A stretch of 64,000 nucleotides of DNA from Paraprevotella clara YIT 11840 (lineage in GTDB: Bacteria > Bacteroidota > Bacteroidia > Bacteroidales > Bacteroidaceae), in contig NZ_JH376616.1 of NCBI RefSeq assembly GCF_000233955.1, forward strand, positions 1 to 64,000, read 5' to 3'. Of the stretch, positions 1 through 64,000 are shown one piece after another. Numbering within the stretch: the first letter of the stretch is position 1; the number at the start of each line of letters is the position of its first letter. The notes under the pieces are model-generated. The model made no database searches. It saw only the letters and a list, made by a program, of their open reading frames with translations, and had not been told where the DNA came from. The translations under genes and the position numbers were made by a program.

Positions 1-475
1 GCAAGGGCGCATCGTATTCGTCGATGAGCACCACCACTTGACGACCCGTCTGTTCGTAGGCGCGGCGGATGATGCCTTGAAAGCGTTGGTTCACATTTTC
101 CTCACCTTCGCCACGGCCATATACGTTTTCATATTCTATCAGTTTCAAGTTCAACTCGCTTTCCAAACGTTCCTTGTCCACGTGCTTCGCCGTACTCATG
201 TCAAAACGCAAAACGGGATATTCCGTCCATTCCGTCTCCAACCGCTCCACAGCCAAGTCCTTAAACAACTCTTTACGCCCTTCAAAATAGGCTTCCAAAG
301 TACTTGTCAGCAGCGACTTTCCGAATCGACGGGGACGACTCAGGAATATGTAATTTGAGGCAGAATGCACCATACGGTAGACGTATTCCGTCTTGTCTAT
401 ATACATATAATTTCCCACCCGAATTTTCTCAAACGTCTGTATCCCTATCGGGTAAAGTCTTCCTTGCCTTTCCAT
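1..475 (-). CDS. AAA-ATPase/PD-(D/E)XK family protein, N-terminal part (cut by window edge)
   Basis: Reading leftward from an ATG at 473-475, the frame stays open to the window edge. The product begins [19 protein letters not shown] and is closely similar to the complete protein at 61918-63477. It shows the Walker A-like 'SRPRRFGKS' near residue 45 and the Walker B-like '[12 protein letters not shown]' at the edge. The family (AAA-ATPase-like domain, PF09820 type, usually followed by a PD-(D/E)XK nuclease-like domain) is present in many copies in Bacteroidales. Its role is unknown. About 158 residues are visible; the nuclease-like half lies outside. It follows the 135-aa gene in the leftward upxY module but has a possible promoter of its own at 503-510. 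Confidence 0.85.
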
Positions 476-502
476 GACTATCACTCCTTTATTGCTTCAT
501 TA

Positions 503-510
503 CAAAAATA
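503..510 (-). promoter_or_regulatory. -7 box (TATTTTTG) upstream of the leftward AAA-ATPase gene
   Basis: On the minus strand this reads TATTTTTG, a perfect match to the Bacteroidetes -7 consensus TAnnTTTG, about 28 nt before the ATG at 475. I see no clear -33 TTTG. If real, the ATPase can be transcribed without upxY. Confidence 0.4.
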
Positions 511-538
511 GGTAAAAAGAAGCATTTTCGCCTTGGCT

Positions 539-946
539 TTAGTTTTTGTTAACGTCATATTTTGAAAGATATTCAGTCCGCCGGTCATGCCAAATGCCGT
601 ATTCTCTATTCGTCAATACCGGCATTTTGAATGAAAGTCGGTCGTTCCCCTCCTCCACTTTCGGTAAATCATGGATAAAATGTTCCGATTGTGCTTGGCT
701 GAACGTGGCCATCACTACCGGAAAGGGGAAGCCGGAAAGCCGCATCGGGACTATTTTTGCCTCGGTACAAAGGCGGGACAACTGGCAGGCCGAACGTTCG
801 AATGCCACCCAATGCGTGCCCGTACCATAAAGATGCATCAAGAAAGCATTGCTTTCTTCGCGGCGAAGGATTTCCTTCCATTGTCCTTGCAGTAATGCCA
901 ACAGACGGACTCCGGAGGGCTGAGAAGAAGAACACCGGTTTTCCAT
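539..946 (-). CDS. Conserved hypothetical protein linked to UpxY (135 aa)
   Basis: A 135-aa soluble protein with no signal peptide or membrane segment. Recognisable stretches are 'LYGTGTHWVAFERSA' (residues 40-54), 'FPFPVVMATFS' near 74-84 and 'REYGIWHDRRTEYL' near the end. Small proteins of this kind occur beside UpxY genes in Bacteroides, but I know no function. It does not resemble UpxZ, the usual partner of UpxY. It starts 27 nt after the upxY stop, so it is probably in the same transcript and under the same invertible promoter. Longer readings of other frames here are shadows. Confidence 0.65.
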   Translation of the reverse strand: MENRCSSSQPSGVRLLALLQGQWKEILRREESNAFLMHLYGTGTHWVAFERSACQLSRLCTEAKIVPMRLSGFPFPVVMATFSQAQSEHFIHDLPKVEEGNDRLSFKMPVLTNREYGIWHDRRTEYLSKYDVNKN

Positions 947-973
947 TTTATGAATCTGGATTTTTTACGCGAA

Positions 974-1528
974 TTACAACAATCGGATGTATTCGGGACT
1001 TACTTCCACTCCTGCCGATAACAGTCCGGGAAGGTCGATGAACAGGCGTTTCACACGGCTGCCGCGAATAGACAGGAGATGCCCTTCATATCCGTTGAGA
1101 GGGCCGCCCACAATGAGGACTTGGCGTCCTATCATCGAAGGGCTTATCTCTCCCGGAAGATAGTAACGGGGACGGAAAGTAGACTCCACTGCACGGATGA
1201 AACATTCCATCTCGGCCGTGCGCACAGTCATCGGGGTACAGTATCCGCCACGTACATAGCGGAACTGTAATGTGGGGTCCCTTTCTACTACGGAACGGAG
1301 TTCGGAATAACGTTCTCGGACAAACAACAGGTCGCGAAGAAAGGGAACGTCCTTACGTACGCGTTGCCCACGAACCAACGTGACCACCTCGTGCATCGGG
1401 GTGAATACGCGCAGCCCCATTTCCGCAAGTTGGCGGTAAGCGGGATGTCTGGCGTTGGAACGTTTCAGATCCCTTAACACGAACCAACATTCCGCTTCGT
1501 CATCCGGGAACGGTAAAGAAGCCTCCAT
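974..1528 (-). CDS. upxY: UpxY family transcription antiterminator (NusG-like), locus 1
   Basis: 184 aa. The N-terminus is a NusG-type NGN domain: 'CWFVLRDLKRSNARHPAYRQL' begins near residue 14 and 'GLRVFTPM' follows near 39. The C-terminus carries a KOW-like segment, 'IVGGPLNGYEGHLLSIRGSRVKRLFIDLPG'-type in layout, near 138-168. UpxY proteins are NusG paralogs that bind RNA polymerase in the 5' leader of a capsule operon and stop early termination. It shares length and motif order with the second copy at 61214-61744. The start is the only in-frame ATG before the NGN domain. The gene lies 120 nt from the inverted repeat at 1649; the only strong -7 box inside the invertible segment points away from it. 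Confidence 0.9.
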   Translation of the reverse strand: MEASLPFPDDEAECWFVLRDLKRSNARHPAYRQLAEMGLRVFTPMHEVVTLVRGQRVRKDVPFLRDLLFVRERYSELRSVVERDPTLQFRYVRGGYCTPMTVRTAEMECFIRAVESTFRPRYYLPGEISPSMIGRQVLIVGGPLNGYEGHLLSIRGSRVKRLFIDLPGLLSAGVEVSPEYIRLL

Positions 1529-1604
1529 AGAATAAAGGATAAAGCATCTAGTCCTGATTGTCCTTAAAATCTATTAGAAACCAATCAGTTACACTTGATT
1601 TATA

Positions 1605-1626
1605 AAAAAGTCGGGACTTTTCCCGC
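1605..1626 (-). terminator. Terminator-like hairpin in the upxY (locus 1) leader
   Basis: On the minus strand a short GC-rich stem (CGGGA/TCCCG at 1612-1625, loop of 4) is followed at once by AC and six T. It lies between the invertible promoter segment and the upxY start, where antitermination would act. The stem is only 5 bp, so this is suggestive and not firm. Confidence 0.4.
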
Positions 1627-1648
1627 AACGCATTTGAATTCATTTTTC

Positions 1649-1886
1649 CGGTCGCTCTCTTAGGAAGAGATAAACCTGTGGATGAATAACGCAGTTAATA
1701 AATGAGTTATGGCATTCAAGTGTTCGCATAAAAGCTGTTTTTAAAGATTTTGGATTACGGAAACATTGTCACATGCAGCAGGACAAATTTATCCGGAATG
1801 AGAAAAATATTTTAAAAACAGCACGTTGGATGAAATATTTTTTATACTTTTGCCGAACAGTTTATCTCTTCCTAAGAGAGCGACCG
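1649..1886. promoter_or_regulatory. Invertible promoter segment 1 (27-bp perfect inverted repeats)
   Basis: Perfect 27-bp inverted repeats at 1649-1675 and 1860-1886 bound a 184-bp interior. Each arm has the layout CGGTCGCT-CTCTTAGGAAGAG-ATAAAC, and its centre is itself a dyad (CTCTT-AGG-AAGAG) as expected for a recombinase site. The interior has a TACTTTTG box at 1845-1852. This is the arrangement of phase-variable capsule promoters in Bacteroides. In the present orientation the promoter fires right and upxY lies left, so the state is OFF. Confidence 0.9.
1845..1852 (+). promoter_or_regulatory. -7 box of invertible promoter 1, pointing away from upxY
   Basis: TACTTTTG matches TAnnTTTG exactly and sits 7 nt inside the right inverted repeat. 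A GTTG at 1825-1828 could serve as a poor -33 element (16-nt spacer, shorter than the usual 19-20). After inversion it would sit beside the left repeat and fire toward upxY. Confidence 0.7.
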
Positions 1887-1925
1887 CTTCTTGCCTGAAA
1901 ATCACCCTAAGGAGATGCGAAAATC

Positions 1926-1978
1926 AATCTAAGCCAAACGAAAAATCAATCGCCTGAGAATGAAAAATCATTTGGCGC
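1926..1978. repeat. Dispersed intergenic motif (AGCCAAACGAAAAATC / CCTGAGAATGAAAAATC type)
   Basis: The stretch contains AAGCCAAACGAAAAATCAAT and, downstream, CGCCTGAGAATGAAAAATC. Variants of these words recur in four other intergenic gaps of the window (near 19.17, 26.21, 39.90 and 60.58 kb). No gene is visible here. Function unknown. Confidence 0.5.
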
Positions 1979-2011
1979 ACAAAAATTCAGCCGGTTTTGA
2001 ATCCTTAAAAT

Positions 2012-2121
2012 GCCACCTTTTCGTATCTTTGTCTCCACGAAAATAAGATACGGCTCGGCATAGCCAAACTTGAAAAACTTTGTTTTTCGTTTGTCTCTGC
2101 ACTCGCCTTTCACTATCTTTG
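2012..2121 (+). promoter_or_regulatory. Repeated tandem-promoter element, copy 1
   Basis: This stretch is homologous to 61776-61885. It has two -7 boxes, TATCTTTG at 2024-2031 and TATCTTTG at 2114-2121. The second has a perfect -33 TTTG at 2090-2093 with a 20-nt spacer. Between the boxes lie a conserved 'GGCTCGGCATAGCC' dyad and a small hairpin GAAAAAC-TTT-GTTTTTC. It drives the operon beginning at 2148. Confidence 0.75.
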
Positions 2122-2147
2122 TAGCGTAATGTCTAAAAAACAAGAAT

Positions 2148-2474
2148 ATGTACGAGATACAGACCAATGCCAAAGGTTCGCGTCAGATGTTTGTCACTGA
2201 TGAGAATCTCAAAACGATTGAAAAATACGGGCTTTTCCAACAGTTGGTGGACAGTAGCGGCATCATTGACGAGATGGTGTTGGAGAAACTGCGCCTGAAC
2301 GTTCGTGCCCTGATAGAGGCGGAACCGGACAAGGCAGACCTTGTCGATTTGTGCCAAGGCGTGCTTTTCCATGACAACATGAAGGCATTCGGATTGAACC
2401 AGTTAGTCAAATTATACGTAAACTGGCAGGAAACGCATCAGGAGATAGAACAGGCAAACGTATTGGCAGAATAA
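2148..2474 (+). CDS. Conserved hypothetical protein (108 aa), first gene of the ygiQ operon
   Basis: A small acidic, mostly helical soluble protein with no signal peptide or transmembrane segment, and no family that I recognise. The ATG at 2148 lies 27 nt downstream of a strong promoter, which supports this start. The stop is 17 nt before the YgiQ start, so the two are co-transcribed. A conserved position in front of ygiQ would suggest a linked role, but nothing in the sequence shows one. Confidence 0.75.
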   Translation: MYEIQTNAKGSRQMFVTDENLKTIEKYGLFQQLVDSSGIIDEMVLEKLRLNVRALIEAEPDKADLVDLCQGVLFHDNMKAFGLNQLVKLYVNWQETHQEIEQANVLAE

Positions 2475-2491
2475 AGGAAAAGGAGACCTTG

Positions 2492-4636
2492 ATGAAAGAT
2501 TTCCGTTTGACTGACTGGCTCCCCACGACCAAAAAAGAAATGGAGTTGCGGGGATGGGATTATGTGGACGTTATCCTGTTCTCCGGAGATGCCTACGTGG
2601 ATCATCCTTCGTTCGGTGCGGCTGTCATCGGGCGCGTTTTGGAAGCCGAAGGCTACCGGGTGGCGATTGTTCCCCAACCGGACTGGCACGGTGATTTCCG
2701 CGATTTCAAGAAACTGGGACGACCGCGGCTGTGGTTCGGTGTGGCTCCTGGTTGCATGGATTCGATGGTGAACAAATACACGGCCAACCGCCGCCTGCGG
2801 AGCGAGGACGCATATTCGCCGGACGGGCGGCACGACCTTCGTCCGGAATATCCCACGATAGTGTACAGCCAAATCCTGAAACGACTTTATCCCGACGTGC
2901 CGGTCATACTGGGGGGAATAGAAGCCTCTCTGCGCCGTCTGACGCATTATGATTACTGGCAGGAGCGGTTCCGCCCGTCCATCTTATGCGACAGCGGAGC
3001 CGACATGATTATATATGGCATGGGAGAAAAGGCGGTGGTGGAGATTTCAAACCACCTACAGATGGCCATAGAGGACGGAAATGCCCATCTGGATTATGCG
3101 GAGGATGGCACGGCCCGCGTCGGCCTGAAGGCCTTCCGCGACGTGATTACGCATGGGCATTGCGTTCCCCAAACGGTATCTATATATAATAAGGAGGATA
3201 TTCCCGGCGGAATTGTTGCCGACGACCTCATCCTGCACGCCCATGAGACCTGTCTGAAAGACATGAAGGCGCAGGCCGAAAATTTCCGGCATATTGAGGA
3301 AGAAAGTAACAAATACCACGCGCAGCGTATCATCCAGCCCATCGGCGGACGGTACGTGGTGGTCAATCCGCCCTATCCGCCGATGACGCAGGATGAAATC
3401 GACCATTCGTTCGACTTGCCCTACACCCGTCTGCCCCATCCCAAATACAAGGGGAAGCGCATCCCGGCGTACGAGATGATCAAGTTTTCGGTAAACCTGC
3501 ATCGGGGATGTTTCGGAGGATGTGCGTTCTGCACCATTTCCGCCCATCAGGGCAAGTTCATCGTCAACCGCAGCAAGGAAAGTATTCTCAAAGAAGTCAG
3601 GCAAATCACGGAAATGCCCGATTTCAAGGGTAATCTTTCCGACTTGGGCGGCCCTTCGGCCAACATGTACGGCATGAAGGGGAAAAACCTGAAGGCGTGC
3701 GAGAGGTGCAAGCGTCCGTCGTGCATTCATCCGGAAATATGCCCTAACCTGAATACCGACCACACGGCTTTGCTGGACATTTACCATGCCGTAGACGCTT
3801 TGCCGGGCATCAAGCGGAGCTATATCGGCAGCGGGGTGCGTTACGACTTGCTTTTGCATGATGCAAAGGACGCGCGTATCAACCAAGTGAATGCCGAATA
3901 CACCCGTGAACTGATTACGCGCCACGTAAGCGGCCGGCTGAAGGTTGCTCCGGAGCACACGTCGGATCGTGTGCTTGAGCTGATGCGTAAACCCTCTTTC
4001 CGGCAATTCGGGGAGTTTAAGGACATTTTCGATCGTATTAACCGGGAGTCCGGCCTCCGCCAACAAATCATCCCTTACTTTATCAGCAGCCATCCGGGAT
4101 GTACGGAAGAAGACATGGCGGAGTTAGCTGTACTGACGAAAAGGATGGATTTCCAACTGGAACAGGTGCAAGACTTTACGCCTACGCCCATGACCGTGAG
4201 CACCGAGGCTTGGGCCACAGGTTATCATCCTTATACACTCGAACCGGTGTATAGCGCGAAATCGCCTCGTGAAAAACTGGCACAACGGATGTTCTTCTTC
4301 TGGTATAAGCCGGAAGAACAGCAAAAAATAAAAGCGGAACTGCGGCGTATCGGAAGAACGGACTTGGCAGACAAGCTTTTCGACCGTACACGTCCGATGG
4401 AATGGAATAAAAAAGGTAATGCACATTATGACTTGGAAGGCAGACGACACCGCCCCGAAGACCGGTCCGGTCACAGTCGTCGAACGTTTTCAAAAGGGGA
4501 AAATCGCGAGCAAGCGAGCGCAGACCGAGCTTGCTCGAAGTCAGCCGAGCGGGAGCGATTTCTTCAAAATCCCCGAAGAGAAGCAGGAGACGGACGGAAC
4601 AGGGCTATGCGAAGACGGAATAGCGGAAAGTCGTGA
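2492..4636 (+). CDS. YgiQ family radical SAM protein
   Basis: The N-terminus ('LTDWLPTTKKEMELRGWDYV', then the vitamin-B12-domain-like 'FSGDAYVDHPSFG') and the radical SAM cluster motif CFGGCAFC (Cx3Cx2C, near residues 340-347) place it in the YgiQ family, whose reaction is not known. A second Cys group, 'CERCKRPSCIHPEICP', lies near 405-420. An in-frame TTG lies just before the ATG at 2492, which follows AGGAGA closely and is preferred. Conserved sequence ends near residue 640 with 'DLADKLFDRTRPMEWNKKGN'. The last roughly 70 residues are Arg-rich, low in complexity, and overlap the next gene by 218 nt, partly within a repeated DNA element (4500-4570). Confidence 0.92.
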   Translation: MKDFRLTDWLPTTKKEMELRGWDYVDVILFSGDAYVDHPSFGAAVIGRVLEAEGYRVAIVPQPDWHGDFRDFKKLGRPRLWFGVAPGCMDSMVNKYTANRRLRSEDAYSPDGRHDLRPEYPTIVYSQILKRLYPDVPVILGGIEASLRRLTHYDYWQERFRPSILCDSGADMIIYGMGEKAVVEISNHLQMAIEDGNAHLDYAEDGTARVGLKAFRDVITHGHCVPQTVSIYNKEDIPGGIVADDLILHAHETCLKDMKAQAENFRHIEEESNKYHAQRIIQPIGGRYVVVNPPYPPMTQDEIDHSFDLPYTRLPHPKYKGKRIPAYEMIKFSVNLHRGCFGGCAFCTISAHQGKFIVNRSKESILKEVRQITEMPDFKGNLSDLGGPSANMYGMKGKNLKACERCKRPSCIHPEICPNLNTDHTALLDIYHAVDALPGIKRSYIGSGVRYDLLLHDAKDARINQVNAEYTRELITRHVSGRLKVAPEHTSDRVLELMRKPSFRQFGEFKDIFDRINRESGLRQQIIPYFISSHPGCTEEDMAELAVLTKRMDFQLEQVQDFTPTPMTVSTEAWATGYHPYTLEPVYSAKSPREKLAQRMFFFWYKPEEQQKIKAELRRIGRTDLADKLFDRTRPMEWNKKGNAHYDLEGRRHRPEDRSGHSRRTFSKGENREQASADRACSKSAERERFLQNPRREAGDGRNRAMRRRNSGKS

Positions 4637-5384
4637 CTTTTTTGCGGTTATCGACGGTTCTACCAGTAAAGGGACACTCCGTATGGACGGAAAAAGTTCC
4701 GGAAGAATGGCCATGGAAGTGCTTCGTGCATCCATACCCTGTCTTCCAAAAGATGCCGATGCAGCCACGGCGGCAGCTTGCCTCACTTCTGCCATCCGTC
4801 ATTATTATGAAGTGCACGGGTTATACGAAGAGGCCGCACGCCATGCGGAGAGCCGTATGACGGCCAGTGCGGTGGTTTACTCCGTTCACAGGCATGAAGT
4901 TTGGATGATAGGAGATTGTTTGTGCCGTTTCAACGGGATGACTTATACGAATCCTAAACCTACGGACAGCATCCTCGCAGGAATACGCGCCGATGTGCTC
5001 CGGCATTTGCTCCGAAAAGGCCATTCCATCGCAGACTTGTGCACTCGCGATGTAGGGCGTGAGTGGATTTGGACGCACTTGAAAGACCAGTGTGCTTTCC
5101 AGAATGCCGATGATGCCGGGCCTTTTGGATACGCTGTCCTCGACGGCTTCCCGGTTGACCTGTCCCAGATTCGCGTCTTGCCTCTCCCGTCGGACACCCA
5201 AGAATTGATTTTGGCATCGGACGGCTATCCGGTGTTGGCCGATACGTTGGAGGAAACCGAACGGTTATTGGCATGCTCTTTGGCCGAAGACCCGTTACGC
5301 ATCGGAGAACACCCGTCCACCAAAGGAGTGGCCGCCGGAAACGAGTCTTTTGACGACCGTACCTATTTACGTATAAAATTATAG
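4419..5384 (+). CDS. PP2C-like (PPM superfamily) phosphatase-related protein
   Basis: 321 aa. Motifs of the PPM fold appear in order: 'DFFAVIDGSTSKG' near 73-85, 'SAVVYSVHRHEVWMIGDC' near 150-167, 'LILASDGYPVL' near 265-275 and 'FDDRTYLRI' at the end. PPM enzymes dephosphorylate Ser/Thr with two metal ions held by such Asp residues. The substrate here is unknown. The annotated ATG lies 218 nt inside ygiQ. Residues 28-52 come from a repeated DNA element also found in the UvrD-type helicase, read in the same frame ('AS-R-QTEL'), so the true start could be elsewhere in 4419-4640. A stop 22 nt before menA places it in the operon. Confidence 0.72.
   Translation: MHIMTWKADDTAPKTGPVTVVERFQKGKIASKRAQTELARSQPSGSDFFKIPEEKQETDGTGLCEDGIAESRDFFAVIDGSTSKGTLRMDGKSSGRMAMEVLRASIPCLPKDADAATAAACLTSAIRHYYEVHGLYEEAARHAESRMTASAVVYSVHRHEVWMIGDCLCRFNGMTYTNPKPTDSILAGIRADVLRHLLRKGHSIADLCTRDVGREWIWTHLKDQCAFQNADDAGPFGYAVLDGFPVDLSQIRVLPLPSDTQELILASDGYPVLADTLEETERLLACSLAEDPLRIGEHPSTKGVAAGNESFDDRTYLRIKL
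4500..4570. repeat. GC-rich repeat inside coding DNA, copy 1
   Basis: About 70 nt, including GCAGACCGAGCTTGCTCG, very similar to the minus-strand sequence at 9444-9512. It is translated in two frames here (end of ygiQ and start of the PP2C-like gene). In the PP2C-like frame it gives 'IASKRAQTEL', matching 'FASERVQTEL' in the helicase. Confidence 0.7.
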
Positions 5385-5405
5385 CGATTCTTACCCATAG
5401 CAAAT

Positions 5406-6287
5406 ATGTCTCATATCTCCACGAACTCACCGCATGCATGGATTCTGGCCGCACGCCCCAAGACCTTGACGGGAGCGGCCGTACCGGTCATGATCGGGAT
5501 TTCGGCAGCTTGGGCTGACGGATTCTTCCGTCCGGTTCCGGCCTTATTGTGCTTCCTTTTTGCATTCCTCATGCAAATCGACGCCAATTTCATCAATGAT
5601 TATTACGATTTCCGGAAAGGGTTGGACGACGAGAAGCGTCTCGGTCCGAAACGCGCCTGTGCCGAAGGTTGGATTACATTGCCTGCCATGCGCCGGGGAA
5701 TCGTTTGTACCACGCTCCTCTCCTGCCTCACCGGCTTGCCGTTGGTGTGGTACGGCGGATGGACGATGGTGCTCGTCGGGGTATGCTGTGTGGTGTTCTG
5801 TTTCCTTTATACCACCTGCATGGCTCGTCTCGGGTTGGGCGACCTGCTCGTACTGGTGTTTTTCGGTCTCGTTCCGGTGGGTGCCACGTACTATCTGCAG
5901 AGCGGTACGGTAGTTCCCGAGGTATGGACGTTGTCTTTGGCCTGCGGTCTGGTGATAGACTGCCTGCTCGTAGTGAACAACTATCGTGACCGTGACAACG
6001 ACAAAGCCGGTGGAAAAATCACTTTAGTCGTACGAATAGGCGAAAAAGCCGCAGAAAATCTTTATCTTTGGCTCGGCATTGCGGCTGTGGGGCTTTGCCA
6101 GACGATGTGGCTCTCGGGAAAACCTGTGGCCGCCCTCCTTCCGGTGTGTTATCTCATACCGCATGCCCTCACTTGGAGACGCATGACGGGACTCAAGCGA
6201 GGCCGGGAACTGAACGGCGTATTAGGCGAAACGGCACGCAACATCTTCCTGTTCGGGGCATTTCTTTCCATCGGATTATTCATTTAA
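5406..6287 (+). CDS. menA: 1,4-dihydroxy-2-naphthoate polyprenyltransferase (MenA)
   Basis: 293 aa, a polytopic membrane protein of the UbiA prenyltransferase superfamily. 'WILAARPKTLTGAAVPVMIG' near residues 12-31 is the typical MenA opening, and 'NFINDYYDFRKGLDDEKR' near 60-77 holds the first Asp-rich prenyl-diphosphate/Mg binding motif. The second is 'NNYRDRDNDKAGGK' near 192-205. MenA joins the polyprenyl tail to DHNA in menaquinone synthesis at the inner membrane. Other men genes are not in the window. It starts 22 nt after the PP2C-like gene. Confidence 0.95.
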   Translation: MSHISTNSPHAWILAARPKTLTGAAVPVMIGISAAWADGFFRPVPALLCFLFAFLMQIDANFINDYYDFRKGLDDEKRLGPKRACAEGWITLPAMRRGIVCTTLLSCLTGLPLVWYGGWTMVLVGVCCVVFCFLYTTCMARLGLGDLLVLVFFGLVPVGATYYLQSGTVVPEVWTLSLACGLVIDCLLVVNNYRDRDNDKAGGKITLVVRIGEKAAENLYLWLGIAAVGLCQTMWLSGKPVAALLPVCYLIPHALTWRRMTGLKRGRELNGVLGETARNIFLFGAFLSIGLFI

Positions 6288-6311
6288 CTCCATAAAAACA
6301 AAAAACAACTT

Positions 6312-8009
6312 ATGGCAACAGTAGACGACAAGAAAATCATTTTTTCCATGGTCGGCGTGAGTAAGACCATCCGCCAGACCAACAAACAAGTGTTGAAGAA
6401 CATCTACCTGAGTTTCTTCTATGGGGCTAAAATCGGCATTATCGGTTTGAACGGTTCCGGAAAATCCACCTTGATGAAAATTATCGCAGGACTGGACAAG
6501 GATTTCCAAGGCGAAGTGGTATTCTCGCCGGGGTACAGCGTGGGATATCTGCCTCAGGAACCGCAGTTGGATCCGTCCAAAACCGTGAAGGAAGTGGTCA
6601 TGGAGGGTGTGCAGCCTATCGTGGACGCCCTGACGGAATATGAAGAAATCAACCAGAAATTCGGTCTTCCGGAATATTACGAGGATGAAGATAAGATGAA
6701 TGCCTTGTTTGCCCGTCAGGGGGAATTACAGGACATCATCGACGCTACGGATGCCTGGAATCTGGACAGCAAATTGGAACGTGCCATGGATGCTTTGCGC
6801 TGTCCACCGGCCGACCAGTCGGTGGAAAACCTTTCGGGAGGAGAACGCCGACGCGTGGCACTTTGCCGCCTCTTGTTGCAGAAACCGGACGTGTTGTTGC
6901 TCGACGAGCCGACCAACCATTTGGATGCCGAAAGCATCGACTGGCTGGAGCAGCATTTAAACCAATACGAAGGCACGGTAATTGCCGTGACGCACGACCG
7001 TTATTTCTTGGACGACGTGGCCGGATGGATTCTGGAACTTGACCGCGGCGAGGGCATTCCCTGGAAAGGTAATTATTCTTCTTGGTTGGAACAGAAGACC
7101 AAACGCATGGAACAGGAGGAGAAGACAGCCAGCAAGCGGCGGAAGACTTTGGAACGCGAATTGGAATGGGTGCGTATGGCACCGAAGGCACGGCAGGCCA
7201 AGGGTAAAGCCCGTCTGAATTCATACGACAAATTGCTTAACGAGGATCAGAAGGAGAAAGAGGAAAAGTTGGAAATCTTCATTCCGAACGGTCCGCGTTT
7301 GGGTAACAAGGTTATCGAAGCGCAACACGTGCAGAAGGCTTTTGGCGATAAGATATTGTTCAATGACCTGAATTTCATGCTTCCGCCCAACGGTATCGTG
7401 GGCGTCATCGGTCCCAACGGCGCGGGTAAGACCACGCTTTTCCGTTTGATTATGGGGTTGGAACATGCAGACGGCGGTACGTTCGAAGTCGGTGAAACCG
7501 TCAAATTAGCCTACGTAGACCAGACGCATAAGGACATTTCTCCGGAAAAGAGCGTGTATGAAGTCATGAGCGGCGGTAACGAATTGATGCGTATGGGAAA
7601 CCGCGACATCAATGTCCGTGCATACCTGAGCCGGTTCAATTTCTCCGGAGCCGACCAAGAAAAGAAATGCGGCGTACTCTCCGGAGGTGAGCGCAACCGT
7701 TTGCATTTGGCCATGGCCCTGAAAGAAGAGGGTAACGTGTTGCTGCTCGACGAACCGACGAACGACATCGACGTGAACACGCTCCGGGCTTTGGAAGAAG
7801 GTCTGGAGGAATTTGCCGGTTGTGCTGTGGTTATCAGCCATGACCGTTGGTTCCTCGACCGTATCTGTACGCACATTCTTGCTTTCGAAGGCGATGGCAA
7901 TGTATTATTCTTCGAGGGCAGCTACTCGGAGTACGAAAGCAACAAGATGAAACGTCTCGGACTGGAAGAACCGAAACGCATCCGTTACCGGAAACTGATG
8001 GAGGATTAA
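6312..8009 (+). CDS. ettA: Energy-dependent translational throttle protein EttA (ABC-F)
   Basis: 565 aa with two ABC ATPase domains and no membrane domain, as in the ABC-F family. Walker A motifs are 'GLNGSGKST' near 46 and 'GPNGAGKTT' near 367. Signatures are 'LSGGERRRV' near 174 and 'LSGGERNRL' near 456. Walker B is followed by 'DEPTNHLD' in the first domain and 'DEPTNDID' in the second. The opening 'KKIIFSMVGVSKTIR' and overall length fit EttA, which binds the ribosomal E site and gates the first elongation steps according to ATP/ADP. It lies between menA (24 nt) and the SUI1 gene (3 nt). Confidence 0.95.
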   Translation: MATVDDKKIIFSMVGVSKTIRQTNKQVLKNIYLSFFYGAKIGIIGLNGSGKSTLMKIIAGLDKDFQGEVVFSPGYSVGYLPQEPQLDPSKTVKEVVMEGVQPIVDALTEYEEINQKFGLPEYYEDEDKMNALFARQGELQDIIDATDAWNLDSKLERAMDALRCPPADQSVENLSGGERRRVALCRLLLQKPDVLLLDEPTNHLDAESIDWLEQHLNQYEGTVIAVTHDRYFLDDVAGWILELDRGEGIPWKGNYSSWLEQKTKRMEQEEKTASKRRKTLERELEWVRMAPKARQAKGKARLNSYDKLLNEDQKEKEEKLEIFIPNGPRLGNKVIEAQHVQKAFGDKILFNDLNFMLPPNGIVGVIGPNGAGKTTLFRLIMGLEHADGGTFEVGETVKLAYVDQTHKDISPEKSVYEVMSGGNELMRMGNRDINVRAYLSRFNFSGADQEKKCGVLSGGERNRLHLAMALKEEGNVLLLDEPTNDIDVNTLRALEEGLEEFAGCAVVISHDRWFLDRICTHILAFEGDGNVLFFEGSYSEYESNKMKRLGLEEPKRIRYRKLMED

Positions 8010-8012
8010 GCC

Positions 8013-8357
8013 ATGCCGGCAAAGGACAACGACTGGAAATCGAGATTGGGGATGGTGTATTCCACCAACCCTGATTTCGCATTCGATAGCGGCGAGGAAA
8101 AGGAGGCTGACACGCCTCCCAAAAACCGACAGAAACTGAGAGTGGGTATCGAACGCAAGAATCGCGGTGGAAAAGTGGTCACCGTGGTGAAAGGCTTCGT
8201 CGGTGCAGAGGCCGCCTTGAAAGAACTGGGGCGGATGCTGAAGACGAAGTGCGGCGTAGGCGGTGCCGTGAAAGACGGTGAAATCATCATTCAGGGGGAA
8301 TGGAAGCAGCGTATAGTGGAACTGCTTTGTGCCGATGGTTATACGGACGTGAAATGA
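8013..8357 (+). CDS. yciH: SUI1/YciH-family translation initiation factor-like protein
   Basis: 114 aa. The C-terminal part has the SUI1 fold signature, 'VTVVKGFVG' followed by 'LKELGRMLKTKCGVGGAVKDGEIIIQGEW', so the family is clear. Residues 1-40 are variable and charged. Bacterial SUI1 proteins resemble eIF1 and act on start-site selection or 30S subunits, but their exact role is debated. The ATG begins 3 nt after the ettA stop. The pairing of two ribosome-acting proteins is consistent with a shared function. It is the last gene before the terminator at 8365. Confidence 0.93.
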   Translation: MPAKDNDWKSRLGMVYSTNPDFAFDSGEEKEADTPPKNRQKLRVGIERKNRGGKVVTVVKGFVGAEAALKELGRMLKTKCGVGGAVKDGEIIIQGEWKQRIVELLCADGYTDVK

Positions 8358-8364
8358 CTTTATA

Positions 8365-8404
8365 AAAATAGCCGGAGAACTCATTTCCTCCGGCTATTTT
8401 TTTA
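8365..8404 (+). terminator. Rho-independent terminator of the ygiQ-menA-ettA operon
   Basis: A perfect 13-bp stem (AAAATAGCCGGAG at 8365-8377 with its complement at 8388-8400), a 10-nt loop and a T run to 8404. The flanking A tract means it could also work leftward for the gene at 8421. Confidence 0.93.
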
Positions 8405-8420
8405 TTGATTATGGCTTTGA

Positions 8421-8981
8421 TTAATATCTATCTCCATATTCCAACTTTGCTTTCTCGGTGTACTTTTGAATGAAATCTGTTTTAGAATTTGTATAATCAT
8501 CTCTATTAAATTCATATTTCTTCCATAATTTCAATTTCATTCTCTCGTACTCGATAGCAATATTGGCATGCTCAATAAGATAATCTCTAAAATATAACTC
8601 ATCATTATCCCCAATATATCTTAGGTGTAGGTGAAACACCCTCTCGGCAAACCCTTCTTCTGTATATCCCTTGTTAAAAGAAAGTCTATCAGAAGTTTCA
8701 GACATACAAGTATAACCGCTTTTTACAATCACTTCTTTATAGTCAAATAAGCAATAATCTTTTGAAATCTCTACGAGAATATCAATAATTGGTTTTGCAT
8801 AAATAGAATTAATAGCTGTACTTCCCATATGGCTTATTCTCTCTATTTTAGGAACTCTGTTTTTCAAAAAGCTCTCTTCATCAGTGTACCATTCTTTCCA
8901 ATAGGGCTGATGCTCTGTCAAATAGATGGGAAATAGCTTCCATAATTCTTCTAAACTCATTTCAGATAATTTCTTCTCCAT
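8421..8981 (-). CDS. GrpB family (UPF0157) protein
   Basis: 186 aa. 'RVPKIERISHMGSTAINSIYAKPIIDILVEI' in layout (residues 43-73) is the nucleotidyltransferase-like core of the GrpB family, and 'FHLHLRYIGDNDELYFRDYL' in layout lies near 116-135. The family belongs to the nucleotidyltransferase fold but its substrate is unknown. The coding sequence is clearly richer in A and T than its neighbours, using AAT, ATA and TTA codons that they avoid. That suggests recent arrival. It shares the terminator at 8365-8404 with the convergent operon. Confidence 0.9.
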   Translation of the reverse strand: MEKKLSEMSLEELWKLFPIYLTEHQPYWKEWYTDEESFLKNRVPKIERISHMGSTAINSIYAKPIIDILVEISKDYCLFDYKEVIVKSGYTCMSETSDRLSFNKGYTEEGFAERVFHLHLRYIGDNDELYFRDYLIEHANIAIEYERMKLKLWKKYEFNRDDYTNSKTDFIQKYTEKAKLEYGDRY

Positions 8982-9060
8982 TTTTTCTTCCCGTTAAATT
9001 CCGATTTGTCGCTTATAATACTCTCCGGCAATGAAAATCCAAATACTATTTTTTATCGCT

Positions 9061-11526
9061 TTATTCTGCCGACATGATTTTAAAGCGGGCAAACCGCAAC
9101 AGCAGTTGCTTGGTGCCCGTATTTTGAAACTCCACGGTGGCTTTGGTGTTCTCTCCGCTGCCTTCGACAGCTTTCACCACTCCCATACCAAAACGTTCAT
9201 GCTCAATCCGCATGCCTGCCCGTAGCTCACTGTTATCTCCGGTTGATGACGGTGGCGACGGAACAACGGGATGCCCTGTGTCGTCGTGCTTTGCATCTCG
9301 TATAGGAACTTGTCGGTTTACGCTTCCCAAAGGTTTCAAACCGGAAATTTTTGCTACTATCGGAGAACTTGTCCCGACACCTTCTCCGTAAGCGCGGTGA
9401 TGACGTTCCCGATAAGATGTACCGTAATCATCTTCGTCTTCATATTTGCATAATTTGCTCACGCTCGACAGACTCGAGCGGAGCTCGGTCTGCACTCGCT
9501 CACTCGCAAAATTCCTTCGCCTTGTCTGTCCGAACGAAAAACCATCTTGAGCATCCATTTCCACATATCGTGGGTCTATGTCTTGTAGAAAACGACTCGG
9601 GTTACTGAATTCCGTTTTACCGAAACGATAGCGGCTGCGGGCAAAACTTAGATAACAATAACGTTCTGCACGGGTAATAGCCACATAAAAAAGACGACGT
9701 TCTTCTTCCAATGCGCGTTGGCTGTTTCCCACCATCGGACTTGGGAATAGATTTTCTTCCATTCCAACGATAAATACCACCGGAAACTCCAACCCTTTGG
9801 CTGAGTGAATCGTCATCAATGTCACTTTGTGTTGTTCGTCACTTTCGTCTTCGTCCAAATCGCTCAATAACGATACTTCTTGCAGGAAATCGCTGAGTCC
9901 GGTACTTTGCCCTTCCTCCAAACGTCTGGAGACGAATTCCTGTACGCCATTCAACAGTTCCTGCACATTCTCCTGACGACTCATTCCTTCCGGACTCATA
10001 TCTTGAAAAATCTCTCTCATTATACCGCTTTCACGGATGATTTCCTGTGTGAGAAAGGCGGCATCCATCAGCTCTGTTTTCTCGATGAAACCGGAGATAA
10101 TATCCGTGAACGACTTCAATTTACCCATCGTACCCTTGTTTACGGGCAAGGAATGCTCTTCGGGACGAGACACCACTTCCCACAAACTGACTCCGTCTGT
10201 GGAAGCTGCGGATACAATCTTATCCACCGTGGTCTGGCCAATCCCTCGTGCCGGATAATTGACGACCCGTTTGAAAGCCTCTTCGTCGTGGGGATTTACG
10301 GTCAAACGGCAATAGGCTATCACATCTTTTATCTCCTTTCGTTGGTAGAACGAAAGTCCTCCGTAAATCCGATAAGGCATACCCCGTTTGCGCAAAGCCT
10401 CTTCAAAAGTGCGGCTCTGTGCGTTGGTACGGTAAAGAATGGCAAAATCATCATATTCCATTTTTTCTTTTCTCCGCAACGCTGCGATTTGGTTTACCAC
10501 GATTTCGGCTTCTTCGATATCGCTATAAGCGGAATACACATGAAGGGGCGAACCTTTCTCCTTGTCGCTGAAAACATCCTTCGGTATCTGTCGGTCGTTA
10601 TGGCTTATCAAACTGTTGGCAGCCGAAACGATTGTCTTTGTAGAACGGTAGTTCTGTTCCAGTTTAAACAACTTCGCATTGTTATATTTCTGCGTGAAAT
10701 TAAGGATATTATCAATATTTGCTCCACGAAAGCTATAAATGCTTTGTGCATCGTCTCCCACTACGCACACCTGTTGTTGCTTGTGGGTCAATTCCCATAT
10801 GATACAGTGTTGGGCATAATTCGTGTCCTGATACTCATCCACCAAAACGAAATCGAATTTGTCCGCATATCGCTCGCAGACCTCGGGATGTTCTTTAAGC
10901 AATATATAAGTATAGAGCAATAAATCGTCGAAGTCCATCACGTCGGCTTGCTGAAGACGGGACATGTAGCGAAGATAGATTTCTCCCGTCATCGGTATCT
11001 TGGCCGCCTGATCCGCCATTCGTACAGCATTGTCGGACAGATAGGCTTCCGGCAGTATCAAGCGGTTTTTGGCGTTGGAAATATGGGCTGCTATGCTTGC
11101 CGGTTTATAGGTTTTGTCGTCAAGCCCCATTTCACGGATAACGGTCTTTATCAGATTTCGTGAGTCGGCCTGGTCGTAGATGGTAAAATGGGAAGAAAAC
11201 CCGATTTTATCGGCTTCCTTCCGCAAGATACGGGAAAAGACGGAGTGAAACGTTCCCATCCATAATCCGGATGCAAGCTCATGGCCTACCAACCGAGCAA
11301 TACGCTCTTTCATTTCCCGCGCAGCCTTATTGGTGAAAGTCAGTGCCAGAATGTTCCATGGTTTCCATCCTCGCTCCAGTAAATAGGCTATTTTATAGGT
11401 TAATACCCGTGTCTTGCCCGACCCTGCTCCGGCTATCACCAACGAAGGGCCTTTGTCGTAACAGACGGCCCGGCGCTGTTCTTCGTTGAGTTCTTCCTCT
11501 ATCCTTTTCAAAAAATCTTTTATCAT
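9061..11526 (-). CDS. pcrA: PcrA/UvrD-type ATP-dependent DNA helicase (SF1A)
   Basis: 821 aa. It opens with the Q motif 'LNEEQRRAV' and the Walker A 'AGAGSGKT' near residue 33. Then follow 'LVDEYQDTN' (motif II, near 230), 'VVGDDAQSIYSFRGA' (motif III), 'VTLMTIHSAKGLEFP' (motif V) and 'LFYVAITRAE' (motif VI, near 615). These are all the SF1A helicase motifs, so the enzyme should unwind DNA 3'-5' in repair and fork rescue. The C-terminal 770-821 region is the Tudor-like domain of PcrA. Residues about 672-695 come from the repeated DNA element at 9444-9512, in a linker that varies between relatives. Confidence 0.95.
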   Translation of the reverse strand: MIKDFLKRIEEELNEEQRRAVCYDKGPSLVIAGAGSGKTRVLTYKIAYLLERGWKPWNILALTFTNKAAREMKERIARLVGHELASGLWMGTFHSVFSRILRKEADKIGFSSHFTIYDQADSRNLIKTVIREMGLDDKTYKPASIAAHISNAKNRLILPEAYLSDNAVRMADQAAKIPMTGEIYLRYMSRLQQADVMDFDDLLLYTYILLKEHPEVCERYADKFDFVLVDEYQDTNYAQHCIIWELTHKQQQVCVVGDDAQSIYSFRGANIDNILNFTQKYNNAKLFKLEQNYRSTKTIVSAANSLISHNDRQIPKDVFSDKEKGSPLHVYSAYSDIEEAEIVVNQIAALRRKEKMEYDDFAILYRTNAQSRTFEEALRKRGMPYRIYGGLSFYQRKEIKDVIAYCRLTVNPHDEEAFKRVVNYPARGIGQTTVDKIVSAASTDGVSLWEVVSRPEEHSLPVNKGTMGKLKSFTDIISGFIEKTELMDAAFLTQEIIRESGIMREIFQDMSPEGMSRQENVQELLNGVQEFVSRRLEEGQSTGLSDFLQEVSLLSDLDEDESDEQHKVTLMTIHSAKGLEFPVVFIVGMEENLFPSPMVGNSQRALEEERRLFYVAITRAERYCYLSFARSRYRFGKTEFSNPSRFLQDIDPRYVEMDAQDGFSFGQTRRRNFASERVQTELRSSLSSVSKLCKYEDEDDYGTSYRERHHRAYGEGVGTSSPIVAKISGLKPLGSVNRQVPIRDAKHDDTGHPVVPSPPSSTGDNSELRAGMRIEHERFGMGVVKAVEGSGENTKATVEFQNTGTKQLLLRFARFKIMSAE
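9444..9512. repeat. GC-rich repeat inside coding DNA, copy 2
   Basis: The minus strand contains GAGTGCAGACCGAGCTCCGC and aligns over about 70 nt with 4500-4570. It is read in-frame inside the helicase gene as 'FASERVQTEL...'. Confidence 0.7.
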
Positions 11527-11621
11527 GTTTTTTTCTAATACTTACATCAAAATAGATATTTTCGCCAGAAAGCCTAAGGATGACGCCCCTTTAAGCCTTG
11601 AAAACTTTCCGCCCATCCTCT

Positions 11622-12263
11622 TTAGGCTCCGTTCCATACATAGCATAAGGCATTGTAGAGTTGCACGGCCAACATGGAGATGAGAATCCATACATCATAA
11701 CGTTGGATTCCCCAATACAGTACAGACAAGCATTCCTGCCAGCCTCGTAAATGAAAGCTCAGGACAGCGTATAATAACGAGGTCAGGACAAAACCCAAAG
11801 ACATAGTTTGCAAGATGCCGGACACGAAAGGAGATGGATAAAGATGTCCTGTCACACTGAGCAATATGGCATATGGTCCGAATAACAAAAGTAGCATTCC
11901 CGCTAGGTACAATAACAGGAATGTACCAGCCATAAGGCAAGCCTTACGTTGTCGATAAGTCAGAGATAGCACACCTTTACTGACAGAATCCTCTATAATT
12001 TCAGACAAGCCGGAACGCTCTATCGCTCCAAGTACCAAAACGACGGGAAAGACTACGGTCATGAACGGAGAACGGTAACAATCTTGAATATGAAGATAAT
12101 ACCATCGTATTCCCTCGCTGGAAAACAGATTACCCAAAGGAAATCCCGCCGCACTTCCCAACCATGCCAATAAAGGCAAAAGCAGATGTGCAATCAACAA
12201 AACGAACAACAGTGCGGAAGCCACACTATGCCCTTTCCGGTATATCATGAATCTATTCCTCAT
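11622..12263 (-). CDS. AbgT-like polytopic membrane protein (short)
   Basis: 213 aa with about five or six hydrophobic segments (roughly residues 14-37, 65-82, 107-133, 146-170 and 185-208). 'FSSEGIRWYYLH' followed by 'VLVLGAIERSGLSEII' resembles the N-terminal half of AbgT-type (p-aminobenzoyl-glutamate) transporters in this order, which are about 500 aa. If that relation holds, this is a half-length form, so transport should not be assumed. The ATG overlaps the response-regulator stop by 11 nt (an internal ATG at 12248 is possible), so translation is probably coupled. Confidence 0.6.
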   Translation of the reverse strand: MRNRFMIYRKGHSVASALLFVLLIAHLLLPLLAWLGSAAGFPLGNLFSSEGIRWYYLHIQDCYRSPFMTVVFPVVLVLGAIERSGLSEIIEDSVSKGVLSLTYRQRKACLMAGTFLLLYLAGMLLLLFGPYAILLSVTGHLYPSPFVSGILQTMSLGFVLTSLLYAVLSFHLRGWQECLSVLYWGIQRYDVWILISMLAVQLYNALCYVWNGA

Positions 12264-12975
12264 CCGGTTCCAAATGTTCTAAGTCTATAATATGTAATTG
12301 TAATGCTTTCACAACCAGGCGGGTGGCATTGATTCCGCCCTTTTCGTTGGTGTCGAATAAGCGTGAAATCAAGTCATTTTGTCTTTTCTCCAAACTCTTT
12401 ACGCCGAAAGGCATTCCGCGCAAGTTGGTTATCATTTCTTTCGTATAACCCAATGCCAGATGGCGAAGGAAACGTTCGTCATATTCATCGATTTCATAAT
12501 GGATGAGTGCATCTTTATGTAAACGTTCCGATTCCACAGATTTCATAAAGCGGCTTACGATCTTTTCCAGAATAGGCTCGTTGAAAACAAAATTACGGCC
12601 ATCCATCACTTGGCGCACATCGTTACGCGTAAGCAGTTCACCTGTTTTCAGGATAATGCCGTTTGCTCCGGCTTTCAATACATCGGCCCACAAGCGTTCG
12701 TTCAGTATTTCTCCCGTAAAAATCAGGATACGTAATTCCGGATAGGTCAACCGGACTTGTCTGCAAATGTCCACTCCGATGGTCGTGGAGCCGCCCAGTC
12801 CCAAGTCTAATAACAGCAAATCCGGAACTTCTTTCTTAATCAGACACCAAAACTCGCCTTCATTCATTGCTGTTCCGATGATTTCGGCTTCCGGGAGTTC
12901 CGTGCGGATGATTTCTTCAGTTCCTTTTAACTCCAGTTTAACGTCTTCGACAATAATGATTTTAAAAGAATCCAT
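12253..12975 (-). CDS. Response regulator (CheY-like receiver with DUF5932-type C-terminus)
   Basis: About 240 aa from the Met of 'MDSFKIIIVEDVK'. An earlier in-frame start (13035) would overlap the upstream kinase gene and puts an unlikely tail before the receiver. The receiver shows 'IIIVED' (acidic pocket), 'DLLLLDLGLGG' (phospho-acceptor Asp), 'ILIFTGE' and 'GANGIILKTG' (conserved Lys). The C-terminal ~110 residues are helical and unlike OmpR, NarL or AraC DNA-binding domains that I know. They resemble the DUF5932-type output domain paired with DUF5112/5113 kinases. It starts 7 nt after the kinase stop, so the two are partners. Confidence 0.85.
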   Translation of the reverse strand: MDSFKIIIVEDVKLELKGTEEIIRTELPEAEIIGTAMNEGEFWCLIKKEVPDLLLLDLGLGGSTTIGVDICRQVRLTYPELRILIFTGEILNERLWADVLKAGANGIILKTGELLTRNDVRQVMDGRNFVFNEPILEKIVSRFMKSVESERLHKDALIHYEIDEYDERFLRHLALGYTKEMITNLRGMPFGVKSLEKRQNDLISRLFDTNEKGGINATRLVVKALQLHIIDLEHLEPDEE

Positions 12976-12982
12976 TCCCATT

Positions 12983-15900
12983 TCATCTATATTTAGGTAC
13001 AGTAAACCATATACTGCATCCGGAAGAATGCACATCAGTCTCGATATTGATACGGCAACCGCAAAAATTATTTAGTTTATCATGTTCTCGAACAATTTCC
13101 TTGCACAACAGATAGGGATAATGCTTGACGTCCGGTTGGAATAATATTACAGCTTCTTCCGGTTCATAAATCCGAACGGAGGCCTGCAACGTAAAACGGA
13201 TAAAACCACCGTCTTCCGATGCACGAAGCGTCAAGCAACCATCTTTTTCACGTTCTGCTAACCGAGCTGCCCATTCTTTCGTCAAGGTCTCCAACATGAA
13301 GCGCACCAATGTAGCATCTACATTCATAAAACTATTTTGTTGCAACTCGTCGACAAAAGACAGGCGAAGGGCATAAGCCTTTTTCTTTCTCCAAACTTCT
13401 ATTGTTTTCATCCACTCTTCTCCGATGATGTGCGGAGAGAGTTTCTCGCATTTAAAGTATCCGGTGTCAATCTGCCGGTCTGCCTGCGCGCACAGCAGAG
13501 TGTATATTTCCTTGTAGTATTCGGCAAGCTCCCTTAATGAGTGGATGGATGTTTTCAAATCATGATGTTCCTCTTGTTCTTCCAGTTTCCGTATGATTTG
13601 TTTCATACGACTGGGATAATACATCGATTCGTGTTTGATGGTAGAAAGGCAGTTATCCAAAATCTGATTCTGTACTTTGATACGTGTTCTTTCGTACAAA
13701 GAACGTTGTTTCTCGTTCTCCGCACTTTCCACATTTTCCAGGTCTTGCCCCCGCTGTATGACAGCTTCATACAATAAAATGGCCAGATAGTTTACGATAT
13801 AGTTCTCAAAAATGAAATCTTCTTTTTGCATCCGGTAAGTCCCATAGTTGACAGCTACAGAACCGATACAGAGACGTTCGTTCTCGTTCAGGCGAAGAAG
13901 CAAAGGATAAATCTGAGTGTTGGACATTTCATCAAAAACAGCATTTTCCGTTTCATAAGCCTGACTGAGTAGAGAATCTGCCAATACTCCATAGTCTTCC
14001 TTTCCTTGTAAAAACGTTCCTATTTTCTCTCCTTTTCCCCGATATAGCAACAGCCGGACGCTATTTATTTCATGCAATTCCTTAAGCCTGGACAACACGA
14101 CTGATAAGAGTTGAGACATCAATTCGTCCGTACGTCCGGGACGTGCATACATTTCGATGACATTCAGCATGGCATGATTGGTTTCAAGGACCTGCATCAC
14201 GCTGAAACGAAACAGAATTCGCCGACGAAAATAAACAATGTATATCAGGACGGAAAAAATAAAGAGCATAAAGACCAATAAGGCCAGACTGACCGATAAG
14301 TTTATTTGTGTGTTTCGTTGTCGGGCGTAGAATTCCTCCAAAGAATCGTCTTTGGTCAATAGCTTATATAAATGTGTGAACTGTCTGTTATTGAACTCAT
14401 ACTTCTCCCAATCATGTAACGCCAATGCCGCAATGGCCATTTCATTTCGACATCCCATGATCAGGAAGTAGTCTGCCTTCACTCCTAAAGATAACCATTC
14501 CAGTTCCTCCATGCCGTTTCCCGTAGCAGTCAGTTGGCGGCTTACGCATTCTTCCGGTAAGAAATCTTCATAATAACGGTTGATATATTTAAAGGTGGAA
14601 TCGGCATATTGCATACTGCGGTCATAATCACCGTGAACATTGGCAAAATAGACCGAATCGGCATAAAACACGGCCCATTTAAGTTCTCCATAATTCATGT
14701 CTGCCTCTTCATGAGTTGGAGCATTACCGATATTAGGCCGGATAGCATACGTATACTGACCGCAAGTGAGTAAATAGAAAATAAACGTCAGTACCATCAT
14801 GCCCTTTCGTCTTATTCCCTTAGGTAAGCGAAAAGAAAAACAGCTTCCTTTATTTTCTTCACTTTCGATATGGAAACAGCATACTTTAAAGAACTCTCCC
14901 GACTTCTTGTACTTTTCGATAATACCTTTGCAATTCAACAAGCCAAAGCCGCTTCCTTTTTCATGGCGTACGGTCGAAGAATTGACACCTATCTGTTGAG
15001 CATCATAGATTTTTGAAGATAAAATCAATGCTATCTCAGACTCCGTAAGTCCACATCCCGTATCTGAGACCTTAATTTCCACAGCATCCGCCAATTCTGT
15101 TGCACATACCGTGACTTGCCCTCCCGAAGGCGTGAATTTACGTGCATTGTCTGTCAGAGTGTTGAGCATGAAAAAGGTTAGGGCACGGTCTGCTTTTACC
15201 CATGCGTCCGTCGGTTCCACTAAAAAGTCAATACCTTTGCGTTTGAAATTATACTGGCCCTTATCCAGAAACTTGAATAAGTCTTGTAGCGGAAAACTTT
15301 CTATTGTCAGTTCCAACTCGCCCCGGTTCATACGAATCCATTCGGCGAGTACATCATTGTAGCAATTGATTTCGTCTGCAAGTTCACCTATATAGGTCAA
15401 AGTACCTCGGTCATATTCATTTTTGCTTTCCATCCGGCGTACCACATACAAAATACGGTCGATAAAAGGCATGATGGAATGTACTAAAGAAACTTTCGCC
15501 CGTTTGGATATGTTTTTCTTCTTGTCGCGGGCTATTTGCCTTTCGCTTTGCAGATATTCTTCACGAAGCTGCATCCTTTCCTCATCCATTCGGTCGGACA
15601 GGATGCGGTTCTTTTCCGTCCATTTGATATAAGGGCGGAGGATTTCATGAAGGATTCGTTTTTCCTTTTTTATCCAAGGATAGGCATTGAGCACTTCTTC
15701 CAGTCCTTCTTCCGATTTGGTGAAAGCTACCTCCATAAACCATTCGGACATATCTTTCAATAAAGAATATTGTTTGGCATCCCGCAGTTTCCATTTGCGT
15801 GCATATAAAAAGAGGAAAAAGCCACAAACAAGAGTCAGTAAAATAATAGCTCCCAGAAGTGTGTTTAATATCTTGTTGTCTTGCGCCACCATATCTACAC

Positions 15901-17242
15901 GGCTTTCGAGAGATTTGTCTTGACGGGTAAAATCCATCAAGTCCAGATACAGATTTCGGTTGTAATCTGATTTCTGTTTGTCATTCAGCGCACTGTACGT
16001 CGCACTTAAACGTTCCCGGATGTAGGTCAGATAGCCCGGAACGGTTTGGAATTCACTGTCTTTCGACCATAACATGTCTACTGCCGAGTCTTTCCGGCTT
16101 TCAAAAGACGTCAGCAATCGTTCTTTGTCTTCCGGATAATAAATTTGATGATGAAGATTCAAATAAGACAAAGCCGTCTCGAAGCAATTCAAAGCCCTAT
16201 AATATTCCCCTTTGGCAAACATAGTATTTCCCAACACTCGGAATCCGTTAATCTTAAGCAACAGATTTCCGCATTGTTCGGCATTGGACAAAGCCTTTTG
16301 GGCTAATGCCGTAGACAGACGCAGGGATACAGGGAATCCGGCCTCATTAAGTTTCTCCGTAACTAATGAGTTGTACAAATAATCCAATTCAACTTTACGG
16401 TAGGTCTTGATGATATCATAGTTTTTCGGTTGGGCAAACATCTCCGAAAAGACTTGTTCCAACATGGAGGAAAAGTAAATGTTACCGAGACGCTCAGCGA
16501 AAGAGTAGGCCAGATAGAAATAATCGAATGCATCTACTACACGCTCTTTCCCCAGGTCCAAACGATTTTGGCAAATCAAACCGTTCAGGTAATAATAGTA
16601 AATAAGTAAAGCTTTATTTTGACGTATATATCCATCCGTATCAATTACCGAAAGTTCCTTTTCAGCCTCTTGCTCTTGCATCAGATTGATATAGTTGGTA
16701 GCCGTGGTCAAACTGAATTCCGTCATGGCGTAGTCCAACCGTTCTTTATTACGGCCTTTCACTTCATCATATTCTTCTCTGATACGTTGAATCCTTTCAA
16801 GTGCGCGGTTATAATAATCGAAGAACAAACGGTTTTGTGCGGCACGTTGGCATATCATCATCATATTCACTTCGCTCACCAGCAATTCTATCTGGTTACT
16901 GGTGGACTGCTGAATCCGATTGTACAAATCCATACACTCATCAAAGTCCATTCGCAAGAAGCAAATGAACATTTGATGATTTAAGGCCTCGCTTCGTCCG
17001 TCCGCATAATTCCGGGCCATACGGGCTGCTTTCCGGGCAAACAGTAACGCACTGTCCGGATGGACGTAGCGCACCAAACGAGCTTTAGTATTCAGGGAAT
17101 CTACTTTTCCGACTCTTGTGATGTCCGGACGTGAAGAAGCATACCAATGATATCCGACTCCTATACATAATCCTAATATGACAGACACGCATATAGCCGA
17201 AAGATTCTTTCTTCCTGTTATACAAAACGTCGGCTTTCTCAT
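12983..17242 (-). CDS. Giant two-part sensor histidine kinase-like protein (DUF5112/DUF5113 type)
   Basis: 1419 aa in one open frame with no internal stop. First half: a membrane anchor at about 14-33, a TPR-like extracytoplasmic region (50-440), a membrane segment near 455-478, an H-box-like 'KVSLVHSIMPFIDR' near 585 and an HATPase domain with 'LTDNARKF' (N box, near 700), 'DTGCGLT' and 'GSGFGLLN' (near 765). Second half: a new membrane segment near 814-832, a short extracytoplasmic part, another membrane segment near 985-1008, and a cytoplasmic region with 'STIKHESMYYP' and a degenerate ATPase-like end lacking clear N and G boxes. It probably passes a signal to the response regulator 7 nt downstream. 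Confidence 0.85.
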   Translation of the reverse strand: MRKPTFCITGRKNLSAICVSVILGLCIGVGYHWYASSRPDITRVGKVDSLNTKARLVRYVHPDSALLFARKAARMARNYADGRSEALNHQMFICFLRMDFDECMDLYNRIQQSTSNQIELLVSEVNMMMICQRAAQNRLFFDYYNRALERIQRIREEYDEVKGRNKERLDYAMTEFSLTTATNYINLMQEQEAEKELSVIDTDGYIRQNKALLIYYYYLNGLICQNRLDLGKERVVDAFDYFYLAYSFAERLGNIYFSSMLEQVFSEMFAQPKNYDIIKTYRKVELDYLYNSLVTEKLNEAGFPVSLRLSTALAQKALSNAEQCGNLLLKINGFRVLGNTMFAKGEYYRALNCFETALSYLNLHHQIYYPEDKERLLTSFESRKDSAVDMLWSKDSEFQTVPGYLTYIRERLSATYSALNDKQKSDYNRNLYLDLMDFTRQDKSLESRVDMVAQDNKILNTLLGAIILLTLVCGFFLFLYARKWKLRDAKQYSLLKDMSEWFMEVAFTKSEEGLEEVLNAYPWIKKEKRILHEILRPYIKWTEKNRILSDRMDEERMQLREEYLQSERQIARDKKKNISKRAKVSLVHSIMPFIDRILYVVRRMESKNEYDRGTLTYIGELADEINCYNDVLAEWIRMNRGELELTIESFPLQDLFKFLDKGQYNFKRKGIDFLVEPTDAWVKADRALTFFMLNTLTDNARKFTPSGGQVTVCATELADAVEIKVSDTGCGLTESEIALILSSKIYDAQQIGVNSSTVRHEKGSGFGLLNCKGIIEKYKKSGEFFKVCCFHIESEENKGSCFSFRLPKGIRRKGMMVLTFIFYLLTCGQYTYAIRPNIGNAPTHEEADMNYGELKWAVFYADSVYFANVHGDYDRSMQYADSTFKYINRYYEDFLPEECVSRQLTATGNGMEELEWLSLGVKADYFLIMGCRNEMAIAALALHDWEKYEFNNRQFTHLYKLLTKDDSLEEFYARQRNTQINLSVSLALLVFMLFIFSVLIYIVYFRRRILFRFSVMQVLETNHAMLNVIEMYARPGRTDELMSQLLSVVLSRLKELHEINSVRLLLYRGKGEKIGTFLQGKEDYGVLADSLLSQAYETENAVFDEMSNTQIYPLLLRLNENERLCIGSVAVNYGTYRMQKEDFIFENYIVNYLAILLYEAVIQRGQDLENVESAENEKQRSLYERTRIKVQNQILDNCLSTIKHESMYYPSRMKQIIRKLEEQEEHHDLKTSIHSLRELAEYYKEIYTLLCAQADRQIDTGYFKCEKLSPHIIGEEWMKTIEVWRKKKAYALRLSFVDELQQNSFMNVDATLVRFMLETLTKEWAARLAEREKDGCLTLRASEDGGFIRFTLQASVRIYEPEEAVILFQPDVKHYPYLLCKEIVREHDKLNNFCGCRINIETDVHSSGCSIWFTVPKYR

Positions 17243-17283
17243 ATACCCTATAGATCAGGTCCCGTGATGTTCGCCCAAATGTG

Positions 17284-18951
17284 TCAAGAAAGCCCTTCTA
17301 TTCTTCCGTCGATTAAATCAATCCGTTCCGCTTGGGGAGATTTCGGCAATCCGGGCATTCTCAATATATCTCCGGCTATCAGTACGATCATTTCGGCTCC
17401 GCAATTGACTACTATATCCCGAATTTGCACTTTGAATCCGTGAGGCACTCCGTATGCATGGGCATCTGCCGAAAATGAATATTGCGTTTTGGCTATACAG
17501 ACGGGATAATCCTCTATACCCAACTGACGTACCCTTTCCAACATTTTACGGGCTGCGGTTGAGAAAACGACACCGTCGGCTCCATACACTTGACGAACTA
17601 CTTTTTCCGCTTTCGTCTCGATATTATCACGGTCTGTATAGGAGAACACGACCGGACGGGATGGGCGGTTGGCGATAGTGTCCACCACAAGTTCGGCCAG
17701 CTCAACTGCTCCCTTTCCGCCTTCCGAGAAAGCATTGTTCACGGCAAAGCCTACTCCCATATTCTCACAATGCTCGCGGCACAACTCTATTTCCGAATCC
17801 ACATCCGTTGCATAACGATTGAAACAAACCACTACCGTCTGCCCGAAGGCCTGCATGTTCCTGATATGCTTGTCCAGATTCTCAAAACCCTTCTTCAACC
17901 CTTCCGAATGAGGCTTCTTAATATCTTCCAACGCTACCCCACCGTGCATTTTCAAACCTTGGGTCGTAGCGACAAGTATGGTGAGTTTGGGATTCAAACC
18001 GGACTCCCGGCATTTGATATTGAAGAACTTTTCCGCCCCCAAATCTGCCCCGAAACCGGCCTCCGTCACCACATAATCCGCGTACGTCATAGCCAGTTTG
18101 GTGGCCAATATGGAGTTGCATCCGTGTGCGATATTGGCAAAAGGTCCTCCGTGCACGATAGCCGGTGTGTTTTCCGTGGTTTGCACCAAATTGGGATGTA
18201 AGGCGTCTTTTAAAAGTACGCATATTGCCCCGGCCACTCCCATGTCTTTTACGCGGAACGGTTTTCCCTCGATTGTAGTGCCCAACAATATGTTCTCGAT
18301 TCTGCGGCGCAGGTCATGTTCATCTTTCGACAAGCAAAGAATCGCCATGATTTCAGATGCCGGAGTAATGTCGAAACCGCTTTCCATCGTGACCCCATTC
18401 GTCTTGGCTCCCAGTCCGGTTACGACATAACGCAAGTTTCGGTCGTTAATGTCCAACACGCGTTTCCACAAAATTTCTTTCATGGCAAAACCTTCATCCC
18501 GATGCTGATAGATGTAGTTGTCCAATAAAGCGGCAATCATATTATGAGCCGAAGTAACGGCATGAAAATCCCCCGTAAAATGCAAGTTGATTTTGTCCAT
18601 CGGCAATATCTGGGCATAACCGCCTCCAGCCGCACCACCTTTCAAACCGAAACACGGGCCGAGAGAGGGTTCTCTCAAAGCCACGATGTTCTTTTTCCCA
18701 ATGTAGCTTAGTCCCAAAGCCAAACCTACCGAAACGGTAGTCTTGCCTATACCGGCCTTCGTGGGAGTAATGGCCGTAACCAAAATCAAATTACTGTTTT
18801 CGACTTTTTTCTCGTCAATCAGTGATTCCGGCACTTTGGAAATATATTTTCCATAATGTTCCAATTCATCCACAGGAATCTGTACTTGGCGGGCAATGTC
18901 TTCAATCGGCTTCAATCGGCACTCGCGGGCAATTTCTATATCGCTTTTCAT
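17284..18951 (-). CDS. fhs: Formate-tetrahydrofolate ligase
   Basis: 555 aa, the usual length of the enzyme that makes 10-formyl-THF from formate, THF and ATP. The P-loop '[16 protein letters not shown]' lies near residues 61-76, and '[19 protein letters not shown]' near 93-111 and '[11 protein letters not shown]' near 126 are family hallmarks. Cytoplasmic one-carbon metabolism. It is followed after 41 nt by the large kinase gene; whether they share a transcript is uncertain. A good -7 box lies at 18997-19004. Confidence 0.97.
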
Positions 18952-18996
18952 CTGTATTTGTAGCGTTTTCTATTTAACAATGTAGATATGAAAAGA

Positions 18997-19004
18997 CAAA
19001 GTTA
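18997..19004 (-). promoter_or_regulatory. -7 box upstream of fhs
   Basis: The minus strand reads TAACTTTG, a perfect TAnnTTTG, about 45 nt before the fhs ATG. A clear -33 TTTG at the usual distance was not found. Confidence 0.6.
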
Positions 19005-19065
19005 GCAAAATTCCATGGAACGACCTCACAAAAAACACAGATTAGCGCAATAGAATTTGCAAAAA

Positions 19066-19350
19066 CATCCTTCATCCTTCAGGATAGAGCCTATCATATT
19101 CATAATGAAAATATTGAAACCTGAAAGATGTTTCAGTCATCCTTCAGCCGCCTGTCATTTCAATCTCCTGAGATAGGAAAATCGTTCGGCTGAAGAAACA
19201 CTTTTTTTCTCTGCCGAACGATTCAATAACGTAAGCCAAACTTTCCACTGTTCACGGTCATGAAAGGAAACTGAAAGATGACTCTTTTATCCTTCATTCC
19301 GTAACACACTATACGTCAACAGATTGCCTTTTACTCTGAAAGATGAAAGG
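19066..19350. repeat. Intergenic gap with repeated CTGAAAGATG / ATCCTTCA words and the dispersed AACG motif
   Basis: The 438-nt gap between fhs and rarA holds no gene. CTGAAAGATG occurs near 19121, 19269 and 19337, and ATCCTTCA occurs four times (twice near 19070, then near 19139 and 19290). Between them, 19163-19213 carries CTCCTGAGATAGGAAAATCG and two inverted copies of a CCGAACGAT word, relatives of the dispersed motif seen at 1926. No promoter for a gene within the gap is evident. Confidence 0.5.
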
Positions 19351-19389
19351 TGTTTTCATAAACTCCGTGGAGAGGAGACAAGGCAAAAA

Positions 19390-20661
19390 TTATTTATAGC
19401 GGTCTTTCCATAAATGCAGCATCCGTTCCTGCAATTTAGCTTCCGCCGCATTCTCTTGGGCATGCCAGATTCTTTTGTTACGAATGTCGTCGGGTAAAAA
19501 TTGCTGTTCCACGAAATGCCCCTGATAGTCATGTGCATACTTATAGTCCTTGCCGTACCCCAATTCTTCCATAAGTTGGGTAGGCGCATTGCGCAAGTGC
19601 AACGGTACAGGCAAATTCCCGGTTTGCCGTACGAGCTGCAAGGCATCATTGATACCCTTATAAGCCGAGTTGCTTTTCGGACTGGTTGCCAGATAAACCG
19701 TAGCCTCGGCCAAAGGGATACGCCCTTCCGGCCATCCTATCTTCATGACAGCTTCAAAAGCGGCATTGGCCAAAAGTAGTGCATTCGGATTGGCCAAACC
19801 TATGTCTTCACTGGCGGAAATGACCAGTCGCCGCGCAATAAACGAGGGGTCTTCCCCACCTTCTATCATTCGTGCCAACCAGTACAAAGCGGCGTCCGGG
19901 TCGCTTCCCCGAATACTTTTGATGAAAGCCGATATGATGTCATAGTGCAATTCTCCACCCTTATCGTATGCCAACGGGTTTTGCTGAAGTCTTCCGGCTA
20001 CGACGGCGTCCGTGATAACCACTTGGTCCGTTCCGTCAGCCTCTACCACCAGTTCAAGAATATTCAGCAGCTTGCGGGCGTCTCCTCCGCTATACCGGAG
20101 CATGGCATCCGTTTCGCGAAATTCGATATGTTTCGTTTTCAGTATGATATCTCTTTCCACAGCCTTGTGCAGCAATTCCAGCAGGTCATCTTTCGTCAGA
20201 CTTTTCAAGACATACAACTGGCAACGGGACAAAAGCGGGCGTATGACCTCGAAAGACGGATTTTCCGTCGTGGCTCCGATCAGCGTGACTGTTCCCTGCT
20301 CCACAGCCCCCAAGAGAGAGTCCTGCTGGGATTTGCTGAAACGATGGATTTCGTCAATGAAAAGAATCGGACTGGCCTGGGTAAAGAAACGATTGTTCCG
20401 CGCCTTTTCTATCACCTCGCGGACATCCTTCACACCACTTGTTACCGCACTCAGCGTGTAAAACGGCGTTTCGAGCCTGTGGGCAATGATTTGCGCCAAA
20501 GTTGTTTTGCCGACACCCGGCGGTCCCCATAAAATAAATGAAGAAATACGACCCGAATCTATCATCTTACGTAAAACGGCATCCGAACCGACCAAATGCT
20601 TTTGTCCGATGTAATCGTCCAGCGTTTGCGGACGTAATCTTTCTGCCAAAGGTGCTGCCAT
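19390..20661 (-). CDS. rarA: Replication-associated recombination protein RarA (MgsA)
   Basis: 423 aa, an AAA+ ATPase of the clamp-loader clade. 'PLAERLRPQTLDDYIGQKHL' opens it, the Walker A is 'GPPGVGKTT' near residue 46, Walker B/sensor is 'LFIDEIHRFSKSQQD' near 98-112, and 'IGATTENPSF' follows. The C-terminal tetramerisation region, with 'YKYAHDYQGHFVEQQFLPD' near 375-393, is complete. It acts at stalled forks with SSB. The start lies 12 nt after the DUF5686 gene stop, so they are probably co-transcribed. Confidence 0.96.
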   Translation of the reverse strand: MAAPLAERLRPQTLDDYIGQKHLVGSDAVLRKMIDSGRISSFILWGPPGVGKTTLAQIIAHRLETPFYTLSAVTSGVKDVREVIEKARNNRFFTQASPILFIDEIHRFSKSQQDSLLGAVEQGTVTLIGATTENPSFEVIRPLLSRCQLYVLKSLTKDDLLELLHKAVERDIILKTKHIEFRETDAMLRYSGGDARKLLNILELVVEADGTDQVVITDAVVAGRLQQNPLAYDKGGELHYDIISAFIKSIRGSDPDAALYWLARMIEGGEDPSFIARRLVISASEDIGLANPNALLLANAAFEAVMKIGWPEGRIPLAEATVYLATSPKSNSAYKGINDALQLVRQTGNLPVPLHLRNAPTQLMEELGYGKDYKYAHDYQGHFVEQQFLPDDIRNKRIWHAQENAAEAKLQERMLHLWKDRYK

Positions 20662-20673
20662 GTCAAATCCTCC

Positions 20674-23244
20674 TTAAAAGTCAAACTGCAATACGAATCT
20701 CACGCCGTTCTTCTTGGCATTGGGTGCGTTCAGATAATTCAACCGGCGTACGTAGTCCACACGAAGTATCTTGAAGATATTGTGAATACCCACATTCAAT
20801 TCCATATAGGGAGTGTCCCCCATTACGAAACTGGTCGGTTGTCCGTTCCGTGACGGGAACTCGAACAAATCGCTTTGATTCCCTTGTTTAAATGGGTTGT
20901 TCTTGTCCGTCAACGTGCCGTAAAGCGTCTTGAAACCTATCACCTCACGCCATTTCAGATGTTTGAGTAAGGGTATCCGGTTGAACAGCTTGCCGCTCAA
21001 ATCCCATTGCACGTCCAACGAGACGAAACGGTCGTTCATGAATTCCATGTTGTTAATCATATTGAACATGCTGCGCTGTATGATATATGAATTATTCGCC
21101 GCAGGCGTAATCAACAACGGAAACGGTACCCTGTTCCATTGCGCTCCCGCATGACCGTAAATATCAATGCGCCCGTATGAGTTCAACCAGAAACGCTTTG
21201 TCACGGACAGTTCCGTGTAGTTGGAAGCATAGTCCCCTCCCAAAACATCTTTGAAGCCGGTCGTGTGCATTAACGTGTAAATAGGATAATTGTGGTTGAC
21301 CGGATGACGTCTTTGTTTCGTGACTACCACCTTTTCGCCCGGCGCGTAACGCAAACTCAGTGTCGCCTCGCTTTGCGTCAGTTCCGGCACCATTTGTCCG
21401 CCCACCGTACGATAGAACAGCGTGCCTGTCGGGTTTTGAGTGATATGGCGCAATTGTGCCGTAATTCCGAAATGGTTGTCGAATTCATACACATAACGTA
21501 TGTTGTATTGGCGGAAATAAGACATCTGGTCGATGGTCTGCGTCTTGAGCGACGTGAACACATTGTCTTTGTCCGTAGGCAACATGGCATCTGAGGGAGC
21601 CATTACGTCATAACGGGTAGAAATCGCTATCGAGTTTCGCGGAAACTCTTCCGGCGAATATTGTTTCTTCAAAAACGAATACTCCACTTCTCCTTCGTAT
21701 TTCCATTTCTTGTCCCGTACTCCGTATGCCGCATATCCTTTCAGGAAGAGATGAGGGCTCAGGTTGGCCGTGGTCTGCGCACTGGCCCGGAAACGTACCT
21801 TATCTATAAAATTGGACGAAACAACCGTGTTGACCGGCCCGAAATCCACATAATTCTTTTTTCCCGGAGGAGAAGTCTCCACGTAGTTTTCCACGAAGGC
21901 CCGAACAATCCAAATCACCCATCCGAAGCCTTTCTTACGGGTCATATCCCGTACCATGGTGGACATGTTGGCTTCCGAACGGGTCAGGGTGTCCGTCCGG
22001 TGCTGTGTCCAAAAGTCTTCGTCTTTGATGACCGGTGTACCTTCCCTTGGCTGTTCGCGTTGGTCGAATCTCTCGCCGGGTATGGGAGAAAAGTCGAATC
22101 CGGTATAAGTCGTGGTACGCTTAATCAGCATATTATGGTATTTCTTCAATGCGCCCAGTTCTGCTATCATATTGTCTTTCACCAATACCCGCTGACCGTT
22201 GGGGAGTGTAGAAAAATCCTGTTCTATCACCAGATTGCTGATAAAGTTCACACTCGAACGGAGCGGCAGGTTGACCAGACAACGCTTCACCTGATAAGTC
22301 CCATCGTCCAAGACCCACAACCGTCCCGAGAACCCGAAATCCTGCGGATTCTGAGGAATGAAGCTCAATTCGATGCACTTGTCTCCTTCCACGTCCAGAG
22401 TATCCATGATGTAATACTGATAAAAAGAAATGGCGTTGGTAGAAGACAAGGGACTGGTGAAGTAACGTTCCAAAAGATTGATCGAATTATCGTAAATGTT
22501 CACGTCGGCGAAGAAACGCTGGAGGACTACGTTCACGATGTCCCCCGTGGCTAACAGTTCATTCAAGCCTTCCGAGTTCGTTCCCCGGATGAAATTCCGT
22601 TCCGCCTCCGGTTGTTTCCTGTATATATGTTCCGACGAAGTCTCATTATAGGTCAGGGGGAGGATGTTGGTTTGGGTCTGCGGACAGAATTCCACCTGTT
22701 TGACCAACAACGGATATTTACGTAAAAAACTGCTGTCGATAAAGTGTTGCGTGATATTGTTGAAGCCGAAAGTGATACGCTGATACTTGTCATAACGGTA
22801 ATAGTCGTTCTGTCTCAAGTCGCTTTTCTCTTTGGCCGCAATCACTTTCCGCATCAATTCCACCGCAGGATTGTCTTTGCGGCTATATCGTCTCTTTTTC
22901 GGTTTTACCAGTAACTCAGACAATTCCTTGTCCAAATTCTGAAGCTTGACATTCAATGTCTTTTTCTCTCCGGCCTTTATATATACCTTATACGTCTGGT
23001 AGCCGACATAAGAAAACACAAGGGTGTCTCCTTTATCCGGTGTTTGCAAAGTGTATCTGCCTTTGTCATTGGTTGTGGTTCCCACAGTCTTTTGTTTCCC
23101 GTAGTATACGTTGACCGACGGAATAGGTTCTCCCGTGTCGGCATCCGTCACCCGTCCCCGAATCTGTGCTTTCAGGGTATGCGGGACAAAGCACATCAAG
23201 ACTAAAAACAATAATATGTATCTATGATAAAGCTTCAGCAGCAT
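20674..23244 (-). CDS. DUF5686 family outer-membrane protein with carboxypeptidase-regulatory-like domain
   Basis: About 856 aa from the Met of 'MLLKLYHRYILLFLVLMCF', a signal peptide ending near 'LKAQ'. An upstream in-frame start (23295) lies before the promoter box at 23268-23275 and is rejected. After the signal, 'IRGRVTDADTGEPIPSVNVYYG' begins a CarboxypepD_reg-like beta-sandwich of about 85 residues. The remainder is the DUF5686 region and ends in Phe ('RFVLQFDF'), as outer-membrane barrels do. Function is unknown. Its coupling to rarA looks like genomic convenience. Confidence 0.88.
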   Translation of the reverse strand: MLLKLYHRYILLFLVLMCFVPHTLKAQIRGRVTDADTGEPIPSVNVYYGKQKTVGTTTNDKGRYTLQTPDKGDTLVFSYVGYQTYKVYIKAGEKKTLNVKLQNLDKELSELLVKPKKRRYSRKDNPAVELMRKVIAAKEKSDLRQNDYYRYDKYQRITFGFNNITQHFIDSSFLRKYPLLVKQVEFCPQTQTNILPLTYNETSSEHIYRKQPEAERNFIRGTNSEGLNELLATGDIVNVVLQRFFADVNIYDNSINLLERYFTSPLSSTNAISFYQYYIMDTLDVEGDKCIELSFIPQNPQDFGFSGRLWVLDDGTYQVKRCLVNLPLRSSVNFISNLVIEQDFSTLPNGQRVLVKDNMIAELGALKKYHNMLIKRTTTYTGFDFSPIPGERFDQREQPREGTPVIKDEDFWTQHRTDTLTRSEANMSTMVRDMTRKKGFGWVIWIVRAFVENYVETSPPGKKNYVDFGPVNTVVSSNFIDKVRFRASAQTTANLSPHLFLKGYAAYGVRDKKWKYEGEVEYSFLKKQYSPEEFPRNSIAISTRYDVMAPSDAMLPTDKDNVFTSLKTQTIDQMSYFRQYNIRYVYEFDNHFGITAQLRHITQNPTGTLFYRTVGGQMVPELTQSEATLSLRYAPGEKVVVTKQRRHPVNHNYPIYTLMHTTGFKDVLGGDYASNYTELSVTKRFWLNSYGRIDIYGHAGAQWNRVPFPLLITPAANNSYIIQRSMFNMINNMEFMNDRFVSLDVQWDLSGKLFNRIPLLKHLKWREVIGFKTLYGTLTDKNNPFKQGNQSDLFEFPSRNGQPTSFVMGDTPYMELNVGIHNIFKILRVDYVRRLNYLNAPNAKKNGVRFVLQFDF

Positions 23245-23267
23245 GCGATTTCTTTTAAATTGAACTG

Positions 23268-23275
23268 CAAAATTA
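23268..23275 (-). promoter_or_regulatory. -7 box of the DUF5686-rarA unit
   Basis: The minus strand reads TAATTTTG, a perfect TAnnTTTG, 24 nt before the ATG at 23244. This decides the start of that gene. Confidence 0.6.
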
Positions 23276-23360
23276 GTGAATAGCGAGGGATTCACATTAT
23301 AAATTAAACTATTTAAAGAAATTCTACAAAAGAAGAAAGTACATTCTGCCGTGAAATATA

Positions 23361-23368
23361 TATCTTTG
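23361..23368 (+). promoter_or_regulatory. -7 box of the OPT transporter gene
   Basis: TATCTTTG, a perfect TAnnTTTG, 37 nt before the ATG at 23405. Confidence 0.65.
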
Positions 23369-23404
23369 TCTCAATTTATAAAAATTCATAAAAACAACGA
23401 TTGA

Positions 23405-25384
23405 ATGGAAAACGCAAAGCAACAGACAGGAGTGCCGGAAAACGCCTTCCGGGAACTCAAAAAAGGCGAGCAGTATGAACCTCTGATGTCACCGGAGCGC
23501 ACGTATAAGGAAGTGACCGTGTGGTCGGTATTGTGGGGCGTGCTCATGGCCGTAGTCTTTTCGGCCGCATCAGCCTATTTAGGACTGAAAGTAGGACAAG
23601 TGTTCGAGGCGGCCATTCCTATCACGATTATCGCGATAGGCGTGACGGGAGCCACCCACCGGAAAGGGGCATTGGGCGAGAACGTCATCATCCAGAGCAT
23701 CGGGGCATGTTCCGGTATGATTGTGGCCGGAGCCATATTCACCTTGCCCGCCCTCTATATCCTGCAAGACAAATATCCGGAAATGACGGTGAACTTCATA
23801 GAAGTGTTCATCGCCTCCGTGTTGGGAGGAGTCTTGGGCATTCTTTTCCTCATCCCTTTCCGCAAGTATTTCGTGAAAGACATGCACGGCAAATATCCTT
23901 TTCCCGAAGCCACGGCCTCCACGCAAGTATTGGTTTCCGGAGAGAAAGGCGGTAATCAGGCTTTACCGCTCCTCGTGGCCGGGGTCGTGGGCGGCATTTA
24001 TGATTTCATCATCGCTACCGTAGGTTGGTGGAACGAGAGCGTCACGTCCCGTTGTTTGGAATGGGGACAAGTTTTGGCGGACAAGACCAAACTCGTCTTT
24101 AAAATCAATACGGGGGCGGCCGTGCTGGGTATGGGATACATCGTGGGCTTGAAATATGCGCTCATCATTTGTTGCGGTTCCGTGGCCGTATGGTGGGTTA
24201 TCGTCCCGGCCATTTCATGGTTGTTCCCCGACCTCGTCGTGAGTGCCGGAAGTTCTTCCGTTACAGCCTCCCAAGCCAGTGCCGAACAAATCTTCCAATA
24301 TGCCAAAAGCATCGGTATCGGCGGTATCGCCATGGCCGGTATCATCGGCATTTTCAAAAGCCGCAAAATCATCATGGGGGCTGTGGGTCTGGCTGCACAA
24401 GAAATGAAAGGCAAGGGGAAGAGCGATACGGCCGTTCCCCGGACACAAAAGGACCTGCCGATGAAAATCATAGCTGTCGGCTCTCTCCTGACCTTGGCAG
24501 CCATCCTGTTGTTTTTCTATTTCGGGGTCATGGAAGGCAACCTGCTCTTCACGCTCACCGGAGTGCTTCTCGTAGCCGTTATCGCTTTTCTCTTCACTAC
24601 AGTTGCGGCCAACGCCATTGCGATTGTCGGCAGCAACCCCGTATCCGGAATGACGCTGATGACCCTCATCCTGGCTTCCGTCATCATGGTGGCCGTCGGC
24701 CTGAAAGGTCCGGCTGGCATGGTGGCCGCACTGATTATGGGCGGAGTAGTCTGCACCGCCCTCTCCACGGCCGGAAGTTTCATCACCGACTTGAAAATCG
24801 GCTACTGGCTGGGCAGCACGCCCAAGAAACAAGAAACGTTCAAGTTTCTGGGTACCCTTGTATCAGCCGCCACCGTGGCCGGAGTCATCATGATATTGAA
24901 TGACACTTACGGATTCACAAGCGGACAACTTGCCGCACCTCAAGCCAACGCCATGGCCGCCGTCATCGAACCGCTGATGAGCGGTGCGGGTGCCCCCTGG
25001 TTGCTTTACGGTATCGGCGCGGCCCTTGCCATCCTTCTCACCCTTTTCAACGTTTCGGCCCTTGCCTTCGCTTTAGGCATGTTCATTCCGCTCGAACTGA
25101 ACTTGCCCTTGTTGGTCGGCGGGCTTATCAACTGGTATGTCACCACACGGAGCAGCAAAGAGCAAGTCAACAAGGAACGAGGCGAGAAAGGTACGCTCAT
25201 TGCTTCCGGATTCATTGCCGGAGGAGCCTTGATGGGCGTAGTCAGTGCAGCCCTGCGTTTCGGAGGAATCTCGTTCGACTATTCCACCTGGTGGGCCAGT
25301 CCGGCCAGCGAATGGCTCTCCCTGCTGATGTATGTTCTCCTTATTATATATATGATAAAGGCGAGCATGCGCATCAAGAAATGA
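23405..25384 (+). CDS. OPT family oligopeptide transporter
   Basis: 659 aa, highly hydrophobic with roughly 14-16 membrane segments. The N-terminal 'GVPENAFRELKKGEQYEPLM' and 'LTVWSVLWGVLMAVVFSAASAYLGLKVGQVFEA'-type first helices, plus 'GKYPFPEATAS' near 163-173, mark the prokaryotic OPT branch. These are secondary inner-membrane carriers for peptides or metal chelates, and the substrate cannot be told from sequence. It stands alone with its own promoter. No clear terminator lies before the rpsP promoter. Confidence 0.93.
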   Translation: MENAKQQTGVPENAFRELKKGEQYEPLMSPERTYKEVTVWSVLWGVLMAVVFSAASAYLGLKVGQVFEAAIPITIIAIGVTGATHRKGALGENVIIQSIGACSGMIVAGAIFTLPALYILQDKYPEMTVNFIEVFIASVLGGVLGILFLIPFRKYFVKDMHGKYPFPEATASTQVLVSGEKGGNQALPLLVAGVVGGIYDFIIATVGWWNESVTSRCLEWGQVLADKTKLVFKINTGAAVLGMGYIVGLKYALIICCGSVAVWWVIVPAISWLFPDLVVSAGSSSVTASQASAEQIFQYAKSIGIGGIAMAGIIGIFKSRKIIMGAVGLAAQEMKGKGKSDTAVPRTQKDLPMKIIAVGSLLTLAAILLFFYFGVMEGNLLFTLTGVLLVAVIAFLFTTVAANAIAIVGSNPVSGMTLMTLILASVIMVAVGLKGPAGMVAALIMGGVVCTALSTAGSFITDLKIGYWLGSTPKKQETFKFLGTLVSAATVAGVIMILNDTYGFTSGQLAAPQANAMAAVIEPLMSGAGAPWLLYGIGAALAILLTLFNVSALAFALGMFIPLELNLPLLVGGLINWYVTTRSSKEQVNKERGEKGTLIASGFIAGGALMGVVSAALRFGGISFDYSTWWASPASEWLSLLMYVLLIIYMIKASMRIKK

Positions 25385-25423
25385 CGGAGAAGAGAAAAAA
25401 CGCCTAAAAAACAAGGGGTAACC

Positions 25424-25454
25424 TTTGGCAAGTCGGAGAAAAAGTGTAACTTTG
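25424..25454 (+). promoter_or_regulatory. Promoter of rpsP
   Basis: -33 TTTG at 25424-25427, a 19-nt spacer, and -7 TAACTTTG at 25447-25454. Both boxes match the Bacteroidetes consensus exactly. It leaves a leader of about 50 nt. Confidence 0.85.
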
Positions 25455-25513
25455 CGCCGCCGTTACGAGTTAACGGCATATTTCAAACCTATATTAAAAA
25501 CAAAACATTAATT

Positions 25514-26059
25514 ATGGCAACAAAAATTAGATTGCAGCGTAACGGACGTAAGGGCTACGCCTTCTACAGCATCGTTATTGCAGACGTAAGAGCACCACGT
25601 GATGGTAAGTTTACAGAAAAGATTGGTACATACAACCCGAACACCAATCCCGCCACTGTAGATTTGAAATTCGATCGCGCTCTTTATTGGGTGGAAGTAG
25701 GTGCACAGCCTACCGACACGGTTCGCAACATCTTGTCCAAGGAAGGTGTCTACATGATGAAGCACCTCCGTGGCGGTGTGAAGAAGGGTGCTTTTGATGA
25801 AGCTGCCGCACAAGCAAAATTCGAAGCTTGGAAGAACGACAAGCAGAAAGGCTTAGAAGCATTCGAAGCCAAGAAAGCCGCCGAGAAGAAGGCTGCCGCT
25901 GAAGCACGTCTGCAAGCTGAGAAGAAAGTCAATGAAGAGATCGCTAAGAAAGTAGCAGAGAAGAAAGCTGCCGAGGCTGCTGCAAAAGCAGAGGCTGAAG
26001 CGGAAGTTCCTGCTGATGCTCCCGCAGAGGAAACTACAGAAACTCCTGCCGAAGCATAA
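25514..26059 (+). CDS. rpsP: 30S ribosomal protein S16 with long charged tail
   Basis: 181 aa. Residues 1-80 are a standard bS16 ('[20 protein letters not shown]' at the start, '[22 protein letters not shown]' in layout near 38-60). The last roughly 95 residues are rich in Ala, Lys and Glu, predicted as a long helix or coil with an acidic Ala/Glu/Pro end. Most bacterial S16 proteins are 80-90 aa, but long tails are known in Bacteroidetes. The gene is a single-gene unit with its own promoter and terminator, without the rimM-trmD-rplS neighbours seen in other phyla. Confidence 0.97.
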
Positions 26060-26098
26060 ACAACTTCTATTAAATACTTCTTTCAAACAAACAACGGG

Positions 26099-26131
26099 TA
26101 AGGCGTACCGCAAGGTGCGCCTTATTCTTTT
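26099..26131 (+). terminator. Rho-independent terminator of rpsP
   Basis: Stem AAGGCGTACC with GGTGCGCCTT (one G-T pair), loop GCAA, followed by a T-rich run. Confidence 0.88.
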
Positions 26132-26204
26132 GCCGCCCCTAAGCCTTTCCCCTTTTGCTTCCCCCCTGCCCTAATTCAATGGATTACCACGCCGTCTCCA
26201 AACA

Positions 26205-26262
26205 GAAAATCATTCTCAGCCAAACGATTTTTCGTTCTCAGCCAAACGATTTTCAATTCTCC
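26205..26262. repeat. Dispersed intergenic motif, tandem copies (TCTCAGCCAAACGATTTT)
   Basis: The rpsP-PUL gap (26132-26343) holds no gene. ATTCTCAGCCAAACGATTTT occurs at about 26211 and TTCTCAGCCAAACGATTTTC at about 26231, in direct tandem. It is the same family as 1926-1978. Confidence 0.6.
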
Positions 26263-26343
26263 GCATAAAAATCCAAAACTCATTATCAACGATTTACGAA
26301 ACATCTTTTCTTCCATGGACTATCCTGCATAGACATGAAAGAA

Positions 26344-26372
26344 GGGCAGCCCCACAAAAGGAGCTGCCCCCG
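26344..26372 (-). terminator. Terminator of the GH5-GH43 gene
   Basis: Stem GGGCAGC/GCTGCCC (26344-26350 and 26363-26369), about 20 nt past the stop at 26393 on the minus strand, followed by a TTCTTTC tract. Confidence 0.75.
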
Positions 26373-26392
26373 CATATTGCGGCATATACAAG

Positions 26393-29300
26393 TTACTTCA
26401 CCAATATCTTCTTGCCGTTCCGGATATATACGCCTTTCGTCATCCGGTCCACACGCATACCTTGCAGGTTATAGATCGGACCGTCTGCTTCCTCGGGGGC
26501 GGCATGGATGGAGTTGACGGACACTCCTTCGGGAGAATAATCGTCATTATTGGTCAAGTAGGCATCGGACACATCTATGACTCCGTTGCTTCCTGCATAC
26601 AAAGCCACAATCATGATATTGGCTGTGTTGACAGGTTCGCCGACGGCATCCCCGCTGGTGTACTCTATTTCCTGAAGAGGTATGACCACCGTCGTGGCAT
26701 CCCCGATAGGCTGACTATAGCAGTTACCCCAGATGCTGTTCTGCGGATAGATATTGACGGCAGCATTGACCTTCTGTACCTTGTCCAGTTTCAACACCAA
26801 ATATTTGTAGCCGCTCATGTCTACACCGTTCTCATACACCCACCCCATCTGTCCGTTCACGCCGGGGAAGAAAGCACGGGTAGCTTCCCGATAGGTGCCG
26901 TCACCGAAAAGCGTCGTATTGACATATTCCTCTCCCCAAGGGAAGAACGTGGAGGATGCCGTGAAAGATACGGTCAACACATTCCCCATCGGGTCGGTAT
27001 AAGTGGCTTTTACCGATACGCGCCCGTTCTTCCTTCCAATGACCATGCCGCTTTGGATGTCCAAGGCCTCAGGGTCGGAGATTTCATACTTGGCTTTGGC
27101 CGCCACGTTTTCCGTATGTCCGTCCTTGAACGTTGCCGTCAGTTCCAAAGCCTTGCTCAGGCCGATCATCACTTCCATTTCCGCTGATTCCACGGCGAGC
27201 CCTTCCGCAGTCAGCATTTCTTCATTATAGCCCTCGAAGTTGGGGTCGAAGTATGTGTCTTCATCAAACTGCTCTTCTGTCGTAAACCAATCCACGTCTA
27301 CGAAACCGCCCAATGCCTGTGTGGCATAATTGAAAATGCCGAAGCGGGCGCCCACGAATACGGAAAGGTTGAAACTATGCGTAGTCTCATTCCCCAACTG
27401 CACATACTCCTTATTGTCCGTGCTGTAGAAGAACTTCGTTTTTCCCGTGCCGCAATCAAACTGTGCACGCAGATAAACCACGGTGTCGATGTCTACGGAG
27501 GTTTCCGTGACGGAAGCCGGAACAAAACCGTCCACCGTCTTCAATGTGTCCTGCACCCAGATGAGTTGTTTTTTGCCGTCTTTCATGTGGACTGCTATAT
27601 AGGCGTACGGGTCTTGCTGTATGGTCAGACCGGCCATATCTCCTTCTTTCATGTTCTTCAGGTGCAGCGCCACCGTGCCGGTGGAAGGCCGCGATGTGTC
27701 CAACCCGTAGGGGCTTTTCGTATTGTGGAAAGCAAAAATACGTTGCGTCAGGGTATTGCGAGCCTGCATCAGGTCGTCGGTCACCGATGCAGTGTACAGA
27801 CGCAGGAACCCAGGCCGCTCGAACAGGCTCCACTTGCCGTTGTCGGGATTGTGGTTCCATTCCCATTGCATACCTAAGGGATATTGGCGGAAATTATCAT
27901 TGGTCGGGAGTATTTTCTCCGGATAGGTGGTTCCTACATCCGGTTTGGTATAAACCAACTGTGGCACTCCGTTCTTGGCCAAGGTCGGCCAACCGTCGGC
28001 CCATTCTACAGGATGCAAGCTCGGCAAACGGCCTATGGCGCCTTTATCCTCCATCAGCATGGTCCACCATTCACCGGTCAGCGTTTCAACCAATGCCCCT
28101 TGATGAACCGTGTTGGGCGAACCGTTAATTATCTTCTCTATCAGAACTTTCTCTTCGTACGGCCCGGTTATACTCTTGGAACGGAATATCGTCTGACCGG
28201 AAGGCCAACCGCCGTAAGTGGCGTAAATATAGTAATAGTCTCCTATTTTATAGAGGTGGCAACCTTCCAATCCTTCTTTGTCCCTCAAGACGGTGGTAGA
28301 CGTCCTGAAGTTGAAGTTCTTGTCCAGTTCGCAAATGTCGATATTGCCGATTCCGCAGGCTACATATACCTTGTCGTCCTCGAAAATCATGCCGGGGTCG
28401 TAATAAATTCGGTCCAACTTTTGCATCTGCCACTTCCCTTCCGGATCGGCAGTAGACAACACGAATCCTCCGGCATCGTTCCCGTTGACGAGCAGATAGA
28501 GTTTGCCTTCGTGGGCAGTCAGAGCAGCGGCCCACATGCCTTGGGCATAAGAGTTCTTACCACCGATAAGACTGTATTTGTCCGAAGTGGAAAGTTGTTC
28601 CAACGGCTGTGCACAATACTCCCAGTTGACCAAATCATGTGATTTCAGAATCGTAGCCCCGGGAAAGAGATGCATGGTGGTCGATACCATATAATAGGTA
28701 TCGCCCAGGCGTGCCACATCCGGGTCCGGAAAATCCGAAGCCAATACGGGATTGATGAACTTCTTGCCATCCGTCGTCTGGTTGGTAGACACGTTCGTGA
28801 AATCCGGTCGTGCAAAATCCACTTTGGCGTAATCGGCATACCAATCGAAAGTAGCCTTCCCGCAAGCTTCGGGATTACTGTCGAAAGCCGGGGTCACCGT
28901 ACCGTCTGCCAGATATTTGTCGATGTCGATGTAACACGCCGTGCCGGACAGGGTCATACTGATGTTGCCATAATGATCGAGCATCGTCTTATAGGCATTT
29001 CCCCATTTGGAAGTAGACCCTGTTGCCCATGTTCCCCAGTTGGCCGGGACCCAGTTTCCGTGTTCGTCATAGTGCCCTTCCCCTTCTTTCTCCGGACTCC
29101 AGTCGACTTCGGTGATGATGACGGGATTCGTTTCTACGACCGGCACCGCCTTTCCGAATTCTTGGATGAACGTTTCCCCGTCAGCGTTTTCGTCATTGTT
29201 ATTGTACCATCCTACATAAGCATGCACGGCATAACCTATGTTATAGCCTTCGATGGGATTGTTCTTGTAGCACACGTAATTGCTCTGCCATCCTGTTCCG

Positions 29301-30016
29301 GGTACCCAAATAATACCGTCGAAACCATTGGCTCGTATCTTGTCCACAATAGGCTGGAAGAAGTCATACGGCGCGCGCACGCTTTCCAGACTATCGGCAT
29401 CGTAAATGTTCACCGGTTCGTTGGCCAACTCTATGGATACCTGCCCGCTATGTTTCTTGATATTAGTGTTGCTTGACACGATGTCCCACACTTTCAACAA
29501 ATAATCCTGATAGTAGCCGTTCACCTTGATACCACCGGGACATACACCGGGAGGACGTACGACCACATAAAGCCCATGGTCCAAAGCCTTTTCTATGATT
29601 TTCCAATAGAGTGTGGACAGATACGTACGAAGCCGCTTCTCGCTGAATTGCGAGATATTGGCCTCGCCCGTTTCCTCACCTGTGACAGGAAGATTCGGGT
29701 CATTCGTCCAACAAGGATCCAAATGAAGTCGGAACACATTGCAATAGGCCCCTTGCGTGGAGTCCGTAATAGCCGTGAAGAGCTTATCGAAATACTCGAT
29801 GCAGTCTTTTTTGGTGGCATCGTTGGCTACATTTCCCCAACGGTAATTATTAAAATAAGGACTCGGCGTATCCATCACGCCGTGCAACACCACTTTATTG
29901 CCATGGGTGTCTGTCAAGTACTCCCCGTCCACATGAATGGACGGAGGAATCTCTGCACTCACCGAAACCGTTGCCAACAGCAGTCCGGAAAGCATAAAGT
30001 TTTTCATTTTTCGCAT
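26393..30016 (-). CDS. Secreted bifunctional glycoside hydrolase, GH5-GH43 fusion
   Basis: About 1207 aa. A signal peptide (residues 1-22) is followed by a GH5 (cellulase-fold) domain, ~25-400, with acid/base Glu in 'IELANEPV' near 200 and nucleophile Glu in 'VIITEVDW' near 299. A GH43 five-blade propeller spans ~420-690, with base Asp in 'FPDPDVARLG', Asp in 'YYDPGMIFE' and acid Glu in 'GLEGCHLY'. Next come a concanavalin-like GH43 C-terminal domain (~700-900), an Ig-like stretch and a probable carbohydrate-binding module (~1015-1150). The end is a basic tail, 'KGVYIRNGKKILVK'. The likely role is backbone and side-chain cleavage of a xylan-type glycan outside the cytoplasm. The exact specificities are not visible. 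The operator at 30138 precedes it. Confidence 0.9.
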   Translation of the reverse strand: MRKMKNFMLSGLLLATVSVSAEIPPSIHVDGEYLTDTHGNKVVLHGVMDTPSPYFNNYRWGNVANDATKKDCIEYFDKLFTAITDSTQGAYCNVFRLHLDPCWTNDPNLPVTGEETGEANISQFSEKRLRTYLSTLYWKIIEKALDHGLYVVVRPPGVCPGGIKVNGYYQDYLLKVWDIVSSNTNIKKHSGQVSIELANEPVNIYDADSLESVRAPYDFFQPIVDKIRANGFDGIIWVPGTGWQSNYVCYKNNPIEGYNIGYAVHAYVGWYNNNDENADGETFIQEFGKAVPVVETNPVIITEVDWSPEKEGEGHYDEHGNWVPANWGTWATGSTSKWGNAYKTMLDHYGNISMTLSGTACYIDIDKYLADGTVTPAFDSNPEACGKATFDWYADYAKVDFARPDFTNVSTNQTTDGKKFINPVLASDFPDPDVARLGDTYYMVSTTMHLFPGATILKSHDLVNWEYCAQPLEQLSTSDKYSLIGGKNSYAQGMWAAALTAHEGKLYLLVNGNDAGGFVLSTADPEGKWQMQKLDRIYYDPGMIFEDDKVYVACGIGNIDICELDKNFNFRTSTTVLRDKEGLEGCHLYKIGDYYYIYATYGGWPSGQTIFRSKSITGPYEEKVLIEKIINGSPNTVHQGALVETLTGEWWTMLMEDKGAIGRLPSLHPVEWADGWPTLAKNGVPQLVYTKPDVGTTYPEKILPTNDNFRQYPLGMQWEWNHNPDNGKWSLFERPGFLRLYTASVTDDLMQARNTLTQRIFAFHNTKSPYGLDTSRPSTGTVALHLKNMKEGDMAGLTIQQDPYAYIAVHMKDGKKQLIWVQDTLKTVDGFVPASVTETSVDIDTVVYLRAQFDCGTGKTKFFYSTDNKEYVQLGNETTHSFNLSVFVGARFGIFNYATQALGGFVDVDWFTTEEQFDEDTYFDPNFEGYNEEMLTAEGLAVESAEMEVMIGLSKALELTATFKDGHTENVAAKAKYEISDPEALDIQSGMVIGRKNGRVSVKATYTDPMGNVLTVSFTASSTFFPWGEEYVNTTLFGDGTYREATRAFFPGVNGQMGWVYENGVDMSGYKYLVLKLDKVQKVNAAVNIYPQNSIWGNCYSQPIGDATTVVIPLQEIEYTSGDAVGEPVNTANIMIVALYAGSNGVIDVSDAYLTNNDDYSPEGVSVNSIHAAPEEADGPIYNLQGMRVDRMTKGVYIRNGKKILVK

Positions 30017-30103
30017 AACCAATCTAATTTAAGGATTATCATTTCTAAATCACATTCCTTTCTCAATTCACACATAATACAAAAAATCTACTGTGCTCTT
30101 TTG

Positions 30104-30170
30104 CAAAGATGAAAAATATCGGTGACACCGCCATACGGCTGTGTTACCGATATTTTACGCCATGTCTCAA
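30104..30170 (-). promoter_or_regulatory. PUL operator-promoter site 6 (upstream of GH5-GH43)
   Basis: Minus strand: TTGAGACAT half-site (30162-30170), TAAAAT in the middle, then a degenerate second half (GGTAACAC) ending at 30138. A 26-nt spacer follows, then CATCTTTG at 30104-30111, one base off TAnnTTTG. This is the weakest of the six sites. It overlaps the hairpin at 30113-30156. Confidence 0.55.
30113..30156 (-). terminator. Hairpin after the HTCS gene, probable terminator
   Basis: AAAATATCGGT (30113-30123) pairs with ACCGATATTTT (30146-30156), with further pairing inside (CAC/GTG, CC/GG). Read on the minus strand it follows the HTCS stop and ends in five T. It overlaps the spacer and half-site of the operator for the next gene. 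Confidence 0.65.
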
Positions 30171-30195
30171 AATATATAAAAAAAGAACTATTTTC

Positions 30196-33100
30196 TCATT
30201 TCTTGGCCAAATGTTCCTTCATATAAACCATAGGAGACATTCCATACAAAGCTTTGAACTTAATGGAGAAAGATGCGGCATTCTCAAACCCACAGGCATA
30301 CATCACTTCGGTAATATTACGATGCCCCGAAGCCAATAGATCGGCGGCCTTCTTAAGGCGTATGTTACGCACAAGGTCGCGTGGTCCTTGATTGGTCAAT
30401 TCTTTCATTTTACGGTGCAAGTGTGCTCGGCTGATACCCACCTCCCGCGCAATAAGTTCCACACTTAGATAAGGATTGTTGATATTCCCATTGATAATCT
30501 GCAATACACGTTCCAATAGCTTGTCATCGGCTGATTGGGATACGACAACATCTATGTTCTCTTCAGGCATTTCTTTACCCCCTACTTTGTTACGAAGAAT
30601 ATCATACGAAGCTATCAGGTTCCGTATAGTATATTCCAATACTTTGATATTAAACGGTTTTTCAATATAAGAATCAGCACCCGTACTCAATCCTTCTATT
30701 TTGTCTTTTTCATGGGATTTGGCCGTAAGCAATACCACTGGTATAAAATTCACATTAATGTTGGTTTTTATTTTGGCACAAAGCGTATAGCCATCCATTT
30801 CCGGCATCATCACATCGCTCAAGACTAAACTCGGAGGAGTCCGTAAAACTTCGCTCAACGCTTCCTTCCCATTGCGACAAGGCACGACGTAATAATGTTT
30901 TCGCAACTCCTCCGATAGATAACTTCGTATTTCATCGTCATCTTCCGCGATAACAATACGTTTGCGATGCTTGGTTTTGTTCTCATCCTTATTCCCTTCG
31001 GTTACGGCAGAATCTTCTTCTATTTTCAAAATTGATTCTTCCGCTTTTTCTTCTATGGGTGTTTGCAAAAGTTCTTCCGGTTTAAGATGAGCGTTGCCAA
31101 GGGGTAATACGACCTTAAACGTGCATCCCTTACCGTCTGTATTGTTGTAAACCGAAATTTCACCGTGGTGTAAGGTGACAAGTTGCTTCGTAAGGTTCAA
31201 GCCGATTCCGCTTCCGGCCACATTATAATTAGTTATATTGTCCGCCTGATAGAAGCGTTGGAAAATTTTCTCCATCTTGTCGGGCTCTATCGTCAATCCA
31301 TCGTCCCAAACTTCCATCGAAACGTCGTGTTCACCCTGTTTCAAACGTATACCGATGTTACCTTTAGAAGGAGTAAATTTGAAAGCATTGGACAAAAGAT
31401 TCATGATCACTTTATCAAAGTTCTTTTTATCCAACCATATCTCTATGTAGTCTGTATCGTATTCAAAATGAAAGTGGATTTCTTTTTCACGCGCCTTACT
31501 GTCGAAGAGTTCATATACGTCTCGTACAAAATCTACAAGGTTCACAGGCTGCATCTTCATCATCATCTGTCCTTTATCTATTTTACGCAAATCCAGAATC
31601 TGGTTGACAAGAGCCAAAATACGTTCCGCATTGCGGCTCATCATACGGTAAGACCTTTGCCTTATTTCATCGAAGTCTGTATTAATAAGATGTTGCAAAG
31701 GTCCTACAATCAGCGTCATAGGCGTACGAATCTCATGACTGAGGTTCATGAAGAATTGCAACTTCATTTCGTTCAATTGTTCCGCATGTATATGTTCCTG
31801 CAAACGTAATCTGGCCTCTTCCCGCAAACGACGACTATGAACGAATCGCATGATAAGAAACATCATTATTAAAAAGTAAACGATAAACGCCGGTAGGCTG
31901 GCGTACCACGGAGAGCGGACTATCACGGTAAAGGCTTTGACATCGGACTCCAGACCATTAACGATTGCCTTTACTCGGATTTTATAAGTTCCTGACGGCA
32001 AATGGTTTAAAGTCAGCATGCCTGATGAACCCGCCATAGCCACGTAGGGTTCGTGGTCTATGGAATACAGATATTTCACACCGTCCGGCATGTCATACGA
32101 CATCGTTGAAAGACGTATGGAAAAAGTATTATCCTCATGGCACACCTCAAACAGGTTGGATTCCATTACGGGGCGATTCGTCACCTTGAAGAATCCCGAT
32201 TTTGTATCCGTTGTTACCTCCTTATCTCCTATGCGCATTTCTACCAGTTGCAGACAAGGACGTTTACCGGCGTAGCGTACTGTTTCGGGCGAGAAGAGTG
32301 TAAGTCCGCTGTTTCCACCGAAAACCATCAGACTGTCCCATCCACAGGATGCCCGTTCGCTAAACTCATTTCCTTGCAATCCGTTGCTTGCATAATAGTT
32401 GGTGAAATGACTCCGCTTCAAATCCAACATGGACAAACCGTGAAAGGTACTTATCCATATATTATTTTGGCCGTCGAACCGCATGGAAGCTATATAGTTG
32501 TCAGGCAAGCCATCGTCGGTAGTGTAATGCCGCAGTGTACGTCCGTGCCTGTCCAACACGAATATTCCGTCATGTGTGCCCACCCATAGCAGGCCTTCCT
32601 TGTCTTCGACCACCGTATGCACCGGTTGCTCCATCAATACGCAGTTGCATCCGAATGCAGAAACAAAGTCATCATGATTCAAATCCAAGCAAGCCAATCC
32701 GCTACTCATGCAAATATAGAGCCGTCTCCCGTCTTCAGATAAGCACAAATCATTTACCCACATATTTGTCAATGAGTTGCCTTTCGGTTCAGAAGCCTCT
32801 GGTTTTACTTTGTATTCCTTCAGTTCATGTGTTTTCAAATTATATTTCTTCAGTCCGTCACCTAAAGTTGCAATCCACAAATTATTTTCCTTATCAGCCA
32901 ATAAACGAAACACATGTACTGCCATTCCCTTACTGGTAAACGGAAGACGGTTAAATTGTCCCGTCTTCTCGTCTAACCATCCGGCTCCCTCCCAATAAGA
33001 ACCCAACCACAACTTACCATCTTTATCTTCCGCTATACAGGTTATCGTAGCAGGCAAACTTCCGACATCGGAAGCATAATGACGGACTGTATATGATTTA

Positions 33101-34239
33101 ATGTCTAAAGCATAAAGGCCATCGTTATCCGTACCTACCCATAACGTACAATCCTTTCCAGCATAAACAGACATCACACAGGCTGAGCCTATGATATCAT
33201 ATCGCCCGGACTTATAGCCCACATAGCTGAAACCGCTATCTTGATGAGGTTGTATGAAAACCCCTTTCTGAAATAGCCCTAACCAAATATTGCCATCTCG
33301 GTCTTCCAATATACTGCTTATCTTAGCGTGTTTCAAATCCACTTGTGCATGAAAGTAGTCGCAAGGAGATGGTGAACGTTCTCCGAACCGATAATTCATG
33401 GTTCCTTCCCCATCCGTACCCAGCATAACCTGTCCGTCCGACAATGGACAGAGAACGGAGACATTCAGATGAGCAGTCCCCTCTATCGGCAAGAAAATGT
33501 TACGTGAACCGTCGAAAACAAATAGTCCTTCTGAGGCCGATCCCATGAAAAGATGTCCTTCACGGTCAAAAGCCAAGCAACAACGTCCCAAGACAGACGC
33601 CTTCTCACAAAGATAACGGCTGACTTTTCCATCTTTCCGGCGGTATATACCGTAATTTGTCACAGCTAACCAAACAGCACCATCAGGCGCTTCCACCATA
33701 TCCTCCACATTATTGTCTCCCTCAAACATCAAGGTATAATGCGCTTCATCCTTCCCCGACGGAATCACATACATGCCGAACCCTGAAGTACTTACCCATA
33801 CGTCGCCATTGCGCACTTGCAACATGGACATGACATGGCATGCTTTTAAGGTATCTTCTTTATTTATAAAAGGTATAGTCCGAAACCGTCCGGTGTTTTC
33901 ATCATATACCTGTAGCCCTTTGTCCATACCAACCAGCAAACGCCCGGCTGCGTCCTCCAACGCACAGGTTACGTGTTCGGAAAGCATCGAACCCGATTTC
34001 TGTGTTTTATGAAAGGTTTGGAATTGGAAACCATCGTAACGGTCAAAACCGTTACGGGTAGCAATCCAAATAAATCCCCTCTTATCCTGATACACTTGGT
34101 TTACCAAACTACTCGACAATTGTGCATCAGAAGTAAACAAACGCCCCTCCTGTCCCTTCATCTCTGAAGCGACAACTATGTAACATAATAGAATAAAATA
34201 GAAGGCAAACGAAACGTGCCATGTTTTTCCTGTTCGCAT
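30196..34239 (-). CDS. Hybrid two-component system sensor/regulator (HTCS) of the PUL
   Basis: 1347 aa, the classic HTCS order. An N-terminal signal/anchor is followed by two seven-bladed propellers built from 'reg_prop' repeats such as 'VNQVYQDKRGFIWIATRNG' (~30-690), then a Y_Y_Y domain (~700-775) and a membrane helix near 786-806. The kinase has phospho-acceptor His in 'NLSHEIRTPMTLI' near 833 and HATPase 'NLLSNAFKFTP'. The receiver has phospho-acceptor Asp in 'LSDVMMPEMDGY' near 1141. An AraC-type helix-turn-helix occupies ~1240-1347. HTCS proteins bind a glycan fragment in the periplasm and activate their PUL. It sits between GH5-GH43 and the divergent secreted protein, and no operator copy precedes its own start. 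Confidence 0.96.
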   Translation of the reverse strand: MRTGKTWHVSFAFYFILLCYIVVASEMKGQEGRLFTSDAQLSSSLVNQVYQDKRGFIWIATRNGFDRYDGFQFQTFHKTQKSGSMLSEHVTCALEDAAGRLLVGMDKGLQVYDENTGRFRTIPFINKEDTLKACHVMSMLQVRNGDVWVSTSGFGMYVIPSGKDEAHYTLMFEGDNNVEDMVEAPDGAVWLAVTNYGIYRRKDGKVSRYLCEKASVLGRCCLAFDREGHLFMGSASEGLFVFDGSRNIFLPIEGTAHLNVSVLCPLSDGQVMLGTDGEGTMNYRFGERSPSPCDYFHAQVDLKHAKISSILEDRDGNIWLGLFQKGVFIQPHQDSGFSYVGYKSGRYDIIGSACVMSVYAGKDCTLWVGTDNDGLYALDIKSYTVRHYASDVGSLPATITCIAEDKDGKLWLGSYWEGAGWLDEKTGQFNRLPFTSKGMAVHVFRLLADKENNLWIATLGDGLKKYNLKTHELKEYKVKPEASEPKGNSLTNMWVNDLCLSEDGRRLYICMSSGLACLDLNHDDFVSAFGCNCVLMEQPVHTVVEDKEGLLWVGTHDGIFVLDRHGRTLRHYTTDDGLPDNYIASMRFDGQNNIWISTFHGLSMLDLKRSHFTNYYASNGLQGNEFSERASCGWDSLMVFGGNSGLTLFSPETVRYAGKRPCLQLVEMRIGDKEVTTDTKSGFFKVTNRPVMESNLFEVCHEDNTFSIRLSTMSYDMPDGVKYLYSIDHEPYVAMAGSSGMLTLNHLPSGTYKIRVKAIVNGLESDVKAFTVIVRSPWYASLPAFIVYFLIMMFLIMRFVHSRRLREEARLRLQEHIHAEQLNEMKLQFFMNLSHEIRTPMTLIVGPLQHLINTDFDEIRQRSYRMMSRNAERILALVNQILDLRKIDKGQMMMKMQPVNLVDFVRDVYELFDSKAREKEIHFHFEYDTDYIEIWLDKKNFDKVIMNLLSNAFKFTPSKGNIGIRLKQGEHDVSMEVWDDGLTIEPDKMEKIFQRFYQADNITNYNVAGSGIGLNLTKQLVTLHHGEISVYNNTDGKGCTFKVVLPLGNAHLKPEELLQTPIEEKAEESILKIEEDSAVTEGNKDENKTKHRKRIVIAEDDDEIRSYLSEELRKHYYVVPCRNGKEALSEVLRTPPSLVLSDVMMPEMDGYTLCAKIKTNINVNFIPVVLLTAKSHEKDKIEGLSTGADSYIEKPFNIKVLEYTIRNLIASYDILRNKVGGKEMPEENIDVVVSQSADDKLLERVLQIINGNINNPYLSVELIAREVGISRAHLHRKMKELTNQGPRDLVRNIRLKKAADLLASGHRNITEVMYACGFENAASFSIKFKALYGMSPMVYMKEHLAKK

Positions 34240-34373
34240 GTGTTCATGATATTTAAAATCGACACGAATTTATATAAAACTTTCTAAAACACTATTCTTC
34301 TTATTGGAAATGCAATTGTCTTTTGTATTATATATAGTATCAAAAACAACTTCCCTCTATCACACAGCAAACC

Positions 34374-34440
34374 TTGTGACATCAAATAAAATTCATGCGA
34401 CATAAATTGAAGGCTTTTGCATTCAAAACTTATACTTTTG
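34374..34440 (+). promoter_or_regulatory. PUL operator-promoter site 1 (upstream of the 1172-aa secreted protein)
   Basis: TTGTGACAT at 34374-34382 and TGCGACATAAA at 34396-34406 form a direct repeat with 21-nt period. A 26-nt spacer then leads to TACTTTTG at 34433-34440, a perfect TAnnTTTG. The translation start at 34509 lies downstream; earlier in-frame ATGs fall in the operator and are rejected. Confidence 0.82.
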
Positions 34441-34508
34441 CCCTGTCCGGATTGAGAATCAATCACGGCATAGTTTTTATTGTTTCACATATTAAATTAT
34501 TCAACGAC

Positions 34509-37500
34509 ATGAAAAACAAGCATTACTTTACGTTGCTGTTTGCCACGCTGCTTAGCCCGATAGGTACGGCAGCTACGTCATGGACTCCGCCGACCGTAAC
34601 CGGCCAGGAGCTGAAAACAGGGGAAACACAGTATGCCTACAATGTCAAGGCTAACGGATTCCTTAACGCCAACTCAACCCAAACAACCGTTGTCACGGAT
34701 GAAGGGCTGCCCTTATTCATTACCTCTAGTACAAACAATACCTATTTATTGGGTACAACGGCAGATGAGGGACTTACCTACACTTACATTTATTATGAAG
34801 ACAATCAAACTTCAAAAGCGGGTGGGGAGGCAGGTCGGACACACCTGAACTGGACTATCGAGGCACAAAGCGACGGCACTTATTACATCCGCCCCGACAA
34901 AGCGGACGAAAACTACGGTGAAGATTATTTCCCCGATATGTGGATGGGATGGAAAAACGACGGGACTGATGTCATTTATCCCTTAATCGACGCGTATGAA
35001 GACACATACGGAATAAAATGGAAATTCGTCAGCGAAACGGAATACCAACACTTCTTCAACCTAAAGGCTCTCAGCGATGCCATGACCAAAGCACAAGACT
35101 ACGGTTTTGACATCACGTCAGCCCTAAATGTATATAACAACACTGCCAGTACCAACGAAGAATTGGAGGCTGCTACCACAGACCTGAAAACCAAAATCCG
35201 TGAATATGAAATCGAACATGCCACTTACGACAAGCCCGTGGACTTGTCCGACTTGCTTGAGAACTACAAATTCGAGGAGAACTTCGTAGCCAGCAGTAGC
35301 GACATTCCGGGTTGGACGCAAGAGCCGGCAAATTCATTCACCTATAGTGGCGACAATTTGAACAATACCACCACCAACTTAGGGCGTTGGGCCTTTGACG
35401 ACACCGGTTTCGCGGATGCCAAGATTTACCAGAGCTTGACAGACGTACCGAACGGAAAATATGAATTGAAAGTGGATTACATCTGTATAGACCAGAATCC
35501 GTCTAATCCGGAATCCGATGGAAAAGATCCCGAGGATTATTCCGTGACCGGCAACACCTTGTATGCCATCACTTCACTGGGTACCAGTTCTGTAAACCTG
35601 TCTTCAGGCAGCCGTTGGGGATCAGCATCGACATCCATTACATTCTTCGTTACAGACGGGAAATTGGAAACCGGAGTAGAAATGCTGAACTCTACCGCCA
35701 ACTGGTTCGTGTTGGGCAACCTTAAACTTTCTTATTACGGTAAAGATGCCATCAAGGACGAACTACAGGTCATTGTAGATAAGGCCAAAGCCGTGAACAA
35801 CGGCATGAACCAGACCTATCGGGACCGTTTGGACAAAGTAATAGCCGAAGCTGAGAATTATATCGCTAACGGTGGAAACGTGGCAGACATGACCAGCAAG
35901 GCCGAAGAATTAAACGAAGCTATCCTGGCGGCTGAAGAAAACGGTAAGGCATACGGTACATTACAACGTACCTACGAAGTAGCTGACAGTATATTGAACA
36001 CACTGGAAGGTGAAGTGAATGATGACATCATGGCCTTGAGCGACTACATGGCCGAAATCGACATCGAAACCATACTGATTGAATATCCTTATACCACTGA
36101 AGAGTTGGGAGAAATTATCTCCAAAATGGACCTGCTGACCCAATCAGCGCAACATTCACTCATTACTGAAGGAACAGACGTGACAAACTTCATCACCAAC
36201 CCCTCGTTTGCGGAAAGCGTGAACGGATGGATTGTTGATGAATTCGATGCAGAGAAGTTTGGCCTCAACAACGATTTACTCACAATCGGCGGCGGGCAGA
36301 CGGGTGAAATCTACCAAACCTTATTGGGTATGCCGAACGGCGTATACGAACTGAGCGTGCAGGCATTCCAACGTGCGGACTGGGACTTCGAGAAAATGGA
36401 CTCCTTATGGTCTATCGGCAAAGGAGACAGTTTGATTAGTACTGTGTCTTCATACATTTTCCTGAATGACGGCGAACAAAAGATAAAACACTCGTTCCAA
36501 GACGCTTTCACGGGTGATGAATTTACAGAGTCCTGGGATATCCGGCATGGGACGAAATCAGGCGTCATGATGCCGAACACGGAAAGCGGCGCCCGGCAAT
36601 ACTTTGACAAGGGCTATTTCAAGAACACCGTACAAGCTTTTGTCATCAACGGCAAACTTACGTTCGGCATACGCAATTACGGAGACCAATTCGAAAGGTG
36701 GGGATGCTATGATAACTTTACGCTGACCTACGTAGGCAAGGATTTGGAAAAAGTCATCGCCTTGCTTGATCAATGGTTGGAAAAGGCAGCACCTTACCTA
36801 GATGAGAAAATGAACGGAGCCATCAAAAAACAAATGACAGAGGCATATAACCGTGGCACGGAACTTGTAAACAACCCCGAGGCCGACTTCGATGAATGCA
36901 TTGAAGTGATTGCCACCCTGACCGAAGCACTTGGCAACGTGGATGAAAGCATCGAGTCGTTCAAATTCCTTGCACACGCCAATGAAGTGGCCGCCAAAGA
37001 CTTGGCATACGAAGGCGTGGCCGCTACGGAATCAGGGCAACAGCTCCAAGCCCTCTATGACACAAACAATGCCGGATACCAGAATGAATCCGACGAACTG
37101 ACCGTGGAGAAAATCGACGAAATAGCCGCCCAATACCTCGAACTGGCCCGTAACGCCAAAATAGAGAAAGGCATCAAGGCCAACGACGACCTCACTCATA
37201 TTCTCGTCAACCCGAGCTTTGAAGACCAATATGGCCTGGGCGAAGGCGTGAATGCCGTATACAACGCACCTTTCGGATGGACTTTCATGATAGACAGCAT
37301 CGTCTGCACAAAAGCTGAGGACATGAACGCTGCCGGATTGAACAATTTTACAAGCCCTGACAAGAATGTGGATTGTACGGACGGAGAATATGGATTCTGC
37401 CTCCAGTCCGGTGACTTCCCCGACGTATATATGTACCAGACCGTAGAAGGCCTGCCGGCCGGTTACTACAAAGTAACAGTAGACATGGTAGTACCTAACG

Positions 37501-38027
37501 ACAACGATGACTACCGCCTGGCCGGACAGCGTCTGTTTGTGAACAACGCGGCCATGTATTACGGTTGGGAAGATGAATACGACCTCGACCAACTTGAGAA
37601 AGGCCATCCCTACGAAGTGGAACGCACGTTCGGCGGATATGATGAAGTAGATTGCAAGAACAATGGCGACATGGGTGACAAAGGACCGCTCAACACCCTT
37701 GAAGTTGTAGTACACCTCGCTGCCAACGAACCTTTGAAATTGGGCGTACGCACCGACGGACACTGGGAATACACCTACAAGAGGACGGCTGCTCCCGAAG
37801 GTTGGAACAACTGCGGTTGGTGTAAGTTCGACAACGTGCGCCTGACCTGCGTGTCACTCGACAATGGAGAGTCTATCGACGAAACCCTTGCCACAGGCAA
37901 AGTGAAGTCCCAAGAAATCTACAGCGTGGACGGCATCAAGTTACCGCGTCTGCAGAAAGGCGTAAACATCCTGCGCCAGACAATGGAAGACGGTACGACT
38001 GTGACAAAGAAAATCATCGTGAAATAA
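34509..38027 (+). CDS. Large secreted repeat protein of the PUL, function unknown
   Basis: 1172 aa from 'MKNKHYFTLLFATLLSPIG', a signal peptide cut near 'GTAAT'. Three galactose-binding-like modules of the 'NPSFE...GW' type begin near residues 255 (degenerate), 560 ('NFITNPSFAESVNGW') and 897 ('LVNPSFEDQYG'). Between them lie helical FIVAR-like stretches ('YNNTASTNEELEAATTDLK', 'LDKVIAEAENYIANGG'). The end, 'KGVNILRQTMEDGTTVTKKIIVK' in layout, resembles tails of secreted Prevotella/Bacteroides proteins. No catalytic motif is seen. A surface glycan-binding or structural role fits its HTCS-type operator. It stands divergent from the HTCS. Confidence 0.8.
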   Translation: MKNKHYFTLLFATLLSPIGTAATSWTPPTVTGQELKTGETQYAYNVKANGFLNANSTQTTVVTDEGLPLFITSSTNNTYLLGTTADEGLTYTYIYYEDNQTSKAGGEAGRTHLNWTIEAQSDGTYYIRPDKADENYGEDYFPDMWMGWKNDGTDVIYPLIDAYEDTYGIKWKFVSETEYQHFFNLKALSDAMTKAQDYGFDITSALNVYNNTASTNEELEAATTDLKTKIREYEIEHATYDKPVDLSDLLENYKFEENFVASSSDIPGWTQEPANSFTYSGDNLNNTTTNLGRWAFDDTGFADAKIYQSLTDVPNGKYELKVDYICIDQNPSNPESDGKDPEDYSVTGNTLYAITSLGTSSVNLSSGSRWGSASTSITFFVTDGKLETGVEMLNSTANWFVLGNLKLSYYGKDAIKDELQVIVDKAKAVNNGMNQTYRDRLDKVIAEAENYIANGGNVADMTSKAEELNEAILAAEENGKAYGTLQRTYEVADSILNTLEGEVNDDIMALSDYMAEIDIETILIEYPYTTEELGEIISKMDLLTQSAQHSLITEGTDVTNFITNPSFAESVNGWIVDEFDAEKFGLNNDLLTIGGGQTGEIYQTLLGMPNGVYELSVQAFQRADWDFEKMDSLWSIGKGDSLISTVSSYIFLNDGEQKIKHSFQDAFTGDEFTESWDIRHGTKSGVMMPNTESGARQYFDKGYFKNTVQAFVINGKLTFGIRNYGDQFERWGCYDNFTLTYVGKDLEKVIALLDQWLEKAAPYLDEKMNGAIKKQMTEAYNRGTELVNNPEADFDECIEVIATLTEALGNVDESIESFKFLAHANEVAAKDLAYEGVAATESGQQLQALYDTNNAGYQNESDELTVEKIDEIAAQYLELARNAKIEKGIKANDDLTHILVNPSFEDQYGLGEGVNAVYNAPFGWTFMIDSIVCTKAEDMNAAGLNNFTSPDKNVDCTDGEYGFCLQSGDFPDVYMYQTVEGLPAGYYKVTVDMVVPNDNDDYRLAGQRLFVNNAAMYYGWEDEYDLDQLEKGHPYEVERTFGGYDEVDCKNNGDMGDKGPLNTLEVVVHLAANEPLKLGVRTDGHWEYTYKRTAAPEGWNNCGWCKFDNVRLTCVSLDNGESIDETLATGKVKSQEIYSVDGIKLPRLQKGVNILRQTMEDGTTVTKKIIVK

Positions 38028-38055
38028 TCCCATGATGAATTCTTATAGATGACAA

Positions 38056-38088
38056 GGGGGACAGAATATCAGTTCTGTCCCTCTTTTT
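38056..38088 (+). terminator. Terminator after the 1172-aa secreted protein
   Basis: Stem GGGACAGAA/TTCTGTCCC (38058-38066 and 38073-38081), followed by C and five T. Confidence 0.9.
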
Positions 38089-38115
38089 CGTTTGTTTGCA
38101 TCATCCATCCTATTT

Positions 38116-38182
38116 TTGCGAGATAATGAAAACAACATGCGACATAAAGGAACGCCAGAACACTACTTTATGGCTAACTTCG
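38116..38182 (+). promoter_or_regulatory. PUL operator-promoter site 2 (upstream of the sugar symporter)
   Basis: TTGCGAGAT at 38116-38124 and ATGCGACATAAA at 38137-38148, then exactly 26 nt to TAACTTCG at 38175-38182 (one base off TAnnTTTG). A TATTTTTG at 38111-38118 overlaps the left half-site and could be an alternative promoter. The spacing shared with other sites favours the downstream box, which fits a start at 38215. Confidence 0.72.
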
Positions 38183-38214
38183 CAAACGAATCAAAACCTT
38201 CTTATTATTATCAC

Positions 38215-39648
38215 ATGAACCCTAAAATATCCATGCGCGAAAAGGTAGGCTACTCGCTCGGCGACGTGGCTGCCAATCTGGTATTCCAGATGATGATGAT
38301 ATTCCAGTTGAAATTCTACACCGACATCTTCGGGCTCGACGGAGCCGTGGCCGGTTCCGTATTGCTCATCGCCCGGGTGGCCGATGCTTTTATCGACCCG
38401 TTGGCCGGTATCCTATCCGACCGTACGCAGACCCGTTGGGGGAAATACAGGCCCTGGGTGCTCTGGACAGCCCTCCCCTTCTGCGTGTTCTACGTACTGG
38501 CATTCTACAATCCCGGCATCGAGGACAAGACGATGGTGGCTGTTTACGCCACGGTATCCTACGTCTTACTGATGACCATGTATTCGTTCAACAATACGCC
38601 CTACTCTTCGCTCGGCGGGGTGATGACAGGTGACATCAAGGAACGCACCAGCATCACCTCCATACGTTTTGTCGGTTCCACCATCGCCCAGTTCGTGGTA
38701 CAAGGGTTGACGTTGCCCCTCGTATCCCGTTTCGGAAACGGTGACGACCGTATGGGGTGGTTCTACACCGTGAGCCTCTATGCCGCCGTGGCGTTCGTCT
38801 GCCTCGTAGTGGCCTTCTGGTCGTCGCGCGAACGCATCACTCCTCCGCCCCAGCAAGAGATGAACATACGCCGCGACGTGAGCGACCTGTTGGGCAATGT
38901 GCCTTGGCGCGCCATGTTCGTGCTGACCCTCTTCGTGTTCATCACGCTGGCCTTGTGGGGCAGTGCCATGAGCTTCTACTTCCAGAATTACGTCGACCCG
39001 TACGCCCTGAGCGCGTTCCTGTGCCGCTTAGGCTTCGACACGGATGCCAGTCAGGCCTATTCCGTAGGATTCTCCCTGTTCAACACCGTCGGGGCTATCA
39101 CCCAATTCTTTGGTGTCATTCTGTTGAGTAACTTTTTGGCCAACCGCTACGGAAAGCGTTCTACGTTTATCGCATGTCTCTCATTGACGGCTTTCTTCAC
39201 GGCTTTGTTCTACCTGCCAAGCGTCAGCGACATCCAAACCATCTTCCTGCTCGGAATCCTCAAAAGTTTGGCCTACGCTCCCACCGTGCCCTTGTTGTGG
39301 ACCATGATTGGCGACGTAGCCGACCATATAGAGTATGTCAACGAACGCCGGGCCACCGGTTTCTGCTTTTCCGGTGTCGTATTTGCCCTGAAAACCGGGC
39401 TGGGCCTCGGCGGAGCTTTCGCAGGCCTGTTGCTTTCGGCTTTCGGATATGTGTCCGGCGCGTCTGTTGTACAGTCTGACATGGCCGTAGAGGGCATCCG
39501 TCTCGTGTCGAGCGTAGTACCTGCCATTTTGTTTGCCGCCGGTGTGACCGCCCTCTTCTATTATCCTATTACAAAAGAATTCAATGAAAAAATGCAAAAC
39601 GAACTGAGCATTCGCAGGACTCACCAAAACGGTGACCCACACCGCTAA
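38215..39648 (+). CDS. GPH family (MelB-type) glycoside-pentoside-hexuronide:cation symporter
   Basis: 478 aa from 'MNPKISMREKVGYSLGD', the typical MelB/XynB-type beginning. Earlier in-frame ATGs at 38137 and 38170 fall within the operator or its promoter. Twelve membrane segments are apparent. 'DAFIDPLAGILSDRTQTRWGKYRPW' in layout near 55-79 is the conserved cation and sugar site loop of the family, and 'LRRDVSDLLGN'-like basic loop lies mid-protein. It would carry released xylose-type oligosaccharides or arabinosides across the inner membrane with Na+ or H+. It is a single-gene unit under PUL operator 2. Confidence 0.92.
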   Translation: MNPKISMREKVGYSLGDVAANLVFQMMMIFQLKFYTDIFGLDGAVAGSVLLIARVADAFIDPLAGILSDRTQTRWGKYRPWVLWTALPFCVFYVLAFYNPGIEDKTMVAVYATVSYVLLMTMYSFNNTPYSSLGGVMTGDIKERTSITSIRFVGSTIAQFVVQGLTLPLVSRFGNGDDRMGWFYTVSLYAAVAFVCLVVAFWSSRERITPPPQQEMNIRRDVSDLLGNVPWRAMFVLTLFVFITLALWGSAMSFYFQNYVDPYALSAFLCRLGFDTDASQAYSVGFSLFNTVGAITQFFGVILLSNFLANRYGKRSTFIACLSLTAFFTALFYLPSVSDIQTIFLLGILKSLAYAPTVPLLWTMIGDVADHIEYVNERRATGFCFSGVVFALKTGLGLGGAFAGLLLSAFGYVSGASVVQSDMAVEGIRLVSSVVPAILFAAGVTALFYYPITKEFNEKMQNELSIRRTHQNGDPHR

Positions 39649-39719
39649 TACTCTTTGTGAATCCATTACGGTTATATCCCCTCAGCAAGCCACCCTCCGG
39701 TGTAAGGACGGAACAGGCA

Positions 39720-39752
39720 ATCCACTGGAACTAAGTTTCTGGTGGATTTTTC
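39720..39752 (+). terminator. Terminator of the symporter gene
   Basis: An 11-bp imperfect stem starting ATCCAC (39720) and ending GTGGAT (39747), with a run of five T. It lies 71 nt past the stop. Confidence 0.75.
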
Positions 39753-39883
39753 ATATCAAAAACATGTACATCAGAAGAAAGCCATTCCGAGGCATGAAGA
39801 ACCAAAGTCTTTCATCACAAGAATGTAGATAATAAATTACATATCAATGATTTATAAACAAATAGAAAACACTGTTTTTTTCT

Positions 39884-39961
39884 CCGCAGATTGAAAAATC
39901 ACTTGCAGCCGATTGAAAAATCAATCTCTTGAGATTGATTTTCCGTTCTCCTGAGATTGGG
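39884..39961. repeat. Dispersed intergenic motif cluster (GATTGAAAAATC / TCTCTTGAGATTGA)
   Basis: The 447-nt gap between convergent units holds no gene apart from two terminators. GATTGAAAAATCA occurs at about 39891 and GATTGAAAAATCAATCTC at about 39911. They are followed by a TTGAGATTGATTTTCCGTTC and a CTCCTGAGATTGGG. It belongs to the same motif family as 1926, 19163, 26205 and 60570. Confidence 0.55.
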
Positions 39962-40041
39962 AACACGATCTTTGGAAGGGACGATTCAAGCGTTCTCTTC
40001 GAGAAGAAAGTTCAAGACAAAAAAGGTTAGAGGAAAAAGCA

Positions 40042-40073
40042 AGGCGGAAAAGGAGCACCGTCCTTTCCCGCCT
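40042..40073 (-). terminator. Terminator of the SusCD operon
   Basis: Stem AGGCGG-a-AAAGG with CCTTT-c-CCGCCT (one mismatch), then GCTTTTTCC on the minus strand. It lies 22 nt past the last gene. Confidence 0.8.
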
Positions 40074-40095
40074 CACGCGTTATTCTTTAACAATC

Positions 40096-41868
40096 TTAAT
40101 ATCCGATTTGTCCCCTCCAGTTCAAATACCATGAATGTATGTCTGTCAGTTGCGTTTTGATGAGCGAACGCATCTCCCCCTTCCGGTCTTCTCCCCGGCG
40201 GGCATAAATCTTTTCTGCCAGATAAGCGGGATCATTACGCCGCAGAGCCACACGCATCAGGTCGTAGAAACGCTGCCCCTCGAAGGCCAACTCCAAAGCC
40301 CCCTCGTCCATCAGCATGTCTTCTACCTTCTCTATCTGATATTGTAGCGTGTCTGCCACTCCTTCGGGCACCACGGGGAAAGCATAGTGCTCGTTGAACT
40401 CCGTCCAGCCGGAACCGCGCGAGTGCAAGCCTATGGTATTGATGTCTGTAGCTTTGGTATCCAGACATCTCACGACATAACGGTTTTCGGGGAAACTGAA
40501 ACTCTGCACAAATACGCTGTCTGCCAGTGTGGGACAATAAGGAAGGATACGGGCACGCACGATGGAATCGTTTACGCCATCGGCCAAAATCTCATAAGCA
40601 AAACGGGGATAACCGGCGCGGTTCAGGGCTTCGGCCATCCGCAGGTAAGCCATAGCACGACGATAAGTGCGCACATTGGCTGATGAATACTTATAAATGG
40701 TCTGGGAGGGGCGCCAAGCATTATCGTAGTTCACCGAACTTTCCTGCACGATACTCGACAACCGCAAGTCGCCACGACCTTCCGGAAGATCCTCCGGCGC
40801 GTACGTCACTTCACTGGCCGTGGAGTAGTTGCAATATACTTGTGATTCCGACAAGTCGGTCAAAGCCACAGACGGTGACAGTTCAGGCCGATAGGCATTT
40901 TCATTAGTGGAATTGAAGATATTCCGCAATTGGCTATAATTCAAGTCCGCCATCCCAGTGGGACAGGGAATCAGCGAAATCAGTTCTGCATCTGTGGCAT
41001 ATCCCTCCGATGTAAGCATGCTACTATAGCTATCGCTCCAACTTTTATAATCTTTCTCATCCCGGTTCCAAGCCGAACAATTCGTGCTTAGGGCGTAAGC
41101 GGACTGTTCACCATTACGTGTGGATATGTAACGGTAATACCATTGTGCCGCTTCACGGTAACGTCCGGCCCACAGGCATAAGTCTCCCAACATGATTTTG
41201 GTCGGGACATAAACCAGACGGCTGTCTACGCTTAAACCGTTGAATAAAGGAATATTCTCATCGGCTACCGGGACAAGGTCGGCAATCAACCGCTCACAAA
41301 TATCCTTCACTTCCAATTTCGGATAGTCGCGTTCCAAATCGCCCGACAGCAAAATAGGTTCGGTAACGAAAGGTACTTTGCCGTAAGCCAACACCAACTG
41401 CAAGTACGTCCATGCACGGAAAGTCTTGGCTGCGGCATATTCACGCATGAAGACTTTTTCGTTCCGGTTGTTTTTCAACGCCGTGTCGGCACGAGCGATG
41501 TAATAGTTACAGTTGTTGATGACGGCGTAATAGTCGCGAGGTTGGTTGTACACATTGGCACTGTCGTCCAATTCGAACAAGGCGATATTGCGAAGGTCGG
41601 CCGAAGTGTATTCGTTGACATCCACCAAATCGCCACGAACTTCACCCAGCAAGACCGAACGGTCGGCAATGGCCTGCATCTTCTGCAAGATTCCCATCAT
41701 GGAATATACCGTATCCGTGGGATTATTCAGATGGTCGCCGTCGGCAAAGATGATATGGTCGGACTCCTGCTCAAAGAAATCCTGGCATCCCGTAAGGGAG
41801 ACGGACGATACGGCTGCAGCCACCACGCCCCAACCCATTAATCTGCATATATTTGTTTTCATCGTCAT
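40096..41868 (-). CDS. SusD/RagB family nutrient-binding lipoprotein (pair B)
   Basis: 590 aa. The N-terminus ends in a lipobox, 'SVSLTGCQDFFE', so the protein is lipid-anchored, and the next residues are typical of SusD. 'YYAVINNCNYYIARADTAL' (~112-130) and 'EYAAAKTFRAWTYLQLVLAYG' (~145-165) are the TPR helices characteristic of the family, and the C-terminal 'ELAFEGQRFYDLMRVA' is a SusD hallmark. It binds glycan at the surface as lid of its SusC partner (41882-45127). A second Met two codons in (41862) may be the real start. It is the last gene of the operon. Confidence 0.95.
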   Translation of the reverse strand: MTMKTNICRLMGWGVVAAAVSSVSLTGCQDFFEQESDHIIFADGDHLNNPTDTVYSMMGILQKMQAIADRSVLLGEVRGDLVDVNEYTSADLRNIALFELDDSANVYNQPRDYYAVINNCNYYIARADTALKNNRNEKVFMREYAAAKTFRAWTYLQLVLAYGKVPFVTEPILLSGDLERDYPKLEVKDICERLIADLVPVADENIPLFNGLSVDSRLVYVPTKIMLGDLCLWAGRYREAAQWYYRYISTRNGEQSAYALSTNCSAWNRDEKDYKSWSDSYSSMLTSEGYATDAELISLIPCPTGMADLNYSQLRNIFNSTNENAYRPELSPSVALTDLSESQVYCNYSTASEVTYAPEDLPEGRGDLRLSSIVQESSVNYDNAWRPSQTIYKYSSANVRTYRRAMAYLRMAEALNRAGYPRFAYEILADGVNDSIVRARILPYCPTLADSVFVQSFSFPENRYVVRCLDTKATDINTIGLHSRGSGWTEFNEHYAFPVVPEGVADTLQYQIEKVEDMLMDEGALELAFEGQRFYDLMRVALRRNDPAYLAEKIYARRGEDRKGEMRSLIKTQLTDIHSWYLNWRGQIGY

Positions 41869-41881
41869 GATACTTTTAAGA

Positions 41882-44800
41882 TTAAAGATTGATTTTAATT
41901 CCTACCATGAAGTTGCGGCTTTGCGGCAAGCTTCCGGCATCAATACCCTGTCCCAGGACGGCAGACAACGCCGCACCCTCGGGGTCGGAACCCAAATAAC
42001 GGGTTAAAGTAACCACGTTATTGGCCTGTACCCAGAACTGCAATCCCTGCAAAAACGTGGAAGAGACAGGCAGGTCATAACTCAACGTCACAGTTTTCAG
42101 CCGCAAATAGCTTCCGTCTTCAATCCAGCGGTCGCTGAAACGGCTGTTGCCCATCGGATCCTGGAACGAGAGCCGGGGAATGTCGGTCTGCTGCCCTTCC
42201 ATCTGCCAGCGACGGGCAAGTGCCGCGGTCTGGTTCATGAAACGGCTTCCCGATTCAAGTTGCTGACGCGTATAATTGTAGATGTCGTTGCCCAAAGAAT
42301 AGTTGAAACGCACGTCCAACCGCAAACGCCGGTATTGTACAGAGGTGAAGATATTACCATAAATATCCGGATTGGGGTCGCCAATCACCATGCGGTCGGC
42401 CTCTGTGATAAAATGGTCACCATCCAAGTCTGCAAAGTGCATGTCTCCAGCCTCGAATGCAGTCCGGTCCACCCCGTTGTCATCGTGGATGTACAAACCT
42501 GCGGCTTGGGCTTCCGCGCTCGTGGAAAATACACCCTGTGCCTTATAGCCGTAAAACAAATTGGCCGGCCGGCCTATCTCCGTACGCACAGTGGCCCCGA
42601 GTATCTCCGTGTCCATATACCGTTGTCCATCGGGTAAAGCGGTGACCTTGTTCTTGTAATGCCCTACGCTGGCACCGACTTGCCATTGCCATGACGGTGA
42701 CGCCCACACCACTCCCGTGGCTTCCACGTCGAAACCGCGATTCTCCAGCTTTCCGCCGTTGCCCCAAGTCTTATCCAATCCACTCAGGTAAGACATCTCT
42801 TGCCACATCAACAAATGGTCGGTGGCACTGCGGAAATAATTGAAACGTACGCCCAAGCGGTTGTTCAGCAAATTGGCATCTACACCGATATTGATCCTAC
42901 GCGTCCTCTCCCATTGGATTTTCTCATTGCCGATGCCGGCAATCGTCAACCCGGAAGCCAATCCCATATAGTCCGAACTGGCAAAATACGAACGTGTGGC
43001 ATAGTAAGGCAAATCATCATTTCCACTCACATCCACTCCGGCTGAAAGACGAAGATAGTTGAGAAAGCCCAGCCCTGCCATCCAAGACTCGTTTGTAGCA
43101 ACCCATGAAGCCTGGAAACCCGGGAAGATTCCCCACTTCACCCCACACATCTTCACGCCTTGGTCCGTGTCGCGTCCGAAACGGGAAGAACTTTCGGCTG
43201 CCATCGTAGCCTGCAAATAATAGCGTCCTTTGAAATTATAATCGGCTTGGACATAGTAGGCCAGGGAATTCCATTGATCGTTCGTCCCTCCGGTAGCGGC
43301 ATCCAGCAAGGAAGAAGAAATAAATGGCGTCTTGTCATTTCCCGTATTGTAACCAACCTGGGTATTTAACTGGTAACTGTCCCATTGCATGCGGAAGCCA
43401 CCACGTAGGGCAATGGCATGTGCAGCATACCGTTGATCCCACTCCAAACGAGTGTCGCTCATGATAGAATTCTGCTTGGAGAACAACGAGCGTGCCTCAT
43501 TCTGGCGGAAGGCCCCGAGGCTCGACACATAGTAGTCGGGTACGCCATTCAAGGGGATATAATACTTCTCGTTCGTGTTCGTCAGCACATAGCTGAAATG
43601 CTCGCTGAGCGACAGATGATCGTTGAACTTAAACTTGGGTTTGATAGAAAGGCTCAGCATGGAGTTCTCGAAATGGTTTTTGTTCTGCGCCTCGCCATAT
43701 TCTAAAATGGCCAACGGATTACCTAACTTCCAGTTATAATTGCTATATCCGGCCAATGCCTCGTCCAAATATGTCTCGTCTGTCACATCCAAATGGTTTT
43801 CGTAGATTTTTCCTCCGGAAAAAGTATAAGGACTCAGCATCGGTGCCTTGGCATACGCCAAGAAAGACGGAGACGTGGGCGTTCCTTCTTCATAACTCGA
43901 GGGTGCCGCATCGTCACGCAAATTGCGGGTAATATTGGTAAACGCCGCATCAAAACGTACGTCCAGCTTGCTACCTAACGCTATATCGGAATTAAACCTG
44001 ATGTTCAGACGGTCCATATCATTTTGTTCCAATGTGGATTGAGCTCCCGTATATCCCAATGACAGGTTGTATTGTGCCACTTCATCTCCACCTTCCACAT
44101 TGATACCGTAATTCTGCATGAAAGCCTCCCGGTAGACCTTTTCTTTCCAATCTGTGTTTTTGTTGTATTTCTCCGCATAATAGTTTGAAGGAGAATCGTC
44201 CAAAAAATTAAAGTCGCGAATGGTCGTATTGGTAGTCTTGAGCATTTCGCTGGCATAAGTCCGGTATTGGGAAGCGTTCATCATGTCATAATAACGTGGC
44301 TCCAACGTAACGCCGGCCGACAAAGAGGCCGTGATACGTGTGGCCATGCTTTTACTGCGCCGGGTATCTATAAGAATAACTCCGTTGGCACCTTTGGCCC
44401 CGTAAAGGGCTGTCCCGTTACGCAACACCGTCACCCGGTCGATGTCTGCCGGATTGATATTAGTCAGGATGTTGTTGTAGAACCCATCGTGAAGCATCTC
44501 CCTACCATATTGTTGATCCAAAGGCACTCCGTCTATCACGATAAGCGGCTGCGCATTGGCATTAATGGAATTCAGGCCACTCATCATCATTACACCTCCG
44601 ATACCGGGTGTACCGTTACGCATCACGGTGTGTACGCTTGCTCCCAGTTCACGCTGTACGTCTTCCTCTACCGACAGAGACGGAGAATAGTTGAATCCGT
44701 CGGCTACACGCGTATTCAGGATATCGGTTTTCTTACCGTACAACGGTGCCACGGTCTGAGGATATAAAAAGATGAGCGACTGCTCTTCCGTAGAGCGCAA

Positions 44801-45127
44801 ACCCACTTCCACCAGATGGTCGTCCGGAGAAGAAACATCGATGGAAGAAGCAAAAACGGGGAGGTCCAGTTTAAAAGTCCCGTCTTCTTCCGTCAACGTA
44901 CTGTAACCGCTGATGCCATGTGTACTGACCATGGCTCCTCCTTTGGGCTTCTTGTCCGTCCCGCTCAACACCTTCCCACGTATGGTACGTGTCTTCACGT
45001 TCTTCCATACACGGCTGACATTTTCTTTCTTCACACTATCTCCAACCTCGACAGTATCTTTTTCCTGTGCTTTCGAAACCACGCAACACAACATCATGGC
45101 CGAAATGCAATATACTTTATATTTCAT
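41882..45127 (-). CDS. SusC/RagA family TonB-linked outer-membrane transporter (pair B)
   Basis: About 1081 aa from 'MKYKVYCISAMMLCCVVSKAQ', a signal peptide. A CarboxypepD_reg-like domain ('RTIRGKVLSGTDKKPKG' near 48) precedes the plug, with 'GINSINANAQPLIVIDGVPLDQ'-type sequence and 'DIDRVTVLRNGTALYGAKGANGVILI' in layout near 240-265, the SusC signature. The remainder is a 22-strand barrel. It imports glycan fragments with SusD using TonB energy. The N-terminal ~30 residues before the domain are unusually charged ('EKDTVEVGDSVKKEN'). It lies directly after a fasciclin lipoprotein (18 nt) and before its SusD (14 nt). Confidence 0.96.
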   Translation of the reverse strand: MKYKVYCISAMMLCCVVSKAQEKDTVEVGDSVKKENVSRVWKNVKTRTIRGKVLSGTDKKPKGGAMVSTHGISGYSTLTEEDGTFKLDLPVFASSIDVSSPDDHLVEVGLRSTEEQSLIFLYPQTVAPLYGKKTDILNTRVADGFNYSPSLSVEEDVQRELGASVHTVMRNGTPGIGGVMMMSGLNSINANAQPLIVIDGVPLDQQYGREMLHDGFYNNILTNINPADIDRVTVLRNGTALYGAKGANGVILIDTRRSKSMATRITASLSAGVTLEPRYYDMMNASQYRTYASEMLKTTNTTIRDFNFLDDSPSNYYAEKYNKNTDWKEKVYREAFMQNYGINVEGGDEVAQYNLSLGYTGAQSTLEQNDMDRLNIRFNSDIALGSKLDVRFDAAFTNITRNLRDDAAPSSYEEGTPTSPSFLAYAKAPMLSPYTFSGGKIYENHLDVTDETYLDEALAGYSNYNWKLGNPLAILEYGEAQNKNHFENSMLSLSIKPKFKFNDHLSLSEHFSYVLTNTNEKYYIPLNGVPDYYVSSLGAFRQNEARSLFSKQNSIMSDTRLEWDQRYAAHAIALRGGFRMQWDSYQLNTQVGYNTGNDKTPFISSSLLDAATGGTNDQWNSLAYYVQADYNFKGRYYLQATMAAESSSRFGRDTDQGVKMCGVKWGIFPGFQASWVATNESWMAGLGFLNYLRLSAGVDVSGNDDLPYYATRSYFASSDYMGLASGLTIAGIGNEKIQWERTRRINIGVDANLLNNRLGVRFNYFRSATDHLLMWQEMSYLSGLDKTWGNGGKLENRGFDVEATGVVWASPSWQWQVGASVGHYKNKVTALPDGQRYMDTEILGATVRTEIGRPANLFYGYKAQGVFSTSAEAQAAGLYIHDDNGVDRTAFEAGDMHFADLDGDHFITEADRMVIGDPNPDIYGNIFTSVQYRRLRLDVRFNYSLGNDIYNYTRQQLESGSRFMNQTAALARRWQMEGQQTDIPRLSFQDPMGNSRFSDRWIEDGSYLRLKTVTLSYDLPVSSTFLQGLQFWVQANNVVTLTRYLGSDPEGAALSAVLGQGIDAGSLPQSRNFMVGIKINL

Positions 45128-45145
45128 GTCTATCATGGTCTTATA

Positions 45146-46792
45146 TTATTCGTTAGAATCATTGTTGTCATTTTCATGCGGCTTGAATATGATACAATCC
45201 AAACGCAGGATACGCGTGTATTTGGAAGTCGAACGGTCGCTTTCCACCGTGAGGCGGACTTGAGGTTCGCTCAATCCATAACTACATGTAGGTATTTTGT
45301 AATCGCTGGCTACGAGAATAGTATCTACGACGTTAGGAACTGTCTCATACGAATAGGTGCCGCTAATCGGATTCTTCATTTTAATATCATTCACTTGCTT
45401 GCCATCCTGGTCGTTGTATTTCAACGAAAACTTGACTTTCAGCGGAAGCGTGTCCGTAGCCAGCGTGTCAGCCGCTATCGCGGGAGCAAAAACGGCATAA
45501 ATATCATACCCTATGTTGGATAAGACACTGGGAATCGTGTATCGTATCAACGGGGTCACAGCAGTATTACGCGGTTCCACCTGCACAAAAGCATTACCCG
45601 ACACCTGCCCGTACAACGGATTGCCTGCCGGAACGGCACAAGTGATAACCGGTTCCTTACATTTGGCCACACTGTCCCTATAGTAAGCATTCTCCGCTTC
45701 AATCTTTATTTCCTGAAAGAATGTCGTACGTTTGTCTATCACCCAATCATCCGCTATAAACACCTTTCCATTGCTGCACGTGACATTACGGGCCTCAGCA
45801 AAGACTCCTCCTTGATCGAAGGGACGCAAGCACTTATAGTACCTGTAATTGGACTCGTTATAATTGGTCGATATGACAGAATCGTTCAGCGAGGGCTGGA
45901 TGTTCATATTGAATATCGTACCTTGTATAATAGCCTTATGCGTCATCACATTTTCCATGGAGTCGCGCTTTGCCGTCGTATTGTCGTAGTTGAAATAAGC
46001 TTTATATTCCTCATAAAGACTCCTCCACTGCCGGTCTGTAGGTACTACCATCCAATAGGCACTGTCTTCACGGTTGATATATCCCAACTCGTCGAACATG
46101 ACATTCTTCAGGTTCATCACGGAATCCAGGTAAACAGTCTTCCCATCCACAATCTCCCCCGGAACACTACGGGAGGGATCGAATTCGTACACGTTATACC
46201 GACTAAAGAAAGACGCGATACTGTCCAGATCGGCATCTGTGCTGAAGTATTCGGACACGTTCGCAAAATATGGAAGCCGACCATCCACGGTAAACAACAC
46301 ACCGTTGCGATAAAGTTCGTTGGAGGTCAGACACTTCACTCCATTCACCGCCCCGTCTGCCAAATAGCTGTATTTGCCGTTCAACATCATCATCTGCACC
46401 GAATCTCCGGACGGAATTGCAGTATAATTATACATCGCCATGTGGTTTTGCAAAACTTGTTTGACAACGGTATTGTCATTATTCTTTACCCGATTGTTCT
46501 TTTGGGTGTTGTAGACTTCCGTCAAGCTGTCCACTGCATCTGCCGTGAGATAGTCGTTGGTGGGGGCGAAGAGGGTAAACATTCGGTCTCCTTCGAAATA
46601 GTATTCATATCCCACATTTTCCACTAAACGTACAAAGTTGGACAGTTCAGGTCGTTCTTTCAACGCCTGCCACAAGGACTCGTCACTGGCCATAGGGTTG
46701 CCCTGCCCGTAATGTTCATCCCATTCATCACTGCACGATGTCACGAGCGGTAGCAATACCGCCCAAACACATTTTATAATTGCCTTTTTCAT
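45146..46792 (-). CDS. Fasciclin-domain lipoprotein (548 aa)
   Basis: Signal peptide with lipobox 'PLVTSCSDEWDEHYG', so an outer-membrane lipoprotein. A fasciclin (FAS1)-like domain follows with 'YYFEGDRMFTLFAPTNDYL' in layout near 66-84 and 'VVKQVLQNHMAMYNY' near 110-125, the two halves of the FAS1 signature. A second FAS1-like unit of lower conservation is possible near 190-340. The final 150 residues are beta-rich. In Bacteroidales such proteins accompany SusCD pairs and may be surface glycan-binding partners, but no ligand is known. It is preceded by another fasciclin gene (20 nt) and followed by SusC pair B. Confidence 0.85.
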   Translation of the reverse strand: MKKAIIKCVWAVLLPLVTSCSDEWDEHYGQGNPMASDESLWQALKERPELSNFVRLVENVGYEYYFEGDRMFTLFAPTNDYLTADAVDSLTEVYNTQKNNRVKNNDNTVVKQVLQNHMAMYNYTAIPSGDSVQMMMLNGKYSYLADGAVNGVKCLTSNELYRNGVLFTVDGRLPYFANVSEYFSTDADLDSIASFFSRYNVYEFDPSRSVPGEIVDGKTVYLDSVMNLKNVMFDELGYINREDSAYWMVVPTDRQWRSLYEEYKAYFNYDNTTAKRDSMENVMTHKAIIQGTIFNMNIQPSLNDSVISTNYNESNYRYYKCLRPFDQGGVFAEARNVTCSNGKVFIADDWVIDKRTTFFQEIKIEAENAYYRDSVAKCKEPVITCAVPAGNPLYGQVSGNAFVQVEPRNTAVTPLIRYTIPSVLSNIGYDIYAVFAPAIAADTLATDTLPLKVKFSLKYNDQDGKQVNDIKMKNPISGTYSYETVPNVVDTILVASDYKIPTCSYGLSEPQVRLTVESDRSTSKYTRILRLDCIIFKPHENDNNDSNE

Positions 46793-46812
46793 ACTTCGCT
46801 ATTTTATTCATC

Positions 46813-48831
46813 TTACAAATCATCCTCCTGCTCTCCTTCATCCGTCACACCATATACGCTCTTGGGCACCAGTTCCAGATAATCAAGCATGAATTCCGTG
46901 CTACCGTTGTCCGAAACGTTGCGAATACGCAAGAAATGGTCTTTATCAGGATTGATATGTACCGTACAAAGCACAATGCGATAAGTATCCGCACAATTTG
47001 CAAATATATCATGACGGTCTCCCAATAAATGATAGCCTCCGGCAGCACCACGATAATATCCTTTGTTTTTCAACGCTTTCCGTTCTTCCAGTTTTTCAGA
47101 AGAAGACATGGCAGTAGTGTAATCGCTGCGGAATGCCGTACCCAAGATGGTAGGGTCGGAAAGGCTTTTGGTCATATCCAAAGGTATCCCTTGCGGCACA
47201 TCGTCGAAATAGATTTGCCCGATTCCACGCGTCGGTTCACAGGTGAACCCTAAACGGATCTGCCAATCGCCTTCAAACGGGACAGGAGGTATTTTAAACG
47301 TGAAATCATAATCTCCGAACAAATTCATTTCGTCTCCTTCATAACAGTAGAATCCCAAATGCGGACGACGGTAAATAAAATATCCCACATTATTCACATT
47401 CTTCAAATACCCGTTCGGAAAATAGTAATTACGCCCATACTTAGCCGTCTCGTCGAAAGGTGGATCGTTATATGCCGGGTCGCCATTCTGACGGATATCG
47501 TTCGTCATCAACTCCGGGAATATAGTAGAAAAATCCATACGGATGCGGCAGTTGTGCACGATGTCACGAGTGTCTGTGCTAAAAGCCACGATGTCGTTGA
47601 CATAGAAATACCTCCCGTTCAATCCCTCTTGCTCATATTCCGGTTCTATCGTACGGCTGACCATGGAACCGTGAATACTGTAGTTGTCATCATAACGCCG
47701 GTTCAGGTAGATTTCCAAACGTTGGTCGCCCGACATGTTTGTATATTTCCATACCGTAAGTTTTTCCACCTTCATCATCGTACGAGGCAACATTGTCTCA
47801 TACCAATCTTCGGGATTCATCAAAGTGGTCTCTATACCTATGTCGTTCAGTGGGGTCAGGTAATTCCATCCTTTTACGTCACGGTCGAGGATGTGGTAGG
47901 CCATAAAACGGTTCAACGGATTCTTACGGTGTTCCAACTGTTCAAAACTATGATATTCGGCATTTTTATCTTCGGGATAAACCGCATCATATATCTCGCA
48001 TGCCTTATTGTAAAGTCCCTTGATGTCGCCGGGCACAATTCCATATTTCCTCGACAATATCGAATCCGGCACAATGAACAACGTAAACCCGTAACGCTTT
48101 TCATCAGGAACAGTAGCCGTCTCTTGGTTGATATGGGACGTGTAGTAATAACGTTCATACAAATCCGGATTCCATGAATCGTCACGGTACATATTGAGAG
48201 AATCCAATAACCCCGTGGCCTTCAAAGCAGCATAGAACGTTGAAATCTTTTCGTTCTGCTCCAATACCTTCGGCAACATCCGGTTGGAGTTTTCCAACAC
48301 TTCTGTTACGGGTTGCATGATTCCGTTCTCCACTGAGTCATCTTGAAGCTCGAAAATGACATGGGCAGTCTTGTTGACCATAACCACGGCGTTCCCGTTC
48401 TCATCATTGCCATGCCCTATTTCCAAATAGCGACGATTCATATTGGTTGTCGGCAATACCCCGTCGTTCATCTCAGACGTAGAATACATGTTTTCTACCA
48501 AATGTGTACGGACAATCGTATCACAATCCGCATCCGTCAACTCATCGATTGATTTCAACCCTTTTCCTTTGATGTAATCTTGTAAAGCCGCATTGGTCGG
48601 AGCAAAACATGTATAAGAACCGTATGAAGAAAGCATGTCCATCATTCCGGCACGGTTGACCAACGTGGCAAAGTCGCTGAACTGTTTTGTCTGGAGCAGA
48701 TAATCGCTCATCATCTGTCCTTTGAAAGTGTAATAATTCATCTCATCCGGTTCGTCGGAACACCCCATGAAACCGAACAGGAAAAATAAGCTGACTATAC
48801 CACTCCAATATTTAAATACTGACCTTTTCAT
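46813..48831 (-). CDS. Fasciclin-domain lipoprotein (672 aa)
   Basis: From the Met of 'MKRSVFKYWSGIVSLFFLF'; the lipobox is 'FGFMGCSDEPDE'. A first FAS1-like domain near 30-190 contains 'YGSYTCFAPTNAALQDYIKG' and 'IVRTHLVENMY'. A second part, ~195-420, has 'FTLFIVPDSILSRKYG' and 'FMAYHILDRDVKGWNYL', again FAS1-like. The C-terminus (~480-672) is beta-sandwich-like with 'PPVPFEGDWQIRLGFTCEP', possibly carbohydrate-binding. It sits between SusD pair A and the next fasciclin gene. Confidence 0.83.
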   Translation of the reverse strand: MKRSVFKYWSGIVSLFFLFGFMGCSDEPDEMNYYTFKGQMMSDYLLQTKQFSDFATLVNRAGMMDMLSSYGSYTCFAPTNAALQDYIKGKGLKSIDELTDADCDTIVRTHLVENMYSTSEMNDGVLPTTNMNRRYLEIGHGNDENGNAVVMVNKTAHVIFELQDDSVENGIMQPVTEVLENSNRMLPKVLEQNEKISTFYAALKATGLLDSLNMYRDDSWNPDLYERYYYTSHINQETATVPDEKRYGFTLFIVPDSILSRKYGIVPGDIKGLYNKACEIYDAVYPEDKNAEYHSFEQLEHRKNPLNRFMAYHILDRDVKGWNYLTPLNDIGIETTLMNPEDWYETMLPRTMMKVEKLTVWKYTNMSGDQRLEIYLNRRYDDNYSIHGSMVSRTIEPEYEQEGLNGRYFYVNDIVAFSTDTRDIVHNCRIRMDFSTIFPELMTNDIRQNGDPAYNDPPFDETAKYGRNYYFPNGYLKNVNNVGYFIYRRPHLGFYCYEGDEMNLFGDYDFTFKIPPVPFEGDWQIRLGFTCEPTRGIGQIYFDDVPQGIPLDMTKSLSDPTILGTAFRSDYTTAMSSSEKLEERKALKNKGYYRGAAGGYHLLGDRHDIFANCADTYRIVLCTVHINPDKDHFLRIRNVSDNGSTEFMLDYLELVPKSVYGVTDEGEQEDDL

Positions 48832-48864
48832 AATCATCATTCTTTTTTTGTGTTTACACTGTCT

Positions 48865-50574
48865 TTATTCGAACGAACTGCTTTCTCCGCTTGCAAAGGC
48901 TGGGTTCTGCTCCAAATACAGATTAACTTTTAGCTCGTCCTCGTTATAAGGCCAATAAATAGCCTCCATCTTCGAAAGTTTACTCTGCACGGCAGAACCG
49001 TTCGTCGTATATTTACGTTTGACTTGTTCTACCAAATAATCCGTATTACCCTCACGACGTGCACGACGTACCAAGTCGAACCATCTTTTCCCCTCGAACA
49101 TAAGTTCTCGCTGGCGCTCGGCCATCACAAGGTTGTCCATCGTGCTTTTTGTCGTATACAACGTGCTGTCCAGGACCGCCACCTTATTCTTGTCACAATT
49201 GGAACGGAGATTTACTGCATTCACCAGCTTGAAAGCCTCGGACAGCTTCGGGTCCTTTCCATTCTCTTTGTCAATGGCCAGCTGTACCAATGCTTCGGCT
49301 TTCATCAGCATAATATCCGTCAGACGGTAAACTATCCAGTTAGCCGAACAATAACTTGCCCTATAAGCCGTACCGTAAGACACGGCTAATTCATCGGATG
49401 TGGAAGCTGACAAATCAATAGTGGCACCGTTTGTGACATACTTGTTAATCTTGAAATCCGTAGAAGTGGAACGCTGCAAGCTTTCATAGTAACGTGTATC
49501 ATACATGTTATTATAAACCTGGTAAGAATGGTCCGGAATATCCGTAGCTATGAAATCGGCAGGACGGAAAAAGCCAGGAAAAGTTTCTTCATTGCCATAA
49601 CCATGGCTCACAGCTTCATTGGAAAGCATATTGTCATTGTCCATATAAGTCAATTCAAAAATACTCTCACTGCTGTTGCCATCCACAAATAATTGGGTAT
49701 AGGCGCTGCCATACATGGTATTGGTACTGTTCGCATCGCTAATCAGGGGATATCCTTCAACTAGTTTATCTACCACACCGTTCACAAGGCCACCATACTC
49801 TCTGTATTTCTCATTATACTCTTGTAGTTTGGCATTGATGACCGTATCGGCATACCATATACACTTTTCGTAATCTTGTTTCCACAAATACATCTCACAA
49901 AGCATGGCATGGATAGCATCCTGCGTGATTCTTCCGGTTTGGTACAAAGGAGTTGTTTCCGGATAAACTTTCACTGCGTCATTTTGAACTGATTCGAGAT
50001 CTTTTATCAGCGCATCCAATATATCATCGAATTTACTGGCCGGTAGAGCCAACGGCTGGTTGTCGTCCACATATGCCTCCGTCGTATAAGGAACGTCGCG
50101 AAAGGCACGAATCAAATAGAAATAACACAAGTCACGCAACGCCGAAGCTTCTGCGATTGTCGCTTTCAAAGCACTCTGCGTATAGTCCGGCGACTTCTCT
50201 GCCACTTGGGGAGCATACTTTATAATCAAATTGCAACTGTTGATTACGCTATAGAACTTCTCCCATTTCGTATAAGAATTGTTCGCCCGCAAGTTCTCTT
50301 GAAAGATATTGGACAAGTCAACATTCGTATTCACATTGTTGCCCGCCACGATATTGTCTGAACGGACTTCACCCCAAACCATAAGCCGGTACACGAAGTC
50401 GCCACTTTGCATCGTAGAGTAACAGCCGCTTATCATATTGTCCACATCGCTTTTTTCATCCCAGAAATTCTCCAGCACAATATCATTCAATGGCTTGATG
50501 TCCAAAAAGTCTTCACAACCGGAAAATGAACATACGGCTAACGCTGCCGACATTAAGATTGCATATGATTTCAT
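48865..50574 (-). CDS. SusD/RagB family nutrient-binding lipoprotein (pair A)
   Basis: About 569 aa from 'MKSYAILMSAALAVCSFSGC', where the last Cys is the lipidation site. A longer frame to 50748 would run into SusC and is rejected. 'EDFLDIKPLNDIVLENFW' (just after the Cys) is the typical mature SusD start. TPR helices include 'YSVINSCNLIIKYAPQVAEK' and 'EASALRDLCYFYLIRAFRDVPY' in layout. 'ELMFEGKRWFDLVRRAR' near the end is the family hallmark. It works with the SusC at 50598-53933, 23 nt upstream. Confidence 0.96.
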   Translation of the reverse strand: MKSYAILMSAALAVCSFSGCEDFLDIKPLNDIVLENFWDEKSDVDNMISGCYSTMQSGDFVYRLMVWGEVRSDNIVAGNNVNTNVDLSNIFQENLRANNSYTKWEKFYSVINSCNLIIKYAPQVAEKSPDYTQSALKATIAEASALRDLCYFYLIRAFRDVPYTTEAYVDDNQPLALPASKFDDILDALIKDLESVQNDAVKVYPETTPLYQTGRITQDAIHAMLCEMYLWKQDYEKCIWYADTVINAKLQEYNEKYREYGGLVNGVVDKLVEGYPLISDANSTNTMYGSAYTQLFVDGNSSESIFELTYMDNDNMLSNEAVSHGYGNEETFPGFFRPADFIATDIPDHSYQVYNNMYDTRYYESLQRSTSTDFKINKYVTNGATIDLSASTSDELAVSYGTAYRASYCSANWIVYRLTDIMLMKAEALVQLAIDKENGKDPKLSEAFKLVNAVNLRSNCDKNKVAVLDSTLYTTKSTMDNLVMAERQRELMFEGKRWFDLVRRARREGNTDYLVEQVKRKYTTNGSAVQSKLSKMEAIYWPYNEDELKVNLYLEQNPAFASGESSSFE

Positions 50575-50597
50575 ATTTCTTCGCTTTTGATTATTAT

Positions 50598-53500
50598 TTA
50601 GAAATCTACGGTCACACCCAAGGTAAAAGACTTCGCACGTGGTGTCTGACCATTGTCTTGTGCCACACCGTAACTTCCATAATTGATTTCGGGATCCACA
50701 CCCTTGTATTTCGTCAATACAAACAAATTGTTCGCACTCACATAGCAACGTAATCCCTTAAGCCGTAATGTCCGAGCCACCTTACTACTGAACGAATACG
50801 ACAGTTGCAAATAATTGAGCCGCAGGAACGAACCGTCTTCCACAAACCTGTCACTGACCAACGTGTTGTAATTGGATACGGCACCGTTGCTTAATGTCCC
50901 GTACATAGCCCGTGGAATCGGGGTTACATCCCCTTCTTTACGCCAACGATAATTCACGGCCTGGCTTTGATTATTGTTCGTTATCATAGACTCGGCATCC
51001 AGACGGGCCAAATTCAGAATCTTATTACCTACACGGTAATTGAACTGGGCATTCAACCTCCAACGGTCGTAATTCAACGTGAAACCAAAGCCTCCCGTAA
51101 GCTTAGGCAATGAAGAACCGAGGTATACAATATCCAACTCATTAATATTGCCATCATGGTTGATGTCCTCGTAAATGGCATCTCCTCCTTTGAAATCATA
51201 ATCTTTCGACTCATTTTCAGCATTCGAGAAACAGTACTTTGTCCGTTTAGGATTCCCCTTGCTGTCCCGAATGATTTCCCCATTGGCATTCAAAACCACC
51301 GGAGCCGTCTTTCCGTCTGCCAGAAACTGTTCTTGTTCGGCCACACTCATATCCGCAAAAGTCTCGTAATGATATTGATATACTCCTTTGTAACGGAAAC
51401 CGTAAATTGCCCCGAAAGGATTGTTCAATTGCACACGCTGCAACACGTTACGGTTTTCTTGTGTAAACTTGGTATTCAACATGTTCAGTACGGTGGCATC
51501 CATTTCGAGAATTTCGTTCTTATTGTTACCGAATGCTACATTGAAATCGGCAGAAAACTTACCGGCTTTGATAATCCGGTTTGTCGTTATATTGAATTCC
51601 CAACCCAAATTTCGCATTTTACCAACATTCCTATAAGCCAATTTGGAGAATCCCGTACTCGAAGGTATGGAGACATCCCGCATCAACATGTCGTCCGTAG
51701 TTGAATGATACCATTCCAAAGTCAATTTCAAACGGTCGTTCAAGAATCCCAAATCCATACCCACATCGTACGTGGATTTTGTCTCCCAACGAAGGTCCGT
51801 AAGACGCATGTTCAGTTGGCTCATGGCATTCATGTCGATATAAGCCGAACCGGTGCCGAATTTACTTTCATAAAGATAATCCTCCGTAGGCTGGTTGCCC
51901 ACCATTCCCCAACTGGGGCGGATGGAAAGCATGGACAGCCATTTACGGCTCCAATCCATCCATGACTCGTCGATAATATTCCAACGTGCGGAGACGGCAG
52001 GGAAAACACCCCAACGTTGGTTCGGGCCGAATTTCGTACTGCCATCGGCACGCAGGGAGAAATCCAACGAATAACGGCTCTTGTACGAATAGTGCATGGA
52101 AAACGTGTAGTAGATGGAACGCCATTGCTTATAGCTGGTAGACATCTGCTTAATCAAACCACCGGCATCAGGACTTTCTATTCCTCCGGAAGGAAGCCCG
52201 CGAGACTCTGTAAGCTGTTGGTTGTTGTTACCGGATATGAGATTGAAGCGCGCCATGGCCATCATGGAATGGTCCTTATTCTTGAAAGCCGGAACGAGCG
52301 TCAACGTCTGTTTGGTATCGATGGCCACATTCTTCGAGCTTCCGGTATACCCCATATTGACATCCCCGTTCCAACTTATGGTCTTCAGTTCCTGAGGATA
52401 AAACTTGTCGATATACTCATTGAAAACATTCATATTTACCCGTCCGTTCCACCTCAACTGCCATTCGTCTTCAGTGGTTCCCAACAGGTTGTATTGGATT
52501 TCCAGTTCCGGAGTGATGTCGTAAGTCTTGTCACCGAATTTTGCCAAATGTGCACTGGCCACAGGATTTACCAAATCTTTCTGATTCCCGTTAAATACGG
52601 AAGAGGCGGACTGGAGCATCTCATAATACCTTCCGGTGGAAAGCCCCGTACGGGGATCCTGCTCATAAACGGACATATTGGGCATCTTTTTATAAGCAAT
52701 GGACAACAAGTCATCGTAATTCTTCTGGTTGTCCGTATAAGTCATGGCAAAGTTCGTCGAAATCTTGATACGGTCGCTCACATAATAGTCCAAAGCCAGA
52801 CGGGTGGACAAACGGTCCAACTTTTGTTGGATGACGGATCCGGTCTCATGGTCATAACCTCCTGAAATCCGGAAAGTGGCCTTCTCGCCTCCTCCTGTTA
52901 CAGAAACGTAATGATTCTGCCGTAATCCCCATTGGGTCACTTCATCCTGCCAATCGGTATTATTATTGTATTGTTCATACTCCGAAAAGGTAGGGTCGTA
53001 GTTCAATTCCGGAATATTAGAAGCCGTAGAGCTTTGCTCTGGATTGAAATAACTTTCTTTCAGCAACATCGTGTATTCATCACCCGTCAGCATTTTATAG
53101 CCTTCCGGTTGATAAGTCCCCGTAAGACGTAAAGAATAACTCACGGTCGGCGCTCCCCTTTTACCACGTTTGGTCTTGATTTCAATAACCCCGTTGGCTC
53201 CTTGCGAGCCGTAAATAGCCGTGGCGGCAGCATCCTTCAACACACTGATTTCTTCAATATCTTCAGGATTGACGTTCAACAACTGGGCAAAAGTTTCATC
53301 ATTGGCACTATTAATGTCGAACGTGCTCATGTCTACATTCCACGTATTACCGTTCACGACAATAAGGGGATTTTGGTTGGTCAGCGTACTGATGGAGGAC
53401 GTCCCACGCAAACGCATCGTAGTCCCACTTCCCAAATTACCGGAATTAGATATAATGTCAAGCCCGGCAATACGTCCCTGTAAAGCTTCATCAACAGTCG

Positions 53501-53933
53501 TAATGCCCAATCCTTCGAATTCTTTTGTAGAAATGGTTTGGGTTGCAAAACTGACTTCTCTTTCCGGAATAGCCAGCCCCCCACTGTTCAAACGTTTCTT
53601 GGATACGACAGACACCTCTTTCATTACACGTTGAGCCGACTCCAAGGTGATGTTATATACCGTACGATTTATGGGAAGTGTTTGCGTCTTATACCCCATA
53701 AAACTGATTTTCAGTTTATTCTTCGTACTTTTTACCTTCATGGCGAAATGGCCGTTGAAATCCGTGATTGTGGCATTGATGTTACGCCCAGTAGCATCAA
53801 CCTCACACACCGTCGCCCCTATCAATGTTTCCATCTCATCCCGGACAGTACCGCTCACGGACGTTATCTGGGCATGAACCGAACCGACCATAAGCCCAAG
53901 CCATATGACGGTCATCAATATTCTATTATTCAT
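50598..53933 (-). CDS. SusC/RagA family TonB-linked outer-membrane transporter (pair A)
   Basis: About 1111 aa from 'MNNRILMTVIWLGLMVGSVHA', a signal peptide. A CarboxypepD_reg-like domain ('SVSGTVRDEMETLIGATV' near 27) is followed by a plug with 'LQGRIAGLDIISNSGNLG' and 'DIEEISVLKDAAATAIYGSQGANGVIEI' in layout near 215-245, the SusC signature. The barrel ends in Phe ('FTLGVTVDF'). It imports glycan fragments with SusD pair A. It follows the 849-aa fasciclin gene after 30 nt and has no promoter of its own that I can see. Confidence 0.97.
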   Translation of the reverse strand: MNNRILMTVIWLGLMVGSVHAQITSVSGTVRDEMETLIGATVCEVDATGRNINATITDFNGHFAMKVKSTKNKLKISFMGYKTQTLPINRTVYNITLESAQRVMKEVSVVSKKRLNSGGLAIPEREVSFATQTISTKEFEGLGITTVDEALQGRIAGLDIISNSGNLGSGTTMRLRGTSSISTLTNQNPLIVVNGNTWNVDMSTFDINSANDETFAQLLNVNPEDIEEISVLKDAAATAIYGSQGANGVIEIKTKRGKRGAPTVSYSLRLTGTYQPEGYKMLTGDEYTMLLKESYFNPEQSSTASNIPELNYDPTFSEYEQYNNNTDWQDEVTQWGLRQNHYVSVTGGGEKATFRISGGYDHETGSVIQQKLDRLSTRLALDYYVSDRIKISTNFAMTYTDNQKNYDDLLSIAYKKMPNMSVYEQDPRTGLSTGRYYEMLQSASSVFNGNQKDLVNPVASAHLAKFGDKTYDITPELEIQYNLLGTTEDEWQLRWNGRVNMNVFNEYIDKFYPQELKTISWNGDVNMGYTGSSKNVAIDTKQTLTLVPAFKNKDHSMMAMARFNLISGNNNQQLTESRGLPSGGIESPDAGGLIKQMSTSYKQWRSIYYTFSMHYSYKSRYSLDFSLRADGSTKFGPNQRWGVFPAVSARWNIIDESWMDWSRKWLSMLSIRPSWGMVGNQPTEDYLYESKFGTGSAYIDMNAMSQLNMRLTDLRWETKSTYDVGMDLGFLNDRLKLTLEWYHSTTDDMLMRDVSIPSSTGFSKLAYRNVGKMRNLGWEFNITTNRIIKAGKFSADFNVAFGNNKNEILEMDATVLNMLNTKFTQENRNVLQRVQLNNPFGAIYGFRYKGVYQYHYETFADMSVAEQEQFLADGKTAPVVLNANGEIIRDSKGNPKRTKYCFSNAENESKDYDFKGGDAIYEDINHDGNINELDIVYLGSSLPKLTGGFGFTLNYDRWRLNAQFNYRVGNKILNLARLDAESMITNNNQSQAVNYRWRKEGDVTPIPRAMYGTLSNGAVSNYNTLVSDRFVEDGSFLRLNYLQLSYSFSSKVARTLRLKGLRCYVSANNLFVLTKYKGVDPEINYGSYGVAQDNGQTPRAKSFTLGVTVDF

Positions 53934-53963
53934 AATGTTCATTTATCAATTCGACATTACCTG

Positions 53964-56513
53964 TTATTCATATTTCTCCATTTGTTCTTCATCATACATC
54001 AATGCTCCGTCAATCAAATGTACCACGGCGTATGACGAGGTATATATGGTATTTTTGCCCGTATCGAAAGCATATTCACGGCACATATTGTTATAAAGAC
54101 CTTCAGTGGTCACCACATGCCGCGTCCGCCCGAGATTATCGGTCACAGTCATACCGTTATCGCCATCCTTATCCACGGTAATACTATAAAAGCGCCGGTT
54201 GGCCGGATTCAATTTGGCCGTTTCATATTTAACTCCACTTTCACTTCCATCGCCAATATATACGGAGTTATCCTGTATATGGTAACGCAAGAAATTCACG
54301 ATTCTGTTTTTAATCTTGTAGCGGACATCGGGATCGGTTGCATTATCGAAGTCTTCCCAATATGGGAGAACGCCTTTCTCATGCAATTCTTCTATGGCCT
54401 TATTGGTCGGCACGTAAACCGTATAATTGTATGTCTCGAACAAACGTACATTTTGGTCTACACAAGAATACTTGTCATCTATTTGGGATGTCAGCAAATT
54501 ATAATCCGTCGAATCCGGATCGCCACCGCTTAACAATTCCAGAAAACGGGAATACTCCTCATGTTCTGTCAATGTCTGGTAAACAGACTTCCGGCTTGTC
54601 ATCAAAACCTCATCATCAATCACGTAGGCTTTTCCGTTACCGTTTTCTGTCTGGTCATAAATAGTAGAAACACTGAGAGGAGCATTTTGCTCAATCTGCA
54701 AGCCACCACTGATTTTAATATCAGCTCCGCCGCTTTCGACCTTGATTGTCCCTCCGCCCTTCGTCTTATAATAAGCATGCCCATCTTCAATGTCACCCAC
54801 GATGATTACATTTTCCATAATATCGCTCAGACGGTTCATTATCGGATCATTATCCTTACCGGAAGAACTGTTGGCATAAACGGTTTCTTTATTATCGGGA
54901 TCTAAAATCGTCCCCGTGGTCATATCGTACTGATATTTATAAGCTCCCACGTTCTGCCTGTCGCTATCCCAAAAAAATTCGTAAAGTGTGGAAGTTCCTT
55001 TGCCATAGGTACAGGGATCCACATACTTCAAAAAAGCGTCATTCGTGGGGAGTATCAGGCTGTAACGTGTGTCCATTGAATTCAGGTAGGCATCCAGTCC
55101 TAATTGTTCAATGGCCCAATACACCACTCCCATGGTGGTGTTGCGACGCACCAGAGCCGGAAAAGAAACGGAACGGTAAGCCGCCGGGGCAAAAACCTTA
55201 TTGGTAAGGTAAACCACTCCGTTGCATCCCATAAAGCAACTGTCCACATCCTCTTCCTTTACTCCCATACTTACTTTGGCATCATTGGTGATACTTGCGA
55301 ACTTGGACGGGACATGGTCTACGAATGAAGTAATCATGTTGACATTGATCAATTTGTTCAACACGTTGATGTCCACATTGACCAAAGAATCATATACATC
55401 CTGAAGAGCCTTGCCTTCTCCGTCCCACCACTTTTCCAAAGCCGCATTGGTAGGCACCAACATGGCACCGCAATCATAGTTCAAAGTCTTGTTGTAGGTA
55501 TTGGTATACATATATTGGTTCCATTCCGGATCGAATTCCAAATAACCGGGCACTTGGTTTTGTATGTTATCGGGATCCTGCAAGTTAGATCCGCCATTGG
55601 CTTGCTTCGCAAAATAACGCAACACATAGACAGAATCCGACGTATCATACAAGCGGTTGTATTCCTGCGTGGCTGCCGCATCATAAATAGGGGCACTGTA
55701 CAAATCCAAAAGTTTGGCCCACTCGCTCATGACGGGATGCTTATGGATAATTTCCGCCATATTGTCTGCCGGTGTGATAACCTCTTCCACCTTTTGCACA
55801 TAACCGTTCTTGCATGTGATATCCGTGGGAGTCAGCACCTTTATACCATTCACCCATGACTCTGCCGCAGACAAGGATTTACCATTCGTCAACTTGGCCA
55901 AGTCACCATCCGTGATGTTATTGGTTTTCATGAACCTCGGCAACAAATGTATCATGGGCGCACTGCTGTTGTCCCGCATCAGGAGCACTCCGTCTTTACG
56001 TCCACGCACCTTATTCCAATACTTGGTTTGGGGCATGTCCTTCGGCATGATCCGAGCCACGGAATCGTAGACACTCAACGCCACCTCACGGCGCATGCAC
56101 ATCCCTTCTTGCGGAGGGTTTCCCGGTACATTCGACAGTAACTCTATCAGGTAAGCGTTATTCACCATGGAACTGTTGAGCAACATCTTTTTCTGAGCCA
56201 AGGACAACTGTTCATAGTTTTTCACGTTCCAACCGTTCTCTTTGAAAAAAGCTTCAAAAGCAACATCGTCCGCAGCAAACAAAGTCTTGCTTCCTGTTTG
56301 GTTCAATACGCTTGTCATGTTTAAATCGTTGATGAGACGAAGCGTATATTCATAATTACCTTGCTCCTGCAACCAACCATAAATGGAGTTGTTCAACCAC
56401 GTGGGTTGCCCAATCAGGTTTTCGTCCTGACACGATTGCATTCCAGCTGCAGCCAATAATGCAGCCGCCACAAAGGTCTTTACTTTAAATCGATGACAAA
56501 GACTATATTTCAT
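53964..56513 (-). CDS. Large fasciclin-domain lipoprotein (849 aa), first gene of the SusCD operon
   Basis: Signal peptide with lipobox 'AGMQSCQDENLIG'. Up to four FAS1-like units can be seen: near 40-230 ('SKTLFAADDVAFEAFFKENG'), 235-420 ('GAMLVPTNAALEKWW'), 425-620 ('TRYSLILPTNDAFLKYV') and 640-845 ('YNYTVYVPTNKAIEELH', closing with 'VVHLIDGALMYDE'). Tandem FAS1 proteins are adhesive or ligand-binding surface proteins in many organisms. In this PUL a glycan-binding role is inferred only from position. The operator-promoter site at 56549-56615 lies just upstream and should drive the seven-gene operon down to 40096. Confidence 0.85.
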   Translation of the reverse strand: MKYSLCHRFKVKTFVAAALLAAAGMQSCQDENLIGQPTWLNNSIYGWLQEQGNYEYTLRLINDLNMTSVLNQTGSKTLFAADDVAFEAFFKENGWNVKNYEQLSLAQKKMLLNSSMVNNAYLIELLSNVPGNPPQEGMCMRREVALSVYDSVARIMPKDMPQTKYWNKVRGRKDGVLLMRDNSSAPMIHLLPRFMKTNNITDGDLAKLTNGKSLSAAESWVNGIKVLTPTDITCKNGYVQKVEEVITPADNMAEIIHKHPVMSEWAKLLDLYSAPIYDAAATQEYNRLYDTSDSVYVLRYFAKQANGGSNLQDPDNIQNQVPGYLEFDPEWNQYMYTNTYNKTLNYDCGAMLVPTNAALEKWWDGEGKALQDVYDSLVNVDINVLNKLINVNMITSFVDHVPSKFASITNDAKVSMGVKEEDVDSCFMGCNGVVYLTNKVFAPAAYRSVSFPALVRRNTTMGVVYWAIEQLGLDAYLNSMDTRYSLILPTNDAFLKYVDPCTYGKGTSTLYEFFWDSDRQNVGAYKYQYDMTTGTILDPDNKETVYANSSSGKDNDPIMNRLSDIMENVIIVGDIEDGHAYYKTKGGGTIKVESGGADIKISGGLQIEQNAPLSVSTIYDQTENGNGKAYVIDDEVLMTSRKSVYQTLTEHEEYSRFLELLSGGDPDSTDYNLLTSQIDDKYSCVDQNVRLFETYNYTVYVPTNKAIEELHEKGVLPYWEDFDNATDPDVRYKIKNRIVNFLRYHIQDNSVYIGDGSESGVKYETAKLNPANRRFYSITVDKDGDNGMTVTDNLGRTRHVVTTEGLYNNMCREYAFDTGKNTIYTSSYAVVHLIDGALMYDEEQMEKYE

Positions 56514-56548
56514 TTTTGTTTTTATTAGTTAATTTCTATTTCCAACCG

Positions 56549-56615
56549 TAAAGGTAACCTGAAATCATTTCAGACACTTTATTTTATGTCGCACGTTGTT
56601 TGCGGTATGAATCAA
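56549..56615 (-). promoter_or_regulatory. PUL operator-promoter site 5 (upstream of the fasciclin-SusCD operon)
   Basis: Minus strand: TTGATTCAT (56607-56615) and GTGCGACATAAA (56583-56594), a 26-nt spacer, then TACCTTTA at 56549-56556 (one base off TAnnTTTG). The left end overlaps the last codon of the GH43 gene by 4 nt. Confidence 0.72.
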
Positions 56616-58141
56616 AAAGGCTGCCCCACGTATTTTTTCCCGTCCTTTATATATATTCCCCTTCCCGGTTTTACCACACGCCGTCCGGAGAGGTCGTACA
56701 ATCCAGGCTTTGCCACCCCAGTCCTGCCTTCCGCTTTCACGGATTCCACGCCTGATACCGTCTGCGGCAAAAAATACCAATAGTCGAATTGCATGAGTTC
56801 ATTCCGTTTCGAAGTATCCGTGGCGCGGAAACGGAAATATATGTCATGCACTCCACAGACCACCTCGTCCAAATCCGCAGCCAGTTCCGTCCAATCCTGC
56901 GTCCCGCCCACATCAATTGTAGCCACCACATTCGACTGGCTATCGATACATACTTGTATGAACCCGTCGTTCACCCCCTGCCGGACACACAGCCGTACGC
57001 TCCGTGCCCCATCTTCGCCGAAATCAACGGCTTTCACTTTTACGTAATCACCCATGTCGAGCGAATCCAAATATACGCCCCGCCTATCGTCCTGTGCCGT
57101 ACGTACACCTACCGACAAGGCTATCGTTTCAGCCTCCTGACGGACGTAAGGCGACACGTGAGCCACAGGTTCGTATACCCCTTTCTTGGTCATCGGAATA
57201 TGAGGAATCGTACCATCTGCATTGTACTCGAATTGCTCCACGCAGACCGAACGCCGGAAACCGCTTCCTCCTTTAAGTTTGCCATTATGATAGAAAATGT
57301 AGCTACGTCCCTTGAAATCCACCACGGATGGGTGGGTCGTAAAACTCCCGTCGGGCGAGTCCATAATACGTCCTTGATATTTCCATGGGCCAGTAGGCGA
57401 ATCACTCATTGAATAAGACAAATGTTCGGGAATACCACCTGCGGCATAAACCAGATAATATTTTTCCCTCCGTTTATAAACCCAAGGTCCCTCCTCATAC
57501 TTGTCAACACCCACCAAACGGGTTTGTTCTTCACCGTTCTCATCCTTATATTTCTCTTCATATCCGCCCACCGTCTCTTCCGTCAAAGGGATTTCCGTGA
57601 TTTCACCATTATAGTCCACCATGCTCCGGGTCAGTTTCACATACCATAGCCCGTTATTGCCCCAATATAAATAAGCTTGCCCGTCATCGTCGACAAAAGC
57701 AGTAGGATCAATGTCGCGTATATCGTGGTTGATAAGGGCACGTCTCAACGGATCCCGCCAAGGGCCGCAAGGCGTTTCCCCCACCAAAACCCCGATGCCT
57801 TGCATCTGGATCGGGGCATACATATACCATTTGCCGTTACGCGGGATCACATGGGGAGCCCACGCCCCGTTGTCGCCGGCCCAACTGAAATCGGCCAATG
57901 ATGCCACTGTGCCGCAGTCGGTCCAGTTTACCATGTCCGTAGTGGTGTACAATTGCCAAAAAGTTTTCTGGTACCCTTCCCCCTCTTCGTTGTCCACACT
58001 GGTATAAAGGTAGAGGGTATCCCCGTAAACGCACGCCGCCGGATCGGCCGTATAACGTGTTTGTATGATAGGATTCTGCGCCCCGGCCTCTCCGGCAGCC
58101 AACATGCAGGCGGCAGCCCATGCAAAAAGATGTTTTTTCAT
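56612..58141 (-). CDS. Secreted GH43 glycosidase with CBM6-like module
   Basis: 509 aa. Signal peptide to 'GEAGAQ' (residue 22). The GH43 propeller (~28-335) has the base Asp in 'YTADPAACV' (33), Asp in 'IRDIDPTAFVDD' (near 142) and acid Glu in 'YEEGPWVYKR' (near 217). The CBM6-like module spans ~345-470 ('YVRQEAETIALSVGV', 'GDYVKVKAVDFGEDGARS'). The tail 'PGLYDLSGRRVVKPGRGIYI' in layout is a basic C-terminal signal like that of the GH5-GH43 enzyme. Homologs with this order are xylanases, arabinofuranosidases or xylosidases, so it probably trims arabinoxylan. It lies upstream of the SusCD operon with its own operator site. Confidence 0.92.
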   Translation of the reverse strand: MKKHLFAWAAACMLAAGEAGAQNPIIQTRYTADPAACVYGDTLYLYTSVDNEEGEGYQKTFWQLYTTTDMVNWTDCGTVASLADFSWAGDNGAWAPHVIPRNGKWYMYAPIQMQGIGVLVGETPCGPWRDPLRRALINHDIRDIDPTAFVDDDGQAYLYWGNNGLWYVKLTRSMVDYNGEITEIPLTEETVGGYEEKYKDENGEEQTRLVGVDKYEEGPWVYKRREKYYLVYAAGGIPEHLSYSMSDSPTGPWKYQGRIMDSPDGSFTTHPSVVDFKGRSYIFYHNGKLKGGSGFRRSVCVEQFEYNADGTIPHIPMTKKGVYEPVAHVSPYVRQEAETIALSVGVRTAQDDRRGVYLDSLDMGDYVKVKAVDFGEDGARSVRLCVRQGVNDGFIQVCIDSQSNVVATIDVGGTQDWTELAADLDEVVCGVHDIYFRFRATDTSKRNELMQFDYWYFLPQTVSGVESVKAEGRTGVAKPGLYDLSGRRVVKPGRGIYIKDGKKYVGQPF

Positions 58142-58175
58142 TCTCTTTGATTTTTAAACATATAAATGGTAACGG

Positions 58176-58242
58176 CAAACTTAATCATTATTCTGGCAAC
58201 GCTTTTCTTTCCATGTAACAGAAGCTTTGCTCTATGTCCAAT
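58176..58242 (-). promoter_or_regulatory. PUL operator-promoter site 4 (upstream of the leftward GH43)
   Basis: Minus strand: TTGGACAT (around 58234-58241) and TGTTACAT (58213-58220), 21 nt apart, then 26 nt to TAAGTTTG at 58176-58183, a perfect TAnnTTTG, 35 nt before the ATG at 58141. Half-sites are degenerate but the register is exact. Confidence 0.65.
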
Positions 58243-58316
58243 CCTACCACAAACGAACATTTCCGCCTATATTAAGGTAAAGGAGACACATCGGTAAAAA
58301 AGCACAAATTGTAGTA

Positions 58317-58383
58317 TTGAGACATAGCATAAAACTTATGCGACATCAAGTAAAACCACAAAACAATATCTTTCTTATATTTG
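58317..58383 (+). promoter_or_regulatory. PUL operator-promoter site 3 (upstream of the rightward GH43)
   Basis: TTGAGACAT at 58317-58325 and ATGCGACATCAA at 58338-58349, then 26 nt to TATATTTG at 58376-58383, a perfect TAnnTTTG. The ATG at 58478 follows after a 90-nt leader. Sites 3 and 4 share the 336-nt divergent gap and do not overlap. Confidence 0.82.
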
Positions 58384-58477
58384 CAACATTTTTCGGAATT
58401 ACCCGATATAAGTTTTGAAGACGAAAGGACCGCAAGTACTCGAAGTAACCAAATAAAAAAAGGATATAACATAAACA

Positions 58478-60142
58478 ATGAAACATGTATTATTTCTTTC
58501 TATTCTGATGGCGGCCAATATGGCCAGCACGGCACAGACGGCACAGTTCAGCTATTTCTCCTACGGCGGGAACGACACCCGTTTCGACAAGGAAATAAAC
58601 CGCAGCCGCCAATACTTCAACCCCATCCTGGCCGGATTCTACCCCGACCCCTCCATCTGCCGCAAGGGGGACACCTATTATCTGGTCAACTCTTCTTTCT
58701 CGTTTTTCCCCGGCGTGCCCATCTTCACGAGCAAGGACCTCGTGAACTGGACGCAACTGGGGCACGTGCTCGACCGCAAGTCGCAGCTCCCCCTCGACCG
58801 CCAAAACGTATCGGGAGGCATCTTCGCGCCGGCCATCACTTACAACGAAAAGAACAAAACCTTCTACATGATTACGACCAACGTGGGAGCCGGAAATTTC
58901 TTCGTAAAGACGAAAGACCCGGCCAAAGGCTGGAGCGAACCCATCTACCTGCCCAAGGTGGGAGGCATCGACCCTTCTTTCTTTTTCGACAAGGACGGAC
59001 GCGGATACATCGTGAATAACGATGAACCGGTGGGCGGACACTCCTACGAAGGCGAACGCAGCATCATGCTCCACTACTTCGACGTGGAAGGCGATAGCGT
59101 GGTGGGCGACCAAATCGAAATCGTACGTTCGGGCAGCCATGTGCAAAAGAATCCTATCTGGATAGAGGGTCCCCACTTGTACCGCATCGGCAAATATTAT
59201 TACCTGATGTGCGCCGAAGGAGGGACGGGCGCATGGCATTCCGAAGTCATCTTCCGCTCGAAGAAACCGGAAGGCCCTTGGGAAGAGTTCACCGAAGGCA
59301 ATCCCATCCTGACGCAACGCACGGGATTGGCTCCGCAACGGCCGGACATCGTGACCAGTGCCGGGCACGCCGACCTCGTGTCCACGCCGGAGGGCGACTG
59401 GTATGCCGTATTCTTGGCCTGCCGCCCGTACGAAGATGACTTCTACAATACGGGGCGGGACACTTACCTCTTGCCGGTAAGTTGGGAGAACGGATGGCCC
59501 ACCATCCTGGAAAAAGACAAAGCCATCCCCACGGTCAACGAAAAGGAAGGGTTGCAGCCCAAGGAAAACCGCCTGACGGGAAACTTTGAATATTGCGACC
59601 GCTTCGCCTCGGACACGTTAGACATCCGTTGGATGTTCCTGCGCAACCCGTCGGACTTTTACACCCTCGACGGAAAGGGGCTGACCCTCCATGCCAAACC
59701 GGTGAACATCTCGCAGAAGGAATCTCCCTCGGCCATATTCGCCCGGCAGCAGCACCACACGTTTACAGCCGAGACGGAGGTGGCATTCACGCCCCGCTCC
59801 TCCAAAGAACTGGCCGGTTTCACCTTGTTACAAAACGAGGAATACAATTTCGTGTTCGGAAAGACGTTGGTGGGCGGCAAGCCTGCCCTCACGCTGACCC
59901 GATCGGAAAAGGAGACGGTACGCATAAGCACGGTGTTCTTGAACGAAAAGGAGGCCGCCGCTCCCGTCAAACTGAAAATCTGTGGCAAAGGCCGTTATTA
60001 TGATTTTTACTATTCCACCGGCGGAGATTGGGTGTTGATGGCCCGAGGCGTGGATGCCATCAACCTGAGCACGAACCGTTCCGGCGGCTTTATCGGTGCC
60101 TGCATCGGCTTGTACGCCACATCGGACAATCCTTTGAAATAA
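58478..60142 (+). CDS. Secreted GH43 beta-xylosidase/alpha-arabinofuranosidase-type enzyme
   Basis: 554 aa. Signal peptide to 'MASTAQ' (residue ~19). The propeller (~45-350) has base Asp in 'AGFYPDPSICR' near 57, Asp in 'GGIDPSFFFD' near 165 and acid Glu in 'WIEGPHLYR' near 230. The C-terminal ~200 residues are the concanavalin-like GH43 beta-xylosidase domain ('LAGFTLLQNEEYNFVFG'). This two-domain layout is the one of beta-xylosidases and arabinofuranosidases that act on short xylo-oligosaccharides. It is likely periplasmic, as no lipobox is present. A single-gene unit with operator site 3 and a terminator at 60170. Confidence 0.93.
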   Translation: MKHVLFLSILMAANMASTAQTAQFSYFSYGGNDTRFDKEINRSRQYFNPILAGFYPDPSICRKGDTYYLVNSSFSFFPGVPIFTSKDLVNWTQLGHVLDRKSQLPLDRQNVSGGIFAPAITYNEKNKTFYMITTNVGAGNFFVKTKDPAKGWSEPIYLPKVGGIDPSFFFDKDGRGYIVNNDEPVGGHSYEGERSIMLHYFDVEGDSVVGDQIEIVRSGSHVQKNPIWIEGPHLYRIGKYYYLMCAEGGTGAWHSEVIFRSKKPEGPWEEFTEGNPILTQRTGLAPQRPDIVTSAGHADLVSTPEGDWYAVFLACRPYEDDFYNTGRDTYLLPVSWENGWPTILEKDKAIPTVNEKEGLQPKENRLTGNFEYCDRFASDTLDIRWMFLRNPSDFYTLDGKGLTLHAKPVNISQKESPSAIFARQQHHTFTAETEVAFTPRSSKELAGFTLLQNEEYNFVFGKTLVGGKPALTLTRSEKETVRISTVFLNEKEAAAPVKLKICGKGRYYDFYYSTGGDWVLMARGVDAINLSTNRSGGFIGACIGLYATSDNPLK

Positions 60143-60169
60143 AAAGAGAGTCCCGACAAAACCCATAGC

Positions 60170-60199
60170 ACAAAGCCCGGCGCAACGGCCGGGCTTTGT
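60170..60199 (+). terminator. Terminator of the rightward GH43 gene
   Basis: Perfect 12-bp stem ACAAAGCCCGGC/GCCGGGCTTTGT with a 6-nt loop. The T tract after it is short. Confidence 0.85.
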
Positions 60200-60814
60200 T
60201 TGTACTTCATTGCCATTCTGTCAAATCGTCAATCTCATCCCCGCAAGGCTTGCTTATTTCCAGCCGTCATAAGACGTGTCCACAAATACGCGATTCTCGT
60301 GCGTCCCGGAAAAAGCATGATGACAGCCATTTCAAGGTTATGCCTTCCAAAAGTCTGCCGGACAGTGGAATCCTGCGCTTACAGGCATAAAATATGCAGG
60401 CTTCAAGGCATTCGGCCTTACAAAAAGACATCGCGCTTTTGTATTGCCCAACCGTCCAAATAGCATAAAAAGGGGCGATGGCAGCAACCCGTTTTTCCGT
60501 TTTCAGCCATGCTTTTCATCGCCGTGCAGAGAGCGACGGGACGGAATGCGGAGAAAAAAAATGTTTTTTCAGCCGAACGGAAAATTTTTCTCCTGAGAAA
60601 AAAGTGCTCCTTGGGTTAACGAAAGCGAAAAACAGCCGTGGAAACTAAAAAAATGTATCTGAAAAAGCTCCCCATTGCTCTTGTTTTGAACTTCAGATAA
60701 AGAATCAACCCCTGCAAGGATGGCCTCCTTACTTTCATCCTGTCAGAGAAAGGATTGGAACAAAAGCAAAATGACAAAAAGAATGATAGGATTCAGGGAA
60801 AGCATTGTGGTCGT
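60200..60814. other. 615-nt gap without a recognisable gene
   Basis: Short open frames here have no coding character. One dispersed-motif copy lies at about 60570-60603: AGCCGAACGGAAAATTTTTC followed by TCCTGAGAAAAAAG. I see no promoter, RNA gene or mobile element. It separates the PUL from the capsule-type module. Confidence 0.5.
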
Positions 60815-61036
60815 TCTCTTGGTAAGAGAGCAACCACGGTACAAAGTTATACAAAATATTACACAATATACTAATTTACAGTTGTTTTTTTCAGAAACTT
60901 TTATTTCTCTTGTTTTGCAAAATAGCATTCGTACACCGTTTGCGAAACAAAAGCAAGCGGTTTCAGACTTATTTCTTTCTGATTTATAACTATTTACTTT
61001 TCCATGATTAGATTCGGTTGCTCTCTTACCAAGAGA
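60815..61036. promoter_or_regulatory. Invertible promoter segment 2 (21-bp perfect inverted repeats)
   Basis: Perfect 21-bp inverted repeats at 60815-60835 and 61016-61036 enclose 180 bp. Each arm is GGTTGCT-CTCTTACCAAGAG-A, and the match with segment 1 (GGTCGCT-CTCTTAGGAAGAG-A) is complete except for one base in the outer part and the two bases of the dyad centre. The interior is AT-rich with TAACTTTG on the minus strand. In the orientation shown, upxY lies to the right and the promoter fires left, so the state is OFF. Confidence 0.9.
60842..60849 (-). promoter_or_regulatory. -7 box of invertible promoter 2, pointing away from upxY
   Basis: The minus strand reads TAACTTTG, a perfect TAnnTTTG, 6 nt inside the left repeat, the mirror position of the box in segment 1. 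No convincing -33 TTTG was found. Confidence 0.7.
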
Positions 61037-61150
61037 TATACCGCAAAAAGCGCGAAAGAGCAAAGGGAAAACGGAACGGCAAACACGCGGCAGAAAAACG
61101 ATGTGGACTGACAATCCGGGAAACCGATTATTTTTCAACCTTCAGCTTAA

Positions 61151-61185
61151 CAGCTTGTCTAACAAGAAAATGCAAAGACAAGCTG
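61151..61185 (+). promoter_or_regulatory. Long-loop hairpin in the upxY (locus 2) leader
   Basis: CAGCTTGTC (61151-61159) pairs with GACAAGCTG (61177-61185), 9 bp, and a smaller CTTGT/ACAAG hairpin overlaps the first arm. The two structures exclude each other. It ends 28 nt before the upxY ATG. There is no T run, so it is not an ordinary terminator. Confidence 0.45.
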
Positions 61186-61213
61186 GAGTAATAAAAGTAC
61201 CCTTTTGAGAAAG

Positions 61214-61744
61214 ATGGACGAAACACCCCAATGGTATGTCCTGCGTGATTTGAGCCGTCCCAACGCCAAACTTTCCGCTTTTGAAAAACTGACGGGACGG
61301 GGTGTAAGATGTTTCACGCCGATGGTAAAGAAACCAATCGAAAGGAGGGGCAAGCACGGTTGGAAAGATGTGCCTTACATACGCGACTTGCTTTTCGCCC
61401 ACAGTACACGCGACGTGCTCGACCCTTTCATGAGACCCGGGCTCAAACTGCAATACCGCTATATATACGGTGGATTCATGGAACCCATGACCGTGCGCGA
61501 GGCCGACATGGAACGTTTTATCTTGGCCGTGACTTCTTCCGTCTCTTCCAAATACTACCGTCCCGAAGAAATCACCCCGGCCATGCGTAACCGCAGAATA
61601 CGCATCATCGGTGGCCCGCTCCACGGCTACGAGGGCAGTCTCGTCACCGTACGCGGCACCACCGTGAAACGCCTGTTGGTGGAACTGCCGATGCTGCTGG
61701 CCGCCGCCGTGGAGGTGGAACCGGAATTCATACAACTCCTGTAA
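61214..61744 (+). CDS. upxY: UpxY family transcription antiterminator (NusG-like), locus 2
   Basis: 176 aa from 'MDETPQWYVLRDLSR'. A TTG three codons upstream (61205) is less likely because a GAGAAAG-type ribosome site precedes the ATG. The NGN domain runs through 'GRGVRCFTPMVKK' near 31-43 and 'VPYIRDLLFAH' near 54-64. The KOW-like end is 'IIGGPLHGYEGSLVTVRGTTVKR' in layout near 129-151, closing 'VEPEFIQLL', parallel to 'VSPEYIRLL' in locus 1. It should promote readthrough of a capsule operon, and the ugd gene at 63781 fits. The AAA-ATPase gene with its own promoter stands between. Confidence 0.92.
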   Translation: MDETPQWYVLRDLSRPNAKLSAFEKLTGRGVRCFTPMVKKPIERRGKHGWKDVPYIRDLLFAHSTRDVLDPFMRPGLKLQYRYIYGGFMEPMTVREADMERFILAVTSSVSSKYYRPEEITPAMRNRRIRIIGGPLHGYEGSLVTVRGTTVKRLLVELPMLLAAAVEVEPEFIQLL

Positions 61745-61775
61745 GCGAAAAAATCCGCAATAAATTTTTTACGCC

Positions 61776-61885
61776 ACACTTCATTTTTGTACCTTTGTCT
61801 TCACGAAGATAGGATGCGGTTCGGCATAGGCAAACCGGAAAACTTTGTTTTCGTTTGTCTCTGCGCTTACCTTTCGCTATCTTTG
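61776..61885 (+). promoter_or_regulatory. Repeated tandem-promoter element, copy 2
   Basis: Homologous to 2012-2121. It holds TACCTTTG at 61790-61797 and TATCTTTG at 61878-61885. The second has a perfect -33 TTTG at 61854-61857 with a 20-nt spacer, exactly as in copy 1. The small hairpin between is kept as GAAAAC-TTT-GTTTTC, one pair shorter. It precedes the AAA-ATPase gene. Confidence 0.75.
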
Positions 61886-61917
61886 CTATTGTACATCATG
61901 ACATGGAGGAACGGAAT

Positions 61918-63477
61918 ATGACACAAGCCACCAAACTTTATCCCATCGGGATACAGACGTTCGAGAAAATAAGGAACGGGAACTATTTATATATAGACAA
62001 GACGGAAATCATCTACCGACTGACGCATGCCGCGTCCAATTACGTATTCCTGAGCCGTCCCCGACGTTTCGGCAAGTCGCTGTTGACAAGCACTTTGAAA
62101 GCCTATTTCGAAGGACGGAGGGACTTGTTCAAAGGTTTGGCCATGGAACGTTTGGAAACGGAATGGACGGAATATCCGGTGCTGCATTTCGACATGAGCT
62201 TGGGCAAGCACATGGAAAAGGAACAGTTGGAACGTTACCTGTTGTCCCAACTGGAACAAATAGAAGAAGATTACGGCATACATTCGGACTCTCCCGATTC
62301 CAATATACGGCTGACAAAACTTATCCGTCACGTTCACGAGCAGACGGACCGCCAAGTGGTGGTGCTCATCGACGAATACGATGCGCCCTTGCTTGACGTG
62401 GTGCATGAAGAAAAGAACCTGCCCGTCCTGCGTAACATCATGCGCAACTTTTATAGTCCGCTCAAAGCCTGCGACCCTTACCTGCGTTTCGTCTTCCTCA
62501 CCGGTATTACCAAATTTTCGCAACTCAGTATCTTTAGCGAACTGAATAATATCCAAAACATCAGCATGTTGCCGGAATACGCCGCCATCTGTGGCATTAC
62601 GGAAGAGGAAATGGCCACCCAAATGGACGAAGACTTGGACATTTTAGCCAAACGGATGGGCATAAGCCGCGAGGAAGCCGTACAGAAACTCAAGTACAAT
62701 TACGACGGCTACCATTTCACCTGGCCTTCACCGGACATCTATAACCCATTCAGCCTGCTGAACGCCTTCGTCACCGGGCGGTTGGATTCTTATTGGTTCG
62801 GCAGTGGCACGCCCACGTATCTCATCGAGATGTTAAAAAAGTATGGCGTGTTGCCCTCCAAGATTGGAGGCAATGAGGCCACGGCGGAAGAGTTCGATGC
62901 CCCCACGGAGCGTATGGCAAGCATCACTCCCCTGCTCTACCAAAGCGGATACGTCACCATCAAGGACGCGGATACGGACTTCGGTATCTACAGGCTCGAC
63001 ATTCCCAATAAAGAAGTGCGCATAGGATTGATGCGCAGCCTCCTGCCCTATTATGTCACACCCGACACGCTGACGGCCACGACCACAATCGTCAATCTGG
63101 CCCGCGCCTTGGTGAAAGGAGACATGGAAGGCATGTTGCAACTCCTCCAGACTTTCCTTTCCACCGTGCCTTATTGCGACCATACGGACTACGAAGGCCA
63201 TTATCAACAGATGCTCTATATCATTTTCAGCCTCTTGGGCATGTATGTGGATGTGGAAGTGAGTACCCCGAGGGGACGGGTGGACATGGTGATGCGCACG
63301 GCCACTACGCTCTACATCGTGGAGCTGAAATTGAACCAATCCGCCGAAGCCGCCATGCAGCAAATTGACCTGAAGAACTATCCCGAACGCTTCGCCTTGT
63401 GCGGCCTGCCCATGGTAAAGGTCGGAATCAACTTTGACATGGAACGGCACACGCTGAAGGATTGGATGATCGAATAA
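61918..63477 (+). CDS. AAA-ATPase/PD-(D/E)XK family protein, complete copy
   Basis: 519 aa from '[19 protein letters not shown]'. A longer frame (to 61855) starts inside the promoter and is rejected, while GGAGGA lies 7 nt before this ATG. Walker A-like '[15 protein letters not shown]' lies near 43-57 and Walker B-like '[15 protein letters not shown]' near 146-160. The C-terminal PD-(D/E)XK nuclease-like core has 'PRGRVDMVM' near 455 and 'LYIVELKLN' near 468-476, giving the D...ExK pattern. The biological role of these proteins is not established; many copies per genome suggest mobile or defence-like character. It is the full-length relative of the gene at 1-475. Confidence 0.88.
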   Translation: MTQATKLYPIGIQTFEKIRNGNYLYIDKTEIIYRLTHAASNYVFLSRPRRFGKSLLTSTLKAYFEGRRDLFKGLAMERLETEWTEYPVLHFDMSLGKHMEKEQLERYLLSQLEQIEEDYGIHSDSPDSNIRLTKLIRHVHEQTDRQVVVLIDEYDAPLLDVVHEEKNLPVLRNIMRNFYSPLKACDPYLRFVFLTGITKFSQLSIFSELNNIQNISMLPEYAAICGITEEEMATQMDEDLDILAKRMGISREEAVQKLKYNYDGYHFTWPSPDIYNPFSLLNAFVTGRLDSYWFGSGTPTYLIEMLKKYGVLPSKIGGNEATAEEFDAPTERMASITPLLYQSGYVTIKDADTDFGIYRLDIPNKEVRIGLMRSLLPYYVTPDTLTATTTIVNLARALVKGDMEGMLQLLQTFLSTVPYCDHTDYEGHYQQMLYIIFSLLGMYVDVEVSTPRGRVDMVMRTATTLYIVELKLNQSAEAAMQQIDLKNYPERFALCGLPMVKVGINFDMERHTLKDWMIE

Positions 63478-63780
63478 GCTGCCGATGGCACGTGCTTTCC
63501 GAATGGAAAGCAAGAACTTTCACCTTAACCTATTGAATAATAGACTACAGGCGCATTTACGCAAGTTTCAGAAGTGAAAGACTTGTGAAGGCTTTTTTAT
63601 GACAGGGTTCACCTTAATACGCTGATATACAAAAAGTATGAAGGATGCGAACCCTTTTCCCGACAAAACTCCTTATAGAGGAGAAAAGAGGCATGTTTGT
63701 CCGGAACCAAAAGAATAAATGAAACATTGCAATCTTACTTTGCTCGCTGCAAAGTAAGGTAATAAATCTATACTTATCAA
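63478..63780. other. Gap before ugd with a perfect hairpin
   Basis: Past the ATPase stop there is no open frame with coding character. CTTTCAC near 63518 and GTGAAAG near 63573 could pair over a long loop. The perfect hairpin at 63734 is described separately. I see no clear TAnnTTTG box, so ugd may depend on upstream transcription. Confidence 0.45.
63734..63758 (+). promoter_or_regulatory. Perfect hairpin in front of ugd
   Basis: CTTACTTTGC (63734-63743) and GCAAAGTAAG (63749-63758), 10 bp with a 5-nt loop, ending 22 nt before the ugd ATG. There is no T run. It could be a leader structure on which UpxY acts, a protein-binding palindrome, or a translational control element. Confidence 0.5.
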
Positions 63781-64000
63781 ATGAAAAAGGATATAAAAAT
63801 AGCCGTAGCCGGTACAGGTTACGTCGGGCTTAGTATCGCCACACTTTTAAGCCAACATCATCAAGTAACGGCCGTAGATGTCATCCCCGAAAAAGTGGAT
63901 TTAATCAACAGCCGGAAGTCACCCATTCAGGACGAATACATCGAGAAGTATCTGGCCGAAAAGGAACTGAATCTGACCGCCACACTCGACGGAGCCAAAG
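63781..64000 (+). CDS. ugd: Nucleotide sugar dehydrogenase, probably UDP-glucose 6-dehydrogenase (partial)
   Basis: The first 73 residues are visible. '[20 protein letters not shown]' has the GxGxxG Rossmann dinucleotide motif, and '[20 protein letters not shown]' continues with the acidic residue that binds NAD ribose. This is the usual beginning of UDP-glucose/UDP-N-acetylmannosamine dehydrogenases; the substrate cannot be decided from this part. The enzyme would make UDP-glucuronate for capsule or exopolysaccharide. Position after upxY supports a capsule operon continuing to the right. Confidence 0.85.

Follow-up and report, generated by a model that had tools for sequence, protein, structure and literature searches.

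Six sites within a polysaccharide utilization locus (PUL) of Paraprevotella clara YIT 11840 are very probably the operators of the HTCS encoded at 30196-34239 of the window, the whole 64,000-nt stretch of DNA analyzed here; the HTCS would bind each of them as a direct-repeat dimer by the -33 region. The sequence-only reading had proposed that this HTCS reads the sites, and the proposal is now backed, on the side of sequence, by the uniqueness of the full pattern in the genome, its co-occurrence with HTCS orthologs, the conservation of the footprint and the geometry of a paralogous locus.

Genes and probable operators of the locus

ORF and domain scans placed the PUL at 26393-60142 of the window (Table 1). 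The HTCS gene is co-localized with susC/susD genes, and its product carries sensor repeats, HisKA, HATPase, REC and a C-terminal AraC HTH all within one chain. Among the 587 matches kept, the closest named relative by HTCS was an uncultured Paraprevotella (L034, 62% identity), and a plasmid search using the HTCS gene gave no matches. The large protein encoded at 34509-38027 had zero matches in Pfam, NCBIfam and PDB sequences and is a candidate for a new glycan-active family. Its start looked signal-peptide-like by eye, and the protein is retained beside the HTCS in two other genomes of the genus, G006 and G012, at 60% identity. Longest-ORF starts at 34395 and 38092 fall within or upstream of operators; the true starts of the genes after operators 1 and 2 are probably 34509 and 38215. 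The ORFs between 40096 and 56513 probably form one operon, since they are closely spaced. A pattern scan for terminator-like hairpins gave 8 in the scanned region compared to 9.8 in shuffles.

Table 1. Features of the locus in window coordinates; for sites on the minus strand, the number used in the text is the lower coordinate.
Feature	Position	Strand	Details
Cellulase (GH5) + GH43 + GH43_C2 protein, predicted regulon member	26393-30022	-	likely starts 30016 or 30007
-7 box of operator 6	30104-30111	-	CATCTTTG, 5/6
Hairpin with T-run after HTCS gene	30113-30156	-	overlaps operator 6; folding energy
Operator 6, weak, before GH5/GH43 gene	30138-30170	-	13/19 consensus matches
HTCS	30196-34239	-	Reg_prop repeats, HisKA, HATPase_c, Response_reg, AraC-type HTH_18; domain search
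Operator 1, before large ORF	34374-34406	+	TTGTGACAT-13-TGCGACATAAA, spacer AAA 34388-34390; 19/19
-7 box of operator 1	34433-34440	+	TACTTTTG, 6/6, 26 nt past operator 1
Large protein, predicted regulon member	34509-38027	+	likely start 34509
Terminator-like hairpin between large ORF and operator 2	38054-38085	+	pattern match only
Operator 2, before GPH-type symporter	38116-38148	+	18/19; likely gene start 38215
-7 box of operator 2	38175-38182	+	TAACTTCG, 5/6
MFS_2 / GPH-type sugar:cation symporter, predicted regulon member	38215-39648	+	domain search
Fasciclin, SusC, SusD, two fasciclins, SusC, SusD; predicted regulon members	40096-56513	-	closely spaced ORFs
-7 box of operator 5	56549-56556	-	TACCTTTA, 5/6
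Operator 5, before fasciclin/SusC/SusD operon	56583-56615	-	17/19; overlaps GH43-CBM6 gene end
GH43-CBM6, predicted regulon member	56612-58141	-	domain search
-7 box of operator 4	58176-58183	-	TAAGTTTG, 6/6
Operator 4, weak, before GH43-CBM6 gene	58210-58242	-	13/19; divergent from operator 3
Operator 3, before GH43 gene 58478-60142	58317-58349	+	18/19
-7 box of operator 3	58376-58383	+	TATATTTG, 6/6
GH43-GH43_C2, predicted regulon member	58478-60142	+	domain search

All six 33-mers were found where the sequence-only reading had located them, and the claimed distance of 26 nt from the end of the site to a -7-like box was exact in 6/6. Three boxes are perfect TAnnTTTG (operators 1, 3 and 4) and three have one mismatch (operators 2, 5 and 6), as had been described; TAnnTTTG is the -7 box of the Bacteroidetes primary-sigma promoter. 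The common 33-nt form claimed for the sites held in part: the sites match it at 19, 18, 18, 17, 13 and 13 of 19 positions, and only operator 1 (34374) fits the quoted consensus exactly. The first half of operator 4 (58210) reads ATTGGACAT, one base off the TTGnGACAT frame. The direct repeat places about 21 bp between tandem half-sites, as published for AraC-type HTCS regulons (PMC3878776). The HTCS gene had been singled out as the exception, and indeed no operator of the six-site type was found before it.

Register and uniqueness of the sites

When at least 13/19 site matches and at least 5/6 box matches were required together, we observed 6 matches in the window, exactly the six operators, compared to 0.08 expected as the mean of 60 first-order Markov sequences as long as the window, a model that ignores AT-rich intergenic patches. 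An offset of 26 was the sole one of 61 tested that gave a box of at least 5/6 in all six sites, the intergenic background of such boxes being 34/2054 positions. By itself, the site rule (at least 13/19, box not required) gave 19 matches in the window for 15.5 expected, so the weak sites depend on the register of the box.

Across the 4.23-Mb genome, the full pattern with at most 3 mismatches of 25 fixed bases had 4 matches, all in the locus, and the reversed control had 0; matches outside the PUL under the 26-nt and box constraint, which the sequence-only reading had proposed to count, thus numbered 0 at this tolerance. The consensus was built from these six sites and such match counts are partly circular, while the register across sites and the conservation across species are not. 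Without the box, the same tolerance gave 33 matches genome-wide vs 17 for the reversed control. The top three were sites of this locus, whose fourth tied at 2 mismatches with C48:90365, and the latter disappeared once the box was required. Taken together, the excess of 6 over 0.08, the single shared offset and the genome-wide uniqueness of the full pattern led us to reject chance as the origin of the site set.

Architecture of the half-sites

AAA occupies positions 6-8 of the 13-nt spacer in 6/6 operators, compared to an intergenic AAA frequency of 5.9%. The same spacer position was A-rich (18, 21 and 18 of 30) in 30 family sites, a subset of the 69 exact matches reported below that covers 29 loci and does not include the window genome. 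A second A-rich stretch followed at a distance of 21 bp in these 30 sites (16, 14 and 22 of 30, where base composition predicts about 11). The spacer AAA and this repetition at 21 bp point to a bipartite half-site of 16 bp: each predicted half-site is TGnnACA-6-AAA, followed by a 5-bp gap to the next. Of the half-site as first described, the TGnGACA element is thus present, but that description was too short and overlooked the AAA of the spacer. The base before ACA is G in 9/12 window half-sites and another base in 3/12; half-site 1 of two sites in the related genome G017 reads TTGATACAT, also without the G. Counting from the box, the second half-site would abut or cover the -33/-35 element, the position expected for a class II activator, and no consensus proper to the -33 region was evident in the 30 family sites compared.

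Conservation in the genus

HTCS orthologs were found in three other genomes of the genus, G017 (91% identity), G006 (63%) and G012 (62%), the best further full-length match in the genus being at 38%. Among the 18 genus genomes, the full pattern occurred in 4/4 that carry the HTCS or an ortholog (at least 62%) and in 0/14 without, 7 of these 14 being less than 90% complete. The operators before the large ORF (operator 1) and the GH5/GH43 gene (operator 6) are kept in all four genomes; these two promoters retain site and box at 60-70% protein identity. The -7 box of operator 1 is identical in the window genome and the three others. In G006, 17/20 half-site bases and 8/8 box bases of operator 1 are unchanged, compared to 141/316 identical positions in the remainder of the region.

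G017 also retains operators 3, 4 and 5, located before the fasciclin operon and the two remaining GH43 genes. The stretches fetched from this genome hold no symporter gene at the corresponding place, and the symporter operator is a boxless, decayed relic whose first half is damaged. In G006 (L133:14398-16110) and G012 (L135:3-1556), the large ORF is followed by a gene other than the symporter, and a segment of the encoded protein is 56-59% identical to the C-terminal region of the GH5/GH43 protein.

Weak sites and the hairpin after the HTCS gene

A hairpin with a T-run at 30113-30156, probably the terminator of the HTCS gene according to folding, has a minimum energy of -30.8 kcal/mol for 111 nt folded (z -3.7) and is absent from the list of the terminator pattern scan. 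The spacer AAA and half-site 2 of operator 6 lie within it and the -7 box comes after its T-run, a position in the stem that may account for the degenerate half-site 2. The stem sequence differs in the G006 counterpart, where a stronger hairpin is nonetheless predicted at the same place (z -5.5), so the hairpin and operator 6 seem to be maintained together.

Sites 30138 and 58210 had been called degenerate and resting mainly on register. We agree, and they now also rest on the spacer AAA and on conservation in relatives. It could be argued that only the four strong sites are real, the weak two being chance matches kept by selective reading, given the number of matches when the box is not required (19 vs 15.5 expected) and the fact that half-site 2 of 30138 belongs to a hairpin stem. 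We consider this unlikely, since both sites have the exact register and the spacer AAA, 58210 is conserved in G017, and 30138 is conserved in three genomes, its counterparts in G006 and G012 showing TTGCGACAT without a mismatch and a second half that fits better.

A paralogous locus in the same genome

A locus on C23 (~120-180 kb) of the same genome is a paralogous PUL with homologs of the MFS, SusC, SusD, fasciclin and HTCS genes. Compared to the window, identities were 65% for the symporter, 55% and 45-56% for SusC, 45% and 40% for SusD, 43%, 33% and 32% for the three fasciclin proteins and 37-38% for the HTCS. The DNA-binding domains of the C23 HTCS (C23:150139) and the window HTCS are 47% identical. 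A counterpart of the large ORF 34509-38027 was not found in the C23 locus at E 1e-20.

The 21-bp period and the box distance are unchanged in the operators at C23 and in those near C23-class HTCSs from seven further genomes of the genus. The base before ACA, by contrast, is A/T in 36/36 half-sites (18 sites) of the C23 class vs G in 9/12 window half-sites (Fisher p 1.3e-7, an optimistic value since half-sites are partly orthologous). Rows with a 4/6 box were dropped by hand on both sides: L231:10626, with which the count becomes 38/38 A/T, and window 7087, with which G becomes 9/14. The two loci are thus alike in gene types, period and box distance, and differ in half-site (TGnWACA vs TGnGACA) and in the sequence of the shared genes, which are 32-65% identical. 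These comparisons indicate that operator sequence follows the regulator while geometry is constant, in agreement with a role of the HTCS in reading the half-sites and of the polymerase in setting the register. Aligned by eye, the DNA-binding domains gave too few second-recognition-helix candidates (GFEN, SIK/SVK) to claim a residue-to-base code.

The fixed distance to the -7 box would also suit an extended promoter element recognized by a special sigma factor in place of an activator site. This idea is hardly credible for a block that is a tandem repeat over two helical turns and stands before a -7 box of the ordinary type, and we rejected it because the bases change at the paralogous locus while the geometry stays constant.

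A further question is which regulator reads the operators. They could be read by a stand-alone AraC protein, by the paralogous HTCS C23:150139 or by both HTCSs, and the shared geometry of the C23 operators and the 47% identity of the DNA-binding domains make cross-talk possible. We nevertheless judge another reader very unlikely. The full pattern occurs in only 4 genus genomes, those with the window HTCS or its ortholog, whereas 8 carry an HTCS of the C23 class (presumed orthologs, at 36-38% identity to the window HTCS); the sites around these HTCSs have A/T where those of the window mostly have G; and the scan of the main ORFs between 26393 and 60142 turned up no further regulator. The HTCS at 30196-34239 is therefore retained as the probable reader.

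In the general form (at most 2 mismatches of 16), the genome of P. clara itself gave 19 matches vs 2 for the reversed control: the six operators, one place at window 7087 that falls within an ORF and has a 4/6 box, four on C23 and eight at other places. Among these, C17:146614 (L217) has a 6/6 box, the spacer AAA and a damaged half-site 1, and is followed 30 nt later by a SASA-type carbohydrate esterase gene; C21:307594 (L218) is upstream of a GH43 ORF or overlaps its start; C29:159234 is without the spacer AAA. The C17 and C21 sites may belong to the window HTCS or to another HTCS, and the regulon may extend beyond the locus. In view of these weaker sites, restriction to one locus is true of the strict pattern and not of the general form.

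The same geometry in other genomes

We analyzed 79 HTCS loci chosen solely for the similarity of their HTCS protein (the top 80 of 587 matches kept, less the ortholog L034). On a grid of tandem TGnnACA lags and gaps to TAnnTTTG, the cell of lag 21 and gap 30, which corresponds to the 26 nt that separate the 33-mer from the box, held 19 sites, compared to 5 in the next cell (21/31) and a mean of 0.12. These 19 sites come from only 16 of the 79 loci. The motif resembles those of related HTCSs except L033, L055 and L099, close relatives for which no site of the six-operator form with a box of at least 5/6 was found. A consensus-free repeat test on the 79 loci favored lag 21 modestly, with 18 boxes vs 1-12 at other lags. 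In three Prevotellaceae loci (L041:3189, L043:9899 and L057:9896), an operator begins ~85 nt before the likely HTCS start, which suggests that these HTCS genes, unlike that of the window, would be autoregulated.

Searching 101 family genomes with the exact pattern gave 69 matches in 32 genomes and 0 at lag 20 with equal total length; 4 of the 69 are the window locus and its G017 counterpart. The 30 family sites compared, 2 of them without a downstream ORF under the rule used, precede 28 proteins that include GH43 (4), Cellulase/GH5 (4), GH97 (3), SusC plug (3), and GH32, GH53 and SASA esterase (2 each). One of the 28 is a helicase, taken as L206 by its sequence, whose site is probably a false match.

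Outside the family, the exact pattern was rare, with 4 matches in 2/117 genomes and 1 for the lag-22 control. In one scan, nine places outside the genus were matched, and four of them precede glycoside hydrolase genes: GH2 (L155), GH97 (L156), GH3 (L161) and GH43 (L162), the last being 70% identical to the GH43 at 58478. The L146/L163 site has neighboring genes without an evident glycan link, and the L147/L157 site is beside an HTCS with no gene after it. L148-L150 were set aside as coding artefacts, since their sites overlap an ORF start and the first residues of this ORF look like those of atpD. At L155 (G237), operators at 9490 (+) and 5887 (-) have a TGCGACA half-site in the same register with the spacer ATA in place of AAA, and one of them precedes the GH2 gene. 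The DNA-binding domain of the HTCS-like regulator at this locus is only 36% identical; the likeness of the half-sites would possibly reflect convergent specificity.

Discussion

In E. coli, AraC binds araI1-I2 as tandem half-sites 21 bp apart, the proximal one adjoining the -35 region. The window operators share this arrangement, with 21-bp tandem half-sites of which the proximal one would lie by the -35 region. AraC is, however, a cytoplasmic arabinose receptor, neither membrane-bound nor phosphorylated, and recognizes another half-site. A phosphorylated HTCS dimer would place two AraC-type DNA-binding domains on one face of the helix at half-sites 21 bp apart, the two helix-turn-helix units of each domain contacting the two elements of its half-site. 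As no consensus is evident in the -33 region and half-site 2 would lie there, binding of the dimer would keep the sigma factor in place at a promoter with a usable -7 box and recruit the polymerase. A glycan signal would then switch on all six transcription units together.

The operator architecture is of a published HTCS type, and what is new is an unusually clear example at this locus (Ravcheev et al., 2013; PMC3878776). Of the 36 HTCSs of Bacteroides thetaiotaomicron, 16 have predicted motifs; these take the form of direct repeats with a mean of 21 bp from one tandem site to the next and track the DNA-binding domain (PMC3878776). These regulons resemble that of the window in having an AraC-type HTCS beside susC/susD and a direct repeat of ~21 bp, and the HTCS_Man motif has the same dimensions as the window operators, two 16-bp sites with a 5-bp spacer (PMC3878776). 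They differ in that the window genus is Paraprevotella-like and the half-site TGnGACA-6-AAA is particular to the window locus; in addition, the portion of that study considered here describes no fixed distance to a -7 box, unlike what we observed here (PMC3878776). Among the matches listed in the open-access literature, none dealt with a fixed distance from HTCS operator to box or with this locus. The register rule and the contrast with the paralog render the locus more useful than usual.

Response-regulator parts of BT4124 and BT4663 have been assayed by gel shift on PUL promoters holding predicted sites (mBio 2024, PMC11253607). Both resemble the window HTCS in their REC and AraC-type domains; their loci and targets are different, and the portion of that report considered here describes no operator register (PMC11253607). 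The same report states that tethering keeps HTCS phosphotransfer insulated (PMC11253607); the insulation of duplicated PULs would then lie in sensing and in the operator, which fits the base change between the window and C23.

Gut Bacteroidetes can carry dozens of HTCSs, and here one HTCS would be tied by rule to a six-promoter, plant-fibre regulon. In its general form (half-sites 21 bp apart, 26 nt to the box), the rule finds candidate glycan promoters in 32/101 family genomes. The paralogous pair in one genome, with the same geometry and other bases, represents a natural experiment on how cross-activation is avoided between duplicated glycan systems. We put forward, as a proposal with about even prospects, that the HTCS operators of the family obey one rigid law of bipartite 16-bp half-sites (TGnnACA-6-AAA), a 21-bp period and a fixed -7 distance. 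Once a whole PUL has been duplicated, the two regulons would be kept distinct chiefly by a single base pair, the one preceding ACA (G in the window locus, A/T in the paralog), which an altered AraC-type domain would recognize. If this law is true, the regulons of orphan HTCSs would be readable from sequence, and the operator would be the place where the insulation of duplicated PULs evolves.
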